From Nitrospira japonica (GTDB taxonomy: Bacteria; Nitrospirota; Thermodesulfovibrionia; UBA6902), in the NCBI GenBank assembly GCA_020723105.1, contig DYJL01000010.1:55291-119290 (forward strand): a stretch of DNA of 64,000 nucleotides, in the 5' to 3' direction. The notes beneath the pieces were generated by a model. It saw only the letters and a list, made by a program, of their open reading frames with translations. It did not search any database and had not been told where the DNA came from. The translations under genes were made by a program, and so were the position numbers. Numbering within the stretch: position 1 is the stretch's first letter; every line of letters begins with the position of its first letter. Shown in pieces: positions 1-64,000 of the stretch.

Positions 1-611
1 GAGCTGAAGTGGTTCAGCATTTGTAAGATTGCGCAGCGCTCTTTCTTGAGTCCGGGATATTTCCCACAGTCTCTGACTTCGCACCAGTCGTCTTCAAATG
101 CAAGACATTCATCAATAAGTGCGGGAACAAGCGGTTCGTATTTATACTGATAAATGCTCTTAAACTTGTTTATCTTGTTTTTCTTATCGTGAAATTTATT
201 GCCCTTCAACCGCACCAGTTCCTTTACGAGATAAACATAGTCGAAATGCTCGCGCTCTTCCTCAATAACAAAATTTTCCTGACTCCCCAGACAGGTATTA
301 ACGAAACTTTCAGGAACTCTTTCCAGGCAAGGGTCTTTTGTATGCTTTTTCAGATAGCCGTATATCTCTTTTAATACATCTGAAATCTGTGAATTGCCAA
401 CCGGGCAGAAAACAGATACAGGTTCTGTATCTTTAAGTATAATCAGGTTGCCATAAAGCAGAGACAGTTTAAAATTGTAAGCCTTTCTGAATGCAAATAT
501 GTTGGTGAAATTATACTCAGAGGCTTCGAGAGGATATTTTGACAGGAAGTCTTTGAATATCTCCTGACGGGACAAGTTTACATCTATAAAATCCGGGAAT
601 TCTGGCAACAT
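1..611 (-). CDS. DUF2156 family protein (LPG synthase C-terminal-like), 3' part outside window
   Basis: Reading the minus strand from an ATG at 611 gives 203 codons open to the window edge, beginning MLPEFPDFIDVNLSRQEIF. The order of segments (an opening aromatic and acidic stretch, FTNIFAFRKAYNF, LYGNLIILKD, VSVFCPVG, then a VIEEEREHFDYVY block) is what I know from DUF2156 proteins, whose fold resembles the acyltransferase-like C-terminal domain of lysylphosphatidylglycerol synthase. The biochemical role of this bacterial family is not established. The gene runs off the left edge, so roughly the last third is missing. Only a weak GAGA-type ribosome site precedes the start. It is separated from the tRNA-Asp gene, on the same strand, by about 125 bases. 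Confidence 0.75.
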   Translation of the reverse strand, partial: MLPEFPDFIDVNLSRQEIFKDFLSKYPLEASEYNFTNIFAFRKAYNFKLSLLYGNLIILKDTEPVSVFCPVGNSQISDVLKEIYGYLKKHTKDPCLERVPESFVNTCLGSQENFVIEEEREHFDYVYLVKELVRLKGNKFHDKKNKINKFKSIYQYKYEPLVPALIDECLAFEDDWCEVRDCGKYPGLKKERCAILQMLNHFS

Positions 612-736
612 TGTAATCTCATTATATCTCAAACGAGGAAGCGCTTAAAAGAGCGCGAATTGTTTATACGGGATGTGCGGGGAATGTTGAAGCAGAGTTC
701 CTTGCGAAAAGATTTCATTCAGATTTAATAAAAAAA

Positions 737-813
<77 letters not shown>

Positions 814-815
814 AG

Positions 816-892
816 CCAAGGGATAAGGATTAGGGATTAAGAGATAGTGGTCAGATGCTGCTTAATCCATATCCCTTAACCCTTAATCCACT
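816..892. repeat. Degenerate heptamer tract between two tRNA genes
   Basis: The spacer between tRNA-Asp and tRNA-Val is made largely of seven-base units of the type GATTAGG/GATAAGG, followed by an inverted part with CCCTTAA/CCCTTAATCC units. It belongs to the heptamer repeat family that is abundant between 6 and 28 kb. I see no gene in it. Confidence 0.6.
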
Positions 893-900
893 GTTATAAA

Positions 901-976
901 TGGTAGGCGGAACAGGGCTCGAACCTGTGACCCCAGCCTTGTAAGGGCTGTGCTCTCCCAACTGAGCTATCCGCCC
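901..976 (-). tRNA. tRNA-Val (TAC anticodon)
   Basis: On the minus strand the 76-nt gene starts GGGCGGATAGCTCAGTTGGG. The anticodon loop CTTACAA carries TAC, the T loop has GGTTCGAGCC, and CCA is encoded at the 3' end. The acceptor stem closes with one G-U pair. Confidence 0.97.
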
Positions 977-1110
977 GTCATGATTCTTCAGATTGAATAA
1001 TATAACAGATACGCAGGGAAAAATTAAACCCTGTTTGATAAAAACACAGTTATTAAGATACAATTACTTAACTTTTACACTGTTTATGAAACCATAGAAG
1101 GATAAAGTAC

Positions 1111-1890
1111 ATGAAAAAAGTTTTACTGGTTTTTGCAAGCATTTTTTTTATAGTAGCATGCTCCTCCAATAAAACAGCGCTAAAGGAAAACCAGCCATTT
1201 AATGCCGAGGAGTCATTTAAAAAGGCAAATAACCTGATGGAACAACGTTCTTATGAAGAGGCCCGGGGGATTTTTGAAGATATTAAGGCCCGGGACGCCT
1301 CTCAACAATATGCAGCCCTGGCAAAATTGCGCATTGCTGATACTTATTTTGAGGACGGCTCTTACGAAGAAGCTGTAACCGAATACGAAACCTTTCTTGA
1401 AGCAGATCCATATAATAAATATGCTTCATATGCCCAATATAAGCTTGCCATGAGTTTCTTTAAACAGATAAAAGGGGTTGATATCAGTTATTCGACAGCA
1501 CAAAGGGCCTTGAAAGAGTTTGAAAAACTCCAGAGAAATTACCCAAGAAATCCATATATGGATGTTACCGAGAGCAGGATAACTGCATGCCGGCGCATGC
1601 TTGCTGAATATGAATTTTATGTGGGAAGTTTTTACTTTAACAAGGGCTCTTATGAAGCGGCAGCGCAGCGTTTCAATAATCTGCTTAGTAATTATCCTGA
1701 CTCCTTAAAAGAACCGGAGGCGTTGTATTACCTTGGTCTCTCCTACGAAAACATGGGGCAGAGGGGCCTGGCTCTGAAAAGCTTACAAGCCCTCATCGAG
1801 AAATTTCCATCATTAGCAGTTTCCAGGGATGCAAAAAAACATCTGGCTTCATTTAGTTATCTGATAATTAAAAGTAACAGCGAGAAGTGA
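1111..1890 (+). CDS. bamD: Outer membrane assembly lipoprotein BamD (YfiO/ComL family)
   Basis: BamD is the essential lipoprotein of the BAM complex that inserts beta-barrel proteins into the outer membrane. The 259-residue product has a lipoprotein signal with lipobox IVAC (Cys17) followed by SSN. Tetratricopeptide-type helical repeats follow, about every 35-45 residues, including EESFKKANNLMEQRSYEEA, YEEAVTEYETFLEADPYN and YEAAAQRFNNLLSNYPDS. Length and repeat layout match the family (about 240-280 residues). A GAAGGATAAAGT sequence precedes the ATG. It overlaps the next gene by four bases (GTGA), so the two are probably translationally coupled. Confidence 0.88.
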   Translation: MKKVLLVFASIFFIVACSSNKTALKENQPFNAEESFKKANNLMEQRSYEEARGIFEDIKARDASQQYAALAKLRIADTYFEDGSYEEAVTEYETFLEADPYNKYASYAQYKLAMSFFKQIKGVDISYSTAQRALKEFEKLQRNYPRNPYMDVTESRITACRRMLAEYEFYVGSFYFNKGSYEAAAQRFNNLLSNYPDSLKEPEALYYLGLSYENMGQRGLALKSLQALIEKFPSLAVSRDAKKHLASFSYLIIKSNSEK

Positions 1891-2510
1891 AATATTATCC
1901 AGTCTTCCTGAATCTCAAAGGTAAAAATGTTGTTGTAATAGGCGGCGGCAGGGTTGCGGAAAGAAAGGCGCGTATGCTTATAAAAGCAGGCGCTTCGGTA
2001 AGGATAATAAGCCCTTCCCTTACACATAATCTGAAAAAACTGCACGAGGCCGGCAAACTCACATATATAAAACGAACTTATAAAAAAGGAGACCTCAGGA
2101 AAGCCTTTCTCGTAATTGCCGCTACTTCCTCGCAACAAATAAATACAAAGATAGCAAACGATGCAGAATTTCTGATTAATGTGATTGATATGCCGTCAGA
2201 GGGAAATTTTATTGCTCCTTCCGTTGTCAACCGCGGACCGCTGACAATTGCCATCTCAACAGAAGGCGCAAGTCCTGCGATAGCAAAGGCTCTCAGAATG
2301 GAAATGGAACAGCTTTATGGTGCAGAGTTTGCACGGTATCTGAAGTTTACTGAGGTAATACGACAGAGGGCCATAAAGAAAATTACAGACAATAAAAAGA
2401 GAGAACGCTTTCTTAAATCCCTTGCATCTGCAGAGAAATTGAGGTCTCTCAGAACCAAAGGATTCCGCGCTGTATCTACAGCAGTATTAACCGCCTTTGA
2501 TAATCTCTAA
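1887..2510 (+). CDS. Precorrin-2 dehydrogenase / sirohydrochlorin ferrochelatase (Met8/CysG N-terminal type)
   Basis: This 207-residue protein opens with MKYYPVFLNLKGKNVVVIGG and a Rossmann GGGRVAERKA motif at about residues 19-29, then ISTEGASPAIAKALR, both hallmarks of the SirC/Met8 family. The enzyme oxidises precorrin-2 to sirohydrochlorin with NAD+; some members also insert iron. It has no uroporphyrinogen methyltransferase domain, so it is the free-standing form. The GTG start overlaps the bamD stop. Sirohydrochlorin is also the substrate of the CbiX cobaltochelatase encoded near 20 kb, so this gene may feed the cobalamin pathway as well as siroheme. That link is inference. Confidence 0.88.
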   Translation: MKYYPVFLNLKGKNVVVIGGGRVAERKARMLIKAGASVRIISPSLTHNLKKLHEAGKLTYIKRTYKKGDLRKAFLVIAATSSQQINTKIANDAEFLINVIDMPSEGNFIAPSVVNRGPLTIAISTEGASPAIAKALRMEMEQLYGAEFARYLKFTEVIRQRAIKKITDNKKRERFLKSLASAEKLRSLRTKGFRAVSTAVLTAFDNL

Positions 2511-2905
2511 ATTCCGGCTACTGATACTATTTCATTGTGGATTCTTTCAGCTTCTTCACGGTTGCCAAATGTTCCAACTCTAACGCCGATGGAAGAAACC
2601 TTCTGCCCCATGTCTTTCAATGAAATAAGAACCCTGGTTCCATCTTTCCTGACGGCCTCGATATCACCCTTGGCGCCTTCGTTCAGACTTCCTGATATGC
2701 TGATCTGAAGGTTAGCAAGCGCAGCATGAGTAGCGTCCCAGGCCTTTTTATATTCAAGGGGGTATTGCCTTTCAAGTTTGCCTTCTATAAATTTATATGT
2801 ACCTACACCTACACCAGCGCCCAATCCCCCTATCAGCAATACTTCGCATCCCCATAAAACCGTGAGTGATAATAACAAGGCTACCAATCTTGCAACTTTT
2901 TTCAT
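2507..2905 (-). CDS. DUF3568 family lipoprotein
   Basis: The 132-residue product has an N-terminal lipoprotein signal with lipobox LWGC (Cys20), then a glycine-rich segment and a small alpha/beta domain (LEYKKAWDATHAALANLQ, GTRVLISLKDMGQKV, IGVRVGTFGNREEAERIH). This is the DUF3568 pattern common in Nitrospirota and Deltaproteobacteria. The function is unknown and the protein is probably periplasmic or outer-membrane attached. It converges on the precorrin-2 dehydrogenase gene with a four-base overlap of the 3' ends. Confidence 0.8.
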   Translation of the reverse strand: MKKVARLVALLLSLTVLWGCEVLLIGGLGAGVGVGTYKFIEGKLERQYPLEYKKAWDATHAALANLQISISGSLNEGAKGDIEAVRKDGTRVLISLKDMGQKVSSIGVRVGTFGNREEAERIHNEIVSVAGI

Positions 2906-2994
2906 AGACCCTCCTCTGTTTTTAAACTATTAAAGAGATAACAAAAATTAAGATAAATTACAAGTAAAAAATTAAACCTGTCATAAATGCCGTT

Positions 2995-3612
2995 ATGTTA
3001 AAATTGACCATGCTGATTTTGTCTTTTACAAAAAAAAATTTCAACAGTATTTTTACAAAGGCATCGGAGATACTTAAAAACGGAGGTATTATAGCATATC
3101 CCACAGAAAGCTTTTACGCACTTGGAGTTCTGGCAACAGACGAGGATGCAATTAAAAAACTATATGACCTCAAAAACAGGCCGGCAGATAAACCCCTGCC
3201 GATAATTATTGGTGATATCAACCTGCTCGCCTCAGTTGTCAAAGAGATTCCAGATCAGGCGAAAGATCTGATAGTAAATTATTGGCCCGGGCCCTTAACT
3301 CTGATATTTGATGCGCAGGATAACATTCCTGATTTATTAACCGGCGGCCAGAGAAAGCTGGCAGTAAGAATCCCTGGTGAAAGTGTGGCTTTCCATATGG
3401 CAAAAGCCTTGAAAGTCCCCATTACATCTACCAGCGCCAATCCATCAGGATTTCCACCGGCTGACGAACCCGATACAATTTTGAAATACTTTGACGATAA
3501 AATAGATATGATTATTGACGGAGGAAAAACTCCGGGTGGAAAACCGTCTACAATCATTGACGTCACTGTTATGCCGCCGAAGATTTTAAGAGAGGGAGCG
3601 GTCAGCTTATAA
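2995..3612 (+). CDS. tsaC: L-threonylcarbamoyladenylate synthase (Sua5/YciO/YrdC family)
   Basis: The enzyme makes threonylcarbamoyl-AMP from threonine, bicarbonate and ATP for the tRNA t6A37 modification. The 205-residue product shows the family signature AYPTESFYALG at 34-44, the LKNRPADKPLP basic motif at 59-69, PGPLTLIF, and TSTSANPSG near 147. It is the short YrdC-like form, without the Sua5 C-terminal domain. The first 10-15 residues before FTKKNF may be excess, because a second ATG lies at 3010. Its 3' end overlaps the convergent phosphate transporter gene by eleven bases. Confidence 0.92.
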   Translation: MLKLTMLILSFTKKNFNSIFTKASEILKNGGIIAYPTESFYALGVLATDEDAIKKLYDLKNRPADKPLPIIIGDINLLASVVKEIPDQAKDLIVNYWPGPLTLIFDAQDNIPDLLTGGQRKLAVRIPGESVAFHMAKALKVPITSTSANPSGFPPADEPDTILKYFDDKIDMIIDGGKTPGGKPSTIIDVTVMPPKILREGAVSL

Positions 3613-4594
3613 GACTCAAGCCCCTGTAGATCAGCCAGGCCAGGATTGCGCACATGGGCAGAGTCAGTATCCATGCCACTACAATATTCCTTGCTATTCC
3701 CCAACGGACTGCCGAAGCCCTCTTGGTAGAACCCACCCCCATAATGGTTGATGAAATTATGTGTGTTGTTGAAAGCGGAAGTCCTATCCTTGAGGCAATC
3801 TCTATTACGGTTGCTGCTGCTGTCTCGGCCGCAAAACCATGGATAGGCTGCATATGGACCAGTCTTACTCCAAGTGTCTTTATAATCCTCCAGCCGCCTA
3901 AAGCCGTGCCGAGCGCCATGGCCACTGCACAGAGAATCATTACCCAATAGGGGACGTGGAAGTCCGGAAGCTTATAGTAGCTTATAAGCGCCATGGTTAT
4001 AATACCCATTGTTTTCTGGGCGTCATTATTGCCGTGGCTGAAGGCCATATAAGCCGCTGATACTATCTGAAGCCTGTTGAAGAATGAATTTACAAATGCG
4101 ATGGGCGACCGTCCAAAGAGCCACATGAGCAGCAGCATTAACAGAAAACCCAGGGCAAAACCGACGATGGGAGAAAAGATTAGCCCTATCAGAACCTTGT
4201 ATACGCCTTTCTGAAGGATAACTTCTGTTCCTGCGGTTGCTGTTGCTGCACCGAGTATGCTTGCCAAAAGCGCATGGCTTGAAGATGTAGGCAGTCCGAA
4301 ATACCAGGTGATTAAATCCCATATGATTGCAGACAGAAGGGCTGAGACTACTGTGAGCTGCGTGACACTTGCTGTCTCCACGAGGCCTGCTCCGACTGTT
4401 TTAGCCACTGCTGTGCCAGTCAGGGCGCCAATTAAATTCAATATTGCAGCCATTGAAACAGCCACCCGGGGCGAAAGCACCCTTGTTGATACTGATGTGG
4501 CTATTGCATTTGCTGTATCGTGGAAACCATTTATGAAATCAAAAATGGTAGCAAGTACGATTACACATACAAGGAGAGAATATGTATCATGCAT
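3602..4594 (-). CDS. pit: PiT family inorganic phosphate transporter
   Basis: This 330-residue polytopic membrane protein couples phosphate uptake to a proton or sodium gradient. It has the two inverted PiT signatures: GFHDTANAIATSV at about residues 23-35, and FSHGNNDAQKTMGI in the second half, plus GLPTSSSHALLASI and GLPLSTTHIISSTIMGVG. About ten hydrophobic segments are visible. The gene begins inside the end of the upstream DUF47 gene (8-base overlap), the usual pairing in which the DUF47 protein regulates or supports the transporter. Confidence 0.92.
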   Translation of the reverse strand: MHDTYSLLVCVIVLATIFDFINGFHDTANAIATSVSTRVLSPRVAVSMAAILNLIGALTGTAVAKTVGAGLVETASVTQLTVVSALLSAIIWDLITWYFGLPTSSSHALLASILGAATATAGTEVILQKGVYKVLIGLIFSPIVGFALGFLLMLLLMWLFGRSPIAFVNSFFNRLQIVSAAYMAFSHGNNDAQKTMGIITMALISYYKLPDFHVPYWVMILCAVAMALGTALGGWRIIKTLGVRLVHMQPIHGFAAETAAATVIEIASRIGLPLSTTHIISSTIMGVGSTKRASAVRWGIARNIVVAWILTLPMCAILAWLIYRGLSLIS

Positions 4595-5210
4595 GTTTAA
4601 GGACTATGCCTTCGAGGATATTTGCAACGTCTTCACATGTGTCGCTGGCGTCTTCAAGGTGTTCAAAAACCTCTTTCCATTTAATCACGAGGATAGGGTC
4701 TTTTATGTTATCGAACAATTTGACAAGCGCCTCCCGGAAGATTCTGTCACCCCTGTTTTCGAGCCTGTTTATTTCGATGCAATATTCCTGGATATATGAG
4801 TATTTTTTATCCTTGAGACAGTTGATGGCCTTGCTGATTATCTCTGTTGTTTCGTGAAGCGTCTTTGAAAGGTCTACAGCCTCAGGCGGAGGATTGTTTA
4901 GCCTGAATAAAACGGCCCTGTCAGCCGACGCCCATATTAAATCAAGGACATCGTCCAGACGGCTTATAAGGGCGTGAATGTCCTCCCTGTCAAGAGGTGT
5001 AATGAAGGTCTTATTGAGCCGTCTCATTACCTCGTGGGTGATCATATCTCCTTCCTGCTCGGCTTCGTATATCTCTTTTGCTCTGGTTTCGGCAGCTTCA
5101 AAATTGCCCATCATGTCAACAAGCGAGGCTGCGCCTCTGTTAACATTCTCAGAGGCTTTTTTAAACATTTCGAAGAAATCAATTTCCTTTGGAAAAATTT
5201 TCTTTATCAT
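4587..5210 (-). CDS. DUF47 / PhoU-like phosphate transport accessory protein
   Basis: The 207-residue all-helical protein is similar to the TIGR00153/DUF47 family, distant PhoU relatives that accompany PiT transporters. Visible features are FEMFKKASENVNRGAASLVDM at the start, EQEGDMITHEVMRRLNKTFI, TPLDREDIHALISRLDDVLD (the conserved metal-binding-like block) and ENRGDRIFREAL. It starts the two-gene operon with pit, with the promoter in the 80-base divergent gap shared with the DUF4416 gene. Confidence 0.88.
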   Translation of the reverse strand: MIKKIFPKEIDFFEMFKKASENVNRGAASLVDMMGNFEAAETRAKEIYEAEQEGDMITHEVMRRLNKTFITPLDREDIHALISRLDDVLDLIWASADRAVLFRLNNPPPEAVDLSKTLHETTEIISKAINCLKDKKYSYIQEYCIEINRLENRGDRIFREALVKLFDNIKDPILVIKWKEVFEHLEDASDTCEDVANILEGIVLKHA

Positions 5211-5291
5211 AGGGTATTATTTTCTTTATATTGTTGGTTAAAAGAATACTAAAATATATAATTAAAGTCAATTTGAAGAACGGAGTTTATT

Positions 5292-5837
5292 GTGAATAGA
5301 ATAACCCCCCAGCCCGTGAAATTGTTTGTCGGAATGCTTTCCCAGGATGAGTCTCTGCTGAATCAGATTGAGGAAACACTTCAGAGGATTTTTGGCCGTG
5401 TTGATATGGCAAGCCCCGTCTGGCAGTGGGAGCATACAAAGTATTATTCAAAAGAAATGGGGACCGGTTTAAAAAGGAAATTTATCTTTTTTCAGAAACT
5501 TATAAATCCAGAGACTGTTTCCGGGATAAAACTAAAAACCATAGAACTGGAAAAACAGTTTCTGAATGAGAATGGCGGAAGGAGGATAAACCTGGATCCC
5601 GGCTATATTGATGCAGCAAAGGTCGTTCTGGTTTCGACCAAAGACTTTTCACACAGGATTTATCTTGGCAACGGCATATATGGAGAAGTGACACTCATTT
5701 ATTCAGGCAATAATTATCAGATACTGCCGTACACTTATCCTGATTTCAGGACCGAAGAGTATTTTGAAATTTTCAGGAAAGCGAGAGAGATTTATAAGAA
5801 AACAAAAGATGATCAATCTCATCGATCAGCTCTTTAA
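5292..5837 (+). CDS. DUF4416 family protein
   Basis: The 181-residue protein starts at GTG (5292), preceded by a CGGAG ribosome site. Recognisable blocks are PVKLFVGMLSQDESLLNQ, FDMASPVWQWEHTKYYSKEMG-like text, INPETVSGIKLKTIELEKQF and NLDPGYIDAAKVVLVSTKDF, then HRIYLGNGIYGEVTLIYS. This matches DUF4416, a family of unknown function in Deltaproteobacteria and Nitrospirota. Its 3' end overlaps the convergent 3' end of the cobalamin superoperon by 65 bases. Confidence 0.85.
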   Translation: MNRITPQPVKLFVGMLSQDESLLNQIEETLQRIFGRVDMASPVWQWEHTKYYSKEMGTGLKRKFIFFQKLINPETVSGIKLKTIELEKQFLNENGGRRINLDPGYIDAAKVVLVSTKDFSHRIYLGNGIYGEVTLIYSGNNYQILPYTYPDFRTEEYFEIFRKAREIYKKTKDDQSHRSAL

Positions 5838-8800
5838 ACATACCTCCGTGACTTTTTGATTCCGAAAACAGTTCAGCCCGTATCTTCTGAATTTCAGGGT
5901 CCTCGCATCTTTCATATGTAATAGGCCCTTTCTGCAAGGCATGGCGTTCCAGTATCAAAAGCCTTTTCGCTTTCTCTGTAAATTGAATGAGTAAATCCTT
6001 GATCTTTTCCGTAGGGGTGTATTGCAATACACCCCTACAATCCTGATCCTTTGCAATCTCCGCAATCTCCTTCATCATCACATACAGTGTGCAATACTCA
6101 AGCCCCCTTACTCCCCGTCTCCATTGCAAGAGTATTGGATTTCTCCAGAACCAGAGAAAATTCCGCTCCCCGAAGGCAATCAGGTCGGTAACCGCCGCTT
6201 TAAGTTCAGAAATGATTTCACTGTTGACAAATGGGGATTGGATGTTAGGAATTGGGGATTGGATTTTACTGACCCCTGACCCCTGACCCCTGACCCCTGT
6301 CTTTAAATATTCCCACAAATTCTTCAAAACCTGCTGTCCATTGATATCATCCGGCGTATCGAAATGGACCAGCGAAAGGAGGACCTTACCTTTTCCGCAA
6401 CTTCCTTCGACGACTGCTGGTTCATTAAGCAGTCTTTTGGGATCGAGGTTTATTCCGTAGACCTTCTCAAGTTCTGCCCAGTTGCCGCTGGCTTCAATAT
6501 CGCCTGTATTTAAATCTGAACTGAATGAATCAGGCAATGCATTGCCATAGGTGGCAAGTATATTAATACTTTTATCTTCAATCACAAACTGCGAGGGCCA
6601 CCAGGCGTGAAAAACATTGCTGTAGGGACAGGCCTGTGTGCCTGCCCTGGGCAACCACATAGGGTTGCCCCTACAAGAGGGGATTATCCCTTCCCAAACC
6701 GGATGTTTGTTCACATTAAGGTGTATCCTTCCGCTGAAGCTCGGCACCCTTTCTTTTGTCGGTTTTCGTTTGATATTCAGAAGGCTAATTCCATTGAGCG
6801 TGGCGAGTCCGGCGCCTCCGCAGAAGCCGAGATAGCTGCCGCCGTTTTTTACAAATTCTCGTATCGCCTCTGTCCCTTTGTCACCCAGCGCCTTCTTTTT
6901 GTTCGACGCCCAGCCGCCAGGGACAAAGAGCATGCTGTATTTCTCAAGACATCCGTTTTTAATATCATCTGATCTTATGAGATTAAAAGGCAGACTCAGG
7001 TTTTGCAAAGCCTTATACGCCATGATCCCCCAGAGGAAAGACTCATCCCACAGCATGGCGGTCCCCCTTTTCTCCCCTTGTGAATTTCTAATTTCTCCCT
7101 CCTTGCCCCTACTCCCTACTCCCTGTTTTTTGTTCTCATATCCCCTTGGCGTTATCATCCGGTTATTCCAAACCATTGTCTGTGAGTTGCCTATTATCAC
7201 TGTGGTCTGCATATCTATATCGTGATTAAGCATGTCCCTGAGGTCTGTAATAATAAAATGTTCATTTTCCCTCATTGCTGCTTTCACAATTCCAATAGGG
7301 GTTTCAGGCTTTCTGTATTTGGAAATAATTTCCTGCGCCCTTTGAATGTGTTTCTGTCTCCCTTTGCTTTTTGGATTGTAGAGCGCAATAACAAAGTCTG
7401 CATTAGCAGCAGCTTTCAGCCTTTTCTCGATAACCTCCCATGGAGTAAGTCTGTCTGAAAGACTTATAGATGCAAAATCATGCATGAGCGGTGCGCCAAG
7501 ACGCGCTGCACAGGCATTCAGCGCTGAGATGCCGGGAATAACCTCGACAGACAGTGACTCCTGACTCTTAAGCAGTTCAAACACCAGTCCTGCCATTGCA
7601 TAAATACCGGGATCGCCTCCGCTTATTACAGAGACAGCCTTGCCTTCCAATGCAAGCTCGATTGCCTTCCTACATCTGTCAATCTCCTGAGTCATTCCAG
7701 TTGAGACAACCTCTTTGTCCTTGGTCAATTCTTTTATTAAATCAAGATATGTTCCGTATCCGACAATTACATCCGATTCCTTTATCGCCTCCTGCGCTCT
7801 CGGAGTGATGTGTTCAAGGCCCCCGGGACCAGTCCCGACGATATAGAGTTTAGAGTTATGAGTTATGAGTTTAGTAGGTAGTTTCGAATCTTGGATCTTG
7901 AATATTGAATTTTCTTTTTTCTTAACTCTTGACTCTTGACTCTTAACTCTCTCTGCTACCGCTACCGTCGCATTCCCTGACTTCTGTTTCGGGACCAGCA
8001 ACTTCATAGCTTCTGCTGCAAGCAATGCTGCGGGCTCTGCTACCGCATTTGCGCCAACTGCCTTTAAGACAGCTTTTGATTTTGTTATGCCCTTTACTCT
8101 ATTAAGTTCATCAGATGTAAATGTTCTGATCTCAAGATTATATTTTCCTGCAAAAGAAACCAGACCAGGTTCATTACCTTTCTTATCAATGGTTGCAATG
8201 GAATGAATGGAGGCAAAAGCAAGATTATTTTCCTTCAGGGTCTTTTTGACAACTTCCTCGATCTCATTAGCAGTTGTGCCGCTATTGCAGCCGATGCCGA
8301 TAACAAGGTTTTTGGGCCGAAGGTAGAGTCTGGAATTTGGAGTTTGGAATTTGGAATTTTTTTTATTCTCAATTCTTAACTCTAACCTCTTAACTCTTAA
8401 CTCTTTATTTGTTATCACCATATCTGCCAATTTCAACTCTTCAACCTTTTTAAATTCATCCGGCAATTGCATATCCACATCTGTATAAACTTGCAGCAAA
8501 CCCTTATTCAAAAGTCGTGTAGATATCTTAGGCAGCAAATTCCAGTTTTCAATAACAAGATTATTTTCATGTGCCCACAAATCTATAGACGGCACGCTGT
8601 TTACATCTGATGCCGTGGTGATAACAGCATTACCTCCAAGACGCATAGCGATTTCCTTTGCAAGATAATTGGCCCCGCCGAGATGGCCGCTCAGAAGACT
8701 GATGACATTTGAGCCGTTTTCATCAAGAACCACAACAGCAGGATCTGTTCTTTTATCTTTTAACAGCGGCGCAATTGTTCTCACAACAATGCCGGATGCC

Positions 8801-9009
8801 ATGATGAATATGAGAGCTTTGCACTCTCGCCAATGCAGGGGCAATTCATGAATTGCCCCTGCGGATGTAAACTTGATAATCCCTGCGTCAGGATACAAAA
8901 TCTGAATATGTTGCGCGAGCTCATACCCTTTATCTGTCACATAATAAATTGCTGTTTTCCCCTTCTTAACTCTTAACTCCTGACTCTTGACTCTATTTTC
9001 TAAAACCAT
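5773..9009 (-). CDS. cbiGH: CbiG-CbiH-BPL_N triple fusion: cobalt-precorrin-5A hydrolase / precorrin-3B C17-methyltransferase / glutamine-amidotransferase-like domain
   Basis: From the ATG at 9009 (AAGGA site ten bases upstream) the product has 1078 residues. Residues about 18-350 are CbiG (MASGIVVRTIAPLL, LLSGHLGGAN, VIGIGCNSGTT), which opens the delta-lactone of cobalt-precorrin-5A. Residues about 388-625 are CbiH, an SAM-dependent C17-methyltransferase and ring contractase (YIVGTGPGGLEHITPRA, GGDPGIYAMAG at 464-474). Residues about 650-905 match the BPL_N class of glutamine-amidotransferase-like domains (LFVPGGWA, YLGFCGGAGLA with a nucleophile-elbow cysteine). A helical tail of 150 residues follows. 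Linkers at 199-230, 352-388 and 905-930 are encoded by heptamer repeats, and three palindromic elements are also inserted in frame. An upstream in-frame ATG at 9084 lies inside cbiF and is unlikely. BPL_N attached to CbiGH is unusual, and its role is unknown. Confidence 0.88.
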   Translation of the reverse strand: MVLENRVKSQELRVKKGKTAIYYVTDKGYELAQHIQILYPDAGIIKFTSAGAIHELPLHWRECKALIFIMASGIVVRTIAPLLKDKRTDPAVVVLDENGSNVISLLSGHLGGANYLAKEIAMRLGGNAVITTASDVNSVPSIDLWAHENNLVIENWNLLPKISTRLLNKGLLQVYTDVDMQLPDEFKKVEELKLADMVITNKELRVKRLELRIENKKNSKFQTPNSRLYLRPKNLVIGIGCNSGTTANEIEEVVKKTLKENNLAFASIHSIATIDKKGNEPGLVSFAGKYNLEIRTFTSDELNRVKGITKSKAVLKAVGANAVAEPAALLAAEAMKLLVPKQKSGNATVAVAERVKSQESRVKKKENSIFKIQDSKLPTKLITHNSKLYIVGTGPGGLEHITPRAQEAIKESDVIVGYGTYLDLIKELTKDKEVVSTGMTQEIDRCRKAIELALEGKAVSVISGGDPGIYAMAGLVFELLKSQESLSVEVIPGISALNACAARLGAPLMHDFASISLSDRLTPWEVIEKRLKAAANADFVIALYNPKSKGRQKHIQRAQEIISKYRKPETPIGIVKAAMRENEHFIITDLRDMLNHDIDMQTTVIIGNSQTMVWNNRMITPRGYENKKQGVGSRGKEGEIRNSQGEKRGTAMLWDESFLWGIMAYKALQNLSLPFNLIRSDDIKNGCLEKYSMLFVPGGWASNKKKALGDKGTEAIREFVKNGGSYLGFCGGAGLATLNGISLLNIKRKPTKERVPSFSGRIHLNVNKHPVWEGIIPSCRGNPMWLPRAGTQACPYSNVFHAWWPSQFVIEDKSINILATYGNALPDSFSSDLNTGDIEASGNWAELEKVYGINLDPKRLLNEPAVVEGSCGKGKVLLSLVHFDTPDDINGQQVLKNLWEYLKTGVRGQGSGVSKIQSPIPNIQSPFVNSEIISELKAAVTDLIAFGERNFLWFWRNPILLQWRRGVRGLEYCTLYVMMKEIAEIAKDQDCRGVLQYTPTEKIKDLLIQFTEKAKRLLILERHALQKGPITYERCEDPEIQKIRAELFSESKSHGGMFKELIDEIDHLLFSYKSLSLS
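6011..6038. repeat. GTAGGGG-type palindromic element inside the cbiGH-BPL_N gene
   Basis: This 28-base perfect palindrome starts GTAGGGGTGTATTGC and ends with its complement. It is read in frame in the C-terminal tail as CRGVLQYTPT. Related palindromes with the same GTAGGGGC/GCCCCTAC ends occur at 6622, 12824, 15365 and 25987. Confidence 0.8.
6271..6299. repeat. Heptamer array (GACCCCT)x4 in coding sequence
   Basis: There are four copies of a seven-base unit, preceded by GATTGG-type degenerate units (6231-6270). On the coding strand the unit is GGGTCAG, which is stop-free in all three frames, while the opposite strand contains TGA in one frame. It encodes the RGQGSGV linker after the BPL_N domain. 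Confidence 0.85.
6622..6674. repeat. Paired palindromic element inside the BPL_N domain
   Basis: Two adjacent hairpins flanked by GTAGGG and CCCCTAC are read in frame as CRGNPMWLPRAGTQACPY between two otherwise conserved domain segments. The same kind of insert (with APT/CVCP text) occurs in cobC at 25987. Confidence 0.8.
7844..7951. repeat. Compound heptamer arrays forming the CbiG-CbiH linker
   Basis: Three successive degenerate arrays (AGAGTTA/GAGTTAT type, GAATCTT type, and TTAACTC/TTGACTC type) make up about 100 bases between the CbiG and CbiH domains. On the coding strand they read RVKSQESRVKKKE, IFKIQDSKL and LITHNSKL with no stop. In-frame TAA is avoided because those units carry AGTCAA in place of AGTTAA. 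Confidence 0.85.
8324..8405. repeat. Compound heptamer arrays inside CbiG
   Basis: These are GGAATTT/GGAGTTT units followed by TTAACTC/TAACCTC units. They are translated in frame as ELRVKRLELRIENKKNS and FQTPNSRLYLR, between the N-terminal and C-terminal halves of CbiG. Confidence 0.8.
8835..8862. repeat. Palindromic element in the N-terminal part of cbiG
   Basis: This is a 28-base perfect palindrome with GCAGGGGCAATTC ends, read in frame as AGAIHELPLHWREC just before the conserved LIFIMASGIVVR segment. Confidence 0.75.
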
Positions 9010-9757
9010 GTTTAAAATCCTTATGATAAAGTTTTGATTCTCTTCCAAGTGATGCCTCTGAGGCCCTAAGGGCTTCACCAACATAGATCAGCGCTGTTTT
9101 TCTAATGCCGGCTTCCGTAACTTTCTCTGCAATATCTCTCAAAGTCCCTCTCACGATTTTTTGTTCCGGCCAAGAAACCTTCTCAATCACGACAACTGGC
9201 GTATCTTCAGGATAACCTGTAAGGAGTTCATCCCGGACTTTTTCAATCATTCCGGCGCTTAAAAATATCACCATCGAGGCTTGGTGTTTTGCAAGCTCAG
9301 AGAGTTTCTCTTCTTCCGGTACAGGCGTCCTGCCTTCCATTCGCGTCAATATCACTGTCTGACTTATCTCTGGTATTGTAAGCTCCTGCCCGAGCATTGC
9401 TGCTCCAGCCGTTGCAGAAGACACCCCGGGAATGACCTCATACTCGATATTCAATTCACGCAGTTTCTCTATCTGCTCTGATATTGCGCTATAAAAAGAT
9501 GTATCGCCAGTATGAAGACGTGCGACCTTCTTTCCCTTATCAACAGATGTCTTGATAAGATTAATTATCTCATCCAGTGTCATTCCCGCTGAATCGTGGA
9601 TATCTGCCTTGATGCCATCAAGCAGTGCAGGATTCACAAGGCTTCCTGCGTAAATAACCACATCGGCTTCATCAAGAAGCCTTCTGCCCTTGAGGGTAAT
9701 CAATTCAGGGTCCCCGGGGCCTGCGCCAATGAAATAGACCTTGGACTGTTCAGGCAT
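8993..9757 (-). CDS. cbiF: Cobalt-precorrin-4 C11-methyltransferase
   Basis: This SAM-dependent tetrapyrrole methyltransferase of 254 residues methylates C11 of the corrin precursor. The N-terminal VYFIGAGPGDPELITLKG, YAGSLVNPALL, the loop RLHTGDTSFYSA, YEVIPGVSSATAGAA and the C-terminal ALIYVGEAL are diagnostic of CbiF/CobM. The start overlaps the end of the HD-domain gene by 8 bases and its stop overlaps the cbiG start by 17 bases, so it is a coupled member of the operon. No repeat insertions are seen within it, unlike most neighbours. Confidence 0.95.
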   Translation of the reverse strand: MPEQSKVYFIGAGPGDPELITLKGRRLLDEADVVIYAGSLVNPALLDGIKADIHDSAGMTLDEIINLIKTSVDKGKKVARLHTGDTSFYSAISEQIEKLRELNIEYEVIPGVSSATAGAAMLGQELTIPEISQTVILTRMEGRTPVPEEEKLSELAKHQASMVIFLSAGMIEKVRDELLTGYPEDTPVVVIEKVSWPEQKIVRGTLRDIAEKVTEAGIRKTALIYVGEALRASEASLGRESKLYHKDFKHGFRK

Positions 9758-10535
9758 TTTGCAACCTTTCTGAAATATATCGGTTTACCACTTCCACTGC
9801 CTCAAGTATTTCTTTTGTTCGGGGTAATTCGTCTGCAATCATTCTGACATAATTTTTCTCATGAAGCAGCCTGATTGATTCCCTGAAATGCATGTCAAAA
9901 ACCCAGGACAGCTTCATCAGTTTAAAATCATTTTCAGTTTTTATGTTTGAATACGAAGCTACTTTGCGGCTCATTATACAGGCAAGCATGACCTTTGAAT
10001 ATTCCGGACCATCCGGAACGCCGAAAGCAGTAGCAGAAGCCCGGTCTTCTTTCGGGCTTGCGTAGTATTCAATGAATACCCGGTAAATATCAACCTTGTC
10101 TGCATCTCTGATTAATTTCAGGAACAGGATAACATCATCAGAAATACGCGGTATTGCAAAGGCATTATGAAACCTTACAGTTTCAGTTATTAATTGTTGC
10201 TCTTTTTCAGGAAGATTGCGTAAGACTTTTCCCTCTATCAGGATTCTGGAACCGAGAAGGCCATGATTTATTGAATCTGCATCTCTGAAGGTCTTGTATT
10301 TTGCATATTGAGAAAAGCGGCCTACATCATGAAACAGCGCAACTGTTTCGGCAACTTTAATCTGGTTGCTGTTAAGCGATGAAACCTTTGCTATCCTGAG
10401 AATGTTTTCGCATACGTTATGGGTATGCACAATTTTAAGTGTTATGTTCTTCAGGTCTTCTTCATTTGAAGAATAGAATGACTTCGTATAATCGGTAAAC
10501 CAGTTTCTCAAATAAATCAGATCCGTCTCTGTCAT
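9750..10535 (-). CDS. HD-domain phosphohydrolase in the cobalamin operon
   Basis: The 261-residue protein has an HD metal-binding core: THNVCENILRIAK supplies the first histidine and VALFHDVGRFSQYAKY the HD pair. LIRDADKVDIYRVFIEYY, which contains the later conserved aspartate, follows. HD proteins hydrolyse phosphate esters of nucleotides or other small molecules; the substrate here cannot be told. It overlaps both neighbours (ATGA with cbiL, 8 bases with cbiF), so it is a genuine operon member. A role in nucleotide or corrinoid metabolism is only inferred. Confidence 0.85.
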   Translation of the reverse strand: MTETDLIYLRNWFTDYTKSFYSSNEEDLKNITLKIVHTHNVCENILRIAKVSSLNSNQIKVAETVALFHDVGRFSQYAKYKTFRDADSINHGLLGSRILIEGKVLRNLPEKEQQLITETVRFHNAFAIPRISDDVILFLKLIRDADKVDIYRVFIEYYASPKEDRASATAFGVPDGPEYSKVMLACIMSRKVASYSNIKTENDFKLMKLSWVFDMHFRESIRLLHEKNYVRMIADELPRTKEILEAVEVVNRYISERLQNA

Positions 10536-11266
10536 TTTCTTACAATCACCATTGAGAAGTAGTTTAAATCTTCCGGTCTCACGTCTTTGATATTATGAAA
10601 TATCTTTTCATCATCCATGCCGGCCCGGGAAATGTACGCAGCCCCCTTGAGCATATTCATCTCATCAAGCAACTTTACAACCTCATCAAATACTTTATGC
10701 ACCTTCATAAGCACAACCGTATCAAATGTCTCTAAGGCCGATCTGATATTGCCCATATAATTTGCCGGCAGAATGGCAATTTTTTCATCTGCAAGCCCCA
10801 TGGATATTTTTGCCCTTGCAGCCGAAGCATTTATGGAAGATACGCCGGGAATAATTTCTATAGCCAATCCTGGATTAAGCTTAATAAGCCTGTCATACAA
10901 ATAGTAAAACGTACTGTATATTGTCGGGTCCCCGAGCGTGAGAAAGGCGACGTTCTGGCCCTCTTTCAGTCTACTTAATATAGCTTCGACCGTTTGATTC
11001 CATTTAGCATCAAGGTCTTCTTGTCCCTTGCCCCTTGCCCCTTGCCCCTGTTTTATTGTTTTAACCATCGGAAAATGCGCCTCTATAATTTCTTTGCCAT
11101 CGAGGTCAATCGCTTTCTCAACAATTGACAGTGCAAGGCTGCTGCCTTCTTCTCTGCCTTTGGGGACACAAAGTGCCGGACATTCTTTAATGACCCTTAC
11201 AGCCTTGAGTGTCAAAAGCTCAGGGTCGCCGGGGCCTATGCCGATGACATTTAGTTTTCCTGTCAT
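10532..11266 (-). CDS. cbiL: Cobalt-precorrin-2 C20-methyltransferase
   Basis: The 244-residue methyltransferase methylates C20 of cobalt-precorrin-2, the first methylation after cobalt insertion. Features are LNVIGIGPGDPELLTLKAVR, CPALCVPKGREEGSSLALSI (the CbiL-specific region), VAFLTLGDPTIYSTFYY and IEIIPGVSSINASAARA. A heptamer array (11021-11050) is inserted in frame and gives the GQGARGKGQE loop. The gene starts directly after the cbiET stop. Confidence 0.95.
   Translation of the reverse strand: MTGKLNVIGIGPGDPELLTLKAVRVIKECPALCVPKGREEGSSLALSIVEKAIDLDGKEIIEAHFPMVKTIKQGQGARGKGQEDLDAKWNQTVEAILSRLKEGQNVAFLTLGDPTIYSTFYYLYDRLIKLNPGLAIEIIPGVSSINASAARAKISMGLADEKIAILPANYMGNIRSALETFDTVVLMKVHKVFDEVVKLLDEMNMLKGAAYISRAGMDDEKIFHNIKDVRPEDLNYFSMVIVRK
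11021..11050. repeat. Heptamer array (CCCCTTG type) inside cbiL
   Basis: About four seven-base units occur here. On the coding strand (AGGGGCA) they are read in frame as QGQGARGKGQ. The insertion lies in a surface loop position ahead of the conserved LTLGDPT motif. Confidence 0.85.
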
Positions 11267-12649
11267 CTATAGTTTCTCACCTGTTACGATAAATATCGGA
11301 TTCAGGGCACTCATGTGTCTTTTGCCGCCAATGGTTTTTGATCTCGAAACTGAAATCTCGGAGATATCAATCTTGAATCCACTTCTCTCAAGAGACTGTA
11401 CTGCTTCATTCAAGGTCTCGATGGTGGTTGCATTGATCACGATAATAAGTGTCGAGTCTTTTAACTCATAACTCATAACTGTTAACTCATGACTTCTTCT
11501 AATAATTTCTATTATTCCTTCAAGTTTCCCGCTGCTCCCGCCTATAAAAACTTTGTTCGGCGACGGGAGATCTCTTAATGCCTCTGGCGCCTCTCCTTTT
11601 ACAATCTCGATATTCGTGATACTGAATTTGCTTATGTTTGCAACAATGTTGTTAATCTGTTCCTCATCTTTTTCAATTGCAAAGATTTTAAGTCCCGGAC
11701 AGAGCCTGGCGGCTTCAATTGACACGGCGCCTGAACCCGCGCCGATGTCCCAGAGCACGCCTCTTTCAGGTAGGCGCAATTTGTGTATCGTAACAGCCCG
11801 CACTTCATCTTTGGTAATCAATCCTTTTGTATGCTGAATCTCATTTTCCCTGAGGCCTAAGACAGGGGGTAGGGGGTAGGGGGTAGGGGATAGCGGGATA
11901 TCTGTATTCTGTGCTCTGTGTTCTGAGTTCCGAATTATTAATGCTACATTCGGATGCTCAAATTCACGATTTGCAATATCATCCGGTTTGCCTCCGGTAA
12001 TTTTCTCATCAGGATAACCGAGTTTCTCGCAAACATACATTTTAATTATGTCATTGCGAGCCGCAGGCGAAGCAATCTCGGCGTTTTTAGATTGCTTCGT
12101 CGGTCGTATCGACCTCCTCGCAATGACTTCAGCAATTACCGACGGGTTATTCATCTTGTCAGTAAGGATGGCGATCTTATTATGTTTAACAAGCAGAGAC
12201 GGGAGATCGCTCAGTTCATATTCGAGCTCTCTTCTTTTTGTTGGGTCAGGGCCTCCGTGAAGACTTATCAGCAATGCGTCGTTTGAGCTTTCGCATATCC
12301 TCGAAAATGCAACCTGTATGCTCGACAGGTCAGGATGGACTTCTACCGCATCTTTGCCGAACCTTTCAACAGCCAAACGCCCTATGCCGAAAAACATCGG
12401 GTCTCCGGCAGCCAGAAGGGCTATCTTCTTTTCTCTGTAATTGTCCCTGATATAATCCAGCATTTCATAAACACTGCCGTGAACCAGGATTTTATCTTTG
12501 ACTTTTTCATAGTCAGCATAATTTTTAAATACATCAAACAGCCTGTTGTTTGCAAGCACAACTTCAGAACCAAGCAAAGCCTTAGCGGCAGCATTATCAA
12601 GCGGCCTGAATCCAATACCGATGACATAAATCTTATTCACTTTCTGCAA
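11267..12649 (-). CDS. cbiET: CbiE-CbiT fusion: cobalt-precorrin-7 C5-methyltransferase / precorrin-6B C15-methyltransferase (decarboxylating)
   Basis: The 460-residue protein is the CobL-type fusion. The N-terminal half is CbiE (IYVIGIGFRPLDNAA, LLAAGDPMFFGIGRLA, VEVHPDLSSIQVAFSRI). The C-terminal half, from about 270, is CbiT with the class I methyltransferase motif VLWDIGAGSGAVSIEAAR and IFAIEKDEEQINNI. Together they methylate C5 and C15 and remove the C12 acetate carboxyl. The start is TTG at 12649, preceded by GGAGAGG and overlapping cbiD; a GTG at 12640 is an alternative. In-frame insertions include a dyad element (12050-12127) and heptamer arrays near 11460-11495 and 11863-11935. Confidence 0.93.
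   Translation of the reverse strand: MQKVNKIYVIGIGFRPLDNAAAKALLGSEVVLANNRLFDVFKNYADYEKVKDKILVHGSVYEMLDYIRDNYREKKIALLAAGDPMFFGIGRLAVERFGKDAVEVHPDLSSIQVAFSRICESSNDALLISLHGGPDPTKRRELEYELSDLPSLLVKHNKIAILTDKMNNPSVIAEVIARRSIRPTKQSKNAEIASPAARNDIIKMYVCEKLGYPDEKITGGKPDDIANREFEHPNVALIIRNSEHRAQNTDIPLSPTPYPLPPVLGLRENEIQHTKGLITKDEVRAVTIHKLRLPERGVLWDIGAGSGAVSIEAARLCPGLKIFAIEKDEEQINNIVANISKFSITNIEIVKGEAPEALRDLPSPNKVFIGGSSGKLEGIIEIIRRSHELTVMSYELKDSTLIIVINATTIETLNEAVQSLERSGFKIDISEISVSRSKTIGGKRHMSALNPIFIVTGEKL
11863..11892. repeat. Heptamer array (AGGGGGT)x4 in the CbiE-CbiT linker
   Basis: This is a near-perfect tandem array, continued to about 11935 by TCTGTGC/TCTGTGT units. It is read on the coding strand as PLSPTPYPLPPVLG. 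The opposite strand would contain TAG in one frame. Confidence 0.9.
12050..12127. repeat. GTCATTGCGAG...CTCGCAATGAC dyad element inside cbiE
   Basis: This 78-base element has inverted ends GTCATTGCGAG/CTCGCAATGAC and an internal AGATTGCTTCGTCGG/GAAGCAATCTCGG inverted pair. It is translated in frame as RRSIRPTKQSKNAEIASPAA. A second copy of the family occurs in intergenic DNA at 54439-54520. Confidence 0.85.
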
Positions 12650-13877
12650 TTACCTCTCCTTCATATGATACAAGATGAATTGAAACCGGGAATCCGCCGG
12701 TAATTTTTTCAGCATAATCTCTGGCTGCATTGCAAACTTTAGAAAAAAGGGACAAGGGGCAAGGGGACAGGGACAAGTTAATAAAGTCAAAAATCTCCCG
12801 CGCAGTATTGAAATCTGTACTCTGTAAGGGCGTATTGCAATACGCCCCTACAACAAACTCTGAACTCAAATTCTGCAAAAACTCCATAGTCTTTTTCATA
12901 TCAATCGCCCCGAACCTGACATGCGTTTGCGGCGTTGCCATTGCTATTTTAACCATCTTGGCCCATTGGGCGCAAAGGTGGATTTTTTTAAAGCCGTGTT
13001 TTTTTGCCTCACGTAAGGAAAATTCAAGGTAATCCCCCATCAACACGTATGATTCTTCAGGTAAATTGAATTTCTTCATGTGCGCCTTTTCAGAGGTCCG
13101 TCCTGCTGAAAGGACGATTTCATCCCGTCCTGCGGCCCTTGCCACATCCATTGATGAAATGATTGTCGCTGTCCATGCTTCTGTTGACACAGGCTTGACT
13201 ATTCCAGTTGTGCCGAGTATTGAAATTCCTCCGATTATACCGAGCCGTGAGTTCAACGTCTTCTTTGCCAGTTCCTCTCCATTTGGGACAGAGATGGTGA
13301 TTTCAAGGGTACAGGGAGTAGGGTATAGGGGGTAGGTGGTAGGTTTAGACTTGTAACTGTCTTCAATTGCTTCCATAACCGCTTCATTTATCATTTGCCT
13401 TGGCACCGGATTTATTGCTGGTTCGCCGACAGGCACAGGGAGACCAGGCTTTGTGACCATGCCAACACCCTTGCCGCCCCGAAGAAAGAGTTTAGAGTTA
13501 AGAGTTATGAGTTTAGTGAGTGGTTTTGAATCTTGGATATGGAATCTTAAATCTTCTTCTTCCTTGACGCCTGACTCCTGACTCCTGACTCTTACTTCCG
13601 CCACTATCTCAGCTCCATTGGTTACGTCGGGATCATCACCTGCGTCTTTGATTACTGATGCACGAGCAAAGAGTTGAGAGTCGAGAGTTATGAGTTTAGA
13701 GGTATGAATTTTGAATTTATGTCTGCTTCCGTCAGGAAAAGGTATTTCAACTTGGTTGATTTTCCCCGAACTCTTAACTCCTAACTCCAAACTCATTAAC
13801 TCTATCGCTGTTGCCTTCGCCGCCGCGGCCGCACACGCGCCTGTCGTAAACCCTGACCTCAGTTTCTTTCTTTTCAC
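12633..13877 (-). CDS. cbiD: Cobalt-precorrin-5B C1-methyltransferase
   Basis: CbiD methylates C1 in the anaerobic pathway. The 414-residue product opens with LRSGFTTGACAAAAAKATAI, the family hallmark, followed by VIKDAGDDPDVTNGAEI, GKGVGMVTKPGLPVPVGEPAINP, GISILGTTGIVKP and HLCAQWAKMVKIAMA. The usual length is 350-380 residues; the excess comes from in-frame heptamer arrays (12748-12780, 13305-13345, 13487-13592, 13667-13735, 13768-13800) and a palindrome at 12824-12851. It is therefore the most repeat-laden gene of the operon relative to its size. Confidence 0.95.
   Translation of the reverse strand: MKRKKLRSGFTTGACAAAAAKATAIELMSLELGVKSSGKINQVEIPFPDGSRHKFKIHTSKLITLDSQLFARASVIKDAGDDPDVTNGAEIVAEVRVRSQESGVKEEEDLRFHIQDSKPLTKLITLNSKLFLRGGKGVGMVTKPGLPVPVGEPAINPVPRQMINEAVMEAIEDSYKSKPTTYPLYPTPCTLEITISVPNGEELAKKTLNSRLGIIGGISILGTTGIVKPVSTEAWTATIISSMDVARAAGRDEIVLSAGRTSEKAHMKKFNLPEESYVLMGDYLEFSLREAKKHGFKKIHLCAQWAKMVKIAMATPQTHVRFGAIDMKKTMEFLQNLSSEFVVGAYCNTPLQSTDFNTAREIFDFINLSLSPCPLSLFSKVCNAARDYAEKITGGFPVSIHLVSYEGEVIAESE
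12824..12851. repeat. GTARGGGC palindromic element inside cbiD
   Basis: This 28-base palindrome (one mismatch) is centred on TATTGCAATA and read in frame as VVGAYCNTPLQ near the CbiD C-terminus. It shares its core with the element at 6011. Confidence 0.8.
13487..13592. repeat. Compound heptamer arrays inside cbiD
   Basis: A sequence of AGAGTTA, GAATCTT and CTGACTC type units is read in frame as VRSQESGVKEEEDL, FHIQDSKPL and LITLNSKLFL. The same three array types in the same order form the CbiG-CbiH linker at 7844-7951, which suggests that compound blocks are copied as units. Confidence 0.85.
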
Positions 13878-13909
13878 TATCCCTTACCCCCTAATCCCTG
13901 CCCCCTTTT

Positions 13910-15241
13910 TTAATATTGATACTCCATCACCATCTGGTCCATTGAATCATCGCGCAGCAAATACTTGACGTTATCTTCGGCAATCATCCTGAAGGCATGC
14001 ACAATGATCTCCTTGTAGAAATCACAGAATACGGCCTTCTTATTTATATTCCCGCGCGCATACATTTCTGCCGGGCACGGTGAACCGCATATGTGCCTGA
14101 AGTCGCAGGTGTTGCATTCTTCGATCTTCTCAACCATCCTCTCTCGGATCTGTTTGAAGGGTTTTGAATTCATCGCCTTATCAATCGAGGTCCTGAAGAT
14201 ATTGCCGCCTGAAAATTCCTTCATGCCGATAAACTCTCCGCATGGGACCATAGAGCCGTCGGCGGTGACCGTAAGGAACGTCCTGCCGCCGCCGCAAGGT
14301 GAAATATCGCACATCATGCGCCTTGCTGTAGGTGAGATGATAGCCAGAATCACATTAGCGAAGTTTCCGATTACGATCTGGCGTTTGGTTTTTTTTGTAA
14401 GCGCCATTGCAGTGTCAACGGCCTTTATCAGGTTCTCCGCGTATACCTTATCGCCGGGTTTCACCTGTTCTGAACGTTTCTGTGTTAGGCGGACAGGGTT
14501 AAGAAGGACCATCGGCACCTTTTTGGAATGCAGGAATGTAACAAGGTCTGAGAGTTTATCCACGTTGTATTTATTAACAGTACAGATCACATTCAATCCC
14601 TCATACCCTTCAAACCAGTCCAGGGCCTGCACTGCCTTTTTGAAATTCCCTTCTCCCTTCCTCGATACGCGCGAAAGATTATTGACCTCCGCAGTAGAAG
14701 CGTCAAGTGAAATGCCGATACCTACGCGATACTTCTTTATGAAATCAACGTCTTCCTTTTCAAGCAAGAGGGCATTGGTTTGGATGCCGAAGAGCATTTT
14801 TTTGTGATACTTCTTTATCGCCCCAAAAAGAATGTCCTTTACGAGCAGAGGCTCGGCAGCGTGAAAAACAATGACCGGCTTTTTCTTTGCACTTTTAAAA
14901 TGGTCTGCGATTTTTGACAGCGCAGTGTCAAGTTGCTCCCATGTCATCTGTGTGCCGTGCTTTCTTATTTTTGAAGGAATGTAGCAGTAGGGGCAGTTGG
15001 CATTGCATCGGTCCGTAGGATCAATATATACGCAGTTCAACGGTTCATTGAATCTGAAGTTGTGCATCTCTGTGTCAAGGTGCTCGCGTTCTTTTTTATA
15101 CAGACTGATTAAATCGTCGGGAAGCATAAAGTCCCCGTTATTTCTTGGAAGCAGGCTCCAGAAAATGTTCTCAGGGTCCAAAGTCAGTTTCCAGTCAGTG
15201 TCGATGTTTGAAAATGAAAGTCCTCGGTTGTTGTTTTTCAT
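13910..15241 (-). CDS. cbpB: Radical SAM/SPASM peptide-modifying enzyme, CbpB-like
   Basis: The start is taken at ATG 15241, eight bases after an AAAGGAG site; an ATG at 15259 would place that site inside the gene. The 443-residue protein has the radical SAM cluster motif CNANCPYC (Cys 79, 83, 86) and a C-terminal SPASM domain with CDISPCGGG, VPCGEF and CNTCDFRHICGSPC cysteines for auxiliary iron-sulfur clusters. SPASM enzymes of this kind modify ribosomally made peptides. It lies downstream of a 44-residue peptide gene in a cobalt-transport operon, which fits the annotated pair CbpA (precursor) and CbpB (enzyme). That name is from memory of the family and the product is not characterised. 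Confidence 0.8.
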   Translation of the reverse strand: MKNNNRGLSFSNIDTDWKLTLDPENIFWSLLPRNNGDFMLPDDLISLYKKEREHLDTEMHNFRFNEPLNCVYIDPTDRCNANCPYCYIPSKIRKHGTQMTWEQLDTALSKIADHFKSAKKKPVIVFHAAEPLLVKDILFGAIKKYHKKMLFGIQTNALLLEKEDVDFIKKYRVGIGISLDASTAEVNNLSRVSRKGEGNFKKAVQALDWFEGYEGLNVICTVNKYNVDKLSDLVTFLHSKKVPMVLLNPVRLTQKRSEQVKPGDKVYAENLIKAVDTAMALTKKTKRQIVIGNFANVILAIISPTARRMMCDISPCGGGRTFLTVTADGSMVPCGEFIGMKEFSGGNIFRTSIDKAMNSKPFKQIRERMVEKIEECNTCDFRHICGSPCPAEMYARGNINKKAVFCDFYKEIIVHAFRMIAEDNVKYLLRDDSMDQMVMEYQY

Positions 15242-15252
15242 ACGTAAACTCC

Positions 15253-15392
15253 TTTGCATTACTTCTTTTGCATTACTTCTTTGTAGCCGCAGGCTTTAGC
15301 CTGCGAAAATCCACGCAACCTAAAGGTTGCGGCTACTCCGGATTCTCGTTTTCACGGGAATGACGTAGGGGCGAACGGCCGTTCGCCCCTAC
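15253..15392. repeat. Repeat cluster between cbpA and cbpB
   Basis: Three elements fill the 158-base gap: a 15-base direct duplication (TTGCATTACTTCTT, 15253-15282); a composite palindrome at 15283-15336 with GTAGCCGCAGGC and GGTTGCGGCTAC ends; and a 28-base GTAGGGGC palindrome at 15365-15392. A second copy of the composite palindrome is at 20254-20307. All would be transcribed and could fold in the operon mRNA. Confidence 0.8.
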
Positions 15393-15399
15393 AAACATT

Positions 15400-15534
15400 T
15401 TACAGGGGCATTTTTTTCTTCGGCACGTCGCCGTACATCACGAAGTGCGTCAGCCCGTTGGCTGTCTTTGCACATTTCATGTGAAATGAAATGGCAGTTT
15501 TTGTTTTCTTCTCAGCCTTCTTTGCCTTGTTCAC
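15400..15534 (-). CDS. cbpA: 44-residue peptide, probable radical SAM substrate (CbpA-like)
   Basis: A GTG at 15534 opens a 44-codon frame ending TAA at 15400. The product starts MNKAKKAEKKTKTAISFHMK, has one cysteine (Cys21), then a THFVMYGD segment and a basic KKKM tail. The ribosome site GGAGGTGAG overlaps the cbiO stop codon, seven bases upstream, so coupled translation is likely. The gene is too short for standard length cut-offs. Position between cbiO and a radical SAM/SPASM gene makes it a candidate modified-peptide precursor; CbpA is the family I recall in this context. A cobalt-related role is inferred only from its location. Confidence 0.75.
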   Translation of the reverse strand: MNKAKKAEKKTKTAISFHMKCAKTANGLTHFVMYGDVPKKKMPL

Positions 15535-15540
15535 TATTTC

Positions 15541-16434
15541 TCACCTCCTTTCTATAACCTTCAAAATCTCCCGTCGCGCTTCCCCTATTGTAAGGGGGAC
15601 GCGGTCAAAATTGACCTTATCCTCATGCTTCAGTTTATAGATCAACTCCGCAATATGTGGCAGCCGGAGCTTGATATTTGCCATATCTTCAGGAGCATCA
15701 AATACCTCTTCGGGCGCACCTCCTCTCGTAATCCTCCCCTTGCTCAATATGTAAAGCCTGTCAAGAAAGACCGGTACAAGATCCACGCTGTGGGTCGCCA
15801 TCACAATCGTAACGCCGTTTTCTCTGTTCAGTTTCTGCAACAACTTCATCATCCTGTATTCGCCCATCGGGTCCAGCCCTGCTGTAGGTTCATCAAGCAG
15901 GAGTATTTCATGCCCCATTGCAAGAAGCCCTGCAATACAGGCCCTTTTCCTCTGCCCAAAACTCAAGTTGTGTACGGACTTTTTCTCAAGTCCCGAGAGT
16001 TCAACCTCGGCCAATGCATTCAGCACACGGCTTTTAACTTCCTTTGCATTAAATCCCATATTCAGAGGGCCAAAAGCAACATCATCAAGAAGTGTCGGTG
16101 CAAACAACTGGTCATCAGGATTTTGAAATACAAGCCCGACTTTTTTATAGATTTCCCTCGGAGTCAACTTTCTTATATCAACACCCTCCAGAAACACACT
16201 GCCATCAAAGGTCTTCATTAATCCATCCATAACCCTGAGAAGAGTTGTCTTTCCAGAGCCATTGGCGCCAAGCAGCCCGGCAAAGGTCCCTTTTGTCACC
16301 TCAAGGTTTATACCAGAAAGCGCATGCGTGCCGTCAGGGTATTTGTAGGAGAGGCGTTCAACTGAAAAGACAATGTTTTTTCCTGTCTTCTGACCGCTGA
16401 CCGCTGACCGCTGACCGTTTTTTAAATCATCCAT
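15541..16434 (-). CDS. cbiO: Cobalt ECF transporter ATP-binding protein
   Basis: This is the ATPase of the Cbi energy-coupling factor transporter for cobalt. The 297-residue product has Walker A GLLGANGSGKTTLL, Q-loop GLVFQNPDDQLF, signature NLSFGQRKRACIAG and Walker B ILLLDEPTAGLDP, with the His switch in MATHSVDLV. The N-terminus before FSVERLSYKYPDG is lengthened by a heptamer array (16390-16417) encoding NGQRSAVSGQKTG. The start overlaps the cbiQ stop by 13 bases, and the stop overlaps the ribosome site of the downstream peptide gene. Confidence 0.95.
   Translation of the reverse strand: MDDLKNGQRSAVSGQKTGKNIVFSVERLSYKYPDGTHALSGINLEVTKGTFAGLLGANGSGKTTLLRVMDGLMKTFDGSVFLEGVDIRKLTPREIYKKVGLVFQNPDDQLFAPTLLDDVAFGPLNMGFNAKEVKSRVLNALAEVELSGLEKKSVHNLSFGQRKRACIAGLLAMGHEILLLDEPTAGLDPMGEYRMMKLLQKLNRENGVTIVMATHSVDLVPVFLDRLYILSKGRITRGGAPEEVFDAPEDMANIKLRLPHIAELIYKLKHEDKVNFDRVPLTIGEARREILKVIERR
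16390..16417. repeat. Heptamer array (CTGACCG)x4 at the cbiO N-terminus
   Basis: Four exact units occur here. On the coding strand they read CGGTCAG without stops, giving GQRSAVSGQ, while the other strand contains TGA. The array lengthens the cbiO N-terminus and overlaps the region of the cbiQ stop. Confidence 0.9.
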
Positions 16435-17189
16435 ACCGCCCCTCCGATGAGAACAACTATAAGGGCAATCGCAAGTTCAGCGGCCTTAAAGGGTTGATTT
16501 CTTAGCATGGGCATATTGCCGGTATAGCCGCGCTGGATCATCGCATCTGCCGTCTTTTGGCTCTGCTCAAAACCGCGCAAAACCAGGGACCCTGTTAATA
16601 CCCCAAACGAGTTCAGCCCCTTTCGGATGCCGGCATATCCAAGACGGTTTTTCTGTGCACTGTAAATGGTAGTTGCATCCTCAAGAAACATAAAAAGATA
16701 TCTGTATGCAAACATCATTATTTCTATAAAGGGCTTCGGAATCCTCAACCATGAAAGAGCCGCCATAAACTCGATAAAGGGGGTTGCAAAGCCCAGCACA
16801 AGTACAAGGGAAACCCCACTGATTATCCTGCTTACAATCCTGACTCCCTCAATAAGGCCGTCCCTGTATCCTGTTAAAGTGAGAAGCGAGAAGTGAGAAG
16901 AGGGAAGCGAGACGGAAAACATCACATCCTGACCGGTAAAGAAAAACTTCAATAAAAAAATTACCATTGCAAAAAATAATGGCTGAGCCATTCTCAAAAA
17001 CAGAATCTGCGTGGGGATATCCATTTTCAGACAGAGGATAAAACAGCCTGCGGCGATGAGCAAGGGGAACAGTATTCCTTTATAGCTCAGTACCATCACT
17101 AAAAGCGAAAGGACAACGATCAGCTTTATCCTTGCATCGATTCTTGAGAGAAGATGTTCTTTTTGAAAATGTTCAGAAAAAATTTTCAT
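16422..17189 (-). CDS. cbiQ: Cobalt ECF transporter transmembrane protein
   Basis: CbiQ is the T component linking CbiO to CbiM. The start is ATG 17189, which overlaps the upstream stop as ATGA; the longer frame from 17243 only adds a lysine-rich, repeat-derived leader. The 255-residue product begins MKIFSEHFQKEHLLSRIDAR and has several membrane spans. Near the C-terminus it has the cytoplasmic AQKNRLGYAGIRKGLNSFG and ADAMIQRGYTG motifs, typical of the coupling helices. A heptamer array at about 16877-16915 gives the SLPSSHFSLLTLTG periplasmic loop. Confidence 0.93.
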   Translation of the reverse strand: MKIFSEHFQKEHLLSRIDARIKLIVVLSLLVMVLSYKGILFPLLIAAGCFILCLKMDIPTQILFLRMAQPLFFAMVIFLLKFFFTGQDVMFSVSLPSSHFSLLTLTGYRDGLIEGVRIVSRIISGVSLVLVLGFATPFIEFMAALSWLRIPKPFIEIMMFAYRYLFMFLEDATTIYSAQKNRLGYAGIRKGLNSFGVLTGSLVLRGFEQSQKTADAMIQRGYTGNMPMLRNQPFKAAELAIALIVVLIGGAVWMI

Positions 17190-17488
17190 TTTTGTATTCT
17201 TTGCTCTTTGTTTTTTGTCTTGTTTTCTGTCAACATTCTCCAATAATACCCTGCTGCAAATCCGCCGGTGGTACCTGCAAGCAGAAATACAAAGAGAAGT
17301 AAATCACCCTGGTCGGTATTTATCAGAGGTTCCTTTGCAGCCCTGCCGTGCTCCTCAGCATATTTTTCGACAACAGACTCATCAACGCCGCCCCAGTCAG
17401 CGGCAGTGACAAGTGACAAGTGACAAGTGACAAGTAAAAAGACAATTAAAACAATTTGAAATTTGAAGTTTGAAATTTGAAATTTCAT
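17186..17488 (-). CDS. CbiN-like small membrane component of the cobalt transporter
   Basis: The 100-residue protein has an N-terminal signal-like helix, a short periplasmic segment (WGGVDESVVEKYAEEHGR, then AKEPLINTDQGD), a second membrane helix LLLFVFLLAGTTGGFAAGYYW and a basic tail. Two helices with a small extracytoplasmic loop between cbiM and cbiQ is the architecture of CbiN, the auxiliary protein of Cbi transporters, though sequence identity with classical CbiN is not obvious. Overlaps of four bases exist on both sides (ATGA). The whole first helix is encoded by two heptamer arrays (17406-17435 and 17454-17488), an unusual origin for a signal peptide. Confidence 0.75.
   Translation of the reverse strand: MKFQISNFKFQIVLIVFLLVTCHLSLVTAADWGGVDESVVEKYAEEHGRAAKEPLINTDQGDLLLFVFLLAGTTGGFAAGYYWRMLTENKTKNKEQRIQK
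17406..17488. repeat. Two heptamer arrays encoding a signal peptide
   Basis: The array GTGACAA x4 at 17406-17435 reads LLVTCHLSLVTA on the coding strand, and the TTGAAAT/TTGAAGT array at 17454-17488 reads MKFQISNFKFQIV from the start codon. Only about eight codons between them (LIVF core) are not repeat-derived. Confidence 0.88.
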
Positions 17489-18237
17489 ATTCCCGCCTCC
17501 TCTGCCTTGATCACTCCGAATTTTACAAGTAAATCCGCTCGCCGCTTAAATAACAACTTGACCATTCCTGCTGTCATAACACCTTCAACGATGCCGAGCG
17601 GTAGTTGTGTGGGGACAAAGGCAATAAGAATCTTTGTAAACAACGGCATGAAAGGAGCATCTCCCCTGATACCCGCAGCAAGCTCAACAGAGGTTGTAAT
17701 GTAAATGGCCCAGTCAGAGAGAAGGCCGGCAAAAAAGGCCGAGATCATAAGGCTTGCATTAAACTTTCTTAAAAGTTTGAAGACAGCAAAACCTGTAAAA
17801 GCCCCCATAATTCCCATAGATACTATATCCGCTCCCCATGTGCTCAATCCGCCGTGGGCAAGAAAGAGCGCCTGAATAAGCAGTGCAACCGCTGTCACAA
17901 GGATGCTGATTGCAGGGCCCACAAGTATTGCTGGTATCGCAGTGCCGCCGGGATGAGAGCAGGTCCCTGCAGTCGGCACAGGGACCGGCATACATGAGAT
18001 AATGAAAACTATCGCTGCCATCAACCCGACGAGCGGCTTAAATGATAAATCGGTTCGTGAGAGGATTTTGAGTTTCCATAATCCATATGCAACAAACGGT
18101 ATGGCTACAGCAAACCATAATGCCGCCCAGTTGAAAGGCAGTATGCCTTCGGAGATGTGCATGGCGTAAGCATTATTAGCAAACAGCAAGTAACCAAATA
18201 GCATGGTAAGATAAATTTTTGTTCTTGAAATGTTCAT
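17485..18237 (-). CDS. cbiM: Cobalt ECF transporter substrate-binding component
   Basis: CbiM is the S component that binds and passes Co(II). The 250-residue product carries an N-terminal signal sequence ending NNAYA, immediately followed by MHISEGILPFNWAALWF. In the Cbi/Nik family the N-terminal Met-His of the mature protein ligates the metal, so cleavage after AYA would expose exactly that end. Further family motifs are PVPVPTAGTCSHPGGTAIPA (metal-site histidine) and LFLAHGGLSTWGADIVSMG. The start overlaps the upstream barrel gene stop as ATGA. Confidence 0.94.
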   Translation of the reverse strand: MNISRTKIYLTMLFGYLLFANNAYAMHISEGILPFNWAALWFAVAIPFVAYGLWKLKILSRTDLSFKPLVGLMAAIVFIISCMPVPVPTAGTCSHPGGTAIPAILVGPAISILVTAVALLIQALFLAHGGLSTWGADIVSMGIMGAFTGFAVFKLLRKFNASLMISAFFAGLLSDWAIYITTSVELAAGIRGDAPFMPLFTKILIAFVPTQLPLGIVEGVMTAGMVKLLFKRRADLLVKFGVIKAEEAGI

Positions 18238-19034
18238 TTTCCACCTCCTGAAAATCTCACGGCTATTCCTGCAAGGATTGAATAATCGGCTTCAGGCTTA
18301 TTGAGACCTCCCTTAACACCAAAATCCGCATCAAAATTCTCAGAGACCGAATAGATAATGCCTCCAAGAATAAAGACAGGATGTGTATTTGAGGTTCTAT
18401 CAGGATTTCTCTCCATGCCTATATTGGCAACGAGTTTTAAATCCTTCACAACCTCCACCTCTGATGCCAACGATGCGTGCCATATGTCATTTCTATTCGC
18501 ATCCTTGTCTTCCTGAAGTTTGTACTCATTGTATGTATAGCCGAGATTAAGATGAAATACCCACGGATCTATCTCTTTTGTCGTAATGAACACAAGGTCA
18601 TAAGATGTTCTGCCATTGCCAAGACCTTTATTTTCATTGCCTGTTGGAAATGTAATACCGGGCTTCATGGCAAAGCTTAAGCCTTCTTTTTCAAAACATC
18701 TCCATTTCAGTTCAAAAGACATATCAGAAAAACCATTCACATCTGAAGTCACTTCCCCATCTTCCCTAATCTTTTTCCATTGATAAGGCAAACCAAGAAC
18801 GATATCTATATCGTCTGTTACTCCATAAGATAGTATAGTTGCCACCTCACCGCCGGTCTCTTTGATGATTACATCGTTTTCTGTTTCTCTGTCATGTGTA
18901 AATTCACTATTCATTTCAATTAAAAACTTCCCTCCACCCTGTGACCCTGTGTCATCAGTTATAAGCGGATGCGCAGCAAACGCCGCTCCATACCATAATA
19001 AAACTACAAACATTGTAACGAGTTTCTTAATCAT
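18234..19034 (-). CDS. Outer-membrane beta-barrel protein under cobalamin riboswitch control
   Basis: The start is ATG 19034, because the ATG at 19049 begins the AAAGGAGAG ribosome site itself. The 266-residue product has a signal peptide (IKKLVTMFVVLLWYGAAFA), then HPLITDDTGSQGGGKF and alternating beta strands ending in a RFSGG terminus. PGITFPTGNENKGLGNG and FHLNLGYTYNEY resemble the MetA-pathway-of-phenol-degradation-like porin family. It is the first gene after the internal cobalamin riboswitch and is coupled to cbiM, so it may act in outer-membrane uptake of cobalt or corrinoid. That role is inference; no TonB box is visible. Confidence 0.78.
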   Translation of the reverse strand: MIKKLVTMFVVLLWYGAAFAAHPLITDDTGSQGGGKFLIEMNSEFTHDRETENDVIIKETGGEVATILSYGVTDDIDIVLGLPYQWKKIREDGEVTSDVNGFSDMSFELKWRCFEKEGLSFAMKPGITFPTGNENKGLGNGRTSYDLVFITTKEIDPWVFHLNLGYTYNEYKLQEDKDANRNDIWHASLASEVEVVKDLKLVANIGMERNPDRTSNTHPVFILGGIIYSVSENFDADFGVKGGLNKPEADYSILAGIAVRFSGGGK

Positions 19035-19058
19035 TTTCTCTCCTTTCATCGAGGTTTT

Positions 19059-19208
19059 GGGAATAAACGGTATTCCGGCTCAGGGCAACCTACTCACCCG
19101 CCTTCCCATCCTTCGACAAGCTCAGGACAGTGGCTTTGCTGGGTTTTCGTTCCCTTTACGGCTGCGGGACAGCAGGGGATTCTCACCCCTTTCCTCGTTC
19201 TTATTCCA
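19059..19208 (-). promoter_or_regulatory. Cobalamin riboswitch (internal, upstream of barrel-cbiMNQO)
   Basis: On the minus strand the aptamer has the B12-box parts in order: GGGGTGAGAATCCCCTGCTG, CCCGCAGCCGTAA, AAAGCCACTG, GGGAAGGCGGGTGAGTAGG and GAGCCGGAATACC. A basal stem pairs GGAATAA at 19202-19208 with TTATTCC near 19060. The AAAGGAGAG ribosome site follows within 25 bases and no terminator is visible, so control of translation initiation is likely. A common dispersed repeat (CCTTCGACAAGCTCAGGA, 19111-19128) forms the variable loop between GCCACTG and GGGAAGG. Confidence 0.9.
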
Positions 19209-19217
19209 TGTCTTTTT

Positions 19218-19245
19218 TTCTACTTTCTACTTTCTACTTTTAATT
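19218..19245. repeat. Heptamer array (TCTACTT)x3 just upstream of the riboswitch
   Basis: Three to four units lie between the cbiXC stop codon and the 5' end of the aptamer. This is one of the few arrays outside a reading frame. Confidence 0.8.
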
Positions 19246-19247
19246 CA

Positions 19248-20231
19248 TCACCTCCTTTCCTCATCCGCAATTTTTAAAAGCGCATTTACAATTGCCACAG
19301 CAACCGGCGTGCCTCCTTTTCTACTGAGGTTTGTTATGAAAGGGAAGCTCTGTTGAGCAAGCAGCGCCTTTGATTCAAGTGCCTTTACAAACCCCACAGG
19401 GACACCAATGACAAGGGGTAAGGGGTAAGGGGTAAGGGGTAAGGAAAACATTTCAACTACTTTCAGCAAAGCAGTCGGCGCATTTCCTATCGCTATGATT
19501 CCGATGTTGTGATTTTCTTGCAGTGCCGATTCGATTCCTAATTCTGCCCTTGTTTTATTTTCTGTTACTAACCCCTGTATGTTACAAACAACCTTTCCTC
19601 CCCATCGTGACAACAACTTTTTGTTTATCCCAGTCCTCACCATTTCCACGTCGGTCAGTATATCTTTTCCGGACTTGATCGCCGCGATACCTGTTTTGAC
19701 GGCATCGGGATGGAACATAAGGCTGCTCTTGAATTCAAAATCAGCGGTTGCGTGAATCACCCGTTTCACAATCGGCAGCCTTTCTTCTGGTACATCGCTC
19801 ATATCAGTTTCTTCCGAAATTATTTCAAAGCTCCTCTTTTCTATTTCGTCAGGTTTGAGACCGGGCGCGGAATGGATTCGTTCAAGCACGACCTGCGTTA
19901 TCTTGCTATGAATCCCGAGGGGTTCTGTATAAATAAACTTTACGTCCGGATACATTTTCTCAGCGCCCCTGATTAATTCAGGGATGTCTTTTGAGACATG
20001 CATTCCATTGCTTAAAAAATAAGGATGAATAATTACCTTCTTAGCGCCGCTCCGGACGGCGTCTTTTATCGCCTCCGGTATGTCGGGGCTGGCGAATTGA
20101 AGATATGCCGCCCTCACGCAATTCCCGCTGCATGAGGGATGGATTGTATTGTGCAAAAGATTTGCAACATTCTCAAGGTTATTGGCGCCGTCCTTAGGAC
20201 TGCCGTGTCCGGCAAGCAGAATGATTTCCAT
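19248..20231 (-). CDS. cbiXC: CbiX-CbiC fusion: sirohydrochlorin cobaltochelatase / cobalt-precorrin-8 methylmutase
   Basis: Residues 1-115 are a short CbiX (IILLAGHGSPKDGANN with the first active-site histidine, VIIHPYFLSNGMHVSKDIP with the second), which inserts Co(II) into sirohydrochlorin. Residues about 125-327 are CbiC (RVIHATADFEF with the catalytic histidine, VEMVRTGINK, IAIGNAPTALLKV, IGVPVGFVKALESK), which moves the C11 methyl to C12 to give cobyrinate. The fused product of 327 residues starts and completes the corrin ring pathway. A heptamer array (19412-19443) adds SLPLTPYPLPLV just before the IGVPVGF motif. The gene ends immediately before the internal riboswitch. Confidence 0.93.
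   Translation of the reverse strand: MEIILLAGHGSPKDGANNLENVANLLHNTIHPSCSGNCVRAAYLQFASPDIPEAIKDAVRSGAKKVIIHPYFLSNGMHVSKDIPELIRGAEKMYPDVKFIYTEPLGIHSKITQVVLERIHSAPGLKPDEIEKRSFEIISEETDMSDVPEERLPIVKRVIHATADFEFKSSLMFHPDAVKTGIAAIKSGKDILTDVEMVRTGINKKLLSRWGGKVVCNIQGLVTENKTRAELGIESALQENHNIGIIAIGNAPTALLKVVEMFSLPLTPYPLPLVIGVPVGFVKALESKALLAQQSFPFITNLSRKGGTPVAVAIVNALLKIADEERR
19412..19443. repeat. Heptamer array (AGGGGTA)x4 inside cbiC
   Basis: This is a nearly perfect array whose coding-strand reading is stop-free (LPLTPYPLPLV), while the opposite strand has TAA in one frame. It sits between the conserved NAPTALLKVVEMF and IGVPVGFV motifs. Confidence 0.9.
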
Positions 20232-20253
20232 GATGCTCCTTCTTTAAAAATCG

Positions 20254-20307
20254 GTAGTCGCAGGCTTTAGCCTGCGCTTTTTAACGCAACCTAAAAGTTG
20301 CGGGTAC
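20254..20307. repeat. Composite palindrome between cbiA and cbiXC
   Basis: Two hairpins (GCAGGCTTTAGCCTGC and CGCAACCTAAAAGTTGCG) are flanked by short inverted ends. It is the same family as 15283-15336. The element overlaps the 3' end of cbiA (stop at 20291). Confidence 0.85.
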
Positions 20308-21733
20308 TTCGATCGTTAATACATTGATTAACAAACATAATAAAATTTTCCACAATATCCGGATTACTTCCAAAATGTATATGAATATAACTGCCAAGAG
20401 TTTTTCTCACTTGATAACCTTCATCAGGAAAAAAGTTACCAGCACCGTCCTTAACAGAATAAATTAACTGCTGATCGCTAACCGCTGAACACTGATCGCC
20501 ATTTACAATCTCCGAATAATGAAACTCATGTCCGCGGCAAATCGTTCCTTTCTTGCCGATGATGGAATCCTGTTTCAGCGTCAATTCCCGATACCCGAGT
20601 TTAGCCCTCTTTTTTGTCATTTTTGTCTTCAGGGGGAACGCCCCAACCATTGGATAAAAGACTTCGTCAAAATCAAATATGCCTTCAGTCAGATACATAA
20701 ATCCGCCGCATTCCCCGTATACAGGGAGGCCCTTGTATAAAAACTCTTTGAGGGAAGCAAGTACTGGTTTATTATTTGCCAGTTGTCCTGCATAAAGTTC
20801 AGGATACCCCCCTCCTATATAAACCGCATCTGCATCAGGTATTTTCCTGTCCTCCAGGGGGCTGAATGCGATAATCTCCGCCCCCTTATCCCTCAGCAGA
20901 TCGAGATTGTCCTCATAATAAAAACAGAAGGCCTTGTCATAAGCAACAGCGATACGAATAAGAGGGGCAAGGGGCAAGGGGCAAGGGGTAATATGGTTGG
21001 TATGGCATTTTTTTATTCCTGACCCTTTTATTATTTCCCCCACATCCACATACTTCAAAACTGTATCTGCAAGTTTGTCCATGTTCTCGGCCGTAACCGG
21101 TTCCTCTTCTGCTACTGTCAATCCGAGATGCCTGTGCGGGATCTCAAAATCCAGATCCCTCGGCAAATAACCAAGCACAGGGATGTCGTGAACAGCGGCC
21201 TCGAGACGGTTGAAATGATTTTCAGAGGCAACACGGTTGAAGATGACACCGATAACCCGTGAATCGTGACCGTTATTTGTGATTTGAAAAGAATTATTTT
21301 TTCCAGAAACGGACACGGAAGACGGACACGAATCACGATATTCCCTAAACCCTCTCACCACCGCTCCGGCGCTTTCTGCCATACCATAAGCGTCAACAAC
21401 GAGCAGTATCGGAAGGTTAAGCGCTGCTGCCAGATGCGCTGTGCTCAGATTTCCGTCATACAATCCCATAACGCCTTCAACGACAGAGACATCCGCATCA
21501 GTCGAATATCTTTGATAACAGTCTCTTACATAATCCTCTCCGCACATCCAGAGGTCCAGATTTCTCGAGGCCCTTCCAGTAACAACTTTGTGCAATCCTG
21601 TGTCTATAAAATCAGGGCCTGTTTTAAACGGCTGAACTGTCAAGCCTTTCTTTCTCAATGCAGCAAGCAAACCAAGAGTGACAGTCGTCTTTCCGCACCC
21701 GCTGTGCGTGCCTGCTATGATTATTCCGTGCAT
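20291..21733 (-). CDS. cbiA: Cobyrinate a,c-diamide synthase
   Basis: This ATP- and glutamine-dependent enzyme amidates the a and c carboxylates of cobyrinate. The 480-residue product has the N-terminal P-loop GTHSGCGKTTVTLGLLAAL, the family text VQPFKTGPDFIDTGLH and VVEGVMGLYDG. Its C-terminal class I amidotransferase domain has GGGYPELYA and the nucleophile motif PVYGECGGFMYLTEG. Array-derived loops are seen (HITPCPLPLAPL at 20962-20990; CSAVSDQQLIYSV near 20470). The last residues come from the palindromic repeat at its 3' end. It overlaps the cobD 3' end by 13 bases. Confidence 0.95.
   Translation of the reverse strand: MHGIIIAGTHSGCGKTTVTLGLLAALRKKGLTVQPFKTGPDFIDTGLHKVVTGRASRNLDLWMCGEDYVRDCYQRYSTDADVSVVEGVMGLYDGNLSTAHLAAALNLPILLVVDAYGMAESAGAVVRGFREYRDSCPSSVSVSGKNNSFQITNNGHDSRVIGVIFNRVASENHFNRLEAAVHDIPVLGYLPRDLDFEIPHRHLGLTVAEEEPVTAENMDKLADTVLKYVDVGEIIKGSGIKKCHTNHITPCPLPLAPLIRIAVAYDKAFCFYYEDNLDLLRDKGAEIIAFSPLEDRKIPDADAVYIGGGYPELYAGQLANNKPVLASLKEFLYKGLPVYGECGGFMYLTEGIFDFDEVFYPMVGAFPLKTKMTKKRAKLGYRELTLKQDSIIGKKGTICRGHEFHYSEIVNGDQCSAVSDQQLIYSVKDGAGNFFPDEGYQVRKTLGSYIHIHFGSNPDIVENFIMFVNQCINDRSTRNF
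20962..20990. repeat. Heptamer array (AGGGGCA)x3-4 inside cbiA
   Basis: The array is read on the coding strand as TPCPLPLAPL, between the synthetase and amidotransferase domains of CbiA. Confidence 0.88.
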
Positions 21734-22911
21734 AAATCCTTTAACTCCTTCAGCAATATCTTATTATGCTTCCTTGATTTCACAGCAACTCTGATGTAGG
21801 AACCATCAAGTCCCTTAAAGTTCGAGCAATCCCTGACGAGAATTCCTTTTTGCCTCAGCAGGAGCACAGCATGCCGTATCTCTACATTCAGCAGATAATA
21901 ATTAACATCTGATGGATAAAATCTGATCCCCAGCTTTTTAAAACCCTTTTCAAGAAAATCCTTTTCATCCTTCATCAACTTAAAAGTCTTCTGTGAATAT
22001 CCACCATCTTCAAGCGCTGCGACTGCTGCCTTTTGCGCAAGGTTATTCACTGTCCACGGCTCTTTGAAATGTAATATTCTTTCTGTCAGACTTTTATGAA
22101 ATACTCCATAACCAATTCTCAATCCTGTAAGCGCATAAAACTTTGTCATCGAACGGAGCACTATTAGATATGGATTGTCTTTGACATCATGTATGACCGA
22201 CTCTTCGGGAGTGAAATCAATAAACGCCTCGTCTACCACAAGAAAGCATTTCATGTCCTTAGCTGCTTCAGCAATCTTCAATGCTTCGCCGCGTCTGAGA
22301 AGATGTCCGGTCGGGTTGTTGGGATTGCAGAGGAAAGCCATGTGACGACCAGGGACGAGGGACGAGGGATAAGGGGCAAGGGATGAGTCACAAGAGGTGA
22401 GCGGCAAGCGGCGAGTGACCAGAGAACAATTTTCTCTTATTGCATTGATAAATTTGTCAGGATTAATCTTGAAATTATTTTCTTTTTTTAAGTTGTAACT
22501 TGTTACTTGCAACTTGTCACTCGTTCTGCACGCGCGTTCATATTCCGAAAAGGTCGGCGCAGGAATAAGAACTTGCTTTGGCTGCAGGGCTCGAAGAATC
22601 AGATAGATAAGCTCGGTGCTGCCGTTTCCGCAAATTATCATTTCCGGTTCAATACTATTATGCTGCGCTAATTTCTCTTTCAGCTTTGTTGTATCAGGGT
22701 CCGGATAGTTCACAAGACGGCTCAATTCACTTTTGATTACATCTTTCACCTTCCTTGAGACTCCAAGAGGGTTGATAGATGCACTGAAGTCGATCAATTG
22801 ATCTTCGGCCACTCCAAGCCCTTCGGCAATTCTGTAGATGTTTCCCCCATGCTCAAAAGAGTTGTGAGGCATGAGTTTAGAGTTAAGAGAAACAGATTTA
22901 ATTTTCATCAT
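21721..22911 (-). CDS. cobD: L-threonine-O-3-phosphate decarboxylase (CobD class, aminotransferase fold)
   Basis: The enzyme supplies (R)-1-amino-2-propanol phosphate for the nucleotide loop. Of 396 residues, the functional part seems to begin around NSFEHGGNIYRIAEGLG. Motifs are LIDFSASINPLGVSRKV, MIICGNGSTELIYLIL, FLCNPNNPTGHLL, CFLVVDEAFIDFTPEE and the PLP lysine in LRSMTKFYALTGLRIGYG. The first 13 residues come from a heptamer-like tract, and arrays near 22335-22400 and 22490-22525 add internal loops (RRLPLTSCDSSLAPYPSSL). The start overlaps the cbiB stop as ATGA. Confidence 0.92.
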   Translation of the reverse strand: MMKIKSVSLNSKLMPHNSFEHGGNIYRIAEGLGVAEDQLIDFSASINPLGVSRKVKDVIKSELSRLVNYPDPDTTKLKEKLAQHNSIEPEMIICGNGSTELIYLILRALQPKQVLIPAPTFSEYERACRTSDKLQVTSYNLKKENNFKINPDKFINAIRENCSLVTRRLPLTSCDSSLAPYPSSLVPGRHMAFLCNPNNPTGHLLRRGEALKIAEAAKDMKCFLVVDEAFIDFTPEESVIHDVKDNPYLIVLRSMTKFYALTGLRIGYGVFHKSLTERILHFKEPWTVNNLAQKAAVAALEDGGYSQKTFKLMKDEKDFLEKGFKKLGIRFYPSDVNYYLLNVEIRHAVLLLRQKGILVRDCSNFKGLDGSYIRVAVKSRKHNKILLKELKDLCTE

Positions 22912-23909
22912 ACAGCGCCCCTTAAATACAAATATGTCAAAGCGAACAAAAAACCTAAAACAGAAGTAAGCTTCACAATGAGCACCGCTTTTTCTGAAGC
23001 ATTCAGTAACTCATCCCGACTCCTAACTCCTGACTCTTCCCCGATATACGGCTTCTCAACCACTATCCCTCCGTAAGTGGAATTGCCTCCAAGTCTTACA
23101 CCGAGCGCTCCTGCCATTGCAGCTTCGGGAATGCCGCTGTTGGGGCTTAGATGTTTTCGTCCATCGCGTAACATGATTTTCAGTGACGAGTTGCAAGTGG
23201 CAGGTGACAAGTTGAGAATAAAAGATGAGACAGCAATTAAAATCCCTGTTATCCTTGCAGGTATATAATTAACAATATCGTCAAGCTTTGCTGCAGCCCA
23301 GCCGAAATTTTTGTACTGCTCATTTTTATAGCCGACCATGGAGTCGAGTGTGTTTATTGCTTTATATGCCATGGCCAGCGGCAATCCGCCGATTGCAAAA
23401 TAAAACATCGGGGCCACGATTCCGTCTGAGGCATTTTCAGCGAGGGTTTCAATCGTCGCCTTTGAGATACCCTTTGCATCTAATTGGTTCGTGTCCCTGC
23501 CAACAATCATACCGAGTTTCTTCCGCGCGTCTTCCCTGTCTTTCGAATTTAAAGCATCGATCACCGACTTGCACGATTTGATAAGATCATTCGTCGCGAT
23601 AGTCGTCGAAGTGAAATAGACGAGGAGCGCGAAAGACAAGAAAGAAGTGGGAAGTGAGAAGTGGGGAAGGAGAAGTAAAGAATTAAGCGCATAGAATATT
23701 AAATATATGATACCGACCACAACCACAACAAGCAGGACACCGGATAACTTTTCTGCCAGGGTTATTCCTTTAACTTCTGATTTTCTTAATATCCTCTCCA
23801 TCTTCTCAATCCCCCATCCAATACCTCTCACCGGATGCGGCAGCCATCTTGGATCGCCGATTATCAAGTCAAGTATATAGGCTGATGTAAATATAATTGC
23901 TTCAGTCAT
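22908..23909 (-). CDS. cbiB: Adenosylcobinamide-phosphate synthase
   Basis: CbiB is the membrane protein joining aminopropanol phosphate to adenosylcobyric acid. ATG 23909 overlaps the cbiP stop as ATGA and is preferred over the longer frame from 23942. The 333-residue product opens MTEAIIFTSAYILDLIIGDP, then RWLPHPVRGIGWGIEKME, TIETLAENASDGIVAPMFYF and YKAINTLDSMVGYKNEQY, ending with GGNSTYGGIVVEKPYIG. Heptamer arrays give three inserted loops: SLPTSFLSFALL (23635-23680), NLSPATCNSSL (23180-23220) and ESGVRSRDELL (23010-23040). Confidence 0.93.
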   Translation of the reverse strand: MTEAIIFTSAYILDLIIGDPRWLPHPVRGIGWGIEKMERILRKSEVKGITLAEKLSGVLLVVVVVGIIYLIFYALNSLLLLPHFSLPTSFLSFALLVYFTSTTIATNDLIKSCKSVIDALNSKDREDARKKLGMIVGRDTNQLDAKGISKATIETLAENASDGIVAPMFYFAIGGLPLAMAYKAINTLDSMVGYKNEQYKNFGWAAAKLDDIVNYIPARITGILIAVSSFILNLSPATCNSSLKIMLRDGRKHLSPNSGIPEAAMAGALGVRLGGNSTYGGIVVEKPYIGEESGVRSRDELLNASEKAVLIVKLTSVLGFLFALTYLYLRGAV

Positions 23910-25456
23910 GACTCCATTCCCGCCTGTCTCAGCATAAAACATATATCAACGCTGTTTCCAAGAACATCAGCCCATTTGTTGATTGCCTCATTTTTTGCAG
24001 CGGAATAATTAAATTGTGCGTCCGGCACGGGCAATCCCCTTTTCTGTCTTAGTAAATTAAGAATGTCTGTGCGGAATTCATCGTTATCAAATATGCCGTG
24101 AATGTATGTACCCCAGACATTGCCTTTTGAAGAACCGTCCCACATCAGTGACGAGTGACAAGTGACAAGTGACGAGTTAGAATTAGAATGTCTCCTTACT
24201 TTGAATAATCCGATGTCACCTGTACTGGTACCCATATGGATTTCATAGCCTTTTAACGGTTTTTCCCTGACCCCTGTCTCTTGCGCTTGCACCTGACATG
24301 TTATCTTGGTGTTGCCATAAGTTGTTTCAATATCGAGAAGTCCCATGCCGTCCACTTCTTTGAGACTGCTTTCGACCCCGTGAGGGTCATAAATTTTTTT
24401 GCCGAGCATTTGATACCCTCCGCATATCCCGGCAAGAGGAATCCCTTTTTCTGCAGCAGCTTTTAGAGACTCTTCTAATCCATTTTCCCTTAAATAGAGC
24501 AGATCGCTTACTGTGTTTTTTGATCCCGGGATTATGATAAGGTCAGCGCACATGATGTCGTCCCGCCACATAGAATATTTCAATTCAACATCCGGCTCGT
24601 GCATAAACGGAGCAAAGTCCGTGAAGTTGGAAATATACTTTAATCGTAAGACAACAATCTTGATTGCCTTTAATTTTGAATTTTGAATTTTGAATTTTGA
24701 ATTTGTTTCTATTGATAATCCGTCTTCCTCATCGAGTCTCAAATCGGCTTGATAATACAAAGCGCCGATCACCGGTTTGCCGGTTTTATCCTCAATCATT
24801 CTTAAACCGGGACGGAGGATATTGATGTCGCCCCGAAATTTGTTCACGATAAAGGCCTTGATATAATCAGCGTCAGTTCTTGAATCTTGAATCTTGAATT
24901 TTGAATCTTTCAATAGTTCCACCGTCCCATAGAAAGATGCAAATACCCCCCCCTTGTCAATATCACCAACAAGTATTACCGGGGCGTTTGCGTAGCGCGC
25001 CATCTTCATATTGACTACATCTTCTTTTAAGAGGTTAATCTCTGCCGGACTGCCTGCGCCTTCAATTACAATAAGGTCATAGTGCTTTGAAAGCCTGTCA
25101 TACGCGGCGGTTATCACATCCCACGCCTTGTCTTTGATTGCATAATATTCATGAGCCTTCATTGTTGCGTATACCTTGCCGTTAAAAATCACCTGACATC
25201 CTGATTCACCTGCAGCCTTTAGAAGCACTGGATTCATGTCATTACAGGGCTCAATTCCTGCGGCCTCTGCCTGAAATGCCTGGGCCCGTCCTATTTCGCC
25301 GCCTTCTTTGGTTATAAAGGAATTCAGCGCCATGTTCTGCGCCTTAAAGGGAGCAACCTTGATGCCCATATCCCTGAATATCCTGCAAAGTCCCGCAACA
25401 ATAACGCTCTTGCCGGCTCCGGAACCTGTGCCCTGTATCATTAAAGCTTTTGACAT
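23906..25456 (-). CDS. cbiP: Cobyric acid synthase
   Basis: CbiP amidates carboxyls b, d, e and g of adenosylcobyrinate diamide. The 516-residue product has the P-loop GTGSGAGKSVIVAGLCRIF, VAPFKAQNMALNSFITKEGG, ANAPVILVGDIDKGGVFASF, then the amidotransferase part with LIIIPGSKNTVSDL and AGICGGYQMLGKKIYDP. Heptamer arrays at 24148-24178, 24672-24704 and 24878-24910 are read in frame as SNSNSSLVTCHSSL, TNSKFKIQNSKL and SKFKIQDSRTD. They fall between conserved blocks, so activity may be kept. Confidence 0.95.
   Translation of the reverse strand: MSKALMIQGTGSGAGKSVIVAGLCRIFRDMGIKVAPFKAQNMALNSFITKEGGEIGRAQAFQAEAAGIEPCNDMNPVLLKAAGESGCQVIFNGKVYATMKAHEYYAIKDKAWDVITAAYDRLSKHYDLIVIEGAGSPAEINLLKEDVVNMKMARYANAPVILVGDIDKGGVFASFYGTVELLKDSKFKIQDSRTDADYIKAFIVNKFRGDINILRPGLRMIEDKTGKPVIGALYYQADLRLDEEDGLSIETNSKFKIQNSKLKAIKIVVLRLKYISNFTDFAPFMHEPDVELKYSMWRDDIMCADLIIIPGSKNTVSDLLYLRENGLEESLKAAAEKGIPLAGICGGYQMLGKKIYDPHGVESSLKEVDGMGLLDIETTYGNTKITCQVQAQETGVREKPLKGYEIHMGTSTGDIGLFKVRRHSNSNSSLVTCHSSLMWDGSSKGNVWGTYIHGIFDNDEFRTDILNLLRQKRGLPVPDAQFNYSAAKNEAINKWADVLGNSVDICFMLRQAGMES
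24148..24178. repeat. Heptamer array (GTGACAA/GTGACGA)x4 inside cbiP
   Basis: It is read as SSLVTCHSSL on the coding strand. It is the same unit as the signal-peptide array at 17406. Confidence 0.88.
24672..24704. repeat. Heptamer array (GAATTTT)x4 inside cbiP
   Basis: Exact seven-base units are read on the coding strand as NSKFKIQNSKL. The opposite strand would have TGA in one frame. A related GAATCTT array lies 200 bases away (24878-24910). Confidence 0.9.
24878..24910. repeat. Heptamer array (GAATCTT/GAATTTT)x4 inside cbiP
   Basis: It is translated as DSKFKIQDSR, and is the second of two closely related arrays in this gene. Confidence 0.9.
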
Positions 25457-25466
25457 ATTCTACGAT

Positions 25467-25493
25467 GCAGGGCAGGTTTAAAACCCGCTCCTA
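25467..25493. repeat. Imperfect palindrome between cobC and cbiP
   Basis: A GCAGGGCAGGTTTAAAACC arm pairs with CCGCTCCTAC. It belongs to the GTAGGGGC-type family, overlaps the cobC stop, and lies just upstream of the cbiP start at 25456. Confidence 0.6.
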
Positions 25494-26195
25494 CAGAATC
25501 CTTCCATTAATTAATTTCACTACCGGATAATCATCCCACATCTCAATAATGTTCAAGCATCCGTAATCCTGTTCCACCCTGAATATATTCTCAAGTGGTA
25601 TGCCTAAAAATTCACAAAGCATGATTCTGTTAATGCCGCCGTGGGCTACGATAGCTATGGTTTTATTTCTGTCCGTGCTCTGTGTTCTGTGTTCTGTGCT
25701 CTGATTTAATATCTTCCCCAACGCCCTTACAGTCCTGTCTCTGACTTCAATCGTACTTTCTCCGCCCATGGGGCTATGTTCCAGAGGGTTTGAAGCCCAG
25801 GCCTTAAATTCATCAGGATGCTTTTCTTTTATTTCGTCAAAAGACATACCTTCCCAGATTCCGAAGTTGCGCTCTCTTAATTCAGGAATGATAACCGGCT
25901 TTAATCCGTAAGGACCGGCGATAATCTCTGCGCTCTTTACAGCACGGCTAAGGTCGGAGGAATATATCGCTGTTAACATGTTGTTTGTAGGGGCAACCCT
26001 CTGTGGTTGCCCTTTATTTAACGATTTATCTGATTCAGGGCAGACACAGGGGTCTGCCCCTACAATAAAACTTGCCACTCTTTTCATCTGTTCAATGCCG
26101 TTCTCAGACAATGGCACGTCAAGGTGACCCTTGTAGCGTTTCGTCTCAGCGCCTTCTGTTTCTCCATGTCTTATCAGATAAATTTTTGTGACCAT
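25491..26195 (-). CDS. cobC: Histidine phosphatase, probable alpha-ribazole phosphatase
   Basis: This phosphoglycerate-mutase-fold enzyme is likely to remove the phosphate from alpha-ribazole-5'-phosphate or adenosylcobalamin phosphate. The 234-residue product starts [20 protein letters not shown] with the catalytic RHG, and has YSSDLSRAVKSAEIIA, ELRERNFGIWEGMSFDEI and AIVAHGGINRIML. A 77-base palindromic pair (25987-26063) is read in frame as GADPCVCPESDKSLNKG then QPQRVAPTN within the first domain, and an array at 25675-25703 gives STEHRTQSTD. The cobS gene overlaps its start by 22 bases. Confidence 0.9.
   Translation of the reverse strand: MVTKIYLIRHGETEGAETKRYKGHLDVPLSENGIEQMKRVASFIVGADPCVCPESDKSLNKGQPQRVAPTNNMLTAIYSSDLSRAVKSAEIIAGPYGLKPVIIPELRERNFGIWEGMSFDEIKEKHPDEFKAWASNPLEHSPMGGESTIEVRDRTVRALGKILNQSTEHRTQSTDRNKTIAIVAHGGINRIMLCEFLGIPLENIFRVEQDYGCLNIIEMWDDYPVVKLINGRIL
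25675..25703. repeat. Heptamer array (TCTGTGT/TCTGTGC)x4 inside cobC
   Basis: The array is read in frame as STEHRTQSTD ahead of the conserved AIVAHGG motif. Confidence 0.85.
25987..26063. repeat. Paired GTAGGGGC palindromic element inside cobC
   Basis: It has outer ends GTAGGGGC/GCCCCTAC, two internal hairpins (GGGCAACC...GGTTGCCC and GGGCAGAC...GTCTGCCC), and a 25-base spacer. It is inserted in frame between the N-terminal RHG region and YSSDLSRA. Confidence 0.85.
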
Positions 26196-26953
26196 ATAAT
26201 TACGCTCAATAGAAATAATATCTCTGATATCTCGGAAACTGCGCCGAATGTATCGCCAGTCATGCCCCCGAAATTTTTATTGGAAATCCACACGGCAGCA
26301 TGGCAAAAAATATATAGCACAAGCAGCGTCAATAAAAAAGAAGCAAGGAGCAAGGGGTAAGGGACCAGGGGAAGCAAAAGAAGAAGCGGCAGAACAGTCA
26401 GCAGAGCAGCAATCAGGAATTCCCTTTTCCCTGTATGCTCAATGAATGTTTTTCCCAACCCATCCTGTTTTGCGGATTTACCGTGAAAAATTGCGGCTAC
26501 CATGGTCCACCGCGAAATGGCAGGCGCTAAAAACAGTGAAGAGTAATAAGTAACCAGTGACAGGTTTAACAGTGCATCCAGAAGCAGGTATTTCAGTAAT
26601 ATTGCAAGAACTATCGCCATTACTCCAAACGCACCTATAGCGCTGTCTTTCATTATTGCCAATTTTCTCTCTCTGTTTTTTCGGGATGCCAGGGCATCAA
26701 AGGTATCTGCGAGTCCGTCAAGATGAAGACCGCCGTTTATTGTTATCATGACAAGAACCACGCACGCGCTTGCTACATCATGTGGGAGGAATTTAACGAA
26801 CAGGGCTGCAAAAGATACCGTCAAAATACCCTGAAGCATTCCGACCAAAGGGAAAAAAGCAGAAGCCCCTCCGGCATCCTCTTCCGATATAGGGCCCATT
26901 TTCTTTATGGGAATAATGGTTAAAAACTGAAATGCAAGCAAAAAGCGTTTCAC
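26174..26953 (-). CDS. cobS: Adenosylcobinamide-GDP ribazoletransferase (cobalamin synthase)
   Basis: This polytopic membrane enzyme joins adenosylcobinamide-GDP with alpha-ribazole. The 259-residue product begins [20 protein letters not shown] and contains the metal-binding [14 protein letters not shown] motif, [18 protein letters not shown] and [17 protein letters not shown], all typical of CobS. An array near 26340-26370 encodes [16 protein letters not shown], which extends a membrane loop. The start overlaps the cobT stop as ATGA. Confidence 0.94.
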
Positions 26954-28008
26954 CTTTTTTCCGACACTCCTGCCTCTCCAAATGTCGCCATCTCTTTGTA
27001 AATCTTTATCCCGGCCTCGATAACAAATATGGCCAGTGAAGCGCCTGTACCTTCACCCAATCTGAGATCGAGATCAAGAATAGGCCGCAGCCCCATTTTC
27101 TCAAGCATTGCCTTGTGACCCACTTCCTGTGACATGTGCGCTGCAAACATATAATCTTTTGTTTTGGGCTCAATGGAATACGCTATAAGTGCGCCTGCTG
27201 TAGAGATAAAACCATCAACCACGACCGGAACTTTATTTGCTGCAGCTCCAAGAATCAGCCCCGCAATTCCGCCAATCTCTGCGCCGCCTACTTTTGCAAG
27301 CACGTCAATAGCGTTGGATGGATTCGGTTTGTTCAGCACAATGGCATCTTTTATTATCTGAACCTTGTGCTTCCATGTAGCATCGTTTATTCCCGTTCCC
27401 CTTCCAGTGACTTCTTCAACAGTTCTTCCGGTAATTACAGCGGCAATAGCGCTTGAGGGCGTTGTATTTGCAATCCCCATGTCTCCTGTGCCGAATATCC
27501 TGTAACCCTGTTTTGCATATTTATTTGCCAACTCTATTCCAACGGCAATACATTTCTCTGCTTCGTCTCGCGTCATAGCTGAACCCATCCGCATGTTCTT
27601 TGTGCCGTACAAGACCTTTTGAGGGACGAAGAACTCATTTTTGATATCACCGAAATCACCATCCACGCCTATATCAACCACAACGACATCCGCACCGGCA
27701 TGCCGGGAGAGGACATTTATCCCTGCTCCGCCGTTTAGAAAATTAAGAACCATCTGCTGGGTCACTGCCTTTGGAAAAGCAGAAACGCCCTCATCTGCAA
27801 CGCCGTGGTCTCCGGCAAATGTGAAAACTACTTTTTTGTCCAATACGGGCATTGGATTTTCCGTAATTGAAACAATCTGTCTTGCAAATTCTTCAAGCCT
27901 GCCGAGGCTGCCTTGCGGTTTTGTAAGATTGTCCAGGCGCTTCTGTGCCTGATCGGCGAATTTACCGTTAACGTGGGTGATTGTATTTACGATTGAATTT
28001 AAATCCAT
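26950..28008 (-). CDS. cobT: Nicotinate-nucleotide--dimethylbenzimidazole phosphoribosyltransferase
   Basis: CobT activates the lower ligand base to alpha-ribazole phosphate. The 352-residue product shows [70 protein letters not shown] and [20 protein letters not shown] with the catalytic glutamate. Length matches the family. No repeat insertion is evident. A 150-base AT-rich repeat tract separates it from cobU. Confidence 0.96.
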
Positions 28009-28158
28009 AGCTCCTCCAGTTTTAAAAAATTAAAGATTAAAAATCAAAATGCAAAATTACAAATCAAAAATTAAAATAACCACAACGCAATATTTTTGCA
28101 TTTTGATCTGTTATTTTGAGTTTTGATTTTTTATATTTGAGTTATTCCATTTAAGCTC
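28009..28158. repeat. AT-rich degenerate repeat tract between cobU and cobT
   Basis: Short units such as AAAAATCAAAAT, AAATTACAAATCAAAAATT and the inverted TTGCATTTTGATCTG/TTTTGATTTTT can form long AU-rich hairpins. It appears to be a decayed heptamer tract. I see no coding potential. Confidence 0.55.
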
Positions 28159-28692
28159 TCAAGTTCTTACGCCTTTTATCTTCACGGGAATCCCAGCTGT
28201 AACCAGATACACCTCATCAGCCGGCCCGGCGACCTTTTGATTTAACAATCCTGCCAAGTCTCTGAAGCGTCTTGCCATCTCGTTTTCCGGCACAATGCCC
28301 ATACCGACTTCATTGGAAACGATAAACAGTGACAAGCCGCAAGTGACAGGTGACAATCTCTTTAATGCTTCCGCCAGATTTTCAATTTCCCTTTTGACAT
28401 CCAGATTGCAAAGCAGTACATTCGACAGCCATAACGTCAGGCAGTCAAGAACGATAACATCGTATTTGCTATTCAACTCTTTAAGGGTCTCTGTGATTTT
28501 TACAGGTTCTTCATACGTATCCCAATCCGTACCTCTTTCATCCTTATGCTTTCTGATACGCTCCTGCATCTCTTCATCAAGCGCCTGAGCAGTAGCGATA
28601 TAAGCCTTTCGCCCTTTAAGTGTGGATGCCTCCTTCAGGGCAAATGCACTCTTGCCGCTCCTTGCACCACCTATAACAAATACTATTTTCAT
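28159..28692 (-). CDS. cobU: Adenosylcobinamide kinase / adenosylcobinamide-phosphate guanylyltransferase
   Basis: CobU phosphorylates adenosylcobinamide and adds GMP. The 177-residue protein starts MKIVFVIGGARSGKSAFAL with the P-loop, then KAYIATAQALDEEMQERIRKH, DVIVLDCLTLWLSNVL and FIVSNEVGMGIVPENEMAR, as expected. A heptamer array (28330-28355) adds RLSPVTCGLSL inside. It is the first gene of the superoperon, directly after a riboswitch-terminator leader. The only G-rich stretch near the ATG lies in the 3' arm of the terminator hairpin, so ribosome access may depend on that fold. Confidence 0.95.
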   Translation of the reverse strand: MKIVFVIGGARSGKSAFALKEASTLKGRKAYIATAQALDEEMQERIRKHKDERGTDWDTYEEPVKITETLKELNSKYDVIVLDCLTLWLSNVLLCNLDVKREIENLAEALKRLSPVTCGLSLFIVSNEVGMGIVPENEMARRFRDLAGLLNQKVAGPADEVYLVTAGIPVKIKGVRT

Positions 28693-28730
28693 AAAATAAA
28701 AACCCCAGCCTTCGATTTGAAAGCTGGGGG
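28693..28730 (-). terminator. Intrinsic terminator in the cobU leader
   Basis: On the minus strand a strong hairpin (CCCCAGC arm at 28723-28729, GCTGGGG arm at 28703-28709) is followed by TTTTTATTTT directly before the cobU ATG. It is the natural off-state of the riboswitch. The preceding 50 bases contain a competing CCTCACA/TGTGAGG hairpin. Confidence 0.85.
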
Positions 28731-28737
28731 ATAAAAG

Positions 28738-28975
28738 CTGATACCTTTATCCTCACAACCTCGTACCACGAAGGCTTTCTGTGAGGCTCTGTTCAGGCAG
28801 GTCTTCTGGCTCTCCCGATCTCTACCAACCTTCCCTGTTTTACGTACAAGTGGCGTTCAATGAGTAGAGACTGTGAATTCCGAAAAAAGGAAATCGGGAT
28901 TACAGCGGCGGGTCCGCTCCCGTCTTTCACGGGATTCCCCTTTAAGCCCATCCGGGCGCCTGGACAATGTTTTAA
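28738..28975 (-). promoter_or_regulatory. Cobalamin riboswitch upstream of cobU
   Basis: The minus strand reads, in order, CAGGCGCCCGGATGGGC, AAAGGGGAATCCCGTGAAAG, GGGAGCGGACCCGCCGCTG, GCCACTTGTA, CAGGGAAGGTTGG and GGAGAGCCAGAAGACCTGCC, which are the conserved parts of the B12-box aptamer. Downstream are an alternative hairpin and the terminator at 28693-28730. Adenosylcobalamin binding would shut off the first riboswitch-controlled half of the superoperon. Confidence 0.95.
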
Positions 28976-28978
28976 AAA

Positions 28979-29008
28979 GTATACCTTATTGCGTTTACAA
29001 AATGTCAA
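28979..29008 (-). promoter_or_regulatory. Sigma-70 type promoter for the cobalamin superoperon
   Basis: On the minus strand TTGACA (29003-29008) is followed after 18 bases by TATACT (28979-28984). Transcription would begin a few bases before the riboswitch aptamer. Confidence 0.65.
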
Positions 29009-29180
29009 GGACGATATCTCTCACATAGTGCGAATGGTCTCTAAGCGGCTTCCCTATTGCCTTTACTTAAATTCATTACTTATAATTCCTGGAGATCCTT
29101 TTCGGTTAACCCGTTAGCACGGTGAGATACAGGCGGGATTTATTTTTAACTACCACACGTTCAAGGAGATAAGATAACAT

Positions 29181-29933
29181 ATGTCCGGACATTCCAAATG
29201 GTCGCAAATCAAACACAAAAAAGCTGCTACTGACTCAAAGAAGGGGAAGGTTTTTTCAAAACTCTCCAAAGAAATAAGCGTTGCTGCCAGAATCGGAGGC
29301 GGAAATGCGGATATGAATGCCCGCCTCAGGCTTGTGATAGAAAAAGCCCGTGAAGTGAATATGCCTGCTGATAACATCAAGCGGGCGATACAGAAGGGCA
29401 CAGGAGAACTCCCAGGTTCGCATTATGAAGAGATTATGTATGAAGGGTATGGGCCGGGAGGAGTGGCGTTAATGATTGATACCATGACAGACAATAAAAC
29501 AAGAACTGTCTCTGAGATCAGGCATCTTCTGTCCAAACACAGCGGGAATATGGGTGAAACAGGCTCCGTGTCATGGATGTTTGACAAGAAAGGATATATT
29601 CTTGTAAACAAGAAGATGCTTGACGAAGATACCCTGATGTCAAATGCACTTGACGCAGGCGCAGAGGATTTTAAAAACGATCCCGAAGAAGAAAATTATG
29701 AAATCATTACAGCGCCTGAGGATTTAAATAAGATAAAAGATTTTCTTGCATCCAGAAAGATCCTTCTTAACCTCTCAGAAGTTACGTTCATTCCTAAAAA
29801 TTATATAAAACTCGAAGCCCGTGACGCAGAAAAAATGATGAAATTAATGGAAGCCCTTGAAGAACATGATGACGTTCAGAATGTCTATGCAAATTTTGAT
29901 ATCCCCGATGAAATAATGACAAAGGCAGAGTAA
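29181..29933 (+). CDS. yebC: YebC/PmpR family regulator or translation factor
   Basis: The 250-residue protein starts [20 protein letters not shown], the family signature, followed by [33 protein letters not shown] and [19 protein letters not shown]. YebC proteins have been described as DNA-binding regulators and, more recently, as ribosome-associated factors. An AAGGAG site lies 11 bases before the ATG. It heads the ruvCAB operon, a standard arrangement; the ruvC ATG overlaps its stop (TAATG). Confidence 0.95.
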
Positions 29934-30421
29934 TGCGTATTATCGGCGTGGACCCCGGAACTGTTTGCTGCGGATATGGGATTGTGGAGAGCAGGGACAC
30001 AGTGCGGCGGGCCCCTGCATATGTTACCTCAGGGGAAATACGTATGAATCAAAAAAACCCCTTACCGGAGCGCTTGAAACTGCTTTATGACTCTCTGAAA
30101 GCAGTCCTGCACGAGCATGAACCTTCGCAGTTGTGCATCGAAAAAATTTTTTATCATAAGAGCATTCGTTCTGCTCTTGCGCTTGGCTCCACCCGTGGAG
30201 TTATTCTTCTGCTTGCAGCGGAAAACGATATTCCGGTATTTGAATACAACTCTACAGCGTTAAAGATGGCACTTACTGGCTATGGCCGGGCTGAAAAAAG
30301 ACAGGTGCAGCAAATGGTAAAAATTCTCCTCAACCTCAATTCCTCAAATCTGAGCGAAGACAGCACGGATGCGCTGGCTTTGTGCATATGCCATATTAAT
30401 TCGTCGGTTAGGGTAAAATAG
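29933..30421 (+). CDS. ruvC: Holliday junction endonuclease RuvC
   Basis: RuvC cleaves four-way junctions symmetrically. The 162-residue product begins [18 protein letters not shown] with the first catalytic aspartate, then CIEKIFYHKSIRSALALGSTRG with the glutamate, and EDSTDALALCICH with the final acidic pair. Length is normal. It overlaps yebC and precedes ruvA by 28 bases. Confidence 0.97.
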   Translation: MRIIGVDPGTVCCGYGIVESRDTVRRAPAYVTSGEIRMNQKNPLPERLKLLYDSLKAVLHEHEPSQLCIEKIFYHKSIRSALALGSTRGVILLLAAENDIPVFEYNSTALKMALTGYGRAEKRQVQQMVKILLNLNSSNLSEDSTDALALCICHINSSVRVK

Positions 30422-30449
30422 ATAACTGCACTAAACCGGAGGGTCAGAT

Positions 30450-31040
30450 TTGATAGCATCTCTTAAAGGCATTGTCTTAAGCAAGAAACCGGAGGGTGTA
30501 ATTATTGATGTCAACGGTGTCGGTTATCATGTGTACGTTCCGTTATGCAGTCTTTGCGATATCTCTGAAACCGGAGAAGCTGTTTTCCTGCATACATATA
30601 CGCATGTCAGGGAAGACGCCCTGCAACTGTTCGGATTCCTCACGGAAGAAGAAAGGAAGATTTTTACAACCCTTCTTGGGATCAACGGCATAGGCCCCAA
30701 ACTTGGACTTGCAATTCTTTCCGGAATGCCGGTACAGAGGCTTATTGAAGCGATTAACAGTGAAGACATCTCGCTGCTTTCCACGATCCCGGGTCTTGGC
30801 AAAAAGACTTCGGCCAGGATTATTCTTGAACTCAAGGGTAAACTGCCATCACTGAATATCGAAGGGTCTATTCCTTCACAGATGAAAAGCGCAGCTGTTG
30901 ATGCTGTATCAGCGCTTGTAAACCTTGGCTATAAAAAGCCATCGTCTGAAAAGGCGGTTGAAGTATCGGTGAAGAATGGCGCAACTGCCATTGAAGATAT
31001 AATTAGGGAAGCTTTAAAATATCTTACGGAGAACAAGTGA
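30450..31040 (+). CDS. ruvA: Holliday junction branch-migration protein RuvA
   Basis: RuvA binds the junction and loads RuvB. The 196-residue product starts with TTG (30450) behind a CCGGAGGG site, giving [20 protein letters not shown]. The two helix-hairpin-helix motifs are visible at [18 protein letters not shown] and [20 protein letters not shown], and a C-terminal RuvB-binding domain ([21 protein letters not shown]) is present. The stop overlaps the ruvB GTG start. Confidence 0.96.
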
Positions 31041-32053
31041 AAGACATTCCGCTAAGAAACATAACCCCGGAAGCCGTATCAGATGATATCAACTTTGATC
31101 TCAGTATCCGTCCGAAGGCGTTTGAAGAGTTTGTCGGACAGGACAAGATTAAAAAAAATCTTAAGATATTTATACAGGCTGCAAAGCAGAGGAGTGAAGC
31201 GCTGGATCATGTGCTTTTTTGCGGCCCTCCCGGCCTTGGTAAAACAACCCTGGCGCATATAATTGCCTCAGAACTCGGAGCGGACATAAAAGTCACTTCC
31301 GGTCCTGTGCTTGAAAGACCCGGCGACCTTGCAGCCATACTAACTAACCTTGGCGAAAAGGATATTCTCTTCATTGACGAAATACACAGGCTGCCGAGGA
31401 TGGCGGAAGAGATTCTCTATCCTGCAATGGAGGATTATCAGCTTGATATTATTATCGGACAGGGGCCGAGCGCCAGATCCTTAAAATTAACTTTGCCCCG
31501 GTTCACACTCATTGGAGCCACAACAAGAACGGGCCTGCTTACATCGCCGCTGAGGGACCGTTTCGGAATTATTAACAGGCTCAACTTCTACAGCCCTGAT
31601 GATCTTGAAAAGATAATTACCCGTTCAGCAAAGATATTGGATACCTCTTTGAAGGCGGATGCTGCAAATGAAATTGCAAAAAGGTCCAGGGGAACGCCGA
31701 GGATAGCTAACCGGCTGCTCAGGCGCACGAGAGATTTTGCGCAGGTTAAGGGCTCTGGTGTAATTGAGATGGAAATAACAAAAGAGGCGCTTTATGCTAT
31801 GGAAGTTGACAAAATGGGTTTTGACGAGATGGACCGGAAACTGCTTCTTACCATAATAGAAAAATATAATGGAGGGCCGGTGGGGCTTGAAACCCTGGCC
31901 GCCTCAACAAGAGAAGAGAAAGATACAATTGAAGATGTATATGAGCCATATCTGTTACAGGAAGGCTTTCTTGAAAGGACGCCCCGCGGAAGAGTTGTGA
32001 CAGGACGGGCCTACGAGCATTTCGGACTGAAAAAAACTGAAGGATTGTTTTAA
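31037..32053 (+). CDS. ruvB: Holliday junction helicase motor RuvB
   Basis: The 338-residue AAA+ ATPase drives branch migration. It has [20 protein letters not shown] text near the N-terminus, Walker [21 protein letters not shown], Walker [19 protein letters not shown], sensor [20 protein letters not shown], arginine finger region [14 protein letters not shown] and a winged-helix C-terminus. The start is GTG overlapping ruvA (GTGA). Length is standard. Confidence 0.97.
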
Positions 32054-32056
32054 ATT

Positions 32057-32620
32057 ATGAAAATTCTTTTTCATGTATGCTGCAGTAACTGCGCCCTCTA
32101 TTCAATCAGGATATTACAGGCTGAGGGACATGATTTAACAGGTTTCTGGTACAATCCCAATATCCATCCACTCGAGGAATATGGTTTTCGTCTCGACTCA
32201 TTGAAGAAACTTTCCGCAGACTGGCAAGTTAAGGTTCTTTATAACGAGGAATATAATACTGAGGAGTTCTTTGAGCATGTCTCACCTTCTCCGGAGCGCT
32301 GCAGAGCATGTTATGCCCTCAGGCTTGAGAAAACCGCTGCAAAGGCGCGGGATGAAGGTTTTGAGGCCTTCTCAACAACATTGCTTATAAGCCCTTACCA
32401 GGATTTCGACCAGATTGCGATTACAGGCCAACGGTTTGCTGAAGAATATAGTGTCACTTTCTATCTTAAAGACCTCAGACCCTATTTCAGGGAATCAATG
32501 AATCTTGCCAGAAAACTTGGTTTTTACCGACAAAAATACTGCGGCTGTATTTACAGTAAAGAGGAAAAAGAAAACGCTGTCAGGGCCAAGGAGATGAAAA
32601 GAGTTTCATGGCTGACTTAG
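32057..32620 (+). CDS. queH: Epoxyqueuosine reductase QueH
   Basis: QueH performs the last step of queuosine synthesis in tRNA, reducing epoxyqueuosine without cobalamin. The 187-residue product has HVCCSNCALYSIRIL, ERCRACYALRLEKTA and KYCGCIYSKEEK cysteine motifs for a [4Fe-4S] cluster and a second metal, matching the family. It lies in a run with queA, which encodes the preceding step of the pathway, supporting the assignment. The end overlaps the next gene by 13 bases. Confidence 0.93.
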   Translation: MKILFHVCCSNCALYSIRILQAEGHDLTGFWYNPNIHPLEEYGFRLDSLKKLSADWQVKVLYNEEYNTEEFFEHVSPSPERCRACYALRLEKTAAKARDEGFEAFSTTLLISPYQDFDQIAITGQRFAEEYSVTFYLKDLRPYFRESMNLARKLGFYRQKYCGCIYSKEEKENAVRAKEMKRVSWLT

Positions 32621-32853
32621 GCAAGCTGTTGTTGATTGCAGGCCTTGTGATTGCCGGAGCAGGTGTTTTGCTGCTGTTATTTAAAGAGGGGATTCCCTTT
32701 ATCGGCAAGCTGCCAGGAGATATTGTCTTAAGGAAAAAGAACTTTACTTTTTATTTTCCAATTGCAACAAGTATATTGTTAAGCATAATTTTGAGTTTGA
32801 TTTTTTATTTTTTGGGAAGGAAACAATACCGTGTTAAAGACAGTCATAGATAG
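32608..32853 (+). CDS. DUF2905 small membrane protein
   Basis: The 81-residue protein has two hydrophobic helices (GKLLLIAGLVIAGAGVLLLL and FPIATSILLSIILSLIFYFL) around IPFIGKLPGDIVLRKKNFTF, the conserved core of DUF2905. The function is unknown, and it often sits between ruvB or queH and queA. It overlaps both neighbours. Confidence 0.88.
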   Translation: MADLGKLLLIAGLVIAGAGVLLLLFKEGIPFIGKLPGDIVLRKKNFTFYFPIATSILLSIILSLIFYFLGRKQYRVKDSHR

Positions 32854-33865
32854 AGACATTGCAGGCCCCTTACAATATGTCATTATATGGTTACTTGCCG
32901 TTCTTCATTTGGCACTCGTTTTACTGCCTCATGATGTTTTTTCAGAAGAAACAATCAAAGTCCTGATGCTTGATTCGCCAGATAATCCATTGCCGTCTGA
33001 AGAGGCGGAGAGGATTGAGGTTTTACAGGGGAAGGTCTTTTTCAACGGACAGGCTTATGCCGGTTCTTTTGAGATTATAAAAGACAAGAATGGACTTTAT
33101 GTTATCAATACTATCCCTTTTGAGAAATATATTGAGGGAGTTGTGGCCTCGGAGATAGGCCGTGACTGGGAGCTGGAAGCCTTGAAGTCTCAGGCTGTAA
33201 TTTCAAGGACCTATGCTGTATTCAATAAGAATCTTAATACAGATAAAAACTTTCATGTGACATCCAGTGTGCTTCATCAGTTATACAAAGGTGATAATGA
33301 CGATCCTCTCATTACCTGGGCTATTGAGGATACAAAGGGGGAGATATTGACGTATGAAGGCAATCCGATAAATGCACTTTATCATGCGACTTGTGAAGGG
33401 ATAACAGAACTTCCTGAAGAGGTATGGAAGAACAGCTATCCTTATTTAAAATCGGTGGAATGTAATGGTAAAAATGCTCCATATGAAATATGGCAGAGGA
33501 GCTTTGCATCTGAAGCGCTTGGCAAGGCATTAGGAGTTAACGATATAACAGGTGTCTATATCGCTTCTTACACATCTACAGGAAGAGTCAAGACCTTAAA
33601 GATAGTTACTGATACCAATGAAAAGGAAATCAAGGCAACAGAATTCCGCAGGTTACTTGGATACAAAGAATTACCCAGCACTCATTTTACGGTAACAAAG
33701 GCTGATACAGAAATAGTTTTCCACGGCAAGGGATATGGTCATGGTGTAGGCCTGAGCCAATGGGGTGCGCTTGAGATGGCGAAACAGGGGAAAACCTACA
33801 AAGAAATCCTGGCGCATTACTACCCTGGAACGGTGATAAGAAATAGTGAAGCTCAGCGATTTTGA
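32831..33865 (+). CDS. SpoIID/LytB domain protein
   Basis: The 344-residue protein has an N-terminal membrane anchor (VIIWLLAVLHLALVLLP) and a SpoIID domain (YIEGVVASEIGRDWELEALK, SQAVISRTYAVFNKN, YHATCEGITELPEEVW, GYGHGVGLSQWGALEMAKQG). SpoIID members are lytic transglycosylases acting on peptidoglycan denuded of stem peptides; in non-sporulating bacteria the role is presumably cell-wall remodelling. The start is GTG (32831) inside the DUF2905 gene and the end overlaps queA by 20 bases. Confidence 0.9.
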   Translation: MLKTVIDRDIAGPLQYVIIWLLAVLHLALVLLPHDVFSEETIKVLMLDSPDNPLPSEEAERIEVLQGKVFFNGQAYAGSFEIIKDKNGLYVINTIPFEKYIEGVVASEIGRDWELEALKSQAVISRTYAVFNKNLNTDKNFHVTSSVLHQLYKGDNDDPLITWAIEDTKGEILTYEGNPINALYHATCEGITELPEEVWKNSYPYLKSVECNGKNAPYEIWQRSFASEALGKALGVNDITGVYIASYTSTGRVKTLKIVTDTNEKEIKATEFRRLLGYKELPSTHFTVTKADTEIVFHGKGYGHGVGLSQWGALEMAKQGKTYKEILAHYYPGTVIRNSEAQRF

Positions 33866-34886
33866 GTATCAGATATCACAGAAACAGATCGCTCAGTATC
33901 CCCTGCCAGAACGTGATTCTTCAAGACTTTTCTTAATCCACAAAACCACAGGGTCCTTTGAGCACAGGATTTTCAGGGATATTGTTCACTATCTCCATCC
34001 CGGTGATGTCATAGTTCTTAATGACACCAAAGTCATGCCTGTGCGCTTCTACGGCATCAAACCGTCCGGAGGAAAGGTTGAGATCATGCTGTTAAAAGAA
34101 CTATGCAGGAATACCTGGGAAGCTCTTGTAAAGGGATTGCGAGAGGGGGCGGTTCTGCTAAGTAACGATATTATAGGCCATGTATCGCGTTTAAGTGGAG
34201 CATCAACAAAGGTAATGTTTGAACTTGCTCCCGACAATAGAACACGTTCAGAACCAGCCACTACGGTTTTTGACATTAAGAATTATTTGCACAAAATTGG
34301 GGCGATGCCCCTTCCACCTTACATTAAAAGGAAAACTGCAATATCAGACTTAAAACAATATCAAACTGTATACGCCTGTAGAGATGGGGCTATTGCTGCA
34401 CCAACTGCAGGACTGCATTTTACAGAGCAACTCCTGCAGTGCATAAAGAGTAAAGGTGTGCTGGTGGAGACTATCACCCTCCACGTCGGTTATGGCACTT
34501 TCAAACCGGTTTCTGCAGCAGATATATGTGAACACAAGATGGATGAAGAATACTATGAGATCCCTGAGACAACAGCTCATGCAATCAGTCAGGCAAAATC
34601 AGAGGGGCGGCGTGTTATCGCTGTAGGCACCACTGTTACAAGGACCCTGGAGGCAGCAGCAACTGGCAGCAACTACAGCGCAGGGAAAGCGTCAATCTTC
34701 ATCTATCCAGGATATAAATTTAAGATAATAGACGCCCTGATTACGAATTTTCATTTACCTAAATCAACCCCGATGATGCTGACATCTGCATTTGCAGGGC
34801 TTGAGACACTAAAAAAAGCTTACTCTGAGGCACAAGAAAAAGGATACAGATTTTTCTCCTATGGAGACGCCATGTTTATTCTGTAG
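33846..34886 (+). CDS. queA: S-adenosylmethionine:tRNA ribosyltransferase-isomerase QueA
   Basis: QueA transfers and isomerises the ribosyl part of SAM onto preQ1-tRNA. The 346-residue product opens MKLSDFEYQISQKQIAQYPL and contains LNDTKVMPVRFYG, GAIAAPTAGLHFTEQLL, LHVGYGTFKPV and ALITNFHLPKSTPMMLTSAF. It starts with GTG within the end of the SpoIID gene. It is the last gene of the ruv-que run; no clear terminator follows. Confidence 0.96.
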   Translation: MKLSDFEYQISQKQIAQYPLPERDSSRLFLIHKTTGSFEHRIFRDIVHYLHPGDVIVLNDTKVMPVRFYGIKPSGGKVEIMLLKELCRNTWEALVKGLREGAVLLSNDIIGHVSRLSGASTKVMFELAPDNRTRSEPATTVFDIKNYLHKIGAMPLPPYIKRKTAISDLKQYQTVYACRDGAIAAPTAGLHFTEQLLQCIKSKGVLVETITLHVGYGTFKPVSAADICEHKMDEEYYEIPETTAHAISQAKSEGRRVIAVGTTVTRTLEAAATGSNYSAGKASIFIYPGYKFKIIDALITNFHLPKSTPMMLTSAFAGLETLKKAYSEAQEKGYRFFSYGDAMFIL

Positions 34887-35301
34887 TTTAAAAAGGGAGG
34901 AGGCATGGAGAAAAAACATCTTTAAAGCGATAGATTTTTCAATATTGTCGCCATAGGCGACTCGCCTCGGCGAGAATTTTGAATTTACAGAAAGTGTTTT
35001 TCCTGTATTCGCTAAGGAATCGCAAAATATATTTTTTCTTCATACCTCCTCCAAATTTATAGTATGGATTAACTTTCCTCGCATCCCTCCCCTGTTAAAT
35101 AATTGTAAAAAATAATTAAAAAATAGTTAAAGTTTTTTACAGAAATGCCGATAAGAAGTATAGGGATTATTATAACATTATGATTAAAAAGGTTTTATCA
35201 TTAATGAACGATACAGGCCGGATGCCTTTAACCTTGTCAAAAGGCAGTCCGGTTTTTAAATTTATTGTAACTAACAAACAAAATAAGAGAGGAGGTAGCA
35301 G
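34887..35301. other. Intergenic region with a leader hairpin
   Basis: There is no credible gene here. A six-codon frame (MEKKHL) behind a GGGAGGAGG site at about 34897 is probably chance. The region is AT-rich, with a small GTCGCC/GGCGAC hairpin near 34950 and a terminator-like hairpin at 35218-35257, about 45 bases before the next start codon. Confidence 0.5.
35218..35257 (+). terminator. Terminator-like hairpin in the leader of the InlB-repeat gene
   Basis: CCGG..GCCTTT pairs with AAAGGC..CCGG around a nine-base loop and is followed by TTTTT. It could end an upstream transcript or attenuate the downstream gene. No known aptamer was recognised before it. Confidence 0.5.
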
Positions 35302-38199
35302 ATGTCAACAATGAGTAAAAAAACAATTTTTATAGGGATACTGATGGCTGTTGTCATGGTGCTTTTCCCGTTTTTTCAGGGAGATGCGGCAGCAGTAACA
35401 AAAACCCTCACGGTATCAAAGATAGGCACAGGCACGGGAACAGTAACTGGTGATACAGGCATAGATTGCGGAGTCACCTGTTCATATGACTATGATAAAG
35501 GGACCTCTGTGCAACTGACGGCAACGCCGGATTCAGATGCGGTCTTTAAAGGGTGGATTTATGGTGGAATAGTAGTAAGTAAAAGCTCTGTCTATACCGT
35601 TAAGATGGGGGTATCTAAAACAGTTAAAGCAAAATTCCTGAAAACTTACAATGTCAATGTCACTGTTTCAAATGTTGGAGATGGGACAGGGGGAACAGTT
35701 ATTGCCTCTGGAATTAACTGTGAGAGTGATTGCAGCGGAACCTATGTTGCAGGTAAAACTGTGAAAATTACAGCAGTCCCTGCCAGTGATTCAAAATTCA
35801 GCGGGTGGGCCGGCGATTCTACTTCAACAGCAAGAGTCATCTATCTGACTGTTAATAGCGATAAGGACATTACTGCTACATTTGATACAAAGGCTATGGG
35901 GATTCAAATAGCCGAAAAGGTCAGCGTGGTGGATACAAGTTCCACACCCGGGCAGCAAGGACTGAGAGCCGGCAATATCTCCATAGCAACTGCTACATTC
36001 CCTGATGATTCGGACTACAACAATGACCAGACCCATATCTGGGTTAACGAAAGGTCTGCAGAGACCTTTGAAATAATTAATGAGATACTCTGCATGATTG
36101 GCCAGACAAAGTATGATTTGATGGTAAACAAGGGAAGCTATAAAGCCCAGGTAGATAAAAACCTGTGCAGCAGTGACAATGACGATCCCTCCAGCGCAGG
36201 CGAAAGTTCCCAGAATCAGTCCTCGGGTTCTACCATGCCGGACTATGAAATGTGGACCGTTAATTCCTCAAGAGCAGATGATAGTTCGCCGCAGGTTGTA
36301 AAAGTGTGGATTCACGAAAGCGGGGATGACATGGGGAAAGAACCTCCAAAGGTCATTTATGCAAAAGCCGTTATCACCGATGGAGTCAGCAGCACCAACC
36401 CTTACGGATTATTCACAATAAATTTCAAGATGTCTCCGGAGATTGACGGGGTCGTTTCTCCAATGGTCATGGGTAAAGGACTTTTGAAATCAGTAGAAAA
36501 TGCGACCTCCGGCAAGGTCCTACTCAAATTTGTCTTTAGAAGTGATTTTAATATCCCCGGTGAAGGGAATATGACGATGATGGAGAAAGCCACCCTGGAT
36601 CGTAATGCCGACGGCTCCTTGGGCGGTGGAACAGTATATAACTATGAAAGCGCTCCTTTTATTCCAGAAGGCTCCAAGGAAGAGACTTTTAATTTCGCAT
36701 TTGATTCTTCAACCTTCCTCAGAGTTGACGGCGACGATAACGAGGTATGTACAGACAGGACTGCCTTTGACGAGACCGCATGGCGTTATGGACTTTATGA
36801 TTCAAACGGAGCGAGATTAGAACGTGACTCGGGCTTCCCGATTAAAACAATCCAGAATGGGAAAAATTATTATGGCTGGATTGGTTATTATGGGATCTGG
36901 TTCCCAAGAGAAGTGACTTTGAACAACGGCGATCAGGTTTACAAGATGGATTTCGGTCCCGGCAGCGGTGGAGGGACCCCTTATGATGTCCTGATATCAG
37001 GCGGAAAACTGAAAAAGCATGTGCGTAAGGAAATGACGCTCGGAGAAGTGAAGAATGTCCCAATGGACTACTGGGATATGAACACTCAGATGAGCTATCA
37101 TGTGAAATGGGATGGTTCAGACTTTATAAAGTATGAATATATGGACAACTCGGGAGGCAATTATTTCTGGAAAAAGTTAACTCCTGAAGTCCCGTTTGAT
37201 ATCAGCAACCTGAACTTTGACATGCTCAATTTCTGGTCACAGTCACTTGGTGGCAATGTACAGATTAAACTGGCGTGTACGGTAACACAGGGAGCGCCTT
37301 TCACACCTCCGACATTCGATTGCACTGCAGATGATACAAATACTGTTATATTCTATGCTGAGAGTATAATCTTCCCGACTGATACTCCTCCGTCAACACT
37401 GGCATGTTTTACAAATTGCCCTGATGTCACAAAGATCAGCGATGGTGAACAGTGGCCTTACGACAATACTTATGAACAGCCCCAGCAGGTGCTCCCCTCT
37501 GAGGCCCAGTACCTTTCATATGCTTTTGATACAAGTGATATGGTGCTGACATCCAACGGTACCCCGGTACTTGCAATCAGTGATAACTATCAATGGGGCA
37601 TAATGAGCGGGCCGCTATTTGAACCTACTACGGCTAATCTCGATCTTCTGGCCTGTGACTGGGATCCTACGCAGACTTGCGGATGGAAGGCACATACCAA
37701 CCTTCCTGAATATTACACATGGGAAACAGGGCCCAATGAGTGGAATAGATTCACAGCACTGGTCAACCCTGATGATCAGTCCATACTGAAATTCGATCCG
37801 CCTTTGCAGGCGGCCTATTTACATACCTGGGACGACTTCAGCACATCAACATTCAATCTTGAATACAGCGGCTTCGGAGATCTCCACGGTATTCCAGGTA
37901 AATGTATAGATTGGGATTCTGGTGACGAGGTAGAATGCGGTGAAGGCACCAGATGGATTCCTCAGTTCTCCATCTCGGAAGGAGCAGAGGTCACTGACGT
38001 GTCTGATGGGTCGACCATCTATTATGTAAAACCTCTTGAGAAAGAACAGCGCATGAAGCAGCTCGACAGTTCATATTGTTCAGGACTCACAACATCAACT
38101 TATGCCCTCCCGAGCATAAGTGAATGGGTAGATCCGAATATTGGTACAGAACCTGTAGTTGAAGGTGCGCCTGCTATTATTGGCGGTGTGGTTCAGTAA
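35302..38199 (+). CDS. Large secreted protein with two divergent InlB B-repeats
   Basis: The 965-residue protein starts at an ATG behind an AGGAGGT site and has a signal peptide (KKTIFIGILMAVVMVLFPFF, then QGDAAA). Two repeats of about 80 residues follow (about 34-112 and 113-193). Each has a LTVS/VTVS strand, a cysteine pair (DCGVTC, NCESDC), GTSVQLTATP or GKTVKITAVP and FKGW/FSGW, the pattern of the divergent InlB B-repeat (Flg_new_2). The remaining 770 residues are acidic and rich in Asp, Ser, Thr and aromatics. I do not recognise a catalytic motif, LPXTG, PEP-CTERM or T9SS tail. It is probably an extracellular or surface structural protein or adhesin. A strong terminator follows. Confidence 0.8.
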   Translation: MSTMSKKTIFIGILMAVVMVLFPFFQGDAAAVTKTLTVSKIGTGTGTVTGDTGIDCGVTCSYDYDKGTSVQLTATPDSDAVFKGWIYGGIVVSKSSVYTVKMGVSKTVKAKFLKTYNVNVTVSNVGDGTGGTVIASGINCESDCSGTYVAGKTVKITAVPASDSKFSGWAGDSTSTARVIYLTVNSDKDITATFDTKAMGIQIAEKVSVVDTSSTPGQQGLRAGNISIATATFPDDSDYNNDQTHIWVNERSAETFEIINEILCMIGQTKYDLMVNKGSYKAQVDKNLCSSDNDDPSSAGESSQNQSSGSTMPDYEMWTVNSSRADDSSPQVVKVWIHESGDDMGKEPPKVIYAKAVITDGVSSTNPYGLFTINFKMSPEIDGVVSPMVMGKGLLKSVENATSGKVLLKFVFRSDFNIPGEGNMTMMEKATLDRNADGSLGGGTVYNYESAPFIPEGSKEETFNFAFDSSTFLRVDGDDNEVCTDRTAFDETAWRYGLYDSNGARLERDSGFPIKTIQNGKNYYGWIGYYGIWFPREVTLNNGDQVYKMDFGPGSGGGTPYDVLISGGKLKKHVRKEMTLGEVKNVPMDYWDMNTQMSYHVKWDGSDFIKYEYMDNSGGNYFWKKLTPEVPFDISNLNFDMLNFWSQSLGGNVQIKLACTVTQGAPFTPPTFDCTADDTNTVIFYAESIIFPTDTPPSTLACFTNCPDVTKISDGEQWPYDNTYEQPQQVLPSEAQYLSYAFDTSDMVLTSNGTPVLAISDNYQWGIMSGPLFEPTTANLDLLACDWDPTQTCGWKAHTNLPEYYTWETGPNEWNRFTALVNPDDQSILKFDPPLQAAYLHTWDDFSTSTFNLEYSGFGDLHGIPGKCIDWDSGDEVECGEGTRWIPQFSISEGAEVTDVSDGSTIYYVKPLEKEQRMKQLDSSYCSGLTTSTYALPSISEWVDPNIGTEPVVEGAPAIIGGVVQ

Positions 38200-38220
38200 C
38201 AGACCCCCAGATGGTTTAAC

Positions 38221-38254
38221 AAAAAGGGCGGGTTTGATAACCCGCCCTTTTTTT
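38221..38254 (+). terminator. Rho-independent terminator after the InlB-repeat gene
   Basis: A nine-base GC-rich stem (AAGGGCGGGTT with AACCCGCCCTT) around a short loop is followed by seven T. It is also usable in reverse thanks to the leading A run. Confidence 0.93.
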
Positions 38255-38471
38255 GTATTCTAAACAGGCTCACTTACTCTATATTAATCATAAATTCTGC
38301 AGGTGTGGAAAATACATTGACAGGTTTGGCTTTGAGCGGTTTATTTTGCCAAAGAGTAAAGACAGGATGTCTTTATAGGCAAAAACCTCGGAGACAGGCT
38401 GGATGCCTGTCGAGAATGAGATGAAAAGACAGACCTGTCAGTGTGTTTGTGATTGATATGAACTGAAAATT

Positions 38472-39122
38472 TTACTGCCGGATTTCTTTGGTACAGGGAA
38501 TGTTGCTTAATTCTTCAATAACCCCTTTGTCTTCTAAATAACGGATTATCCTGTCAACACTTTCGGATATTGTCATCTTATCAGTTTCAATAATAATATC
38601 AGAATTGTCAGGCTCTTCATATGGATCATTTACCCCTGTAAATGCCTTTATCTTTCCTAAGACAGCTTTTTTGTACATTGATTTTGGATCTCTTTGCATA
38701 CAGACTTCCAAAGAACACTTTACATAGACCTCTATAAATTCGGGTTCTTCCACTAACCTTTTTGCTGTTTCCCGGTCTTCTTTATAGGGGGAAACAAAGG
38801 CACAAATTGTGATAATGCCTGCATCTAAAAGGAGCTTGGCTACTTCTGCTATTCTTCGGATATTCTCCTTTCTTTCTTCTTTTGAAAAGCCTAAATCCTT
38901 ATTCAGTCCATGACGTATATTGTCACCGTCAAGAATATACGTATGACAGCCTCTTTCATATAACGTTTTTTCAAGCTGCCTTGCGATGGTTGTCTTACCA
39001 GAAGCAGGAAGGCCAGTCAGCCAGACGATTATGGAAGAGTGTCCTTTAATTTTTCTCTTATCGTCTTTTAAAATATCAAATGATTGCCATTGAACTTCAC
39101 TAACTGATGGTATTCTATCCAT
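38472..39122 (-). CDS. cysC: Adenylylsulfate (APS) kinase
   Basis: The enzyme phosphorylates APS to the universal sulfate donor PAPS. The 216-residue product has the P-loop VWLTGLPASGKTTIARQLE, LDGDNIRHGLNKDLGF (substrate loop), RKENIRRIAEVAKLLLDAG, TICAFVSPYKEDRE, and FTGVNDPYEEPDNSDIIIET. It is a stand-alone kinase with no ATP sulfurylase domain. It lies 31 bases downstream of a sulfotransferase gene on the same strand, which suggests the two serve one sulfation pathway. Confidence 0.94.
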   Translation of the reverse strand: MDRIPSVSEVQWQSFDILKDDKRKIKGHSSIIVWLTGLPASGKTTIARQLEKTLYERGCHTYILDGDNIRHGLNKDLGFSKEERKENIRRIAEVAKLLLDAGIITICAFVSPYKEDRETAKRLVEEPEFIEVYVKCSLEVCMQRDPKSMYKKAVLGKIKAFTGVNDPYEEPDNSDIIIETDKMTISESVDRIIRYLEDKGVIEELSNIPCTKEIRQ

Positions 39123-39153
39123 ATCAACCGTTCTCCTTTTTAATTCAGCTTAG

Positions 39154-39852
39154 TTAGAAGTATCCTAAGTGCTTAAGTCTTTCCATTATTAGTTCATCGT
39201 TTTTTTGCTCTTTAGAAGAAGTATCAAGCTTATAGTTTTCAGCAGGTTCTGCTCTTTGCCTATATAAGGAACTGTCAATTGCTGTGGTCATATCATTTAC
39301 ATTTAAGTCCATATTTAAAAAATTACAGATATTTTTTGCTACCGATAGAGGTTCTCTAATTACATCTGAATAATTTATATACAGTACTTCCACATTCTCA
39401 TGTTGTTTTAACCAGTTCTGTATTTCCTCAAGATGCAGGGAATAGTTTTGCTTTAATATATTGTCTTCAAAATTATCTTTGCCTTTGTTAAGTCTGTCAG
39501 ACATTTTTCTTTGAGAAGCCAGTATCTCATCTATATTCCTCAACATGAATATGATCTTATACCTGCATGTTATGTCCAGATTCAGATAGAACAATAATGG
39601 TGAGACGATTTTGATTGCTTTGCCGCAAGCTGTTTCCAGCCATGAATTATCAGTGTTTAACTCTTTAACTTTCTCATATTCAAAGTAACCTTTTGGATTA
39701 TCCTCGTCAGATCTTCTAATGTTATCAATTAATAAAGGCATATTGCCTAAGGCCAGGATTTTCATCATCATCGAGGTGCCGGAACGGGGCAATCCGGAAA
39801 CTATAGTAATAGAATTATTTGTTATTAATTTGTCAGATATAGAGATATGCAT
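39154..39852 (-). CDS. Sulfotransferase family protein
   Basis: The 232-residue protein has the PAPS-binding loop TIVSGLPRSGTSMMMKILAL at about 17-36 and a 3'-phosphate-binding region (EVLYINYSDVIREPLSVAKNI), as in P-loop sulfotransferases. Catalytic details and the acceptor are unclear; LIDNIRRSDEDNPKGYFEYE is typical of bacterial members acting on small molecules or glycans. Paired with cysC downstream. The divergent 146-base AT-rich gap to the antiporter gene should hold both promoters. Confidence 0.87.
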   Translation of the reverse strand: MHISISDKLITNNSITIVSGLPRSGTSMMMKILALGNMPLLIDNIRRSDEDNPKGYFEYEKVKELNTDNSWLETACGKAIKIVSPLLFYLNLDITCRYKIIFMLRNIDEILASQRKMSDRLNKGKDNFEDNILKQNYSLHLEEIQNWLKQHENVEVLYINYSDVIREPLSVAKNICNFLNMDLNVNDMTTAIDSSLYRQRAEPAENYKLDTSSKEQKNDELIMERLKHLGYF

Positions 39853-39998
39853 ACGATATTTACTTTCTTTGATTTATAAGTTAATCGACATACGTATAAA
39901 TTTATATATACTTTTCGGCAGAAATTAATGAAAGTTTAATTTTTTTAAATAAACTGGACTAAGTTATTAAGTATAAATTTTTATGGTAAGATTAAAAA

Positions 39999-41225
39999 GT
40001 GCACCATACAGATTTGATATTGTTTATATTTTCCATTTCCAAATTGCTTTTAGTAGCAATTGCTTTTGGCAGTATAGCCCAGAAACTGGGAATGCCAAAA
40101 ATAATTGGTGAACTTTTAGGAGGGATTGTTTTCGGTCCCACAGTTCTTGGAACTTTTTTCCCTGAAACTCAAAGCTGGCTCTTTTCATCTCCCGATTCAA
40201 TTCTTGTTTCTATGAATGTGCTCTTAAAGTTCGGGGCGATTTTGCTTCTTTTTATAATCGGTCTCGAGGTTAATCTCCACACGGTCAAAGAACTTAAAAA
40301 GACCATTGTTTGGACGAGTTTTTTTGGCGTAGCATTCCCGTTTCTCCTGGGAGTAAGTTCTGTTTTCCTTTTCCCGGCAATCTGGAATTATAATCCTTCT
40401 GAAAATGCGTGGCTTTTGCCGTTATTTATTGGAACGGCCCTGTCCATTTCTGCGCTTCCAGTTATTGCGAGAATCCTGATGGACCTGGGAATGCTCAAAA
40501 GTAAAGTCGGCTCAATTATTTTAGCTACGGCCACTATTGATGATATTGCAGGCTGGATTCTTTTTGCACTTCTTACCACATATTTTGTTCCCAGCGAAAG
40601 TAGTCATATGAATCCTCTGATAACGATGCTTGGCGTTTCAGGAATGTTTTTCTTTGCCGTTACTTATGGCAACAGATTAACCAAACGACTTATTGCCTGG
40701 AGTGAAAAAATATCAGATGGCAATAATTTATTTTTGGGTCTGACACTGGTTCTGGTCCTTATTTTTTCTGCTATTGCAGAAGGAATCGGCATTCATGCGG
40801 TGTTAGGGGCATTTCTTGTGGGATTGGCTTTTTCCAACCGCGAACCGCATAAAATGCATGATTCACTTCGCAAGGTGGTAATGTCAGTATTTTCGCCTTT
40901 ATATTTCGTTTCAATCGGTTTTGGTTTGAATTTAATCAAGAATTTTGATGTGGTTTTGGCACTGCTTGTCCTGGGGATAGCTACTATTGGAAAAGTTGGG
41001 GGAGCCTGGCTGGGAGCCAATATTTCAAAATTAAACACAAAAGAATCACTGGCAGTTGGATTCGGTATGAATGCCAGAGGAGCGGTGGGCATTATTCTTG
41101 TTACATCAGCTTATCAAGCGAAGATAATTGATGAGAGGGTGTATGTTGCTCTCCTTACAATGGCGATATTGACCAGCCTTATAAGCGGTCCGATGATGAA
41201 GAAAATACTTTCAGGCAGATGCTGA
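39999..41225 (+). CDS. CPA2-type cation:proton antiporter (KefB/NapA-like)
   Basis: The 408-residue protein starts at GTG 39999 and has about twelve membrane spans. Recognisable segments are IAQKLGMPKIIGELLGGIVF, ILLLFIIGLEVNLHTVKELK, LSISALPVIARILMDLGML, LATATIDDIAGWILFALL (the ion-binding D-D type core) and NARGAVGIILVTSAYQA. No TrkA-N regulatory domain is attached. It probably exchanges Na+ or K+ for H+. Its stop lies about 95 bases from the left att site of the island, so it marks the chromosomal side. Confidence 0.9.
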   Translation: MHHTDLILFIFSISKLLLVAIAFGSIAQKLGMPKIIGELLGGIVFGPTVLGTFFPETQSWLFSSPDSILVSMNVLLKFGAILLLFIIGLEVNLHTVKELKKTIVWTSFFGVAFPFLLGVSSVFLFPAIWNYNPSENAWLLPLFIGTALSISALPVIARILMDLGMLKSKVGSIILATATIDDIAGWILFALLTTYFVPSESSHMNPLITMLGVSGMFFFAVTYGNRLTKRLIAWSEKISDGNNLFLGLTLVLVLIFSAIAEGIGIHAVLGAFLVGLAFSNREPHKMHDSLRKVVMSVFSPLYFVSIGFGLNLIKNFDVVLALLVLGIATIGKVGGAWLGANISKLNTKESLAVGFGMNARGAVGIILVTSAYQAKIIDERVYVALLTMAILTSLISGPMMKKILSGRC

Positions 41226-41317
41226 AAGCTGCCTTTCCGTGGTGAGGAAGTATAATTTCAAGGGCTCCCCCCAAGGCCTTATTAGAAATATAACCACATT
41301 TATTAATAAACATTACT

Positions 41318-41343
41318 TTGGCGGGAGCGTGTGGGAATCGAAC
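41318..41343. mobile_element. Distal attachment site: 26-bp copy of the tRNA-Sec 3' end
   Basis: The 26 bases are identical, in the same orientation, to 60508-60533, which cover the CCA end, the acceptor strand and part of the T arm of the tRNA-Sec gene. This is the expected product of site-specific integration at a tRNA 3' end and marks the left border of a 19.2-kb island. Confidence 0.88.
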
Positions 41344-41403
41344 TATGCGAAGATGCTAATTTAAATATATTAATCAATAAGTTGCATGATAAGGAATCAG
41401 ACT

Positions 41404-41428
41404 GTCCACGGTTTGTCCACGTTTTTGG
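41404..41428. repeat. Tandem GTCCACGGTTT repeat inside the left island end
   Basis: GTCCACGGTTTGTCCACG lies 60 bases inside the left att copy. The relative GTTCACGGTTTGTTCACGG occurs near the right end (60440-60466). On the minus strand the left copy reads TNRGQS in a 40-codon open stretch running into the att site, as expected for the C-terminus of a tyrosine integrase. Either a relic integrase 3' end or arm-type binding sites would explain it. Confidence 0.5.
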
Positions 41429-41455
41429 TTTAACGATTAAACTGGTTTTTTCACA

Positions 41456-42859
41456 TCAAATCATCCAGTATGGCAACAGATAAATCCGGGTCTTATCTTC
41501 TTCAATTATATCTGCGTCCTCGAATCTGCCGACAAGCACACCTACCTTTTCTTTCTCCTTTGTAATAAAACTTCTGATACCTTTCAAATGTTTTGTCTGT
41601 ATCTTTTTATCGCTTTTTATTTCTATTGGCAGGAGCCTCTCCGGTGTATATACAATGATATCAACTTCTTCTTTTGTCTTGGTCCTCCAGTAGTGAAGTT
41701 TTGCCTCATGTTCCATAAAGGAAGCGATAGTATGTAGTTTCTCTACGATAGCGTTTTCTAAAATAATGCCGTATTGTCCGAGTTTCTCAATCTGAGAAAT
41801 ATTGTTTAAGCCAAGCAGGCTGTTTCTGATGCCAAGGTCTGTAAAATACACCTTAGGCGTTTTGAGTATCTCACTCCTTACATTCCTTGAATATGTTGTA
41901 AGGTTCTTGATAATAAATGTCTTTTCAAGCAGCATGGAGTATCTCTTTACGGTATCTGCAGTAACTTCAAGATGAGACGCGATATTTGAATAATTGAGAA
42001 GATCTCCGGTCCGGGATGCCAGCAGCTCCATAACCTTTTGATAAACCCAAAGCTTGTCCTCCTTTACAAGATTTCTGATATCTTGTTCAAGATAGGTATC
42101 CCTGTAGTTCTTGAGAAGTATCTGTTTCTTATCCGCATCCTTACTGAGAATGACTGCCGGCAGACCTCCAAAGACCATGTATTCTTCAAATAGTTTCTGA
42201 ATCTTCTGCTTGTATGGCATTATTCCGGCCTGATATTTTTTTAAGGCTTTTTTATCAGGAGCCGTTTCTCCGAAAATAAAACGCCAAATATTTTTTTTGT
42301 CTGGCGGTGTAAGTCCATATCCCCTGAACATCTCTAACTCTGAAAAAGGGAGCACAGACAGGGACAATACCCTTCCGGCAAGACTTTCTTTTATTTGAAC
42401 CTTCAATTCAAGTGATGATGACCCGGTAAGTACCCACTTGATAGGCAGCTTTAAATCATACAGAGACTTTATGTATTCGATGAAACCCGGGAGCTTTTGA
42501 ACCTCATCTATGAAGAGATATAAAAGTGTTTTCTGGAGTTGAGCCTCTTCGCCCAAAAATCTTTCAACGATCTTCAGGAAATTGTCAAAAGATGCTGAAA
42601 GCTCCTGTCTGAGCGAAAGGTCATCAAATGTAAAATAGAAAATCCTCTCCGGTCTGACACCGTCTTTAAGCAGGGCATGAATGAGCTGGAATGCAAGGGT
42701 GCTTTTCCCTGTCTGTCTTAATCCAAGGAGCGAAAGTATCTCCTTTTCTTTGATGAACTTTAGTGCCCGGTCATGGATGTCACGATCTACAATGTTAGCA
42801 GGCAGAACAAAAACCCCGCTCCTCCATGCATTATAACTATTGAAAAGCCTTTCGTCCAA
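41456..42859 (-). CDS. AAA_14/DUF4143 ATPase
   Basis: The 467-residue protein has an AAA_14 domain with Walker A LLGLRQTGKSTLAFQLIHAL near 42-61, Walker B LLYLFIDEVQKLPGF, and WVLTGSSSLELK (sensor 1). A C-terminal DUF4143 domain carries VDIIVYTPERLLPIEIKSD, a PD-(D/E)XK-like IEIKS strand. This family is common in Bacteroidetes, archaea and mobile regions; the function is not established. It is the first gene inside the island. Codon 1 is at 42859, with an AT-rich upstream region. Confidence 0.88.
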   Translation of the reverse strand: MDERLFNSYNAWRSGVFVLPANIVDRDIHDRALKFIKEKEILSLLGLRQTGKSTLAFQLIHALLKDGVRPERIFYFTFDDLSLRQELSASFDNFLKIVERFLGEEAQLQKTLLYLFIDEVQKLPGFIEYIKSLYDLKLPIKWVLTGSSSLELKVQIKESLAGRVLSLSVLPFSELEMFRGYGLTPPDKKNIWRFIFGETAPDKKALKKYQAGIMPYKQKIQKLFEEYMVFGGLPAVILSKDADKKQILLKNYRDTYLEQDIRNLVKEDKLWVYQKVMELLASRTGDLLNYSNIASHLEVTADTVKRYSMLLEKTFIIKNLTTYSRNVRSEILKTPKVYFTDLGIRNSLLGLNNISQIEKLGQYGIILENAIVEKLHTIASFMEHEAKLHYWRTKTKEEVDIIVYTPERLLPIEIKSDKKIQTKHLKGIRSFITKEKEKVGVLVGRFEDADIIEEDKTRIYLLPYWMI

Positions 42860-42952
42860 AACAATATGCCTCTCGAAATATTTACTTGATAATTTCGAGT
42901 ATACAATAATAATTTATTGAAAGCAAGTGAGAACGCTAATTGAGTGATAATT

Positions 42953-44293
42953 CTAGCGATCTATCCCAAGTCGCTCCCACATCCATGACAGGTCATAATA
43001 GGGCATACCTTCTTTCTTATTGCGTTCCTCTGAGTTCTCGAAGGACTTTAAAAGTTCGATAACTTTTTTTCTGCCTTCTTCTGTCTTTACTGCTTGCAAA
43101 GGGGTTTTACCGTTTAGGGCGGGAACTTTCTTTTTTAGCCAGTTCTTGTTGTGCTTATCCATAAATTCTGTATAGAGTTTCTGCTGTATCTCCATCGGTA
43201 TTTCAATGGATGGCTTTTCACGAGGTTCCTTCTTATGATCCTTCATGGCTTCCATTGGATCCTGAAAGGTATCGATCTTGTGTGTCAGGGAATTGGACAG
43301 TGCTTCAAGGATAAGTTTTTTCCCCTTCTCAAGCCGTTTCTTTGAATTGCATTCCAGTATCAGTTTGGATTCCTTGTGTTCAATCCTGCCAAGAATGGTG
43401 GCGCTCCCTTCTTTATTCCTTTTTGCAAACCACAAAAAGTCCTCACCCGTTTGTTCGAAATCTTTGATGTTGATCAATCCGTTAATGACAGCTTCTTTAT
43501 CTCTGATTTCAAATAACGCTTTTGACAGTATCATCGGTTCCCCTGTAGTGGTATGAAGGATCGGCAGCATGGGGTTCCTGATAAGGTCATACCAGTAAAA
43601 ATTAAATATATCGCTTTCCATCTTCAGAAAATCATCCATCGCTGCTTCTGGGTAGTCCAGCCTGTAGTCTTCAAACTCAGAATGTATGTCGGCAAGTATT
43701 CTTTCTTTCTGTTTCAATGGATAAGGGTAGACCGATCCGCTCATTATGTATTTTCCGTCAATATAAATGAGACGGGTCGCATAGATGTCCCATTTGCTCA
43801 ATGACCTTGTGGCTGCCTTCTCTTTCACGTCGTACTCTCCTCCAAGGATAATATCTTTCAGCAACAGACCTTCCTCGGGGAATACCTCCTGTACTTCGTA
43901 AAGGCTTATTACGGAGTTTTTCATAATGGTCAGAACCTTATGTTCATTCGGCAACATGCCCACCTTACTCTCCATATAGAGATCAATCAGCGTCTTACCA
44001 TCTTCCTCATCAATAGCAAAATCATGAACGACCCACTCCCAGAAGTTGATTTCGGCTATATCCCAGGTATAGCCGTCGAGTTGTTCATCCGGGTTGAAAT
44101 CATCCCAGAAAAGGAGCCGGGCATCATCAAAAGTATGACCATATTTTCTCTTGAAGAAGCCCAGCAGGTCCTGGACTAATTTATTCCTGATAAAATCTTC
44201 CCTGCCGGATTCCGTATATGTCCGGCTCAGGCAGCATTTCTTATATTTCTTCCCACTCCCGCAGGGGCATGGATCATTTCTTCCGGTTTGCAT
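42953..44293 (-). CDS. SEC-C motif protein with a large uncharacterised region
   Basis: The start is taken at ATG 44293, giving MQTGRNDPCPCGSGKKYKKC, the usual N-terminal zinc-binding SEC-C motif; the frame is open back to 44386. The 446-residue product then has a region of unknown fold with many acidic and aromatic residues. Its C-terminal segment (LNGKTPLQAVKTEEGRKKVI) resembles the MbcA/ParS-like toxin-binding domain of antitoxins and of SEC-C accessory proteins. SEC-C domains bind ribosomes or protein partners. The combination is typical of genomic islands, but no function can be given. Confidence 0.75.
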   Translation of the reverse strand: MQTGRNDPCPCGSGKKYKKCCLSRTYTESGREDFIRNKLVQDLLGFFKRKYGHTFDDARLLFWDDFNPDEQLDGYTWDIAEINFWEWVVHDFAIDEEDGKTLIDLYMESKVGMLPNEHKVLTIMKNSVISLYEVQEVFPEEGLLLKDIILGGEYDVKEKAATRSLSKWDIYATRLIYIDGKYIMSGSVYPYPLKQKERILADIHSEFEDYRLDYPEAAMDDFLKMESDIFNFYWYDLIRNPMLPILHTTTGEPMILSKALFEIRDKEAVINGLINIKDFEQTGEDFLWFAKRNKEGSATILGRIEHKESKLILECNSKKRLEKGKKLILEALSNSLTHKIDTFQDPMEAMKDHKKEPREKPSIEIPMEIQQKLYTEFMDKHNKNWLKKKVPALNGKTPLQAVKTEEGRKKVIELLKSFENSEERNKKEGMPYYDLSWMWERLGIDR

Positions 44294-44391
44294 AATCAGC
44301 GCCTTTCTTCTGACGTATGATAACTCATTATAAACATCCGGTGCATCCGTTTTCTTTCCAACCACTTTCTGTCTAACTGGTGGCATCAGGT

Positions 44392-44595
44392 TTATCTAAT
44401 TGAATATGTGTGTTTTAAACCTCTTACAGCGTATTCAAGTGTCTTGAGCAAATAACCAATAAATGTTCCTGAATATCGATAGCAGCGTATGCAGGTCTCG
44501 ATGCGCTTTTCGATCATTGACTCGTGCCCCGCCCAGGAGGAAAGCATCGGACGACTTTCAATCCATTCATCGATTATAAATCTTACAAGCTTCAT
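44392..44595 (-). CDS. Hypothetical 67-residue protein
   Basis: ATG 44595, behind AGAGAAGAAATT, opens a 67-codon frame (MKLVRFIIDEWIESRPMLSS...). The hydrophobic-helical text GTFIGYLLKTLEYAVRGLK looks coding. An earlier in-frame start at 44790 overlaps the next gene in another frame and is less likely. I do not recognise the family. It may be the 3' part of a gene split from 44618-44878 by a frameshift. Confidence 0.45.
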   Translation of the reverse strand: MKLVRFIIDEWIESRPMLSSWAGHESMIEKRIETCIRCYRYSGTFIGYLLKTLEYAVRGLKHTYSIR

Positions 44596-44617
44596 AATTT
44601 CTTCTCTGGCTAAGATA

Positions 44618-44878
44618 TTACCATTCTGTGCTATCCTTTTTTTCCTGTACGGCTGTTGCATTAATACGGTAGGATGGTTTCCATTTTTTGTGATATTTCC
44701 GATCCAAGGCACGGGTGATCCTGTCCCAATCAATACATCCGATTTCAGTACGCACGTTCTGCTGGATATATTGATAAACATTCGGAGCATGCCTCAGTAT
44801 CCATGAGCTATTAAATGTAACCGGACGTTTTTCTCTCAGAAGTTTGTTGATAGTTTTCACAGCAGAATTAAAATCCAT
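44618..44878 (-). CDS. Hypothetical 86-residue protein
   Basis: The frame MDFNSAVKTINKLLREKRPV... with IDWDRITRALDRKYHKKWKP has plausible protein composition. It is followed within 25 bases by the small frame 44392-44595, so the pair may be two small genes or one frameshifted gene of about 160 codons. No family was recognised. It lies between the SEC-C gene and a degenerate att copy. Confidence 0.45.
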   Translation of the reverse strand: MDFNSAVKTINKLLREKRPVTFNSSWILRHAPNVYQYIQQNVRTEIGCIDWDRITRALDRKYHKKWKPSYRINATAVQEKKDSTEW

Positions 44879-44965
44879 GCATAACCTTATAACAGGGCAG
44901 TAGCAACTTAATCAACTTAATTACCTGATATTGAATGAATTAAATTTATTTATCAGTCAGTTATG

Positions 44966-44990
44966 AAGTTGGTAGCGTGTGGGATACGAG
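44966..44990. mobile_element. Degenerate third copy of the tRNA-Sec attachment sequence
   Basis: AAGTTGG..TAGCGTGTGGGATACGAG matches 60506-60530 (AAGTTGGCGGGAGCGTGTGG...) except for a three-base deletion and a few changes. Its orientation is the same as the other two copies. It suggests that two elements integrated in succession, 41.3-45.0 kb and 45.0-60.5 kb. Confidence 0.65.
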
Positions 44991-45076
44991 GCTATTTTAA
45001 TAAAATTATAGGTAAATGATAAAAAACCTTATATTACTTGCTATTAAAGAATTTTTGTTTACGGTTTTGTTTTCCA

Positions 45077-45426
45077 TTATTTCTTTCTTAACTCTTTCAA
45101 AATTTTTCTTACTTCTTTTTCAAGTTCCGGAATTTTATTTTTAATAATATCCCAGATAATATCTCTATTTATGCCAAAATACTCGTGAACAACAAATCTC
45201 TTAATCCTACTGCCTTTTTCCAATCAACATTTTTATATTCTGCCCGAACTGCAGCAGGCAAATGCTTGATAGCCTCGCCGATTATTTGAAGATTTCTCAT
45301 AACAGCATCATAGGTTTTATCGTCTTTCAGAAGGTCCTGAATAGTTATATCTTTTGTGTAAGTGATGATTTTCTTAGATGATGTATGAATGTCTTTAAGA
45401 AATAATGCCCAGTCCCTCTTAGGCAT
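45077..45426 (-). pseudogene. HepT-like HEPN toxin, frameshifted
   Basis: The frame from 45426 gives 85 residues of a DUF86/HepT protein (VMRNLQIIGEAIKHLPAAVR, VDWKKAVGLRDL). It then leaves the family frame one base short: the expected VVHEYFGINRDIIWDIIKNK continues in the next frame to a TAA at 45077. The conserved RxxxxHxY active-site motif (RDL.VVHEY) is exactly where the frame breaks. The gene overlaps its MNT partner by eight bases. A one-base deletion, real or from assembly, would inactivate the toxin. Confidence 0.8.
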
Positions 45427-45724
45427 GAACGGCTTCCTTGAAGACGTATGGTTTTATTTCTTTTCTGATAGATTCTTTAATCACGAGGTCTATTTTCTTT
45501 GAAGTAATTTTTTGCAGATAAAATTTAAGATCCATAAAGTTGTCGAATGTCCTGAATGCCGGTTTCAGTTCTACAAAAATATCAATATCACTTTTCCCCT
45601 TATGTTCATTCCTTGCATAAGAGCCGAATACAGCTATATCAGTAACACCATATTTTTCAGACAACATTTTTTTGTTATCTTTCAAAATATCCAAAATATC
45701 TTTTAAATCAATAGCCTTTGCCAT
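45419..45724 (-). CDS. mntA: MNT-type nucleotidyltransferase antitoxin
   Basis: The 101-residue protein has the minimal nucleotidyltransferase motif VFGSYARNEHKGKSDIDIFV, with GSY and the DID catalytic pair. In characterised MntA-HepT modules this enzyme AMPylates the HEPN toxin and neutralises it. It is intact and overlaps the damaged hepT gene. Upstream are fragments of a second HEPN/HTH system. Confidence 0.87.
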   Translation of the reverse strand: MAKAIDLKDILDILKDNKKMLSEKYGVTDIAVFGSYARNEHKGKSDIDIFVELKPAFRTFDNFMDLKFYLQKITSKKIDLVIKESIRKEIKPYVFKEAVHA

Positions 45725-45782
45725 CTCTATAATACCGCTTGCAGTTTTAATTATAGATTATAACAAAAATCAAACAATGATA

Positions 45783-45995
45783 TTAAGTTAGCATTGCCGA
45801 CGGCTTTGCTCTCCACTGACTTTTATCTAACAGGTAATACGTTAATGATCTGAAACTGCCGTCCTCTTTTCTGCCCTGAGACTCAACTCTGATAATATTC
45901 CACTTCTCAAGGTCCTTGATCGCTGAATAAACACTTCTCTCACTGATTCCGAGCCTTTCCAACTTCCCCGCTTGCAGGCTTTCCAGCTTCCGCAC
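45783..45995 (-). pseudogene. Winged-helix domain fragment
   Basis: The 70-codon frame contains ERLGISERSVYSAIKDLEKW, then NIIRVESQGRKEDGSFRSLT, a winged-helix DNA-binding segment. The N-terminal part is replaced by a GC-rich repetitive stretch (LESLQAGKLERL, from GGAAGCTGGAAAGCCTGC-like units). It is likely the remains of an HTH or HTH-MNT gene that paired with the HEPN pseudogene upstream. Confidence 0.5.
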
Positions 45996-46042
45996 TTGCG
46001 AGCTTACTAACTTTTATCGCTGATTGCGGCCCTTTCCTTTTG

Positions 46043-46500
46043 TTATTTAGATTTCTTAAGAGAATCGAACAACTGTTTCATTCGATGCAAAAACTGCCCT
46101 GCTGATTCAAGCGCTTTATTTGCATCCTCATCTGAAGAGTAAAAACTTAGATCATACTGATTCTCATGCCTGATCTCCCTGTGATGATCTAATAACTCTA
46201 CCCTCTTTTCTCAAGCTTCTTCCCGGCTACATAATTATCCTCCAGATACCTCGCGATACATGCATGACTCTTTTCCCTGTATCCGTCAAGAAAAAGAATT
46301 GCTCTTGCAGAGTGGAACATGACCATATACGAAGAAAGAACCGATGAATCATATGCCTCGCTTTGATATGATCTTTCAGCTTCCTTAAACCAGCCCTCTG
46401 CTTTCTTTATGGATCTTACTGCATTATCTTCTGAAGCGGGGATTTTTCTCAAAAGCCCTTTTTCTATACAATCCTTAAATCTGAACGGCATTCCTGTCAC
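46043..46500 (-). pseudogene. HEPN-domain protein, frameshifted
   Basis: From ATG 46500 a 100-codon frame reads SIKKAEGWFKEAERSYQSEA and MVMFHSARAILFLDGYREKS, typical HEPN helices, and stops after KKLEKRG. The next frame continues as VELLDHHREIRHENQYDLSF and ends at 46043, restoring the RxxxxH motif (REIRHENQYD). One missing base in a GAAAAGAGGG run explains it. It is thus a second broken HEPN toxin within 1.5 kb. Confidence 0.75.
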
Positions 46501-46616
46501 CGTACAAAATTATTGAACCAAAGGCAAGCGAATGATAGAACATGGTGTCTTCTTTTCTGATAGTTTTCAACTTCCTGTCACTCAAAATAAATATCTTTGC
46601 GTTCTTTATTTTTTTC

Positions 46617-46661
46617 TTTAGCGAAAGCTTTGTAGAATCCCCCGTGGCTTGCCACTGGGGA
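46617..46661 (+). mobile_element. Solo IS200/IS605-type left end
   Basis: The 45 bases are identical to the left end of the IS200-like element at 55101-55145, including the imperfect hairpin CCCCCGTGGCTTGCCACTGGG. No transposase follows; instead a Met/Gly-rich secreted-protein gene starts 25 bases downstream. It may be a remnant, or an end mobilised in trans. Confidence 0.75.
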
Positions 46662-46685
46662 TTCACTACGAAGGGAGGTGAAGAT

Positions 46686-46904
46686 ATGAAGAGAACAATA
46701 TTTACAGTAGCTGCAATAATTATTGCACTCACCCTTGTTGCAGGGACAACAGGGTTTGCAGCCGGAATGGGCAACATGGGCGGGGGACAGCACATGGGTC
46801 CCTCTCAGGGCTACATGGGCACAGGACAGCAAATGAATACAAATGGGCGCCGGAAAGCAAATGGGTTCCGGACAGGGCAGTATGAGCAACGGCAAGTAGT
46901 TTAA
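46686..46904 (+). CDS. Small secreted Met/Gly/Gln-rich protein, probably frameshifted at its end
   Basis: ATG 46686 follows a GGGAGGTGAAG site. The 72-residue product has a clear signal peptide (KRTIFTVAAIIIALTLVAG, cleavage near GFAA), then a low-complexity GMGNMGGGQHMGPSQGYMG region. After MNT the present frame becomes basic, while the next frame continues the pattern (MGAGKQMGSGQGSMSNGK, then TAG at 46897-46899). An extra A near 46841 therefore probably changed the tail. Met-rich periplasmic peptides can bind copper or silver; no function is shown here. A strong terminator follows. Confidence 0.65.
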   Translation: MKRTIFTVAAIIIALTLVAGTTGFAAGMGNMGGGQHMGPSQGYMGTGQQMNTNGRRKANGFRTGQYEQRQVV

Positions 46905-46918
46905 AATTAAGCGACAGC

Positions 46919-46953
46919 AAGGGCAATATCAAAAAAAGATATTGCCCTTTTTA
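46919..46953 (+). terminator. Rho-independent terminator after the Met/Gly-rich gene
   Basis: A perfect 12-base stem (AAGGGCAATATC with GATATTGCCCTT) and a T run are visible. The group II intron remnant begins five bases beyond it. Confidence 0.93.
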
Positions 46954-47727
46954 TATAGTGCGCCCGTCAGGGCGCACATACTTGGAGGTGTGATAGGGGG
47001 AGTGGAAGAAGTCCGAAGGGAAGGCACACCGCAGGGAGGCCCGTTGTCTCCGCTTTTGTCCAATATACTTTTAGATGAATTGGACAAGGAACTGGAGAGA
47101 AGAGGACACCGGTTTTGCCGTTACGCCGACGACTGCAATATCTATGTGAAGTCAAAGGCGGCAGGGGAACGGGTTAAACGATCGATTACCCGATTTCTTA
47201 CAACGCGGCTCCGCTTAAAGGTGAACGAAGAAAAGAGCGCAATGGATAGGCCATGGAACAGAACATTCCTGGGATACACCATGACTGCAAATCGGGAACC
47301 TAAACTCAAGGTCTCGCTGAAAGCCGTAGAAAGGGCAAAGAAGCGGATTCGAGAGATAATGCGGCAAGGGCGGGGGAGAAAGCTCACCAAGGTAATAGAG
47401 GAAGTGACGCAGTTAATGCGTGGCTGGATAAACTACTTCCGGCTATCACAGGTAAAAGCGGCATTTGAAGAACTGGACGGATGGATAAGACGGAAACTGC
47501 GTTGCATCTTATGGGTACAGTGGAAGAAGCCAAAGACCAGAGCTGGAAAGCTGATGAAACTTGGGATAGATAAGGTAAGAGCCCTAACGTCAGCCTATAA
47601 CGGACGGGGTTCGTGGTGGAATGCAGGAGCTTCACATATGAATGCTGCTATCCCCACCAATTGGCTTAGCAGACAGGGTCTTATAAGTCTTCTTGCAGAA
47701 CACCGACGCCTTGAGCGTCTTACATGA
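46942..47727 (+). pseudogene. 5'-deleted group II intron reverse transcriptase/maturase
   Basis: The open frame holds the C-terminal half of an LtrA-type protein. It has RT motifs GTPQGGPLSPLLSNILLDEL and FCRYADDCNIYV (YADD active site), LKLKVNEEKSA-like text, FLGYTM, and the thumb/maturase domain ending in EHRRLERLT. The N-terminal fingers and palm (RT motifs 0 to 4, about 200 residues) are missing, so the protein is not functional. The frame formally extends into the terminator region only by chance. Confidence 0.85.
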
Positions 47728-47795
47728 ACCGCCGTATGCCGAACGGCACGTACGGTGGTGTGAGAGGCAGGGGCTAACGCCCCCGCCTACTCGAT
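46958..47795 (+). mobile_element. Internally deleted group II intron
   Basis: The left boundary GTGCGCCCGTCAGGGCGCAC looks like a group II 5' end (GTGCG). It is followed after only 25 bases by the middle of the reverse transcriptase gene, so ribozyme domains I-IV and half the ORF are gone. The 3' end has a recognisable domain V (GAACCGCCGTATGCC / GGCACGTACGGTGG) and domain VI stem with CCTACTCGAT as the terminal bases. It lies immediately after a rho-independent terminator, a known target for some group II introns. Confidence 0.8.
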
Positions 47796-47859
47796 CCTGT
47801 AACCTTTTAAGGTTTATTTCGTCTAAGTTGTATTCTTATCAATTTTCCCAGGACAAGAT

Positions 47860-48939
47860 ATGCAACAAACTGAAAAAAGCACAGAAGTGCCGTCATCACG
47901 CCGCAGCGGCAAAGTCGATAACAGGCTGACTGTAATAATCCCCGCATATAATGAAAGTGCGAGCATTAAAGATACAATTCAAAGTCTTAAAACCCAGACC
48001 GTGCCTCCGGAAGAAATTATCGTTGTGGACGACTGCTCCTCAGACGGCACGGGTGACGTTGCACGCTCATGCGGGGTGACTGTGATTTGTCCGCCGTCAA
48101 ATACGGGCTCAAAGGCCGGGGCCCAAAATTTTGCCCTTACGCAGGTGCAGACCGGGTTTACAATGGCAATAGACGCAGATACTACCCTTGCGCCTGATGC
48201 GATAGAAAAACTCCTTCCGGCCTTCGACAACCTTGAAACGGCCGCTGCCTGCGGCTTTGTAATTCCAAGATACGTGACTACCTTATGGGAAAGAGGACGT
48301 TACGTCGAATACCTTTTAGCTTTCACCTGGTATAAGCCCATCCAGGAATACTATCAGAAGCCCCTTATCTCATCCGGCTGTTTCTCGATGTACCGCTCAC
48401 ATATACTCAGGGAGAACGGCGGATGGTCTACACGCACGCTTGCAGAGGATATGGACCTTACGTGGAGCTTTTATAAGCAGGGGCATGGGGTCCGGTTTAT
48501 TCCTGAAGCGGTGTGCTATCCTATTGAGCCTCATAATTATTCCTTTATGCGCAAGCAGTTGAGGCGCTGGTCGCATGGGTTTGTGCAAAACGTGATGCTC
48601 CACTGGCAGGATATCCTTCATATAAAACACCTCCGTGCCTATATTGCCGTGGCGATGTGGGACGCGGTAGTTGCCTCTGTCGCCTATCTCATCCTTATTC
48701 CGCTGATCGCGATTATATTCAGCCTGCCGCTTTTGCTCATCGGCTATATTATCGACGTTCCCGTGGTGCTTATTCCGGTCCTCTCTGCGGCCAGGAAGAG
48801 GAAAGAGACCTTGCGCGCGCTGGCAAGCCTGCCTTCCTTCTTTGTCCTGAGGACCGTGAACGGTTTCTTCATCCTCGAGGCCGTCTTCACCGAGCTTGTG
48901 TTGAGGAAATCATTTCGCGTTTACGAGAAGGGGCATTGA
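47860..48939 (+). CDS. Processive family 2 glycosyltransferase, membrane-bound
   Basis: The 359-residue protein has a GT2 domain (LTVIIPAYNESASIKDTIQS, VVDDCSSDGTGDVA, MAIDADTTLAPDA, LAEDMDLTWSFY) and the processivity motif QLRRW. C-terminal membrane helices follow (VVASVAYLILIPLIAIIFSL, LLIGYIIDVPVVLIPVL). This is the layout of PgaC, HasA and cellulose-synthase-like enzymes that polymerise and extrude beta-linked glycans. It heads a GC-richer gene run. The polymer is unknown; the run contains glycogen-binding-like domains but no bcsB or pgaB. Confidence 0.87.
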   Translation: MQQTEKSTEVPSSRRSGKVDNRLTVIIPAYNESASIKDTIQSLKTQTVPPEEIIVVDDCSSDGTGDVARSCGVTVICPPSNTGSKAGAQNFALTQVQTGFTMAIDADTTLAPDAIEKLLPAFDNLETAAACGFVIPRYVTTLWERGRYVEYLLAFTWYKPIQEYYQKPLISSGCFSMYRSHILRENGGWSTRTLAEDMDLTWSFYKQGHGVRFIPEAVCYPIEPHNYSFMRKQLRRWSHGFVQNVMLHWQDILHIKHLRAYIAVAMWDAVVASVAYLILIPLIAIIFSLPLLLIGYIIDVPVVLIPVLSAARKRKETLRALASLPSFFVLRTVNGFFILEAVFTELVLRKSFRVYEKGH

Positions 48940-48940
48940 C

Positions 48941-49288
48941 ATGGTAGCGGGAATACCCGGCACAGGGATCGGCGGATTTTTCTACCTGATAATTGCACTG
49001 TGGATGCCCGTCCGCGAGCTTTATCTCAAATTGCGCAACAGGGGCTGCCCGAGGCGCAGGCGATTGGTAAAGGGCCACCTGTTTATTACTGCCGGCTTAA
49101 TTATGGGGATGTGGGCCACAGGAGAGCTCGTCGGCTGGCTGCTTGCTCGAACGGGGATGCTCAAAACAGGACCGCAAAACATCCTGAGCGTCGCGCCCTT
49201 CCTCCTCACGCTTGCCATCCTTGCCTTTGTATATATGGGCATGCATGTCCTTCGCTTCTGTGTAATCGTTATTGGAAGTAAGGATTGA
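48941..49288 (+). CDS. Hypothetical membrane protein beside the glycosyltransferase
   Basis: The 115-residue protein starts one base after the GT2 stop. Three hydrophobic segments are visible (GIGGFFYLIIALWMPV, FITAGLIMGMWATGELVGWL, FLLTLAILAFVYMGMHVLRF), with a basic loop RNRGCPRRRRLVKGH. No family was recognised. Tight coupling to the synthase suggests an accessory subunit, by position only. Confidence 0.65.
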   Translation: MVAGIPGTGIGGFFYLIIALWMPVRELYLKLRNRGCPRRRRLVKGHLFITAGLIMGMWATGELVGWLLARTGMLKTGPQNILSVAPFLLTLAILAFVYMGMHVLRFCVIVIGSKD

Positions 49289-49291
49289 AAG

Positions 49292-50743
49292 ATGTATCGG
49301 ATAAATGACGCCAATATCTCCCGCTGCTCAAAGCTGATTGCAGGCCTGACGTCTGTGTGCCTGTTTCTTATTTTCACGACAACAGCTTTTCCCGTGTCCG
49401 GCCCAGTGCATTTGCCGGACGGTTTTGATTTTACCTTTGCCATAAAAGGCGAGGGTTACACGATGGATGAGTTTTACGAATCATATTTCAGCACAGTTGT
49501 TGCTTCCCAGAAGGAAGACCCTTATGGCCTTGCATTGGCAAATCTGACCCTCGGCCTCGTCAAGCAGGACCCTTTTTACATTGCGGTCGCAAAGAGCCTT
49601 TTCACTGCTAATGAAAGGCTCTCAAGGAGCAGAAGGGAGAAAGAGGTCTCGGAATTCGCCGTTAAATACACCGGCAGCATTCTGTCCGGCAGTTTCAACA
49701 AAGACGGCGGCAAAGATCACACGGTTGTGCCGGTCGAGGTCAAAAAGTCAGGCCCTCCGGCAAAACAGTTCAGCAAAATAATAATCGGCAAATCCGCCAT
49801 CAGGGTGGGGAAAAATTCCATAATCAAGACGCAGGCGGACAGGGTGACAAGGGACTGGCTTCAGGCCTACAACATCAAGAGCGCCCCGTGGGCTTTTTCT
49901 GAAAAAGACACAGCGTCCTGGCATGAAGGGAAAAAGGCAAAGGAGCTTATCGGGCTGACCGGCGCAAAGGTCCTTACTGTCTGGGGGACTAAAGTCAGAA
50001 AGATCGGCGAAAGCTGGTACGCCCCCGATGCTGAAGGCGTCTACAGGTTCGAGGTATCAGAGGACAAGGTCGAGCATTTCCCCACCACAATCGTCATTGA
50101 CGACCGGACGGCGATCCTCAATGACACGCACGGTATAAGCGCCATTGCATGGGATTCCCTTGATGCCGATATTGTCATAGGCTGTGGAGATCATAGAGGG
50201 AAAATAGAGGCCGCATATTATCTCGCAGACAGAGGTGTTAACGTATACGTCCCGACCGACAGGTTCCTCAGCTCATTGATAGGCACATATACCAAAGGGA
50301 CCATAATAGGCACGGCGCCGGTCAAGAAAGAGGGCGACGGCGCAGTGATCGGAGATCAGCCGGTCGCCATCGGTGTAAATGAACCGGTAGTCGTATCCAC
50401 TACAAGAGGCCGTTATCCGCTTCAATACTATGATACGCCTCACAGGTACTTCAGGGAGCTTGAAAAATACATTGGGCAGGCGATGAATATAATCGCCGTC
50501 GAGGTGACGGAATACGGTAAAGCCGGGGTTGTGGTTGACGAGGCAAGAAAGACAGGGGCAAAGGTGATCGGCATCAGGGTCAAGAGCGAAAGCGAGCATG
50601 ACGCCGTATATTCATGGTTAAAGGAAGACCGGAGCCGCAGGGCTGTATTGTTTCATTCCGCCGTCTATCCAGACGGCTACAGGCTATTCTTTGAATTCCC
50701 CCAGCAGACCTCTTTCGGCGATATACATCCGGAGTTCGAATAG
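49292..50743 (+). CDS. Secreted protein of unknown function in the glycosyltransferase locus
   Basis: The 483-residue protein has an N-terminal signal or anchor (LIAGLTSVCLFLIFTTTAF). It then has a helical region (LALANLTLGLVKQDPFYIAV) and alpha/beta segments, including IGLTGAKVLTVWGTKVRKIG, FPTTIVIDDRTAILNDTHGI, DIVIGCGDHRGKIEAAYYLA and YGKAGVVVDEARKTGAKVIG, which read like Rossmann-type repeats. I do not recognise the family. It starts 4 bases after the previous gene, so it belongs to the same operon, and it is followed by a palindrome pair. Confidence 0.7.
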   Translation: MYRINDANISRCSKLIAGLTSVCLFLIFTTTAFPVSGPVHLPDGFDFTFAIKGEGYTMDEFYESYFSTVVASQKEDPYGLALANLTLGLVKQDPFYIAVAKSLFTANERLSRSRREKEVSEFAVKYTGSILSGSFNKDGGKDHTVVPVEVKKSGPPAKQFSKIIIGKSAIRVGKNSIIKTQADRVTRDWLQAYNIKSAPWAFSEKDTASWHEGKKAKELIGLTGAKVLTVWGTKVRKIGESWYAPDAEGVYRFEVSEDKVEHFPTTIVIDDRTAILNDTHGISAIAWDSLDADIVIGCGDHRGKIEAAYYLADRGVNVYVPTDRFLSSLIGTYTKGTIIGTAPVKKEGDGAVIGDQPVAIGVNEPVVVSTTRGRYPLQYYDTPHRYFRELEKYIGQAMNIIAVEVTEYGKAGVVVDEARKTGAKVIGIRVKSESEHDAVYSWLKEDRSRRAVLFHSAVYPDGYRLFFEFPQQTSFGDIHPEFE

Positions 50744-50762
50744 CCTGTCTCCCTTCACCCCT

Positions 50763-50851
50763 TTTGAAATATGTGGTCTCACTCGCCGGTTCAATCTTAT
50801 AGATTGAACCATCCTTTTTGAAATATGTGGTTCAGGCTACAAGCCTGAACC
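50763..50851. repeat. Two palindromes in tandem with shared 5' flanks
   Basis: TTTTGAAATATGTGG occurs twice (from 50763 and from 50817). Each is followed by a 23-base perfect palindrome with GGTTCA/TGAACC ends but a different centre (50788-50810 and 50829-50851). This is a small dispersed-repeat pair between two operon blocks and could act as mRNA stem-loops. Confidence 0.75.
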
Positions 50852-50908
50852 GGCAGTAGGGGTTTGAATAGCCTTTATCCTCTCTCTGACAATCCTCTCT
50901 CCCTGACT

Positions 50909-50936
50909 TGAAACCTTTCTAAGGGATTTTCTATAC
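50909..50936 (+). promoter_or_regulatory. Possible ECF-sigma promoter before the sigma operon
   Basis: TGAAACC at 50909-50915 and TCTATAC at 50930-50936 are spaced about as expected for an ECF-type -35 (GAAAC) and -10 (CTA) pair. They lie upstream of the genes that include the sigma factor itself, consistent with autoregulation. The assignment is weak. Confidence 0.3.
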
Positions 50937-50999
50937 TTGAGCAGAGAGAAGCTCTATTGAATTCATATTATCATCACATAATCTTGCCAAGCTTTAAAA

Positions 51000-51383
51000 A
51001 TGAAATTTAAAGAAAACACAAAAGACTCCTGCCGGTCCAACTTATCCTTTTTTCTCCTGATCCTGACGGTAGTCGCCATATACGGGTGCAGTTTAAAGCA
51101 TACTGGGCCGAAAATAATAAAAGGCGGCGTGATGTTTTCCGTAAAAGCTCAGAACGCTAAAAGGGTCGCCCTTGCCGGGAGCTTTAACCAGTGGGATGCC
51201 GATAAAGACCTGCTTTCCGGCCCTGATCAAAACGGCGTATGGAGTATCTTCATCCCGCTTACAGACGGACGTTATGAGTATCTTTTCCTGATTGATGAGG
51301 CACAATGGCTTTTGGACCCTTACGGCCCGTCTGTAGAGGACGGCCTGGGTGGAAGGAATTCGGTGATCTCGATCAAATGGTAG
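51000..51383 (+). CDS. Lipoprotein with a glycogen-binding (AMPK1_CBM-like) domain
   Basis: The 127-residue product has a lipoprotein signal (LSFFLLILTVVAIYGC, lipobox IYGC). A single glycogen-binding-type domain follows: VMFSVKAQNAKRVALAGSFN, QWDADKDLLSGPDQNGVWSI, PLTDGRYEYLFLIDEAQWLL and DPYGPSVEDG. The GSFNQW and GRYEYLFLID elements are classical for E-set domains of CBM48/AMPK-beta that bind alpha-glucans. It would sit in the periplasm or on the outer membrane. A very similar domain forms the C-terminus of the anti-sigma factor two genes downstream. Confidence 0.83.
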   Translation: MKFKENTKDSCRSNLSFFLLILTVVAIYGCSLKHTGPKIIKGGVMFSVKAQNAKRVALAGSFNQWDADKDLLSGPDQNGVWSIFIPLTDGRYEYLFLIDEAQWLLDPYGPSVEDGLGGRNSVISIKW

Positions 51384-51403
51384 AGGCCGGTGTAACATTA
51401 TGA

Positions 51404-51994
51404 GTGGATATTCGTCTTATTAACAGGTATAACCGGGAGATGCATACAGATGAATATACGATTATCAAAGAATGCGCGGACGGCAATAAAGAGGCATACG
51501 CCGTACTGGTCGAAAGGTATCAGGATATGATTTACAATACAGCTTACAGGATGTTGGGAGACGGCGAGGCGGCACGCGACATGGCACAGGAGTGCTTTAT
51601 CTCCGCTTACAACAGCTTGAAGTATTTCAAGTGCGACTCCAAATTTTCCACCTGGCTGTACAGTATCGCAATCAATAAATGCAGGGACTACCTGAGATGC
51701 AGGAGACCTCACGTTCAGCTTGACGGGATCTCAGAAATCATGGCCTGTTCAGGGCCGACTCCTGATGAGGAACTACACAACAAGCAGGTCCAGGACCGGA
51801 TACAGGCTGCCCTCAACGCCTTGCCTGAAAGCTACCGCGAGGCAGTGGTACTTAAGCATATTGAAGGCCTGGATTACAAAGAGATGGAGGGCATACTCGG
51901 GGTCGATGCCGGGGCGCTCAAGGTGAGGACGCATAGAGGAAGAGAGATGTTGAAAAGACTGCTTAAAGAGGATAGCCTTGATGGACGGGGATAG
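51404..51994 (+). CDS. ECF-family RNA polymerase sigma factor
   Basis: The 196-residue frame starts with GTG 51404; ATG 51440 (MHTDEYTIIKECADG) is a likelier biological start. Region 2 (AYAVLVERYQDMIYNTAYRM, AQECFISAYNSLKYFKCDSK, FSTWLYSIAINKCRDYLR) and region 4 (IQAALNALPESYREAVVLKH, DYKEMEGILGVDAGALKVRT) are clear. The 3' end overlaps the anti-sigma gene, the usual coupling. The promoters it reads are unknown. Confidence 0.93.
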   Translation: MDIRLINRYNREMHTDEYTIIKECADGNKEAYAVLVERYQDMIYNTAYRMLGDGEAARDMAQECFISAYNSLKYFKCDSKFSTWLYSIAINKCRDYLRCRRPHVQLDGISEIMACSGPTPDEELHNKQVQDRIQAALNALPESYREAVVLKHIEGLDYKEMEGILGVDAGALKVRTHRGREMLKRLLKEDSLDGRG

Positions 51995-52670
51995 AGAGCT
52001 TCTCCATAAGCTGCTTGACGGCGAGCTGCCTCCGGAGGAAGCAGCCGCCCTCATGGAGAGGATGAATGCCGAGCCCCTTCTGAGGGAGGAGTTTGACCTG
52101 TTGGGCCGTGCTGTTTCTTTACTTGAGAATTCCGGGCGAAAGGCCGCGCCACTGTCTTTTACACCAGAGGTAATGAGGGCACTGCCTGAGGGAACAAAGG
52201 AAAGCCTCCCCCGAACAAGTCGGGGCCGGCTACCAAGCCGGAATGACTGGAAGGGATTTAGGGATTTTTTCTTCAGGGAGCGGATGGTCCGGTGGAACAT
52301 GGCAGCGGCCCTGGCAACTGTTTTTCTTGCAGTAGTGATACTTGGAGGGGTCTTGAGTTATAGAAAAGACATGCAGTCGCCGTATTCGAATTCGTCAGGG
52401 TCTGCCGTGACGGCAAGGTTTAAATTTTATTCCCCTGATGCCAAAAGGGTCTCTATAGCCGGAGATTTCAATAAATGGAATATTGATGAAGGCACAATGA
52501 AGAGACGCGGTAAAGGGACTTGGACGATTGAGATACCGTTAACGCCCGGCGCATACAATTATATGTTTGTTGTCGACGGCGATGTCTGGGTGACGGACCC
52601 TGAGGCCGAGGCATACAGGGATGACGGGTTCGGTTACAAAAATTCAGTGGTGAGGGTAAACAGCTTATGA
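51981..52670 (+). CDS. Anti-sigma factor with a periplasmic glycogen-binding domain
   Basis: The ATG is at 51981 (a TTG at 51978 is possible), inside the sigma gene. The 229-residue protein has an N-terminal cytoplasmic anti-sigma region (ELLHKLLDGELPPEEAAALM) and a linker partly encoded by a palindromic repeat (52206-52252). One membrane helix (MAAALATVFLAVVILGGVLS) and a C-terminal E-set domain (RFKFYSPDAKRVSIAGDFNK, WTIEIPLTPGAYNYMFVVDG) follow. The topology puts the carbohydrate-binding-like domain outside, so glycan binding could control sigma release. That mechanism is inference. Confidence 0.85.
   Translation: MDGDRELLHKLLDGELPPEEAAALMERMNAEPLLREEFDLLGRAVSLLENSGRKAAPLSFTPEVMRALPEGTKESLPRTSRGRLPSRNDWKGFRDFFFRERMVRWNMAAALATVFLAVVILGGVLSYRKDMQSPYSNSSGSAVTARFKFYSPDAKRVSIAGDFNKWNIDEGTMKRRGKGTWTIEIPLTPGAYNYMFVVDGDVWVTDPEAEAYRDDGFGYKNSVVRVNSL
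52206..52252. repeat. Double-hairpin element in the anti-sigma linker
   Basis: CCCCGAACAAGTCGGGG and CCGGCTACCAAGCCGG lie side by side and are read in frame as PRTSRGRLPSRNDW, in the cytoplasmic linker before the membrane helix. Confidence 0.7.
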
Positions 52671-53659
52671 AAGCGAAGATAATATTACTTCTGCTTATCG
52701 TTATGCTTCCGCTTGTAGTTTATGGGAACGCGGCAGGCGAGACTGCCGGGGACAGGACCAGGCATGCGATAGAAATCTCCGCGCTCTCACAGGAGCAGAA
52801 GGCCGGTCTCATCAATATCTCGGACGAGGCGTTGAAGGCCGGCATACCGGCTGATGATAGTGCTCTCATTGTGAGCAGGGGACTCGCCAGGGGATGGGGC
52901 GATAAGGCCCTCAAAGAGTCCTTCTCCCTGCTTATAACTGCGCAGAAGCGGGGCCTGCCGACCGGCCCTTTGATAGACAGGCTTCATCAGGGCGCTTCCA
53001 AAGGGGTCCCGTTTGAAAAAGTATTTATTTCAGCAACGAGATTGACGGATAAACTTTCAGCGGCTGACGGACTGGTTGCCAATCTTATGAGGGCTGGTTT
53101 AAAGGCGAACAGAGGCGAAGAGCGGGCCGGGGCTGTCGGGACAGTTGCCCGGGCACTGGAGAGATCAATCCCCGAAGGAGAGATGACAACTATCGGGTCA
53201 AAGATGGCAAAGCATAAAGACTCTGTGTCGCACTTTGACGCGGCTGTCTCTGCAATGACGACCTTCGTCGACATGGGGGTGCCAATGGAAGAGTGTGTAC
53301 GTTTGATGAACAAGGCTGTCGATAAGGGCTATTCCGAGAAAGAGATGATGAAGATGGAGAGGGACATGACGCGCGGCATGAAAGAAGGCAGGAAGTTTGA
53401 AGACATGATGCGCCGTATGGAGTCCACGATGGGCGGCAGGGGGATGTCGGGGATGGGCAGCGGTCCCGGTATGCACGGGGACCAAGGCCCGCATGGAGGC
53501 TCAGGCATGAGTGGACAGGGTATGGGAGGCGGCTCAGGACCGGGCAGTGGTCCCGGTATGGGGAATAGCCCTGGAATGGGAGGCGATTCAGGACCGGGCA
53601 GCGGCCCCGGCATGGGAGGTGGGGGAATGGACGATCATGGCGGCAATCATGGAATGTAA
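52667..53659 (+). CDS. Secreted helical-repeat protein with a Gly/Met-rich tail
   Basis: The 330-residue product has a signal peptide (KIILLLLIVMLPLVVYGNAA). About 220 residues of helical units follow that recur with a G-[IVL]-P turn (AGIPADDSALIVSRGLARGW, RGLPTGPLIDRLHQGASKGV, MGVPMEECVRLMNKAVDKGY). The last 90 residues have very low complexity (GMGSGPGMHGDQ, GMGGGSGPGSGPGM, GGNHGM). No family was recognised. It overlaps the anti-sigma stop by four bases and the next gene by 23, so it belongs to the sigma operon. Confidence 0.72.
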   Translation: MKAKIILLLLIVMLPLVVYGNAAGETAGDRTRHAIEISALSQEQKAGLINISDEALKAGIPADDSALIVSRGLARGWGDKALKESFSLLITAQKRGLPTGPLIDRLHQGASKGVPFEKVFISATRLTDKLSAADGLVANLMRAGLKANRGEERAGAVGTVARALERSIPEGEMTTIGSKMAKHKDSVSHFDAAVSAMTTFVDMGVPMEECVRLMNKAVDKGYSEKEMMKMERDMTRGMKEGRKFEDMMRRMESTMGGRGMSGMGSGPGMHGDQGPHGGSGMSGQGMGGGSGPGSGPGMGNSPGMGGDSGPGSGPGMGGGGMDDHGGNHGM

Positions 53660-54416
53660 TAGAGCGTTTATTGCGATATCATTCTTTTTAGGCATACTCG
53701 CGATCACCGGAACGTCCTGGGCCGGGCTACTCTTTGACGCAGGCGTAACGGTCACCTATGAAGACAATATATTCGGGTCTCCTGCCGAAGCAGATAAGGA
53801 TGAAGACTTTTATTCCACTTTGTCGGCGGCCTTCGGAGGATATACCGAAGTTGCAGGACCCGGCGTTTACCTGTTTGCAAAAGGCGGGGCCGATGTCTTT
53901 TCTTATAAGGACAATACGGAATTAAACGAGACAGCGGGTTTTGTGAATGTAGGGGTCTTCAGGCAGTTCAGTGATGTGTTGTCGGCCCAGGCCATGGCCA
54001 GGGGCAAGATAAGGAATTATAAAGAACCCGATCGGGACAGCAAGGTCTTAGGAGGCGCCCTTGAGCTGGCGCAGCAAGTCACTGAGAAATTCTCAGTGCA
54101 CGAAGGTTATGAATATGAAAAGAACAACGCAAGATCAGATAATTTCACCTACGGCGGGCACTGGGCCGGTCTGTGGACGAGACTCAAGGTGACCGAAAGC
54201 TCTTCCCTCAGTCTTGGATACAGTTACTTCCTCCGCAAGTTTGAGGACGCGACGCGCTTTGAGCTGAGACAGCATACCTTGTCCGCAAATCTCTCCTTCG
54301 GGATTATGCCAAAGACGTATCTGAATATCGGGTATGACTATCTGATAAATACCTCAAACGACTTCGATACAAGCAATAACAATATCCTTTCAGCAGGCCT
54401 GAGATACAGCTATTAA
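53637..54416 (+). CDS. Outer-membrane beta-barrel protein
   Basis: The ATG at 53637 (or 53649) opens a 259-residue product with a signal peptide (RAFIAISFFLGILAITGTSW, cleavage near AGLLFD). It has alternating strands typical of a porin-like barrel (AGVTVTYEDNIFGS, GVYLFAKGGADVFSYKDN, SSLSLGYSYFLRKFEDATRF, LNIGYDYLINTSNDFDTSNN) ending in SAGLRYSY with a terminal aromatic. The barrel may export or anchor the polymer of the locus. The longer frame from 53511 runs through the preceding gene's repeats and is not believed. Confidence 0.8.
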   Translation: MAAIMECNRAFIAISFFLGILAITGTSWAGLLFDAGVTVTYEDNIFGSPAEADKDEDFYSTLSAAFGGYTEVAGPGVYLFAKGGADVFSYKDNTELNETAGFVNVGVFRQFSDVLSAQAMARGKIRNYKEPDRDSKVLGGALELAQQVTEKFSVHEGYEYEKNNARSDNFTYGGHWAGLWTRLKVTESSSLSLGYSYFLRKFEDATRFELRQHTLSANLSFGIMPKTYLNIGYDYLINTSNDFDTSNNNILSAGLRYSY

Positions 54417-54438
54417 TACAAACGCATTAAACAATGAG

Positions 54439-54520
54439 TCATTGCGAGGAGTGAATCGACGAAGCAATCTCATTTTGTAAAGCGAGATTGCTTCGCTCCC
54501 TCCGGTCGCTTGCAATGACA
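54439..54520. repeat. GTCATTGCGAG...GCAATGAC dyad element, intergenic copy
   Basis: The 82 bases have inverted GTCATTGCGAG/TTGCAATGAC ends and an internal GAAGCAATCTC/GAGATTGCTTC pair. It is the same family as the in-gene element at 12050-12127. Here it lies between the barrel gene and a Met-rich gene. Confidence 0.85.
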
Positions 54521-54678
54521 ATATAACATCATTTAGTGCGTTCGTATTAATTAATGCGGACGATCTTTCCTGTAATTATCACGTGATTATTTTCCTATTG
54601 TCAGGATGGGAAAAATGTGAGATGATTGGTGACAAGACGGTTTTGGATTACGCTTAACAATAAAAAAGGAGGTCTGAA

Positions 54679-55050
54679 ATGAAGCGTATATTTTTGACAG
54701 TGGTTTTGATCTTTGGGGTGACCGCTTACGGTTTTCCCCAGATGGGCGGCGGCATGATGGGCGGACATGGTCATGAGCCTGTCAAGGGGCAGCCGATGGA
54801 GCACAAAGGGATGATGGAACACGGACAGATGATGGACAGCATGACGGACATGATGCACCGAATGTCCGAAATGATGCACAACATGGGCGAGAAGATGGGA
54901 GAGATGCCGAAGGACATGTCCTCCTACATGAAGAAGATGTCTGAAATGATGGAAAAGGACATGGCAACGGAGAAAGACATGAAGATGCTGCACGATGAAA
55001 TGACGCGGATAGAGAAAGATATGTCCGGAGGGGTTGAGAAAGGCAAATAG
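54679..55050 (+). CDS. Secreted Met/His-rich small protein
   Basis: ATG 54679 follows AAAAAAGGAGGTCTG. The 123-residue product has a signal peptide (KRIFLTVVLIFGVTAYGFPQ) and then is extremely rich in Met and His (MGGGMMGGHGHEP, MEHKGMMEHGQMMDSMTDMM, HRMSEMMHNMGEKMGEMP), with heptad-like helical spacing in the second half. Such proteins often bind copper or other soft metals in the periplasm; the function is not shown. Its architecture echoes the smaller protein at 46686. Confidence 0.72.
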   Translation: MKRIFLTVVLIFGVTAYGFPQMGGGMMGGHGHEPVKGQPMEHKGMMEHGQMMDSMTDMMHRMSEMMHNMGEKMGEMPKDMSSYMKKMSEMMEKDMATEKDMKMLHDEMTRIEKDMSGGVEKGK

Positions 55051-55100
55051 GTCGCGATGGGAAATATCATCGCTTGACAAAAAAAAATATTGTGATAGTT

Positions 55101-55717
55101 TTTAGCGAAAGCTTTGTAGAATCCCCCGTGGCTTGCCACTGGGGATGAATACATGCCGTACCCAGAGGGTTATTAGGGAGACTGGAAGTCTCCCTAATCC
55201 GCAAAGGCCCTTGTCGGATGTGGTATAACAAAGGGCATGGGATTGCGGAGGTCGAGTCATGCGGTCTACGATACGGCATGACATCTGGTATGGTGTCCAA
55301 AATATCGGAAGAAGATATTTGAAGACAAAGAGATACGGGAACGAGCGAAACAACTGATTCAAGAAATCAGCGAAGAGTATGGAATGGAAATAGAGGAAAT
55401 GGAAGTAGCAACGGATCATGTGCATATATTGATATCCTTTCACCCAAAGTATTCTATAGGGCAAGTGGTAAGGATGATAAAAAGTATAAGTGCTCGGGAG
55501 TTGTTTCGTGAGTTTCCGAGGATAAAGAAAAGACTGTGGGCGGGAGAACTGTGGGAAGATGGGTATTTCGCCCGAACAGTGGGAGACCGTATGACTCGGC
55601 AAGTAATTGATAAATACATTAAACATCATAGAGACCTTGAACAAGGGCCTGCGCAGCTTTTTTAAAGCTGCGCCAAGATGCCCCGTGGCAAGCCACGGGG
55701 AGTTTCACTGTTTAGCG
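55101..55717 (+). mobile_element. IS200/IS605-family insertion sequence, inactive copy
   Basis: The left end (45 bases, 55101-55145) has an imperfect hairpin identical to the solo end at 46617. The right end has a perfect CCCCGTGGCAAGCCACGGGG hairpin at 55681-55700. Between them is a Y1 transposase gene with one in-frame stop. There are no terminal inverted repeats or clear target duplications, as expected for the family. Exact tips are uncertain by a few bases. Confidence 0.82.
55237..55665 (+). pseudogene. tnpA: IS200-type Y1 transposase TnpA with an in-frame UGA
   Basis: From ATG 55237 the frame reads MGLRRSSHAVYDTA, then TGA (55279-55281) where the family has Trp (TAWHLVWCPKYRKK), then continues HLVWCPKYRKKIFEDKEIRE and TDHVHILISFHPKYS with the HUH motif (HVHIL). 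It ends after VIDKYIKHHRDLEQ, which carries the Tyr nucleophile. A single TGG to TGA change accounts for the stop. The next ATG lies after the break at 55384, so only a truncated C-terminal protein could be made. Confidence 0.85.
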
Positions 55718-55887
55718 CAACTATCATAAGTCACAATCATTCAGAAAAAGCGTCCTGTGGTCTTCTTTCAGTGCAGTGTTATTTTTTCATATCGTCCCTT
55801 TGCTATATTACCTACTCCTTGTTCTTCCTCTATAAATCATTTTTGTGATTATTTCTATCTTTTAACCTACGCCTCTACTTTACAAAT

Positions 55888-56916
55888 TTAATCATAAGGC
55901 CAATTGTCAATGTAGGTTCTCAACTGAGCTCCAACTTGTCCAGCATACTTGTTAATATAATCTTCATCCGGTTCATCTCGTCCAGATACCATATGGCTGC
56001 CAATACTTTCAATCCAACCTGCTAATTGAGCACTTGTCTCCCCATGGCAATAACCAAATAAAGTCATCCCCCAAAAATGGTGCCATGATCCATAGTTATC
56101 TCCGAGGTCACTCTGTGTCGATGTTATAATTTGGAGCCTTGTTGCTATGGAGAGTGATTCGCGGTCATCGACGGACCAGAATCTTGAGATAACGTTGGTC
56201 ACCGTCAGAATTGACAGATAGACATCCCCCGAATTGAGTTGATAGCTTTTTCTGAAGACTTCTTTTAATGAAACTGTACGAACTTGTTGTTTTAATATCC
56301 ATTCGGCCAGTTGCTCTTCTTTTCCAGTGATGAAATATACGGATGAGTCTCCATAAGCTAACGCTAGAAATAGTTTTGAAAAAAACATATATAGTATAGG
56401 AAAGGTTTGCGGGTTGTTTCGATATGAAGAACTCCACCTGTGACAAACCCCTGCCTCTGGAACTAATCCGTTTTTCTCCTCATCTAAAATAATACCGATG
56501 AACACATCCTCGTTTTTTAGCCAAGTGTTCCTATCCGATACAAGGTTATCAACAGGTTTTGGTTCTCTTAAAATTGAGAATCGATCAAGACCAATGGGTT
56601 TGTACTCGAATTTACCACGCAACTCACTTATATCGTTAAGCAACTTGTTATAACCATCGCCATTTAATGTCAGCCATACAACCCTGGCTGATGTTGCATG
56701 TAAAAGATTGAGCAAGGCGTGGTCACCCGTTGGATCTTCAAGTTGATATCTGTCCTGCTGATAATTTAACAATTGGCCAAGTTCTATGTTTGGAGACTCC
56801 ATACCAATATGATGGATTGAAGGGCAAGCATCATTTCTGATTAAATTGTATTGCGGAAAAGCGCATCCTGAGAATATTAGAAAAAAAAATAATGATAAAT
56901 TACGTATTGCGATCAT
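55888..56916 (-). CDS. Hypothetical lipoprotein
   Basis: The start is chosen at ATG 56916 because it gives a lipoprotein signal (MIAIRNLSLFFFLIFSGCAF, lipobox FSGC); the frame is open to 56985. The 342-residue protein has mixed alpha/beta text without a recognised family (HIGMESPNIELGQLLNYQQD, SDRNTWLKNEDVFIGIILDE, NYGSWHHFWGMTLFGYCHGE). Codon use is AT-rich, unlike the GC-rich locus at 48-54 kb, so it arrived separately. It probably forms a unit with the membrane protein gene upstream on the same strand. Confidence 0.65.
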   Translation of the reverse strand: MIAIRNLSLFFFLIFSGCAFPQYNLIRNDACPSIHHIGMESPNIELGQLLNYQQDRYQLEDPTGDHALLNLLHATSARVVWLTLNGDGYNKLLNDISELRGKFEYKPIGLDRFSILREPKPVDNLVSDRNTWLKNEDVFIGIILDEEKNGLVPEAGVCHRWSSSYRNNPQTFPILYMFFSKLFLALAYGDSSVYFITGKEEQLAEWILKQQVRTVSLKEVFRKSYQLNSGDVYLSILTVTNVISRFWSVDDRESLSIATRLQIITSTQSDLGDNYGSWHHFWGMTLFGYCHGETSAQLAGWIESIGSHMVSGRDEPDEDYINKYAGQVGAQLRTYIDNWPYD

Positions 56917-57113
56917 TAAATAAACCTGTGTAAATTCGTAAGCCTCCCTGTCATGTGGACAGTTGTAAAGAAGAGTTTCCGACATTCCTTAACATCTATT
57001 TGTGTAGCTGTTCCGGTCCCTCAGACACAAATTTGGCTTATGCAGTTTGACGATTTTTCTGGCGGTCTTGGCGGATCTTCTGTGGTGCTCTGAAAGCTCA
57101 AATTTACAGTAAG

Positions 57114-57148
57114 GCAACTCTTGCTATTTATCAAATAGCAAGAGTTGC
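57114..57148 (-). terminator. Perfect inverted repeat downstream of the two-part membrane gene
   Basis: GCAACTCTTGCTATTT pairs with AAATAGCAAGAGTTGC around a three-base loop. It sits 18 bases after the stop at 57166 on the minus strand. The T run is poor, so it may stabilise the mRNA end more than terminate. Confidence 0.5.
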
Positions 57149-57165
57149 TCAGAATAGATATGAAA

Positions 57166-58335
57166 TTATTTTTTAATAATCTCTTGAATCAGGCGTTTTG
57201 TTGAATTAACCCAAAATTCATTTGGGATAGCCCGGATTCTCACCCAAGTATTTTTTGCTCGGTAGTCAGGACTGAAGGAATAATTACAACCCTCAAGACA
57301 TGGTACATAATGAAAGCTATAAGAACCAACCATATCATTTTCTTTTACACTAACTAATTTAAATTCAACCAATGCACCGTTGAAGGTTATATTAACAGAA
57401 GCTTCTTGCATTATGCCATTTTTATCCTTATAAGATTTTGTTGTATACGGGACATCAGTTTTTAGATTCAAGATTTCAAGTATAAAATCTGTTTGGGTTA
57501 TTTGCTCAATCTTAGAATAATCCTGAGTTTCCTGATCTAAAACTTTTGCAAATAAAGCTCTATCTCTTACAACAAACCCTGCCTTAGCAAACTCTTTCTC
57601 GATTGTATTATAGATACTATTTTGCTCTCCTGTTAGATTTGCATTTTTCTCTTGTGCAGTAACTTCTTTTTCTGTAGATGGCGCAGGAACTCTTAAAACT
57701 ATGGAGAGTTTCGATGAAGATTTCACAATCTCAGACAACGCCGGTTTTGTAAAAATTTCATCCTCAACTGGTTGAAAAGTGGGAAAAGTGAATACACCAT
57801 CGATATATTCAATCGGTTTAACCGGTGCAGGGCCGCTTCCAAGAATAGCTATTGATAAAGTAAGGATTGCAAGACCCACAATAATGTGTTTTGTAATTCC
57901 GCGCATAGTCAATACCTCCTTATTAAAAAAGAATATATAAATAATAAAATATACCGTTATGTCTTTCAAGTCCCCAGTGCCAGGGATAACTTTAATTGCT
58001 TGTAATACTTCGCTCAGAAATGGCAATAATAAAAGAATGATAGAATAGTAATAAGATACCTTAACGCTCTTGAGAATATCAAATATTTGTATTAGCGCGA
58101 TACACCATGCCATATCAGCAAAATGATTTTTTAAGAATAAAAGCCATTGATTGTCGGCTGATATGGGGTTAACATTACTGATTTGAAAAATACTAAATAA
58201 ATAAATATTTGGCTGAAATAGCCAGTAAACTGCAAGACCAGCCATTAAAAGCAATATAGATGTGATTACTCTCACTACTAAATTAATTTTTATTGTCTGG
58301 ATACTCATTTGATTCGATTTTTTTGATTTGATCAC
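57166..58335 (-). CDS. Two-part protein: VanZ-like membrane segment joined in frame to a secreted domain with its own start
   Basis: The 389-codon frame has an N-terminal part with four membrane helices (VITSILLLMAGLAVYWLF, WCIALIQIFDIL, YYYSIILLLLPFLSEVLQAI, DITVYFIIYIFFF), resembling small VanZ-like proteins. At residue 144 there is an internal ATG (57906) preceded by AAGGAGGTATT, followed by a signal sequence (MRGITKHIIVGLAILTLSIA, ILGSG) and a 215-residue periplasmic domain. Two products in one frame, a fusion and a separate secreted form, or two genes joined by loss of a stop codon are possible. The family of the second part is unknown. Confidence 0.65.
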   Translation of the reverse strand: MIKSKKSNQMSIQTIKINLVVRVITSILLLMAGLAVYWLFQPNIYLFSIFQISNVNPISADNQWLLFLKNHFADMAWCIALIQIFDILKSVKVSYYYSIILLLLPFLSEVLQAIKVIPGTGDLKDITVYFIIYIFFFNKEVLTMRGITKHIIVGLAILTLSIAILGSGPAPVKPIEYIDGVFTFPTFQPVEDEIFTKPALSEIVKSSSKLSIVLRVPAPSTEKEVTAQEKNANLTGEQNSIYNTIEKEFAKAGFVVRDRALFAKVLDQETQDYSKIEQITQTDFILEILNLKTDVPYTTKSYKDKNGIMQEASVNITFNGALVEFKLVSVKENDMVGSYSFHYVPCLEGCNYSFSPDYRAKNTWVRIRAIPNEFWVNSTKRLIQEIIKK

Positions 58336-58502
58336 CGATTTTCGCGCAAGTTTTAACCGTCAGATGATATAAACTGATAAAAAATCACTTTTAAGCCAGT
58401 TTTAATTTTAGCAGAATAAATGTTGGTCCGGCAAGGTTTTTTTGTACTTTTCGAAAATTCTGAGGGCCTGTGGTCTACCCCCTTCTATAGTGCCACTGCA
58501 AG

Positions 58503-58718
58503 TTAGAATTTTCCAGTAAAATCTCCTTCTTCTTTGCGTGCAAATTCCTTCGGCGTAAGAAAACCCAGCGAACTATGGGGCCGGGTTTCATTGTAATCAA
58601 TCCGCCAGTCTTCAATTACGCGCCGGGCGTGTTCAATGCTCATGAACCAGTTCACATTAAGGCATTCTTCCCGTAACCGTGCGTTGAAGCTCTCGATATA
58701 AGCGTTATCAACAGGACA
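58503..58718 (-). pseudogene. IS3-family transposase OrfB, C-terminal fragment
   Basis: Seventy-two codons read CPVDNAYIESFNARLREECL, NVNWFMSIEHARRVIEDWRI, DYNETRPHSSLGFLTPKEFA and end at TAA. This is the last catalytic Glu region of an IS3 (DDE) transposase. The left part is absent, cut off where the IS256 fragment begins. Confidence 0.88.
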
Positions 58719-58721
58719 GGG

Positions 58722-58966
58722 GATTAAAAAGGGTGGTGGTTATAATCAGTGATGACTTCTCCGGCCTGACAGAAGCTGTAAAAGCACTTTATCCTTTGAC
58801 TGAACATCAGCTCTGCTATATACATCTGCAACATAATGTCAGAAGGCATATGGGAAAAGAAGACGCCGATGAAGGCAAAGCAAAGTTTGAGAATCTGTGT
58901 CAACAGTATAAGAGCAACTATCTGACCTTCATTAAATTCTATACTCAGACACAAGATTCTTGACAA
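58722..58966 (+). pseudogene. IS256 (mutator)-family transposase fragment
   Basis: The plus-strand text VVVIISDDFSGLTEAVKALY, PLTEHQLCYIHLQHNVRRHM and GKEDADEGKAKFE is the middle of an IS256 transposase containing the second catalytic Asp. Both ends are missing. It abuts the IS3 and ISNCY fragments. Confidence 0.85.
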
Positions 58967-59241
58967 GTCTCTCCCGTGTATTTCTCACGATAAAGCTTTA
59001 TTACCTTCTCTCTTATATCCATAGGCAGTTTCCTGCCTGATGGCTTGCCCCTGGATTTATGGGTTATTCCTGTAGTTCCTTCAATTCTTACCCTCTTTAC
59101 AAGCCTTCTTATCTGACGATCACTTAATAACAGCATCTCCGCTGCTTCAATCTGCTTTACTACGCCTTCCAGCACTTTCCTGATAACGTGTAACTTCTTC
59201 AACTCCCTCTGGCTGAGCATGATAATGTCCTTTCTTGCCAT
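58945..59241 (-). pseudogene. ISNCY/IS1202-type transposase, N-terminal fragment
   Basis: ATG 59241 opens MARKDIIMLSQRELKKLHVI and VKQIEAAEMLLLSDRQIRRL, then GITHKSRGKPSGRKLPMDIR, the N-terminal helix-turn-helix of ISNCY transposases. It is truncated after 98 codons at the junction with the IS256 fragment. An ACCGGACATTTT sequence near 59280 may be its outer end. Confidence 0.8.
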
Positions 59242-59590
59242 CTTGCCTCCTTAAAAGAAAGAGGCAGTATACACTCTGAAACCGGACATTTTAAATTTGG
59301 TAATTTAGGACATTATCATTTTGGGATGACACTATAGGGAAAGAACGCAAGCGCGGAAGCTGGTAAGGAGTATGGATTAAGGGATAATGAATGTGAAGCG
59401 GGGAAACGCTGAAAAATTGCTCATACTGCGATTTTCTGAACACCCACAAGATGCGTTTTAGAGCACGTTTCTCCCTGCACTTCAAGACAAAGCAACACCG
59501 CCTCTTTAATCCTTTTTATTAAAGTATCAAGAGACTTTGCCTGCGTATGACAGCGTAAAAACTTTTAGTGCAGAAGCAGACCAGCGAGTA
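59242..59590. other. Non-coding gap downstream of IS fragments
   Basis: There is no credible gene. It holds an ACCGGACATT motif (59280) also present at 60918, possibly ISNCY end remnants, and a short GGATTAAGGGATA repeat tract near 59370. Confidence 0.4.
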
Positions 59591-59866
59591 TCAGGCGATT
59601 TTGACTTCAAGCCGCTTGCCGAGGGCATGGGCTACCTTCTCCAGAGTCGAGAGCTTGATATCCTCCGCATGATTCTCGATACGCGAGATAGCAGTCTTCT
59701 TAGTCTTAAGTCTGCGGGCGAGTTCTTCCTGGGTCAGTCCCGCCTTTTTCCGTGTCTGCTTAAGCACTGCGCCAATCTTAAACTGCTCGTATCCCTCGTC
59801 ATATCCTTTGGCAAAAGCCTTGTCCCTCTTTTTTCTTTCAGAAATATATTTTTTCAGTTCGCTCAT
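59591..59866 (-). CDS. XRE-family antitoxin (HigA-like)
   Basis: The 91-residue protein has a helix-turn-helix (AVLKQTRKKAGLTQEELARR, LKTKKTAISRIENHAEDIKL, LEKVAHALGKRLEVKI). It overlaps the toxin gene by four bases, toxin first, as in HigBA-type modules. It probably binds the toxin and represses the operon. Confidence 0.9.
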   Translation of the reverse strand: MSELKKYISERKKRDKAFAKGYDEGYEQFKIGAVLKQTRKKAGLTQEELARRLKTKKTAISRIENHAEDIKLSTLEKVAHALGKRLEVKIA

Positions 59867-60219
59867 CTCTTTAACCTCCTTTGTAAATAATCTCTTCTGT
59901 ACGCCTCAGCTTTTTCAATCTCTCTCTGAGGCGTCTTTTGTGTTTTTTTGATTATGCCATGTGTCAGCACTACTACAGAATGGCCGTCGAAGAAGCAAAA
60001 TATCCGATATGCGTTTGAGCCAACCTGTATCCTGCACTTCCAAATTTCCTCTGTGCTAACAAGTTTCTTAAAGTACGTTGAAGGTACAATATCGAGATCT
60101 TCTATCAGGATCAGCACCCATGTTATTTTCTGGGCTACCTTTCCTGTAAGCGAATCGAGAAACTCCTGCACTGGGCATTTACCGTCTGTAGTTCTGTAAA
60201 AGACTACCGTCTTACCCAC
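59863..60219 (-). CDS. RelE/HigB-like toxin (phage Gp49-type, DUF891)
   Basis: The 118-residue protein reads VVFYRTTDGKCPVQEFLDSL, TWVLILIEDLDIVPSTYFKK, WKCRIQVGSNAYRIFCFFDG and VVLTHGIIKKTQKTPQREIE, the standard Gp49/HigB RNase layout. It is the last intact module before the right end of the island, and could be part of what keeps the element in the chromosome. Confidence 0.9.
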   Translation of the reverse strand: MGKTVVFYRTTDGKCPVQEFLDSLTGKVAQKITWVLILIEDLDIVPSTYFKKLVSTEEIWKCRIQVGSNAYRIFCFFDGHSVVVLTHGIIKKTQKTPQREIEKAEAYRRDYLQRRLKR

Positions 60220-60439
60220 ATATTTAGGTTAACTTGCACGTTAACCTTTGTCAAGGCATTAAAAACGATAGACATGAAATGAATAGGTCTTAACAGACAA
60301 TAATAATATTGAGCAATTTGCTCATGACATTGAGTAAATTGTAAGAGGACGCTCAGGGGATTCAACTGGAAGAATTCCTTCTTACTCCGATAGAGGAATG
60401 GTTAGAGTGATATGGAACTTACCCACTTTAGAATGATTC

Positions 60440-60466
60440 TGTTCACGGTTTGTTCACGGTTTTTGG
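60440..60466. repeat. Tandem GTTCACGGTTT repeat inside the right island end
   Basis: GTTCACGGTTTGTTCACGG, starting near 60440, is related to GTCCACGGTTTGTCCACG at 41404 and lies about 45 bases from the tRNA-side att copy. The symmetrical placement at both ends suggests integrase arm sites or relics of nested elements. Confidence 0.45.
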
Positions 60467-60507
60467 TGGGGTTTTAGAGAGCCAACCTATTGATTTTAAA
60501 TAATAAG

Positions 60508-60533
60508 TTGGCGGGAGCGTGTGGGAATCGAAC
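60508..60533. mobile_element. tRNA-proximal attachment site of the island
   Basis: These 26 bases cover the 3' end of tRNA-Sec and are repeated exactly at 41318-41343. The tRNA gene remains intact, as expected when an element reconstitutes the 3' end on integration. Confidence 0.88.
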
Positions 60534-60606
60534 CCACCATGCCCACTTGTGGCAGGCAACACCGGATTTGAAGTCCGGGAGGGACACCAGAACCCTATAC
60601 GCTCCC
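60509..60606 (-). tRNA. selC: tRNA-Sec (TCA anticodon)
   Basis: The 98-nt minus-strand gene starts GGGAGCGTATAGGGTTCTGG. It has an eight-base acceptor stem (GGGAGCGT/ACGCTCCC), an anticodon loop CTTCAAA within CCCGGACTTCAAATCCGG, a long variable arm (TTGCCTGCCACAAGTGGGC) and an encoded CCA. These are the marks of selenocysteine tRNA, so the organism uses UGA as Sec in some proteins. A TATAAT-like box lies about 45 bases upstream (60651-60656). Confidence 0.96.
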
Positions 60607-61020
60607 ATGCTTGATTTTGCATTCTCTTCCGGAAATGTGAATGTAAGGATATTATATAGTTATATTCACTCGCTTACACTCGCTATTCATTCTAAAGGAT
60701 TTTCCTTCTTTCGAGCAAGTAGCCAATTGTTGAATTCTAAACCATACTGGTACTGAACACCGATAACGGACATCTTATTCTAAATAAATTGTTATGATAA
60801 TGCATGGAAATGCCGGATTTGCGGATTCTAAAATTTGCTTGCGCCCCCCCATCATCCATGGCGGCAGGGCCTTAAATCACAAAGATTACGGAGGGCGCAT
60901 GCGAAATAATAAACCGGACATTCTTATTTTGGCTTGACAAAGGCTGCAGAGACTATTGCAATTTATATTCGGAATAAGCAAAATATAAGGCTCTATAATA
61001 GATAGAAGCTATAAATTATT
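60607..61020. other. Intergenic region right of tRNA-Sec
   Basis: No gene is evident. A divergent promoter area is likely: a TATAAT-type box for tRNA-Sec on the minus strand near 60651. On the plus strand TTGACA at about 60935 lies upstream of AT-rich boxes before the M23 gene. An ACCGGACATT motif at 60918 recalls the ISNCY fragment's flank. Confidence 0.4.
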
Positions 61021-62370
61021 ATGAATAATCTTATACACAAAAAATATAATAATAATGGATCAAGCCGTATCTGGTTGATTCTTATACTATCTTTTATCAT
61101 TTTCCTGACAAGTTTCATTGCATATCAAATGGTTTTGATACCAAGTCCTACGTTAGACGGGACAGAGGCATTTAAGTTTTTATCTGTTAATAAAACCATT
61201 ACCTTGACAGGAAGAAATGTAAGCTCCATAGGAATATCTATTATTCAGGGAGGTAAAGAAATAGGTTTACTGAAGGATACTCCCGAGACAAAAGAAAAAA
61301 TATATGCTATTCAAGTAACACCTAAGGACCTGGCGTTATCTGATGGACCTGCGCGCGTAATTATTATGGCAGAAGCGGGTTTGTTTAAGAAACTGAAACA
61401 GGAGATTAATGTCATAATTGACACACATCCCCCCTCTATTGAGGTAGTTAAAACTCCTGAAGTTATAACCCAGGGCGGGGTAGGCTTTATTGTGTTAAGG
61501 GTAAAAAGCGCTGATTCAGTTTTTCTTAAGCTTGATGATAAAATATTCCCTGCTTTTCCTGCGATTGATGGTACAAAAGTGCAGCATGGTGCATTTCCGG
61601 AAAACGTTGCAGTGGATTATTATGTATTTTTCCCTGTTCTGTTTGATGTGAAAGAAAACGCAGTATTACATGCAGTAGCAAGGGACTTGGCTGGCAATCA
61701 GAATGTTCAAACGCTTCACATACCGATTAAAACAGCAACCTATAGATCTTCTGCTATAACTATTAATGACTCCTTTATTGATACTGTCGCATCTTCGCTT
61801 TTAAATGAAACAAGCATATCTGATCCTGAAAAAGCCTTCAAGAAGGTTAATGAAGAATTAAGGGCAAAGATTTTAGAAAAATTGCTGCATATTGGTAAGG
61901 AAACCGATTCGGAGATTTTATGGAAGGGGCCTTTTTTACAATTAACGAACAGTAAAGTAATGGCTATTTATGGCGATAAAAGGACTTACATATACAATGG
62001 TAAAACAATCAGTAACAGTGTTCATCTTGGATATGATCTCGCGTCCAATGCACGTTCTCCCGTAGAGGCAGCTAATTCTGGTGTTGTAAAGTTCGCAGGC
62101 GACCTGAATATATATGGCAATACTGTCATAATTGACCATGGGATGGGTCTTATGAGCCTCTATGGTCATCTTTCTGTTCTGAATGTCTCGGAAGGACAAA
62201 AAGTTAGCAAGGGGGATATTATCGGGAGGACCGGTTCCACCGGGCTTGCTGGCGGGGATCATTTACACTTTGGAATACTGATACATGGTCATGAAATATC
62301 TCCTTTATTTTTGTGGGATTCACACTGGATTAAGTTTAATGTTCTTGAGCGGTTAGCAGATCATTCATAA
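61021..62370 (+). CDS. M23-family metallopeptidase, membrane-anchored
   Basis: The 449-residue protein has one N-terminal membrane helix (IWLILILSFIIFLTSFIAYQ) and a periplasmic beta-rich stretch. The C-terminal M23 domain has the zinc ligands in VHLGYDLASNARSPVEAANS and GDHLHFGILIHGHEI, with IDHGMGLMSLYGHLSVLNV between. These enzymes cut peptidoglycan cross-links or act as envelope scaffolds (NlpD/EnvC-like). All catalytic histidines and the aspartate appear present. It is separated from the island by tRNA-Sec and so is chromosomal. Confidence 0.9.
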   Translation: MNNLIHKKYNNNGSSRIWLILILSFIIFLTSFIAYQMVLIPSPTLDGTEAFKFLSVNKTITLTGRNVSSIGISIIQGGKEIGLLKDTPETKEKIYAIQVTPKDLALSDGPARVIIMAEAGLFKKLKQEINVIIDTHPPSIEVVKTPEVITQGGVGFIVLRVKSADSVFLKLDDKIFPAFPAIDGTKVQHGAFPENVAVDYYVFFPVLFDVKENAVLHAVARDLAGNQNVQTLHIPIKTATYRSSAITINDSFIDTVASSLLNETSISDPEKAFKKVNEELRAKILEKLLHIGKETDSEILWKGPFLQLTNSKVMAIYGDKRTYIYNGKTISNSVHLGYDLASNARSPVEAANSGVVKFAGDLNIYGNTVIIDHGMGLMSLYGHLSVLNVSEGQKVSKGDIIGRTGSTGLAGGDHLHFGILIHGHEISPLFLWDSHWIKFNVLERLADHS

Positions 62371-62455
62371 AAAATTCAAGATTATGAATAAAATAATAGA
62401 CAAAAAAGAAATCAGCGATATAATTTAAATATAAAATTGCGGAGGAAGCAACACT

Positions 62456-62734
62456 ATGGATCGCCAGGTATCAAAAGAAGAAGTGCCTTCATATGAGATT
62501 GTTGAAGAGAAAATTAGAGAGATAGATGGCTCTATTATCATCCTGAGGATATTCTATATTTTTATGCATATTGCATACAAATTTCAGATGATAAAGAACG
62601 ATAAACTGTGTTCAGTTGAGATCCCCAGGAAATTACTTGAGGATTTAAGAAGCAGAAATCTGACTCTTGAAGAAGAATTAAACAGAATTATTAACTCGTC
62701 TCTTGAACAGTCTGATTGCTGGAGCAAGGTTTAA
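62456..62734 (+). CDS. Hypothetical 92-residue protein
   Basis: ATG 62456 follows GCGGAGGAAGCAA. The protein is charged with one hydrophobic stretch (GSIIILRIFYIFMHIAYKF) and an RRNLTLEEELNRIINSSLEQ-like C-terminal helix. No family was recognised. It lies between the M23 gene and the convergent diguanylate cyclase gene. Confidence 0.6.
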   Translation: MDRQVSKEEVPSYEIVEEKIREIDGSIIILRIFYIFMHIAYKFQMIKNDKLCSVEIPRKLLEDLRSRNLTLEEELNRIINSSLEQSDCWSKV

Positions 62735-62745
62735 GAAGAGGGGTT

Positions 62746-63723
62746 TTATTCGTATCTTATGCTTATATTGCCACCCTTATTTTTGGCCTGATGCAGAGCT
62801 TTACCTGTCTGATTAAGCAATTCTTCAATGTTGATATGATTCGTCTTGTATGGGTAAATAGCTGTAATGCCTATGCTTAAGGTGCGTGAAATGCTGTTTT
62901 CAGACATATTGGTTGCTGTAAATAGTTTGTTTTCGAATCCCTTCCGTATTCTTTCGGCAACAATATATGCAAGTGTTATATCTGTCTCGGGAAGAACAAT
63001 AATAAATTCTTCTTCTCCATATCGGAATGCACGGTCAAATTTTCTGGTATTTTCATTTATTAACGTGCCAACATATGCAAGCATAGTATCTCCAAATATC
63101 TGACCATAGTTATCATTAATGCTCTTGAAATCATCTATATCTATCATCATGATGGCAAGGGGATGACCATACCTGTTACAGCGTCCAATTTCGTTCTCAA
63201 GTACATGGGTGAGATGATGCCTGTTGAATAACCCTGTAAGTTTATCGGTTATCATGATTTTCTGAATTTCTCTATTCTTTATATCGATCTGTTCCAGGGC
63301 AGATATCAGTTCCTTATTAAGATGTTCAATATGCTCTTTATCCTTTAACATCTTTGCATTCTGTTTATTAAATAATAAGAGCATATTGTTAATATGCTCT
63401 CCTATTTCTTCCACTAATGTAGGACACGAATCTCTGAAGATCTTACAATTGGAGCATTTGCCATATTTTTCTACAAAACTCCCCTGGGGCTCTCCCCCGC
63501 AATATGTGCCTGCAATTTGCCAACACCTGACATCTTCAGATTCATCACCGTACAAGATACAGTTAGTTGTCTCGCAATCAAGATTTCTCCAGCATTTTAC
63601 AATATGTGGATTCTTGAAGATGACATTGTTATCCTTTGATAAGGCTTTTTCAAACATGGGAATGATTTCTTCCTTAAGTTTTTCAAAAATATTGCTCATT
63701 GTCTCTTTGGTTTTTGAGTTCAA
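62746..63723 (-). CDS. Two-CW domain protein with a degenerate GGDEF domain
   Basis: The 325-residue protein has an N-terminal cysteine-rich two-CW region (KCWRNLDCETTNCILYG, VRCWQIAGTYCGGEP, KCSNCKIFRDSC), which may bind metal or a cluster. A coiled-coil linker and a GGDEF domain follow (DKLTGLFNRHHLTHVLENEI, MMIDIDDFKSINDNYGQIFG). The signature is GEEEF in place of GGEEF (RYGEEEFIIVL), with the glycine that contacts GTP replaced. The inhibitory RxxD (RKFD) lies five residues before it. It is therefore probably an effector or weak cyclase; activity cannot be judged from sequence. Confidence 0.88.
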   Translation of the reverse strand: MNSKTKETMSNIFEKLKEEIIPMFEKALSKDNNVIFKNPHIVKCWRNLDCETTNCILYGDESEDVRCWQIAGTYCGGEPQGSFVEKYGKCSNCKIFRDSCPTLVEEIGEHINNMLLLFNKQNAKMLKDKEHIEHLNKELISALEQIDIKNREIQKIMITDKLTGLFNRHHLTHVLENEIGRCNRYGHPLAIMMIDIDDFKSINDNYGQIFGDTMLAYVGTLINENTRKFDRAFRYGEEEFIIVLPETDITLAYIVAERIRKGFENKLFTATNMSENSISRTLSIGITAIYPYKTNHINIEELLNQTGKALHQAKNKGGNISIRYE

Positions 63724-64000
63724 CTGATATTCCTCTTAAAACTTGTTAAATTTCTTAATTAGTTTCGTTGAAGAAAAATTTACACTCCCAGCATCTCTAT
63801 CCTAATTATTAATAATCGGAATATTCACTATAAAAGTTTAGAAAAAATCTTCTTTTATTATACTACTTCGTTAATATGGATACATGTTAAACCTATATTA
63901 CAATAAGTAGAAAAGTAACAACAACTATCTTATCTATGCTTAAATTACTGTAAAATCCTTCCCGTCTCGAACACTAAATCCGGCGTAAGTCGAACACCGA
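63724..64000. other. AT-rich region at the right edge
   Basis: I see no gene, RNA or strong repeat here. It should contain the promoter of the two-CW/GGDEF gene. Confidence 0.4.

Follow-up and report, generated by a model that had tools for sequence, protein, structure and literature searches.

We found evidence, from the comparison of sequences, that the heptamer arrays translated within the cobalamin cluster described here are probably the surviving copies of a genome-wide repeat, which would be purged by selection from most genes and kept at permissive sites of B12 enzymes. The repeat would consist of a purine-rich arm, a short middle and a pyrimidine-rich arm. B12 proteins likely tolerate pieces of it as spacers, and at some positions such pieces would act as export signals. 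Arrays may originate both by the spread of such compound elements and by local expansion of a single-unit seed, and a site that has once held a repeat would stay open to later repeats.

The cluster occupies positions 5773-28692 of the window, the whole 64,000-nucleotide stretch that was analysed. Its ORFs are a cbiG-cbiH fusion, cobM, an HD-position ORF, cobI, cbiET, cbiD, the radical SAM gene cbpB, cbiO, cbiQ, a small cbiN-position membrane ORF, cbiM, a hypothetical ORF, a cbiX-cbiC fusion, cbiA, cobD, cbiB, cbiP, cobC, cobS, cobT and a cobU-like ORF; the labels of the HD-position and cbiN-position ORFs, which lack an NCBIfam match, and of the cobU-like ORF are putative, assigned by position or reading. 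A cluster of pseudogenes is not supported, family matches being strong and the ORFs open. A cyanobacterial host or a transferred cluster was rejected, since the closest named CbiM locus belongs to a Nitrospiraceae MAG (86%) and most cluster genes stand together in same-genus genomes.

Short tandemly repeated heptamers of the STRR type are known from cyanobacteria. Arrays were searched for with Tandem Repeats Finder (TRF) and a lag-identity scan with a cut-off of at least 12/14 lag matches, and both detect them. The lag scan gave 34 period-7 arrays in the cluster versus none in the other 41 kb of the window, while 20 block shuffles gave means of 0.00 inside and 0.15 outside; the tandem seven-base units, as in STRR-type repeats, exceed chance. 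Within the cluster, periods 4-6 and 8-13 gave no arrays, periods 14 and 21 gave 24 and 9, as expected for multiples of 7, and periods 15, 20 and 23 gave 1, 2 and 1. All 14 positions named in the original prediction lie in an array or at most 7 bases from one, and its view that the arrays are mostly translated, in frame, and add linkers and loops to at least twelve Cob/Cbi proteins agrees with what we found: 31 of the 34 overlap open frames by at least 10 nt, spread over 14 of the 21 ORFs, and three are intergenic (19214, 28029, 28114). The features are collected in the table below.

Table. Arrays, compound elements, palindromes and riboswitches of the cobalamin cluster
Feature	Position	Strand	Basis and remarks
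Cobalamin biosynthesis and cobalt transport cluster	5773..28692	-	21 ORFs; NCBIfam
28-bp GTAG-ended palindrome read through in cbiGH	6011..6038	-	fold z -5.7
Array CTGACCC in cbiGH	6267..6301	-	TRF + lag scan
Array CCCTACT in cbiGH	7107..7126	-	TRF + lag scan
Compound purine-then-pyrimidine element in cbiGH	7840..7955	-	arrays 7844-7873, 7888-7909, 7919-7950; RNA fold z -2.2
Compound element in cbiGH	8320..8412	-	arrays 8331-8359, 8380-8408; RNA fold z -4.3
Array TCTTAAC near cbiGH start	8964..8993	-	TRF + lag scan
Array CTTGCCC in cobI	11019..11050	-	TRF + lag scan
Array TAACTCA in cbiET	11458..11486	-	TRF + lag scan
Pair in cbiET	11861..11929	-	purine-rich 11861-11895, then pyrimidine-rich 11908-11929; no stable fold
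Array AAGGGAC in cbiD, residues 371-378	12745..12766	-	TRF + lag scan
Palindrome GTAAGGGCGTATTGCAATACGCCCCTAC read through in cbiD, residues ~343-352	12824..12851	-	by eye; AF2 block 341-350 pLDDT 55
Degenerate 14/7-nt arrays in cbiD, residues 178-191	13306..13344	-	TRF; AF2 pLDDT <50 at 181-186
Compound element in cbiD, residues 95-131	13483..13597	-	arrays 13486-13513, 13563-13593; AF2 pLDDT <50 at 102-127
Array AACTCCT in cbiD, residues 28-37	13768..13794	-	TRF + lag scan
28-bp GTAG-ended palindrome between ORFs	15365..15392	.	
Array CTGACCG near cbiO N-terminus	16387..16419	-	TRF + lag scan
Array AAGCGAG in cbiQ	16877..16901	-	TRF + lag scan
Array in overlap of cbiQ and cbiN-position ORFs	17198..17217	-	lag scan
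Two arrays, cbiN-position membrane protein	17403..17490	-	17403-17440, 17452-17490; encode most of predicted signal peptide MKFQISNFKFQIVLIVFLLVTCHLSLVTAA, judged by eye
Cobalamin riboswitch before cbiXC	19070..19194	-	Rfam RF00174, 72.8 bits
Array TTTCTAC between riboswitch and cbiXC	19214..19242	.	TRF + lag scan
Array AAGGGGT in cbiXC	19410..19445	-	TRF + lag scan
Array AGGGGCA in cbiA	20961..20991	-	TRF + lag scan
Two arrays in cobD	22346..22508	-	22346-22374, 22489-22508; lag scan
Array GAAGTGG in cbiB	23643..23664	-	TRF + lag scan
Array AGTGACA in cbiP	24146..24178	-	TRF + lag scan
Array AATTTTG in cbiP	24668..24705	-	TRF + lag scan
Array TCTTGAA in cbiP	24876..24908	-	TRF + lag scan
Array GTGCTCT in cobC	25672..25703	-	TRF + lag scan
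Array (AAGCAAGGAGCAAGGGGTAAGG) in cobS	26342..26362	-	lag scan
Two A+T-rich intergenic arrays upstream of cobT	28029..28133	.	28029-28048, 28114-28133; lag scan
Cobalamin riboswitch before cluster	28779..28978	-	Rfam RF00174, 89.2 bits

The expectation that only traces would occur elsewhere held for the window, where the trace at 816-892, with a tRNA gene on either side, is a weak array by TRF (score 31) and 59370 showed no clear array on inspection, and failed for the genome. The commonest heptamer unit is found on many contigs, and two copies of TTAACTC (at most one mismatch) match 79 times in the 3.13-Mb genome, overlapping matches counted, with 9 of the 79 in the 22.9-kb cluster. In-frame arrays are also present in murC, murD, aroC, carA, hemC, hemH, mqnE, mqnC, thiE and mnmA, so that confinement to cobalamin genes, or to one pathway, is rejected. 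Concentration in the cluster stands: cobalamin coding DNA of this genome (G000) is 26-fold denser in arrays than the other coding DNA sampled (14 regular stretches, placed independently of matches on contigs whose size was known from matches or other look-ups; six stretches on C2 and C6, partly chosen for matches, were kept apart). The difference is 9- to 100-fold in the four same-genus genomes for which background was sampled, their cobalamin stretches including flanking genes. A uniform genome-wide density, named in the original prediction as counting against it, was not found, the density being uneven.

With periods 7 and 8 taken together, cobalamin coding, background coding and non-ORF background DNA hold 14.3, 0.55 and 5.2 arrays per 10 kb in G000, 16.0, 0.16 and 9.2 in G002, 10.2, 0.43 and 6.8 in G008, 15.6, 1.66 and 32.3 in G003 and 7.0, 0.58 and 19.0 in G007. 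Cobalamin coding density is within about 3-fold of intergenic density; judged by density, the mostly intergenic placement of STRR-type repeats holds in the background and not in the cobalamin cluster. Outside ORFs, five ribosomal loci carry 32 arrays (45.6 per 10 kb), versus 4 (0.57 per 10 kb) inside them. An alternative ORF call puts 30 of these 36 outside ORFs and six inside: L2 has one, the end of L29 two, and ORFs judged antisense or over-extended the other three. Density also differs among relatives: the cobalamin stretches of G001, G006, G013, G015 and G026 have just 1.4-3.6 arrays per 10 kb, and that of G009 (20 kb, in which cobM, HD, cobI and cbiET were identified) lacks period-7 arrays, in a genome with 73 TTAACTC matches.

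In G000, G002 and G008, three of the five genomes, cobalamin coding DNA is denser in arrays than the non-ORF background, suggesting that tolerance may not suffice by itself. The cluster could be a local mutational hotspot with a far higher rate of array birth or copying, for instance through exchange among neighbouring arrays, and with tolerance secondary; the cbiG compound element does find its best match in cbiD of the same cluster (83% over 106 bp). However, its next best match is mqnE on another contig (78%), and in the same cluster cobM, the HD-position ORF, cbpB, cobT and hyp18 together hold 1 array in 68 sequences. These array-free genes disfavour a plain regional hotspot, and we consider this explanation unlikely. 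Across genomes the contrast is between 54 arrays in 13 cbiD sequences and 1 in 22 cobM sequences, with none in the HD-position ORF (15 sequences), cbpB (13), cobT (9) or hyp18 (9). General constraint is not the explanation, since the rapidly evolving HD-position ORF (60% identity between G002 and G008) is array-free all the same.

Survival at permissive sites, the reading we prefer, is consistent with the finding that the same protein sites in relatives often hold unrelated units, octamer arrays or palindromes. Array overlaps at the same site numbered 1144 pairs between genomes versus a shuffled mean of 422, and 845 versus 347 for unrelated units, the genome pairs not being independent; for cbiB and cbiQ, pairs with unrelated units showed no excess over shuffles (1 vs 1.6 and 1 vs 1.4). 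Alignment rows below 45-60% identity or far from the reference length were dropped from these comparisons, the cbiGH counts per protein are weak, as genomes differ in this fusion, CbiET is covered for part of the alignment, and L003, which duplicates the G036 locus (one record, QZIL01000027.1, equal length 31,991), was left out. Homologues sharing the segments as conserved sequence, which would also have counted against the original prediction, were mostly not seen, with the exception of some arrays common to close relatives, such as that in CobI of G004 and G006. The difference between CobI of G026 and G034 is exactly 21 bp, or three units, beside a one-unit match, and may be a loss. Among pairs at least 78% identical we counted 74 internal indels of 4-40 aa, of which the two with clean flanks (both at least 6/10 identical) are each exactly 7 aa, too few for a length spectrum and with gain and loss not separated.

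Neighbouring arrays are mostly purine-rich then pyrimidine-rich, in coding and non-coding DNA alike. This order prevails over the reverse by 20:1 in G000, 71:14 in relatives and 17:2 in named loci, and by 18:4 where both arrays are non-coding; unordered pairs number 2 YY in G000, 14 YY and 11 RR in relatives, and 5 YY and 2 RR in named loci. Only 9/20 (G000) and 35/71 (relatives) of the purine-pyrimidine pairs are complementary. Six compounds of our own selection align as one dispersed family, with members in cbiG, cbiD, mqnE, aroC and carA, and all six share one orientation relative to the gene; the cbiGH element at 7840 has nearly full-length copies in cbiD and mqnE. The family has dispersed homologous copies with inverted arms, as MITEs do; in-frame palindromic insertions in unrelated genes, as with Rickettsia palindromic elements, are also seen. 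Twelve exact palindromes, two of them in the cluster, carry GTAG at one end, the mark of GTAG-tagged REPs, and the genome has four Y1_Tnp transposase matches. A variant of the 28-bp GTAG palindrome is also seen in cbiD.

The arrays could instead be selected for a function, as mRNA hairpins or slow translation tuning the expression or folding of cluster proteins. Of six stretches tested, four form more stable folds than their shuffled versions (z -2.2 to -5.7), cobalamin riboswitches are present in the cluster and array sites recur between genomes. Against this, the other two stretches have no stable hairpin, some relatives lack repeats at these sites, and the purine-pyrimidine order extends to non-coding pairs, so that we regard such selection as quite improbable.

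By arithmetic, three or more copies of a 7- or 8-base unit encode one and the same cyclic peptide whichever frame of a strand is read, and only the strand therefore matters. Among 308 coding arrays of cobalamin proteins, from G000 and the other genomes combined, the pure unit has a stop codon on the antisense strand only in 137, on the sense strand only in 11, on both in 32 and on neither in 128. The orientation filter proposed in the original prediction is borne out by these counts, as is its remark that degenerate copies keep frames open, since 43 arrays (11 + 32) are open only by being degenerate or having few copies. Copy numbers of 3.8-4.7 units, a range chosen post hoc, occur in 132/273 coding versus 17/60 non-coding arrays (Fisher p 0.006). 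Changes in array length keep the frame only in steps of three units (21 or 24 bp). Contingency loci, in which adding or losing a single 7-base unit would switch B12 genes on or off by frameshift, could be considered because neither 7 nor 8 is a multiple of 3, but are very improbable given that the arrays are short (many of about four units) and often degenerate and that relatives mostly have ORFs similar in length to those of this cluster.

In coding DNA, purine-rich arrays translate into charged spacers and some of the pyrimidine-rich arrays into predicted signal-peptide cores, roles in which they may serve the proteins. In the AF2 model of CbiD, repeats coincide with 5/7 ten-residue blocks of pLDDT below 60, which may also reflect a gappy alignment there, while the arrays at residues 28-37 and 371-378 lie in blocks above 60. 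The only Foldseek match with E <0.001 was CbiD 1sr8, whose poor superposition (TM 0.32/0.46) means that the model supports loop positions only roughly. One MurD array pair (residues 114-144) lies between the matched stretches 9-113 and 144-509, and a second where the solved chain has gaps.

We hypothesise, tentatively and as possible rather than probable, that the repeat supplies ready-made protein parts, acting as a signal peptide where it lies over a start site and as a spacer inside a gene, with the lineage rebuilding its leaders and linkers from it. Arms of 7- or 8-base units would read alike in every frame, and the purine-then-pyrimidine order on both strands would give a charged and then a more hydrophobic stretch whichever way the repeat lands. 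Predicted signal peptides rebuilt in this manner would be those of CbiM, the CbiN-position protein, FlgA, FlgH, FlgI, ApbE and LolA.

The interpretation given in the original prediction is partly supported; it did not mention the non-cyanobacterial host, the octamer arrays of relatives, the purine-then-pyrimidine compounds or the predicted signal-peptide cores. If our reading is true, nature has run one experiment many times over here, with unrelated genomic repeats coming and going at identical enzyme sites, including those of likely essential enzymes such as MurC, MurD and AroC. It would also offer a testable origin for new leader peptides, in signal peptides rebuilt from simple repeats, map permissive sites in B12 enzymes for engineering, and warn that pipelines may mistake array segments for conserved or disordered domains.

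The heptamers described here share genome dispersal with STRR-type repeats and differ in that their host is not a cyanobacterium. In the parts of the published work considered here, the Nostoc and Xanthomonas heptanucleotide repeats GGGGA(C/T)T and GGGAATC prefer four copies and are dispersed, with some intragenic; one G-rich unit per genome is over-represented in non-coding DNA, and 68% of the Nostoc repeats are intergenic (PMC4692102). Our arrays resemble them in unit length, the four-copy preference, dispersal and some intragenic placement, and differ in their many unit families, the octamers of relatives, the purine-then-pyrimidine compounds and the dense coding use in one cluster. The TAACTGA repeats of Beggiatoaceae, as far as the portion of that study considered here describes them, form 169 direct-repeat sets, fully intergenic except 25, and a role in translational regulation was suggested; forward repeats within a gene would, according to that study, stop translation (PMC4679880). 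They are likewise heptamer direct repeats of similar composition, but a single and mostly intergenic unit. GTAG- and CGTC-tagged REPs include intragenic ones, and Rickettsia has RPE-4 and RPE-6; intragenic REPs lie in unrelated proteins, many of them replication or repair genes, and at different sites in uvrA, according to the part of the source used (PMC3733652). Palindromes read through in genes, GTAG-starting 28-bp palindromes and Y1-type transposase matches are the likeness here, and the heptamer arrays, which are not GTAG palindromes, the difference. Finally, the coding palindromes of Nematomorpha mitochondria, in the section of that report considered here, encode conserved protein in both arms (PMC6649704); they too are inverted repeats within still-working genes, whereas the arms described here fill variable sites.

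A lag scan found 34 period-7 arrays, short tandem repeats of heptamer units, in the cobalamin cluster, whereas the remaining 41 kb of the window had none; inside the cluster it returned no arrays of periods 4-6 or 8-13, and shuffled sequence gave a mean of 0.00 period-7 arrays. As originally noted, the arrays lie within reading frames (31 of 34 in open frames, spread over 14 of the 21 ORFs) and are concentrated here, since 34 arrays in 22.9 kb is 18-fold over the background sampled from the genome under study (G000; 3,134,735 bases, 94 contigs), namely 20 stretches totalling 225.8 kb with 25 arrays and 14 stretches totalling 280 kb with 16. The window corresponds to positions 55291-119290 of contig C94 in G000. 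This contrast was repeated in the four same-genus relatives with sampled background. The cobalamin stretches of five genomes (G001, G006, G013, G015 and G026) held 1.4-3.6 period-7 arrays per 10 kb, and that of G009 none. Two copies of the unit TTAACTC, with at most one mismatch, matched 79 times across G000, 9 of them in the cluster (binomial p 8e-9, a value that is too small because matches overlap); when up to two mismatches were allowed, the forward matches numbered 105 (13 for the reversed control pattern) and the reverse matches 89 (19 for the control). Contrary to the original reading, the arrays are not restricted to the cobalamin pathway: an NCBIfam scan identified ten background ORFs with in-frame arrays (hemH, murC, murD, mqnE, mqnC, hemC, aroC, carA, thiE and mnmA), and a further ORF with one reads by eye as leuS.

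When periods 7 and 8 were pooled and split by coding status, the densities per 10 kb in cluster coding, other coding and non-ORF sequence were 14.3, 0.55 and 5.2 in G000 (unbiased sample), 15.6, 1.66 and 32.3 in G003, 16.0, 0.16 and 9.2 in G002, 10.2, 0.43 and 6.8 in G008, and 7.0, 0.58 and 19.0 in G007. In cluster coding sequence, arrays are thus at most about threefold denser or sparser than in non-ORF sequence, denser in three genomes and sparser in two. At the ribosomal protein loci of these five genomes, arrays occupy the intergenic gaps and hardly enter the genes (32 non-ORF vs 4 in ORFs; 30 vs 6 with an alternative ORF call). One such locus, in G007, has 18 period-7 arrays in 20 kb, with a heptamer array in many operon gaps. 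A regional hotspot could be considered for the cluster; however, array load differs protein by protein and the same pattern recurs across genomes, which favours permissive proteins as the better-fitting explanation. Across genomes, cbiD carries 54 arrays over 13 sequences and cobM 1 over 22, and none were found in the HD-position ORF (15 sequences), cbpB (13), cobT (9) or the hypothetical ORF hyp18 (9).

The putatively permissive proteins also have different repeats at the same sites. Comparison of 21 proteins between genomes gave 1144 pairs of overlapping arrays (shuffled mean 422), and 845 overlapping pairs had unrelated units (shuffled mean 347); in cbiB and cbiQ such unrelated-unit overlaps were no higher than in shuffles. 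CbiD has arrays in 12 of 13 sequences, at about six common sites with differing units, and its second site holds heptamers in some sequences, octamers in others (loci L018 and L113) and, in two, the peptide SIHELPLR or AIHELPLR, which resembles that of the CbiET palindrome (seen in DNA). The octamers of L018 and L113 are of the EQQSSRA type, at one of the sites of G000 heptamers. Judged from their sequences, close genome pairs display repeat turnover at protein sites: in CbiET, G004 and G006 have a heptamer and an octamer at one site, and the palindromes of G026 and G034 differ in the middle, one then carrying a CCCCCAA array. CobI of G026 and G034 differs by exactly 21 bp, or three units, adjoining a one-unit match, which may be a gain or a loss; some other arrays are common to both members of a pair, for example in CobI of G004 and G006. 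Seven ten-residue blocks of the CbiD model (mean pLDDT 78) score below 60, and five of them coincide with repeats; two arrays fall in better blocks (pLDDT 63-87 and 74). In the solved CbiD structure 1sr8, the first array site corresponds to a gap and the second to a short stretch. In MurD, one array pair (residues 114-144) separates the matched stretches 9-113 and 144-509, and the other coincides with gaps in the solved chain.

Arrays lying no more than 150 nt from each other tend to form compounds, in which a purine-rich array precedes a pyrimidine-rich one: this order outnumbered its reverse 20:1 in G000, 71:14 in relatives and 17:2 in named loci, and still 18:4 where both arrays were non-coding. 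About half of the pairs are complementary (9/20 in G000, 35/71 in relatives). Four of six folded stretches, one being a 28-bp palindrome, beat shuffles (z -2.2 to -5.7), and the other two were no better than shuffles. A 116-base cbiG query was recovered at almost full length in cbiD (83%) and mqnE (78%) and had at least 41 shorter matches besides itself, with 40 of 62 first-look candidates scored. Six chosen compounds could be aligned (cbiG, cbiD, mqnE, aroC, carA and a second cbiG copy), and all have one orientation relative to the gene, in agreement with the stop filter (137 vs 11) that bears out the predicted orientation selection of coding arrays. Since neither 7 nor 8 is a multiple of 3, three or more copies encode, by arithmetic, one cyclic peptide in any frame. 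Copy numbers of 3.8-4.7 occurred in 132 of 273 coding arrays vs 17 of 60 non-coding ones, a coding peak as expected if three added units were retained.

In both CbiM and the CbiN-position protein, pyrimidine-rich arrays at the N-terminus encode hydrophobic runs of signal peptides predicted by eye: 30 such arrays have a mean GRAVY of 1.44, compared with 0.04 for another 115 pyrimidine-coding arrays. Of the arrays at these N-termini, every purine-rich one (13) and 5 of the 30 that are pyrimidine-rich begin at residues 1-6. Such N-terminal arrays were counted in 14 of 24 CbiN-position sequences and 13 of 27 CbiM sequences. They are also seen at the CbiN position outside Nitrospirota, in a Geobacter MAG (L042, 10702-11043) and an Omnitrophota MAG (L043, 10654-10956). 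Beyond the cluster, the mean GRAVY was 1.70 for 13 pyrimidine arrays at N-termini and -0.09 for 28 internal ones, and 8 of the 13 look, by eye, like signal peptides: those of FlgA, FlgH, FlgI, ApbE and an outer membrane efflux protein of G000, of LolA and a TPR lipoprotein of G003, and of a SurA-like protein (Pfam match under cut-off).

Palindromes of 28 bp, GTAGGGG...CCCCTAC, occur at 12 places in G000, two of them in the cluster; their middles differ, with self-complementarity kept nearly or fully. Two Y1_Tnp matches of G000, in open frames of RAYT-like size, are possible movers of these palindromes. Given its in-frame TGA and the tRNA-Sec in the window, the Y1-type match at 55264-55626 would be either a pseudogene or a case of a recoded stop. 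A small ORF adjoins CbpB (about 15400-15531, minus strand, read by eye) and may be its peptide substrate.

Features of the window and, where a contig is named, of the rest of G000
Feature	Position	Strand	Remarks
Cobalamin synthesis and cobalt transport cluster	5773-28692	minus	
Further inverted repeat type (TCATTGCGAG...CTCGCAATGA)	12044-12121		read through in cbiET, by eye
Radical SAM enzyme CbpB	13910-15259	minus	TIGR04163, 514 bits; inside cobalamin cluster
Cobalamin riboswitch	19070-19194		
Cobalamin riboswitch	28779-28978		
Group II intron match	47727-47795		Rfam RF00029, 47 bits
Y1-type transposase match	55264-55626		142 bits; one in-frame TGA
tRNA-Sec	60509-60606		
Y1_Tnp match	C83:203-532		open frame, 315 aa
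Y1_Tnp match	C69:32028-32357		open frame, 325 aa

The closest named match of the CbiM locus is the Nitrospiraceae MAG SURF_66 (86% identity), followed mostly by Nitrospirota MAGs, a kinship that rules out a cyanobacterial host and from which we infer Nitrospirota. Locus L004, labelled Desulfobacterales, has a CbiM about 75% identical to that of G000 in a cobalamin locus otherwise less similar, through either transfer or a binning error.

Among the open-access papers listed, no title or abstract concerned heptamer arrays in cobalamin proteins, the refilling of one protein site by different repeats, or signal peptides built from such repeats, which does not prove absence. Intragenic palindromes are described as REPs and RPEs (PMC3733652) and in worm mitochondria (PMC6649704). 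Heptamer repeats are reported from Nostoc, Xanthomonas and Beggiatoaceae (PMC4692102, PMC4679880), where they are mostly intergenic, in contrast to the arrays of the G000 cluster, of which 31 of 34 lie in open frames.
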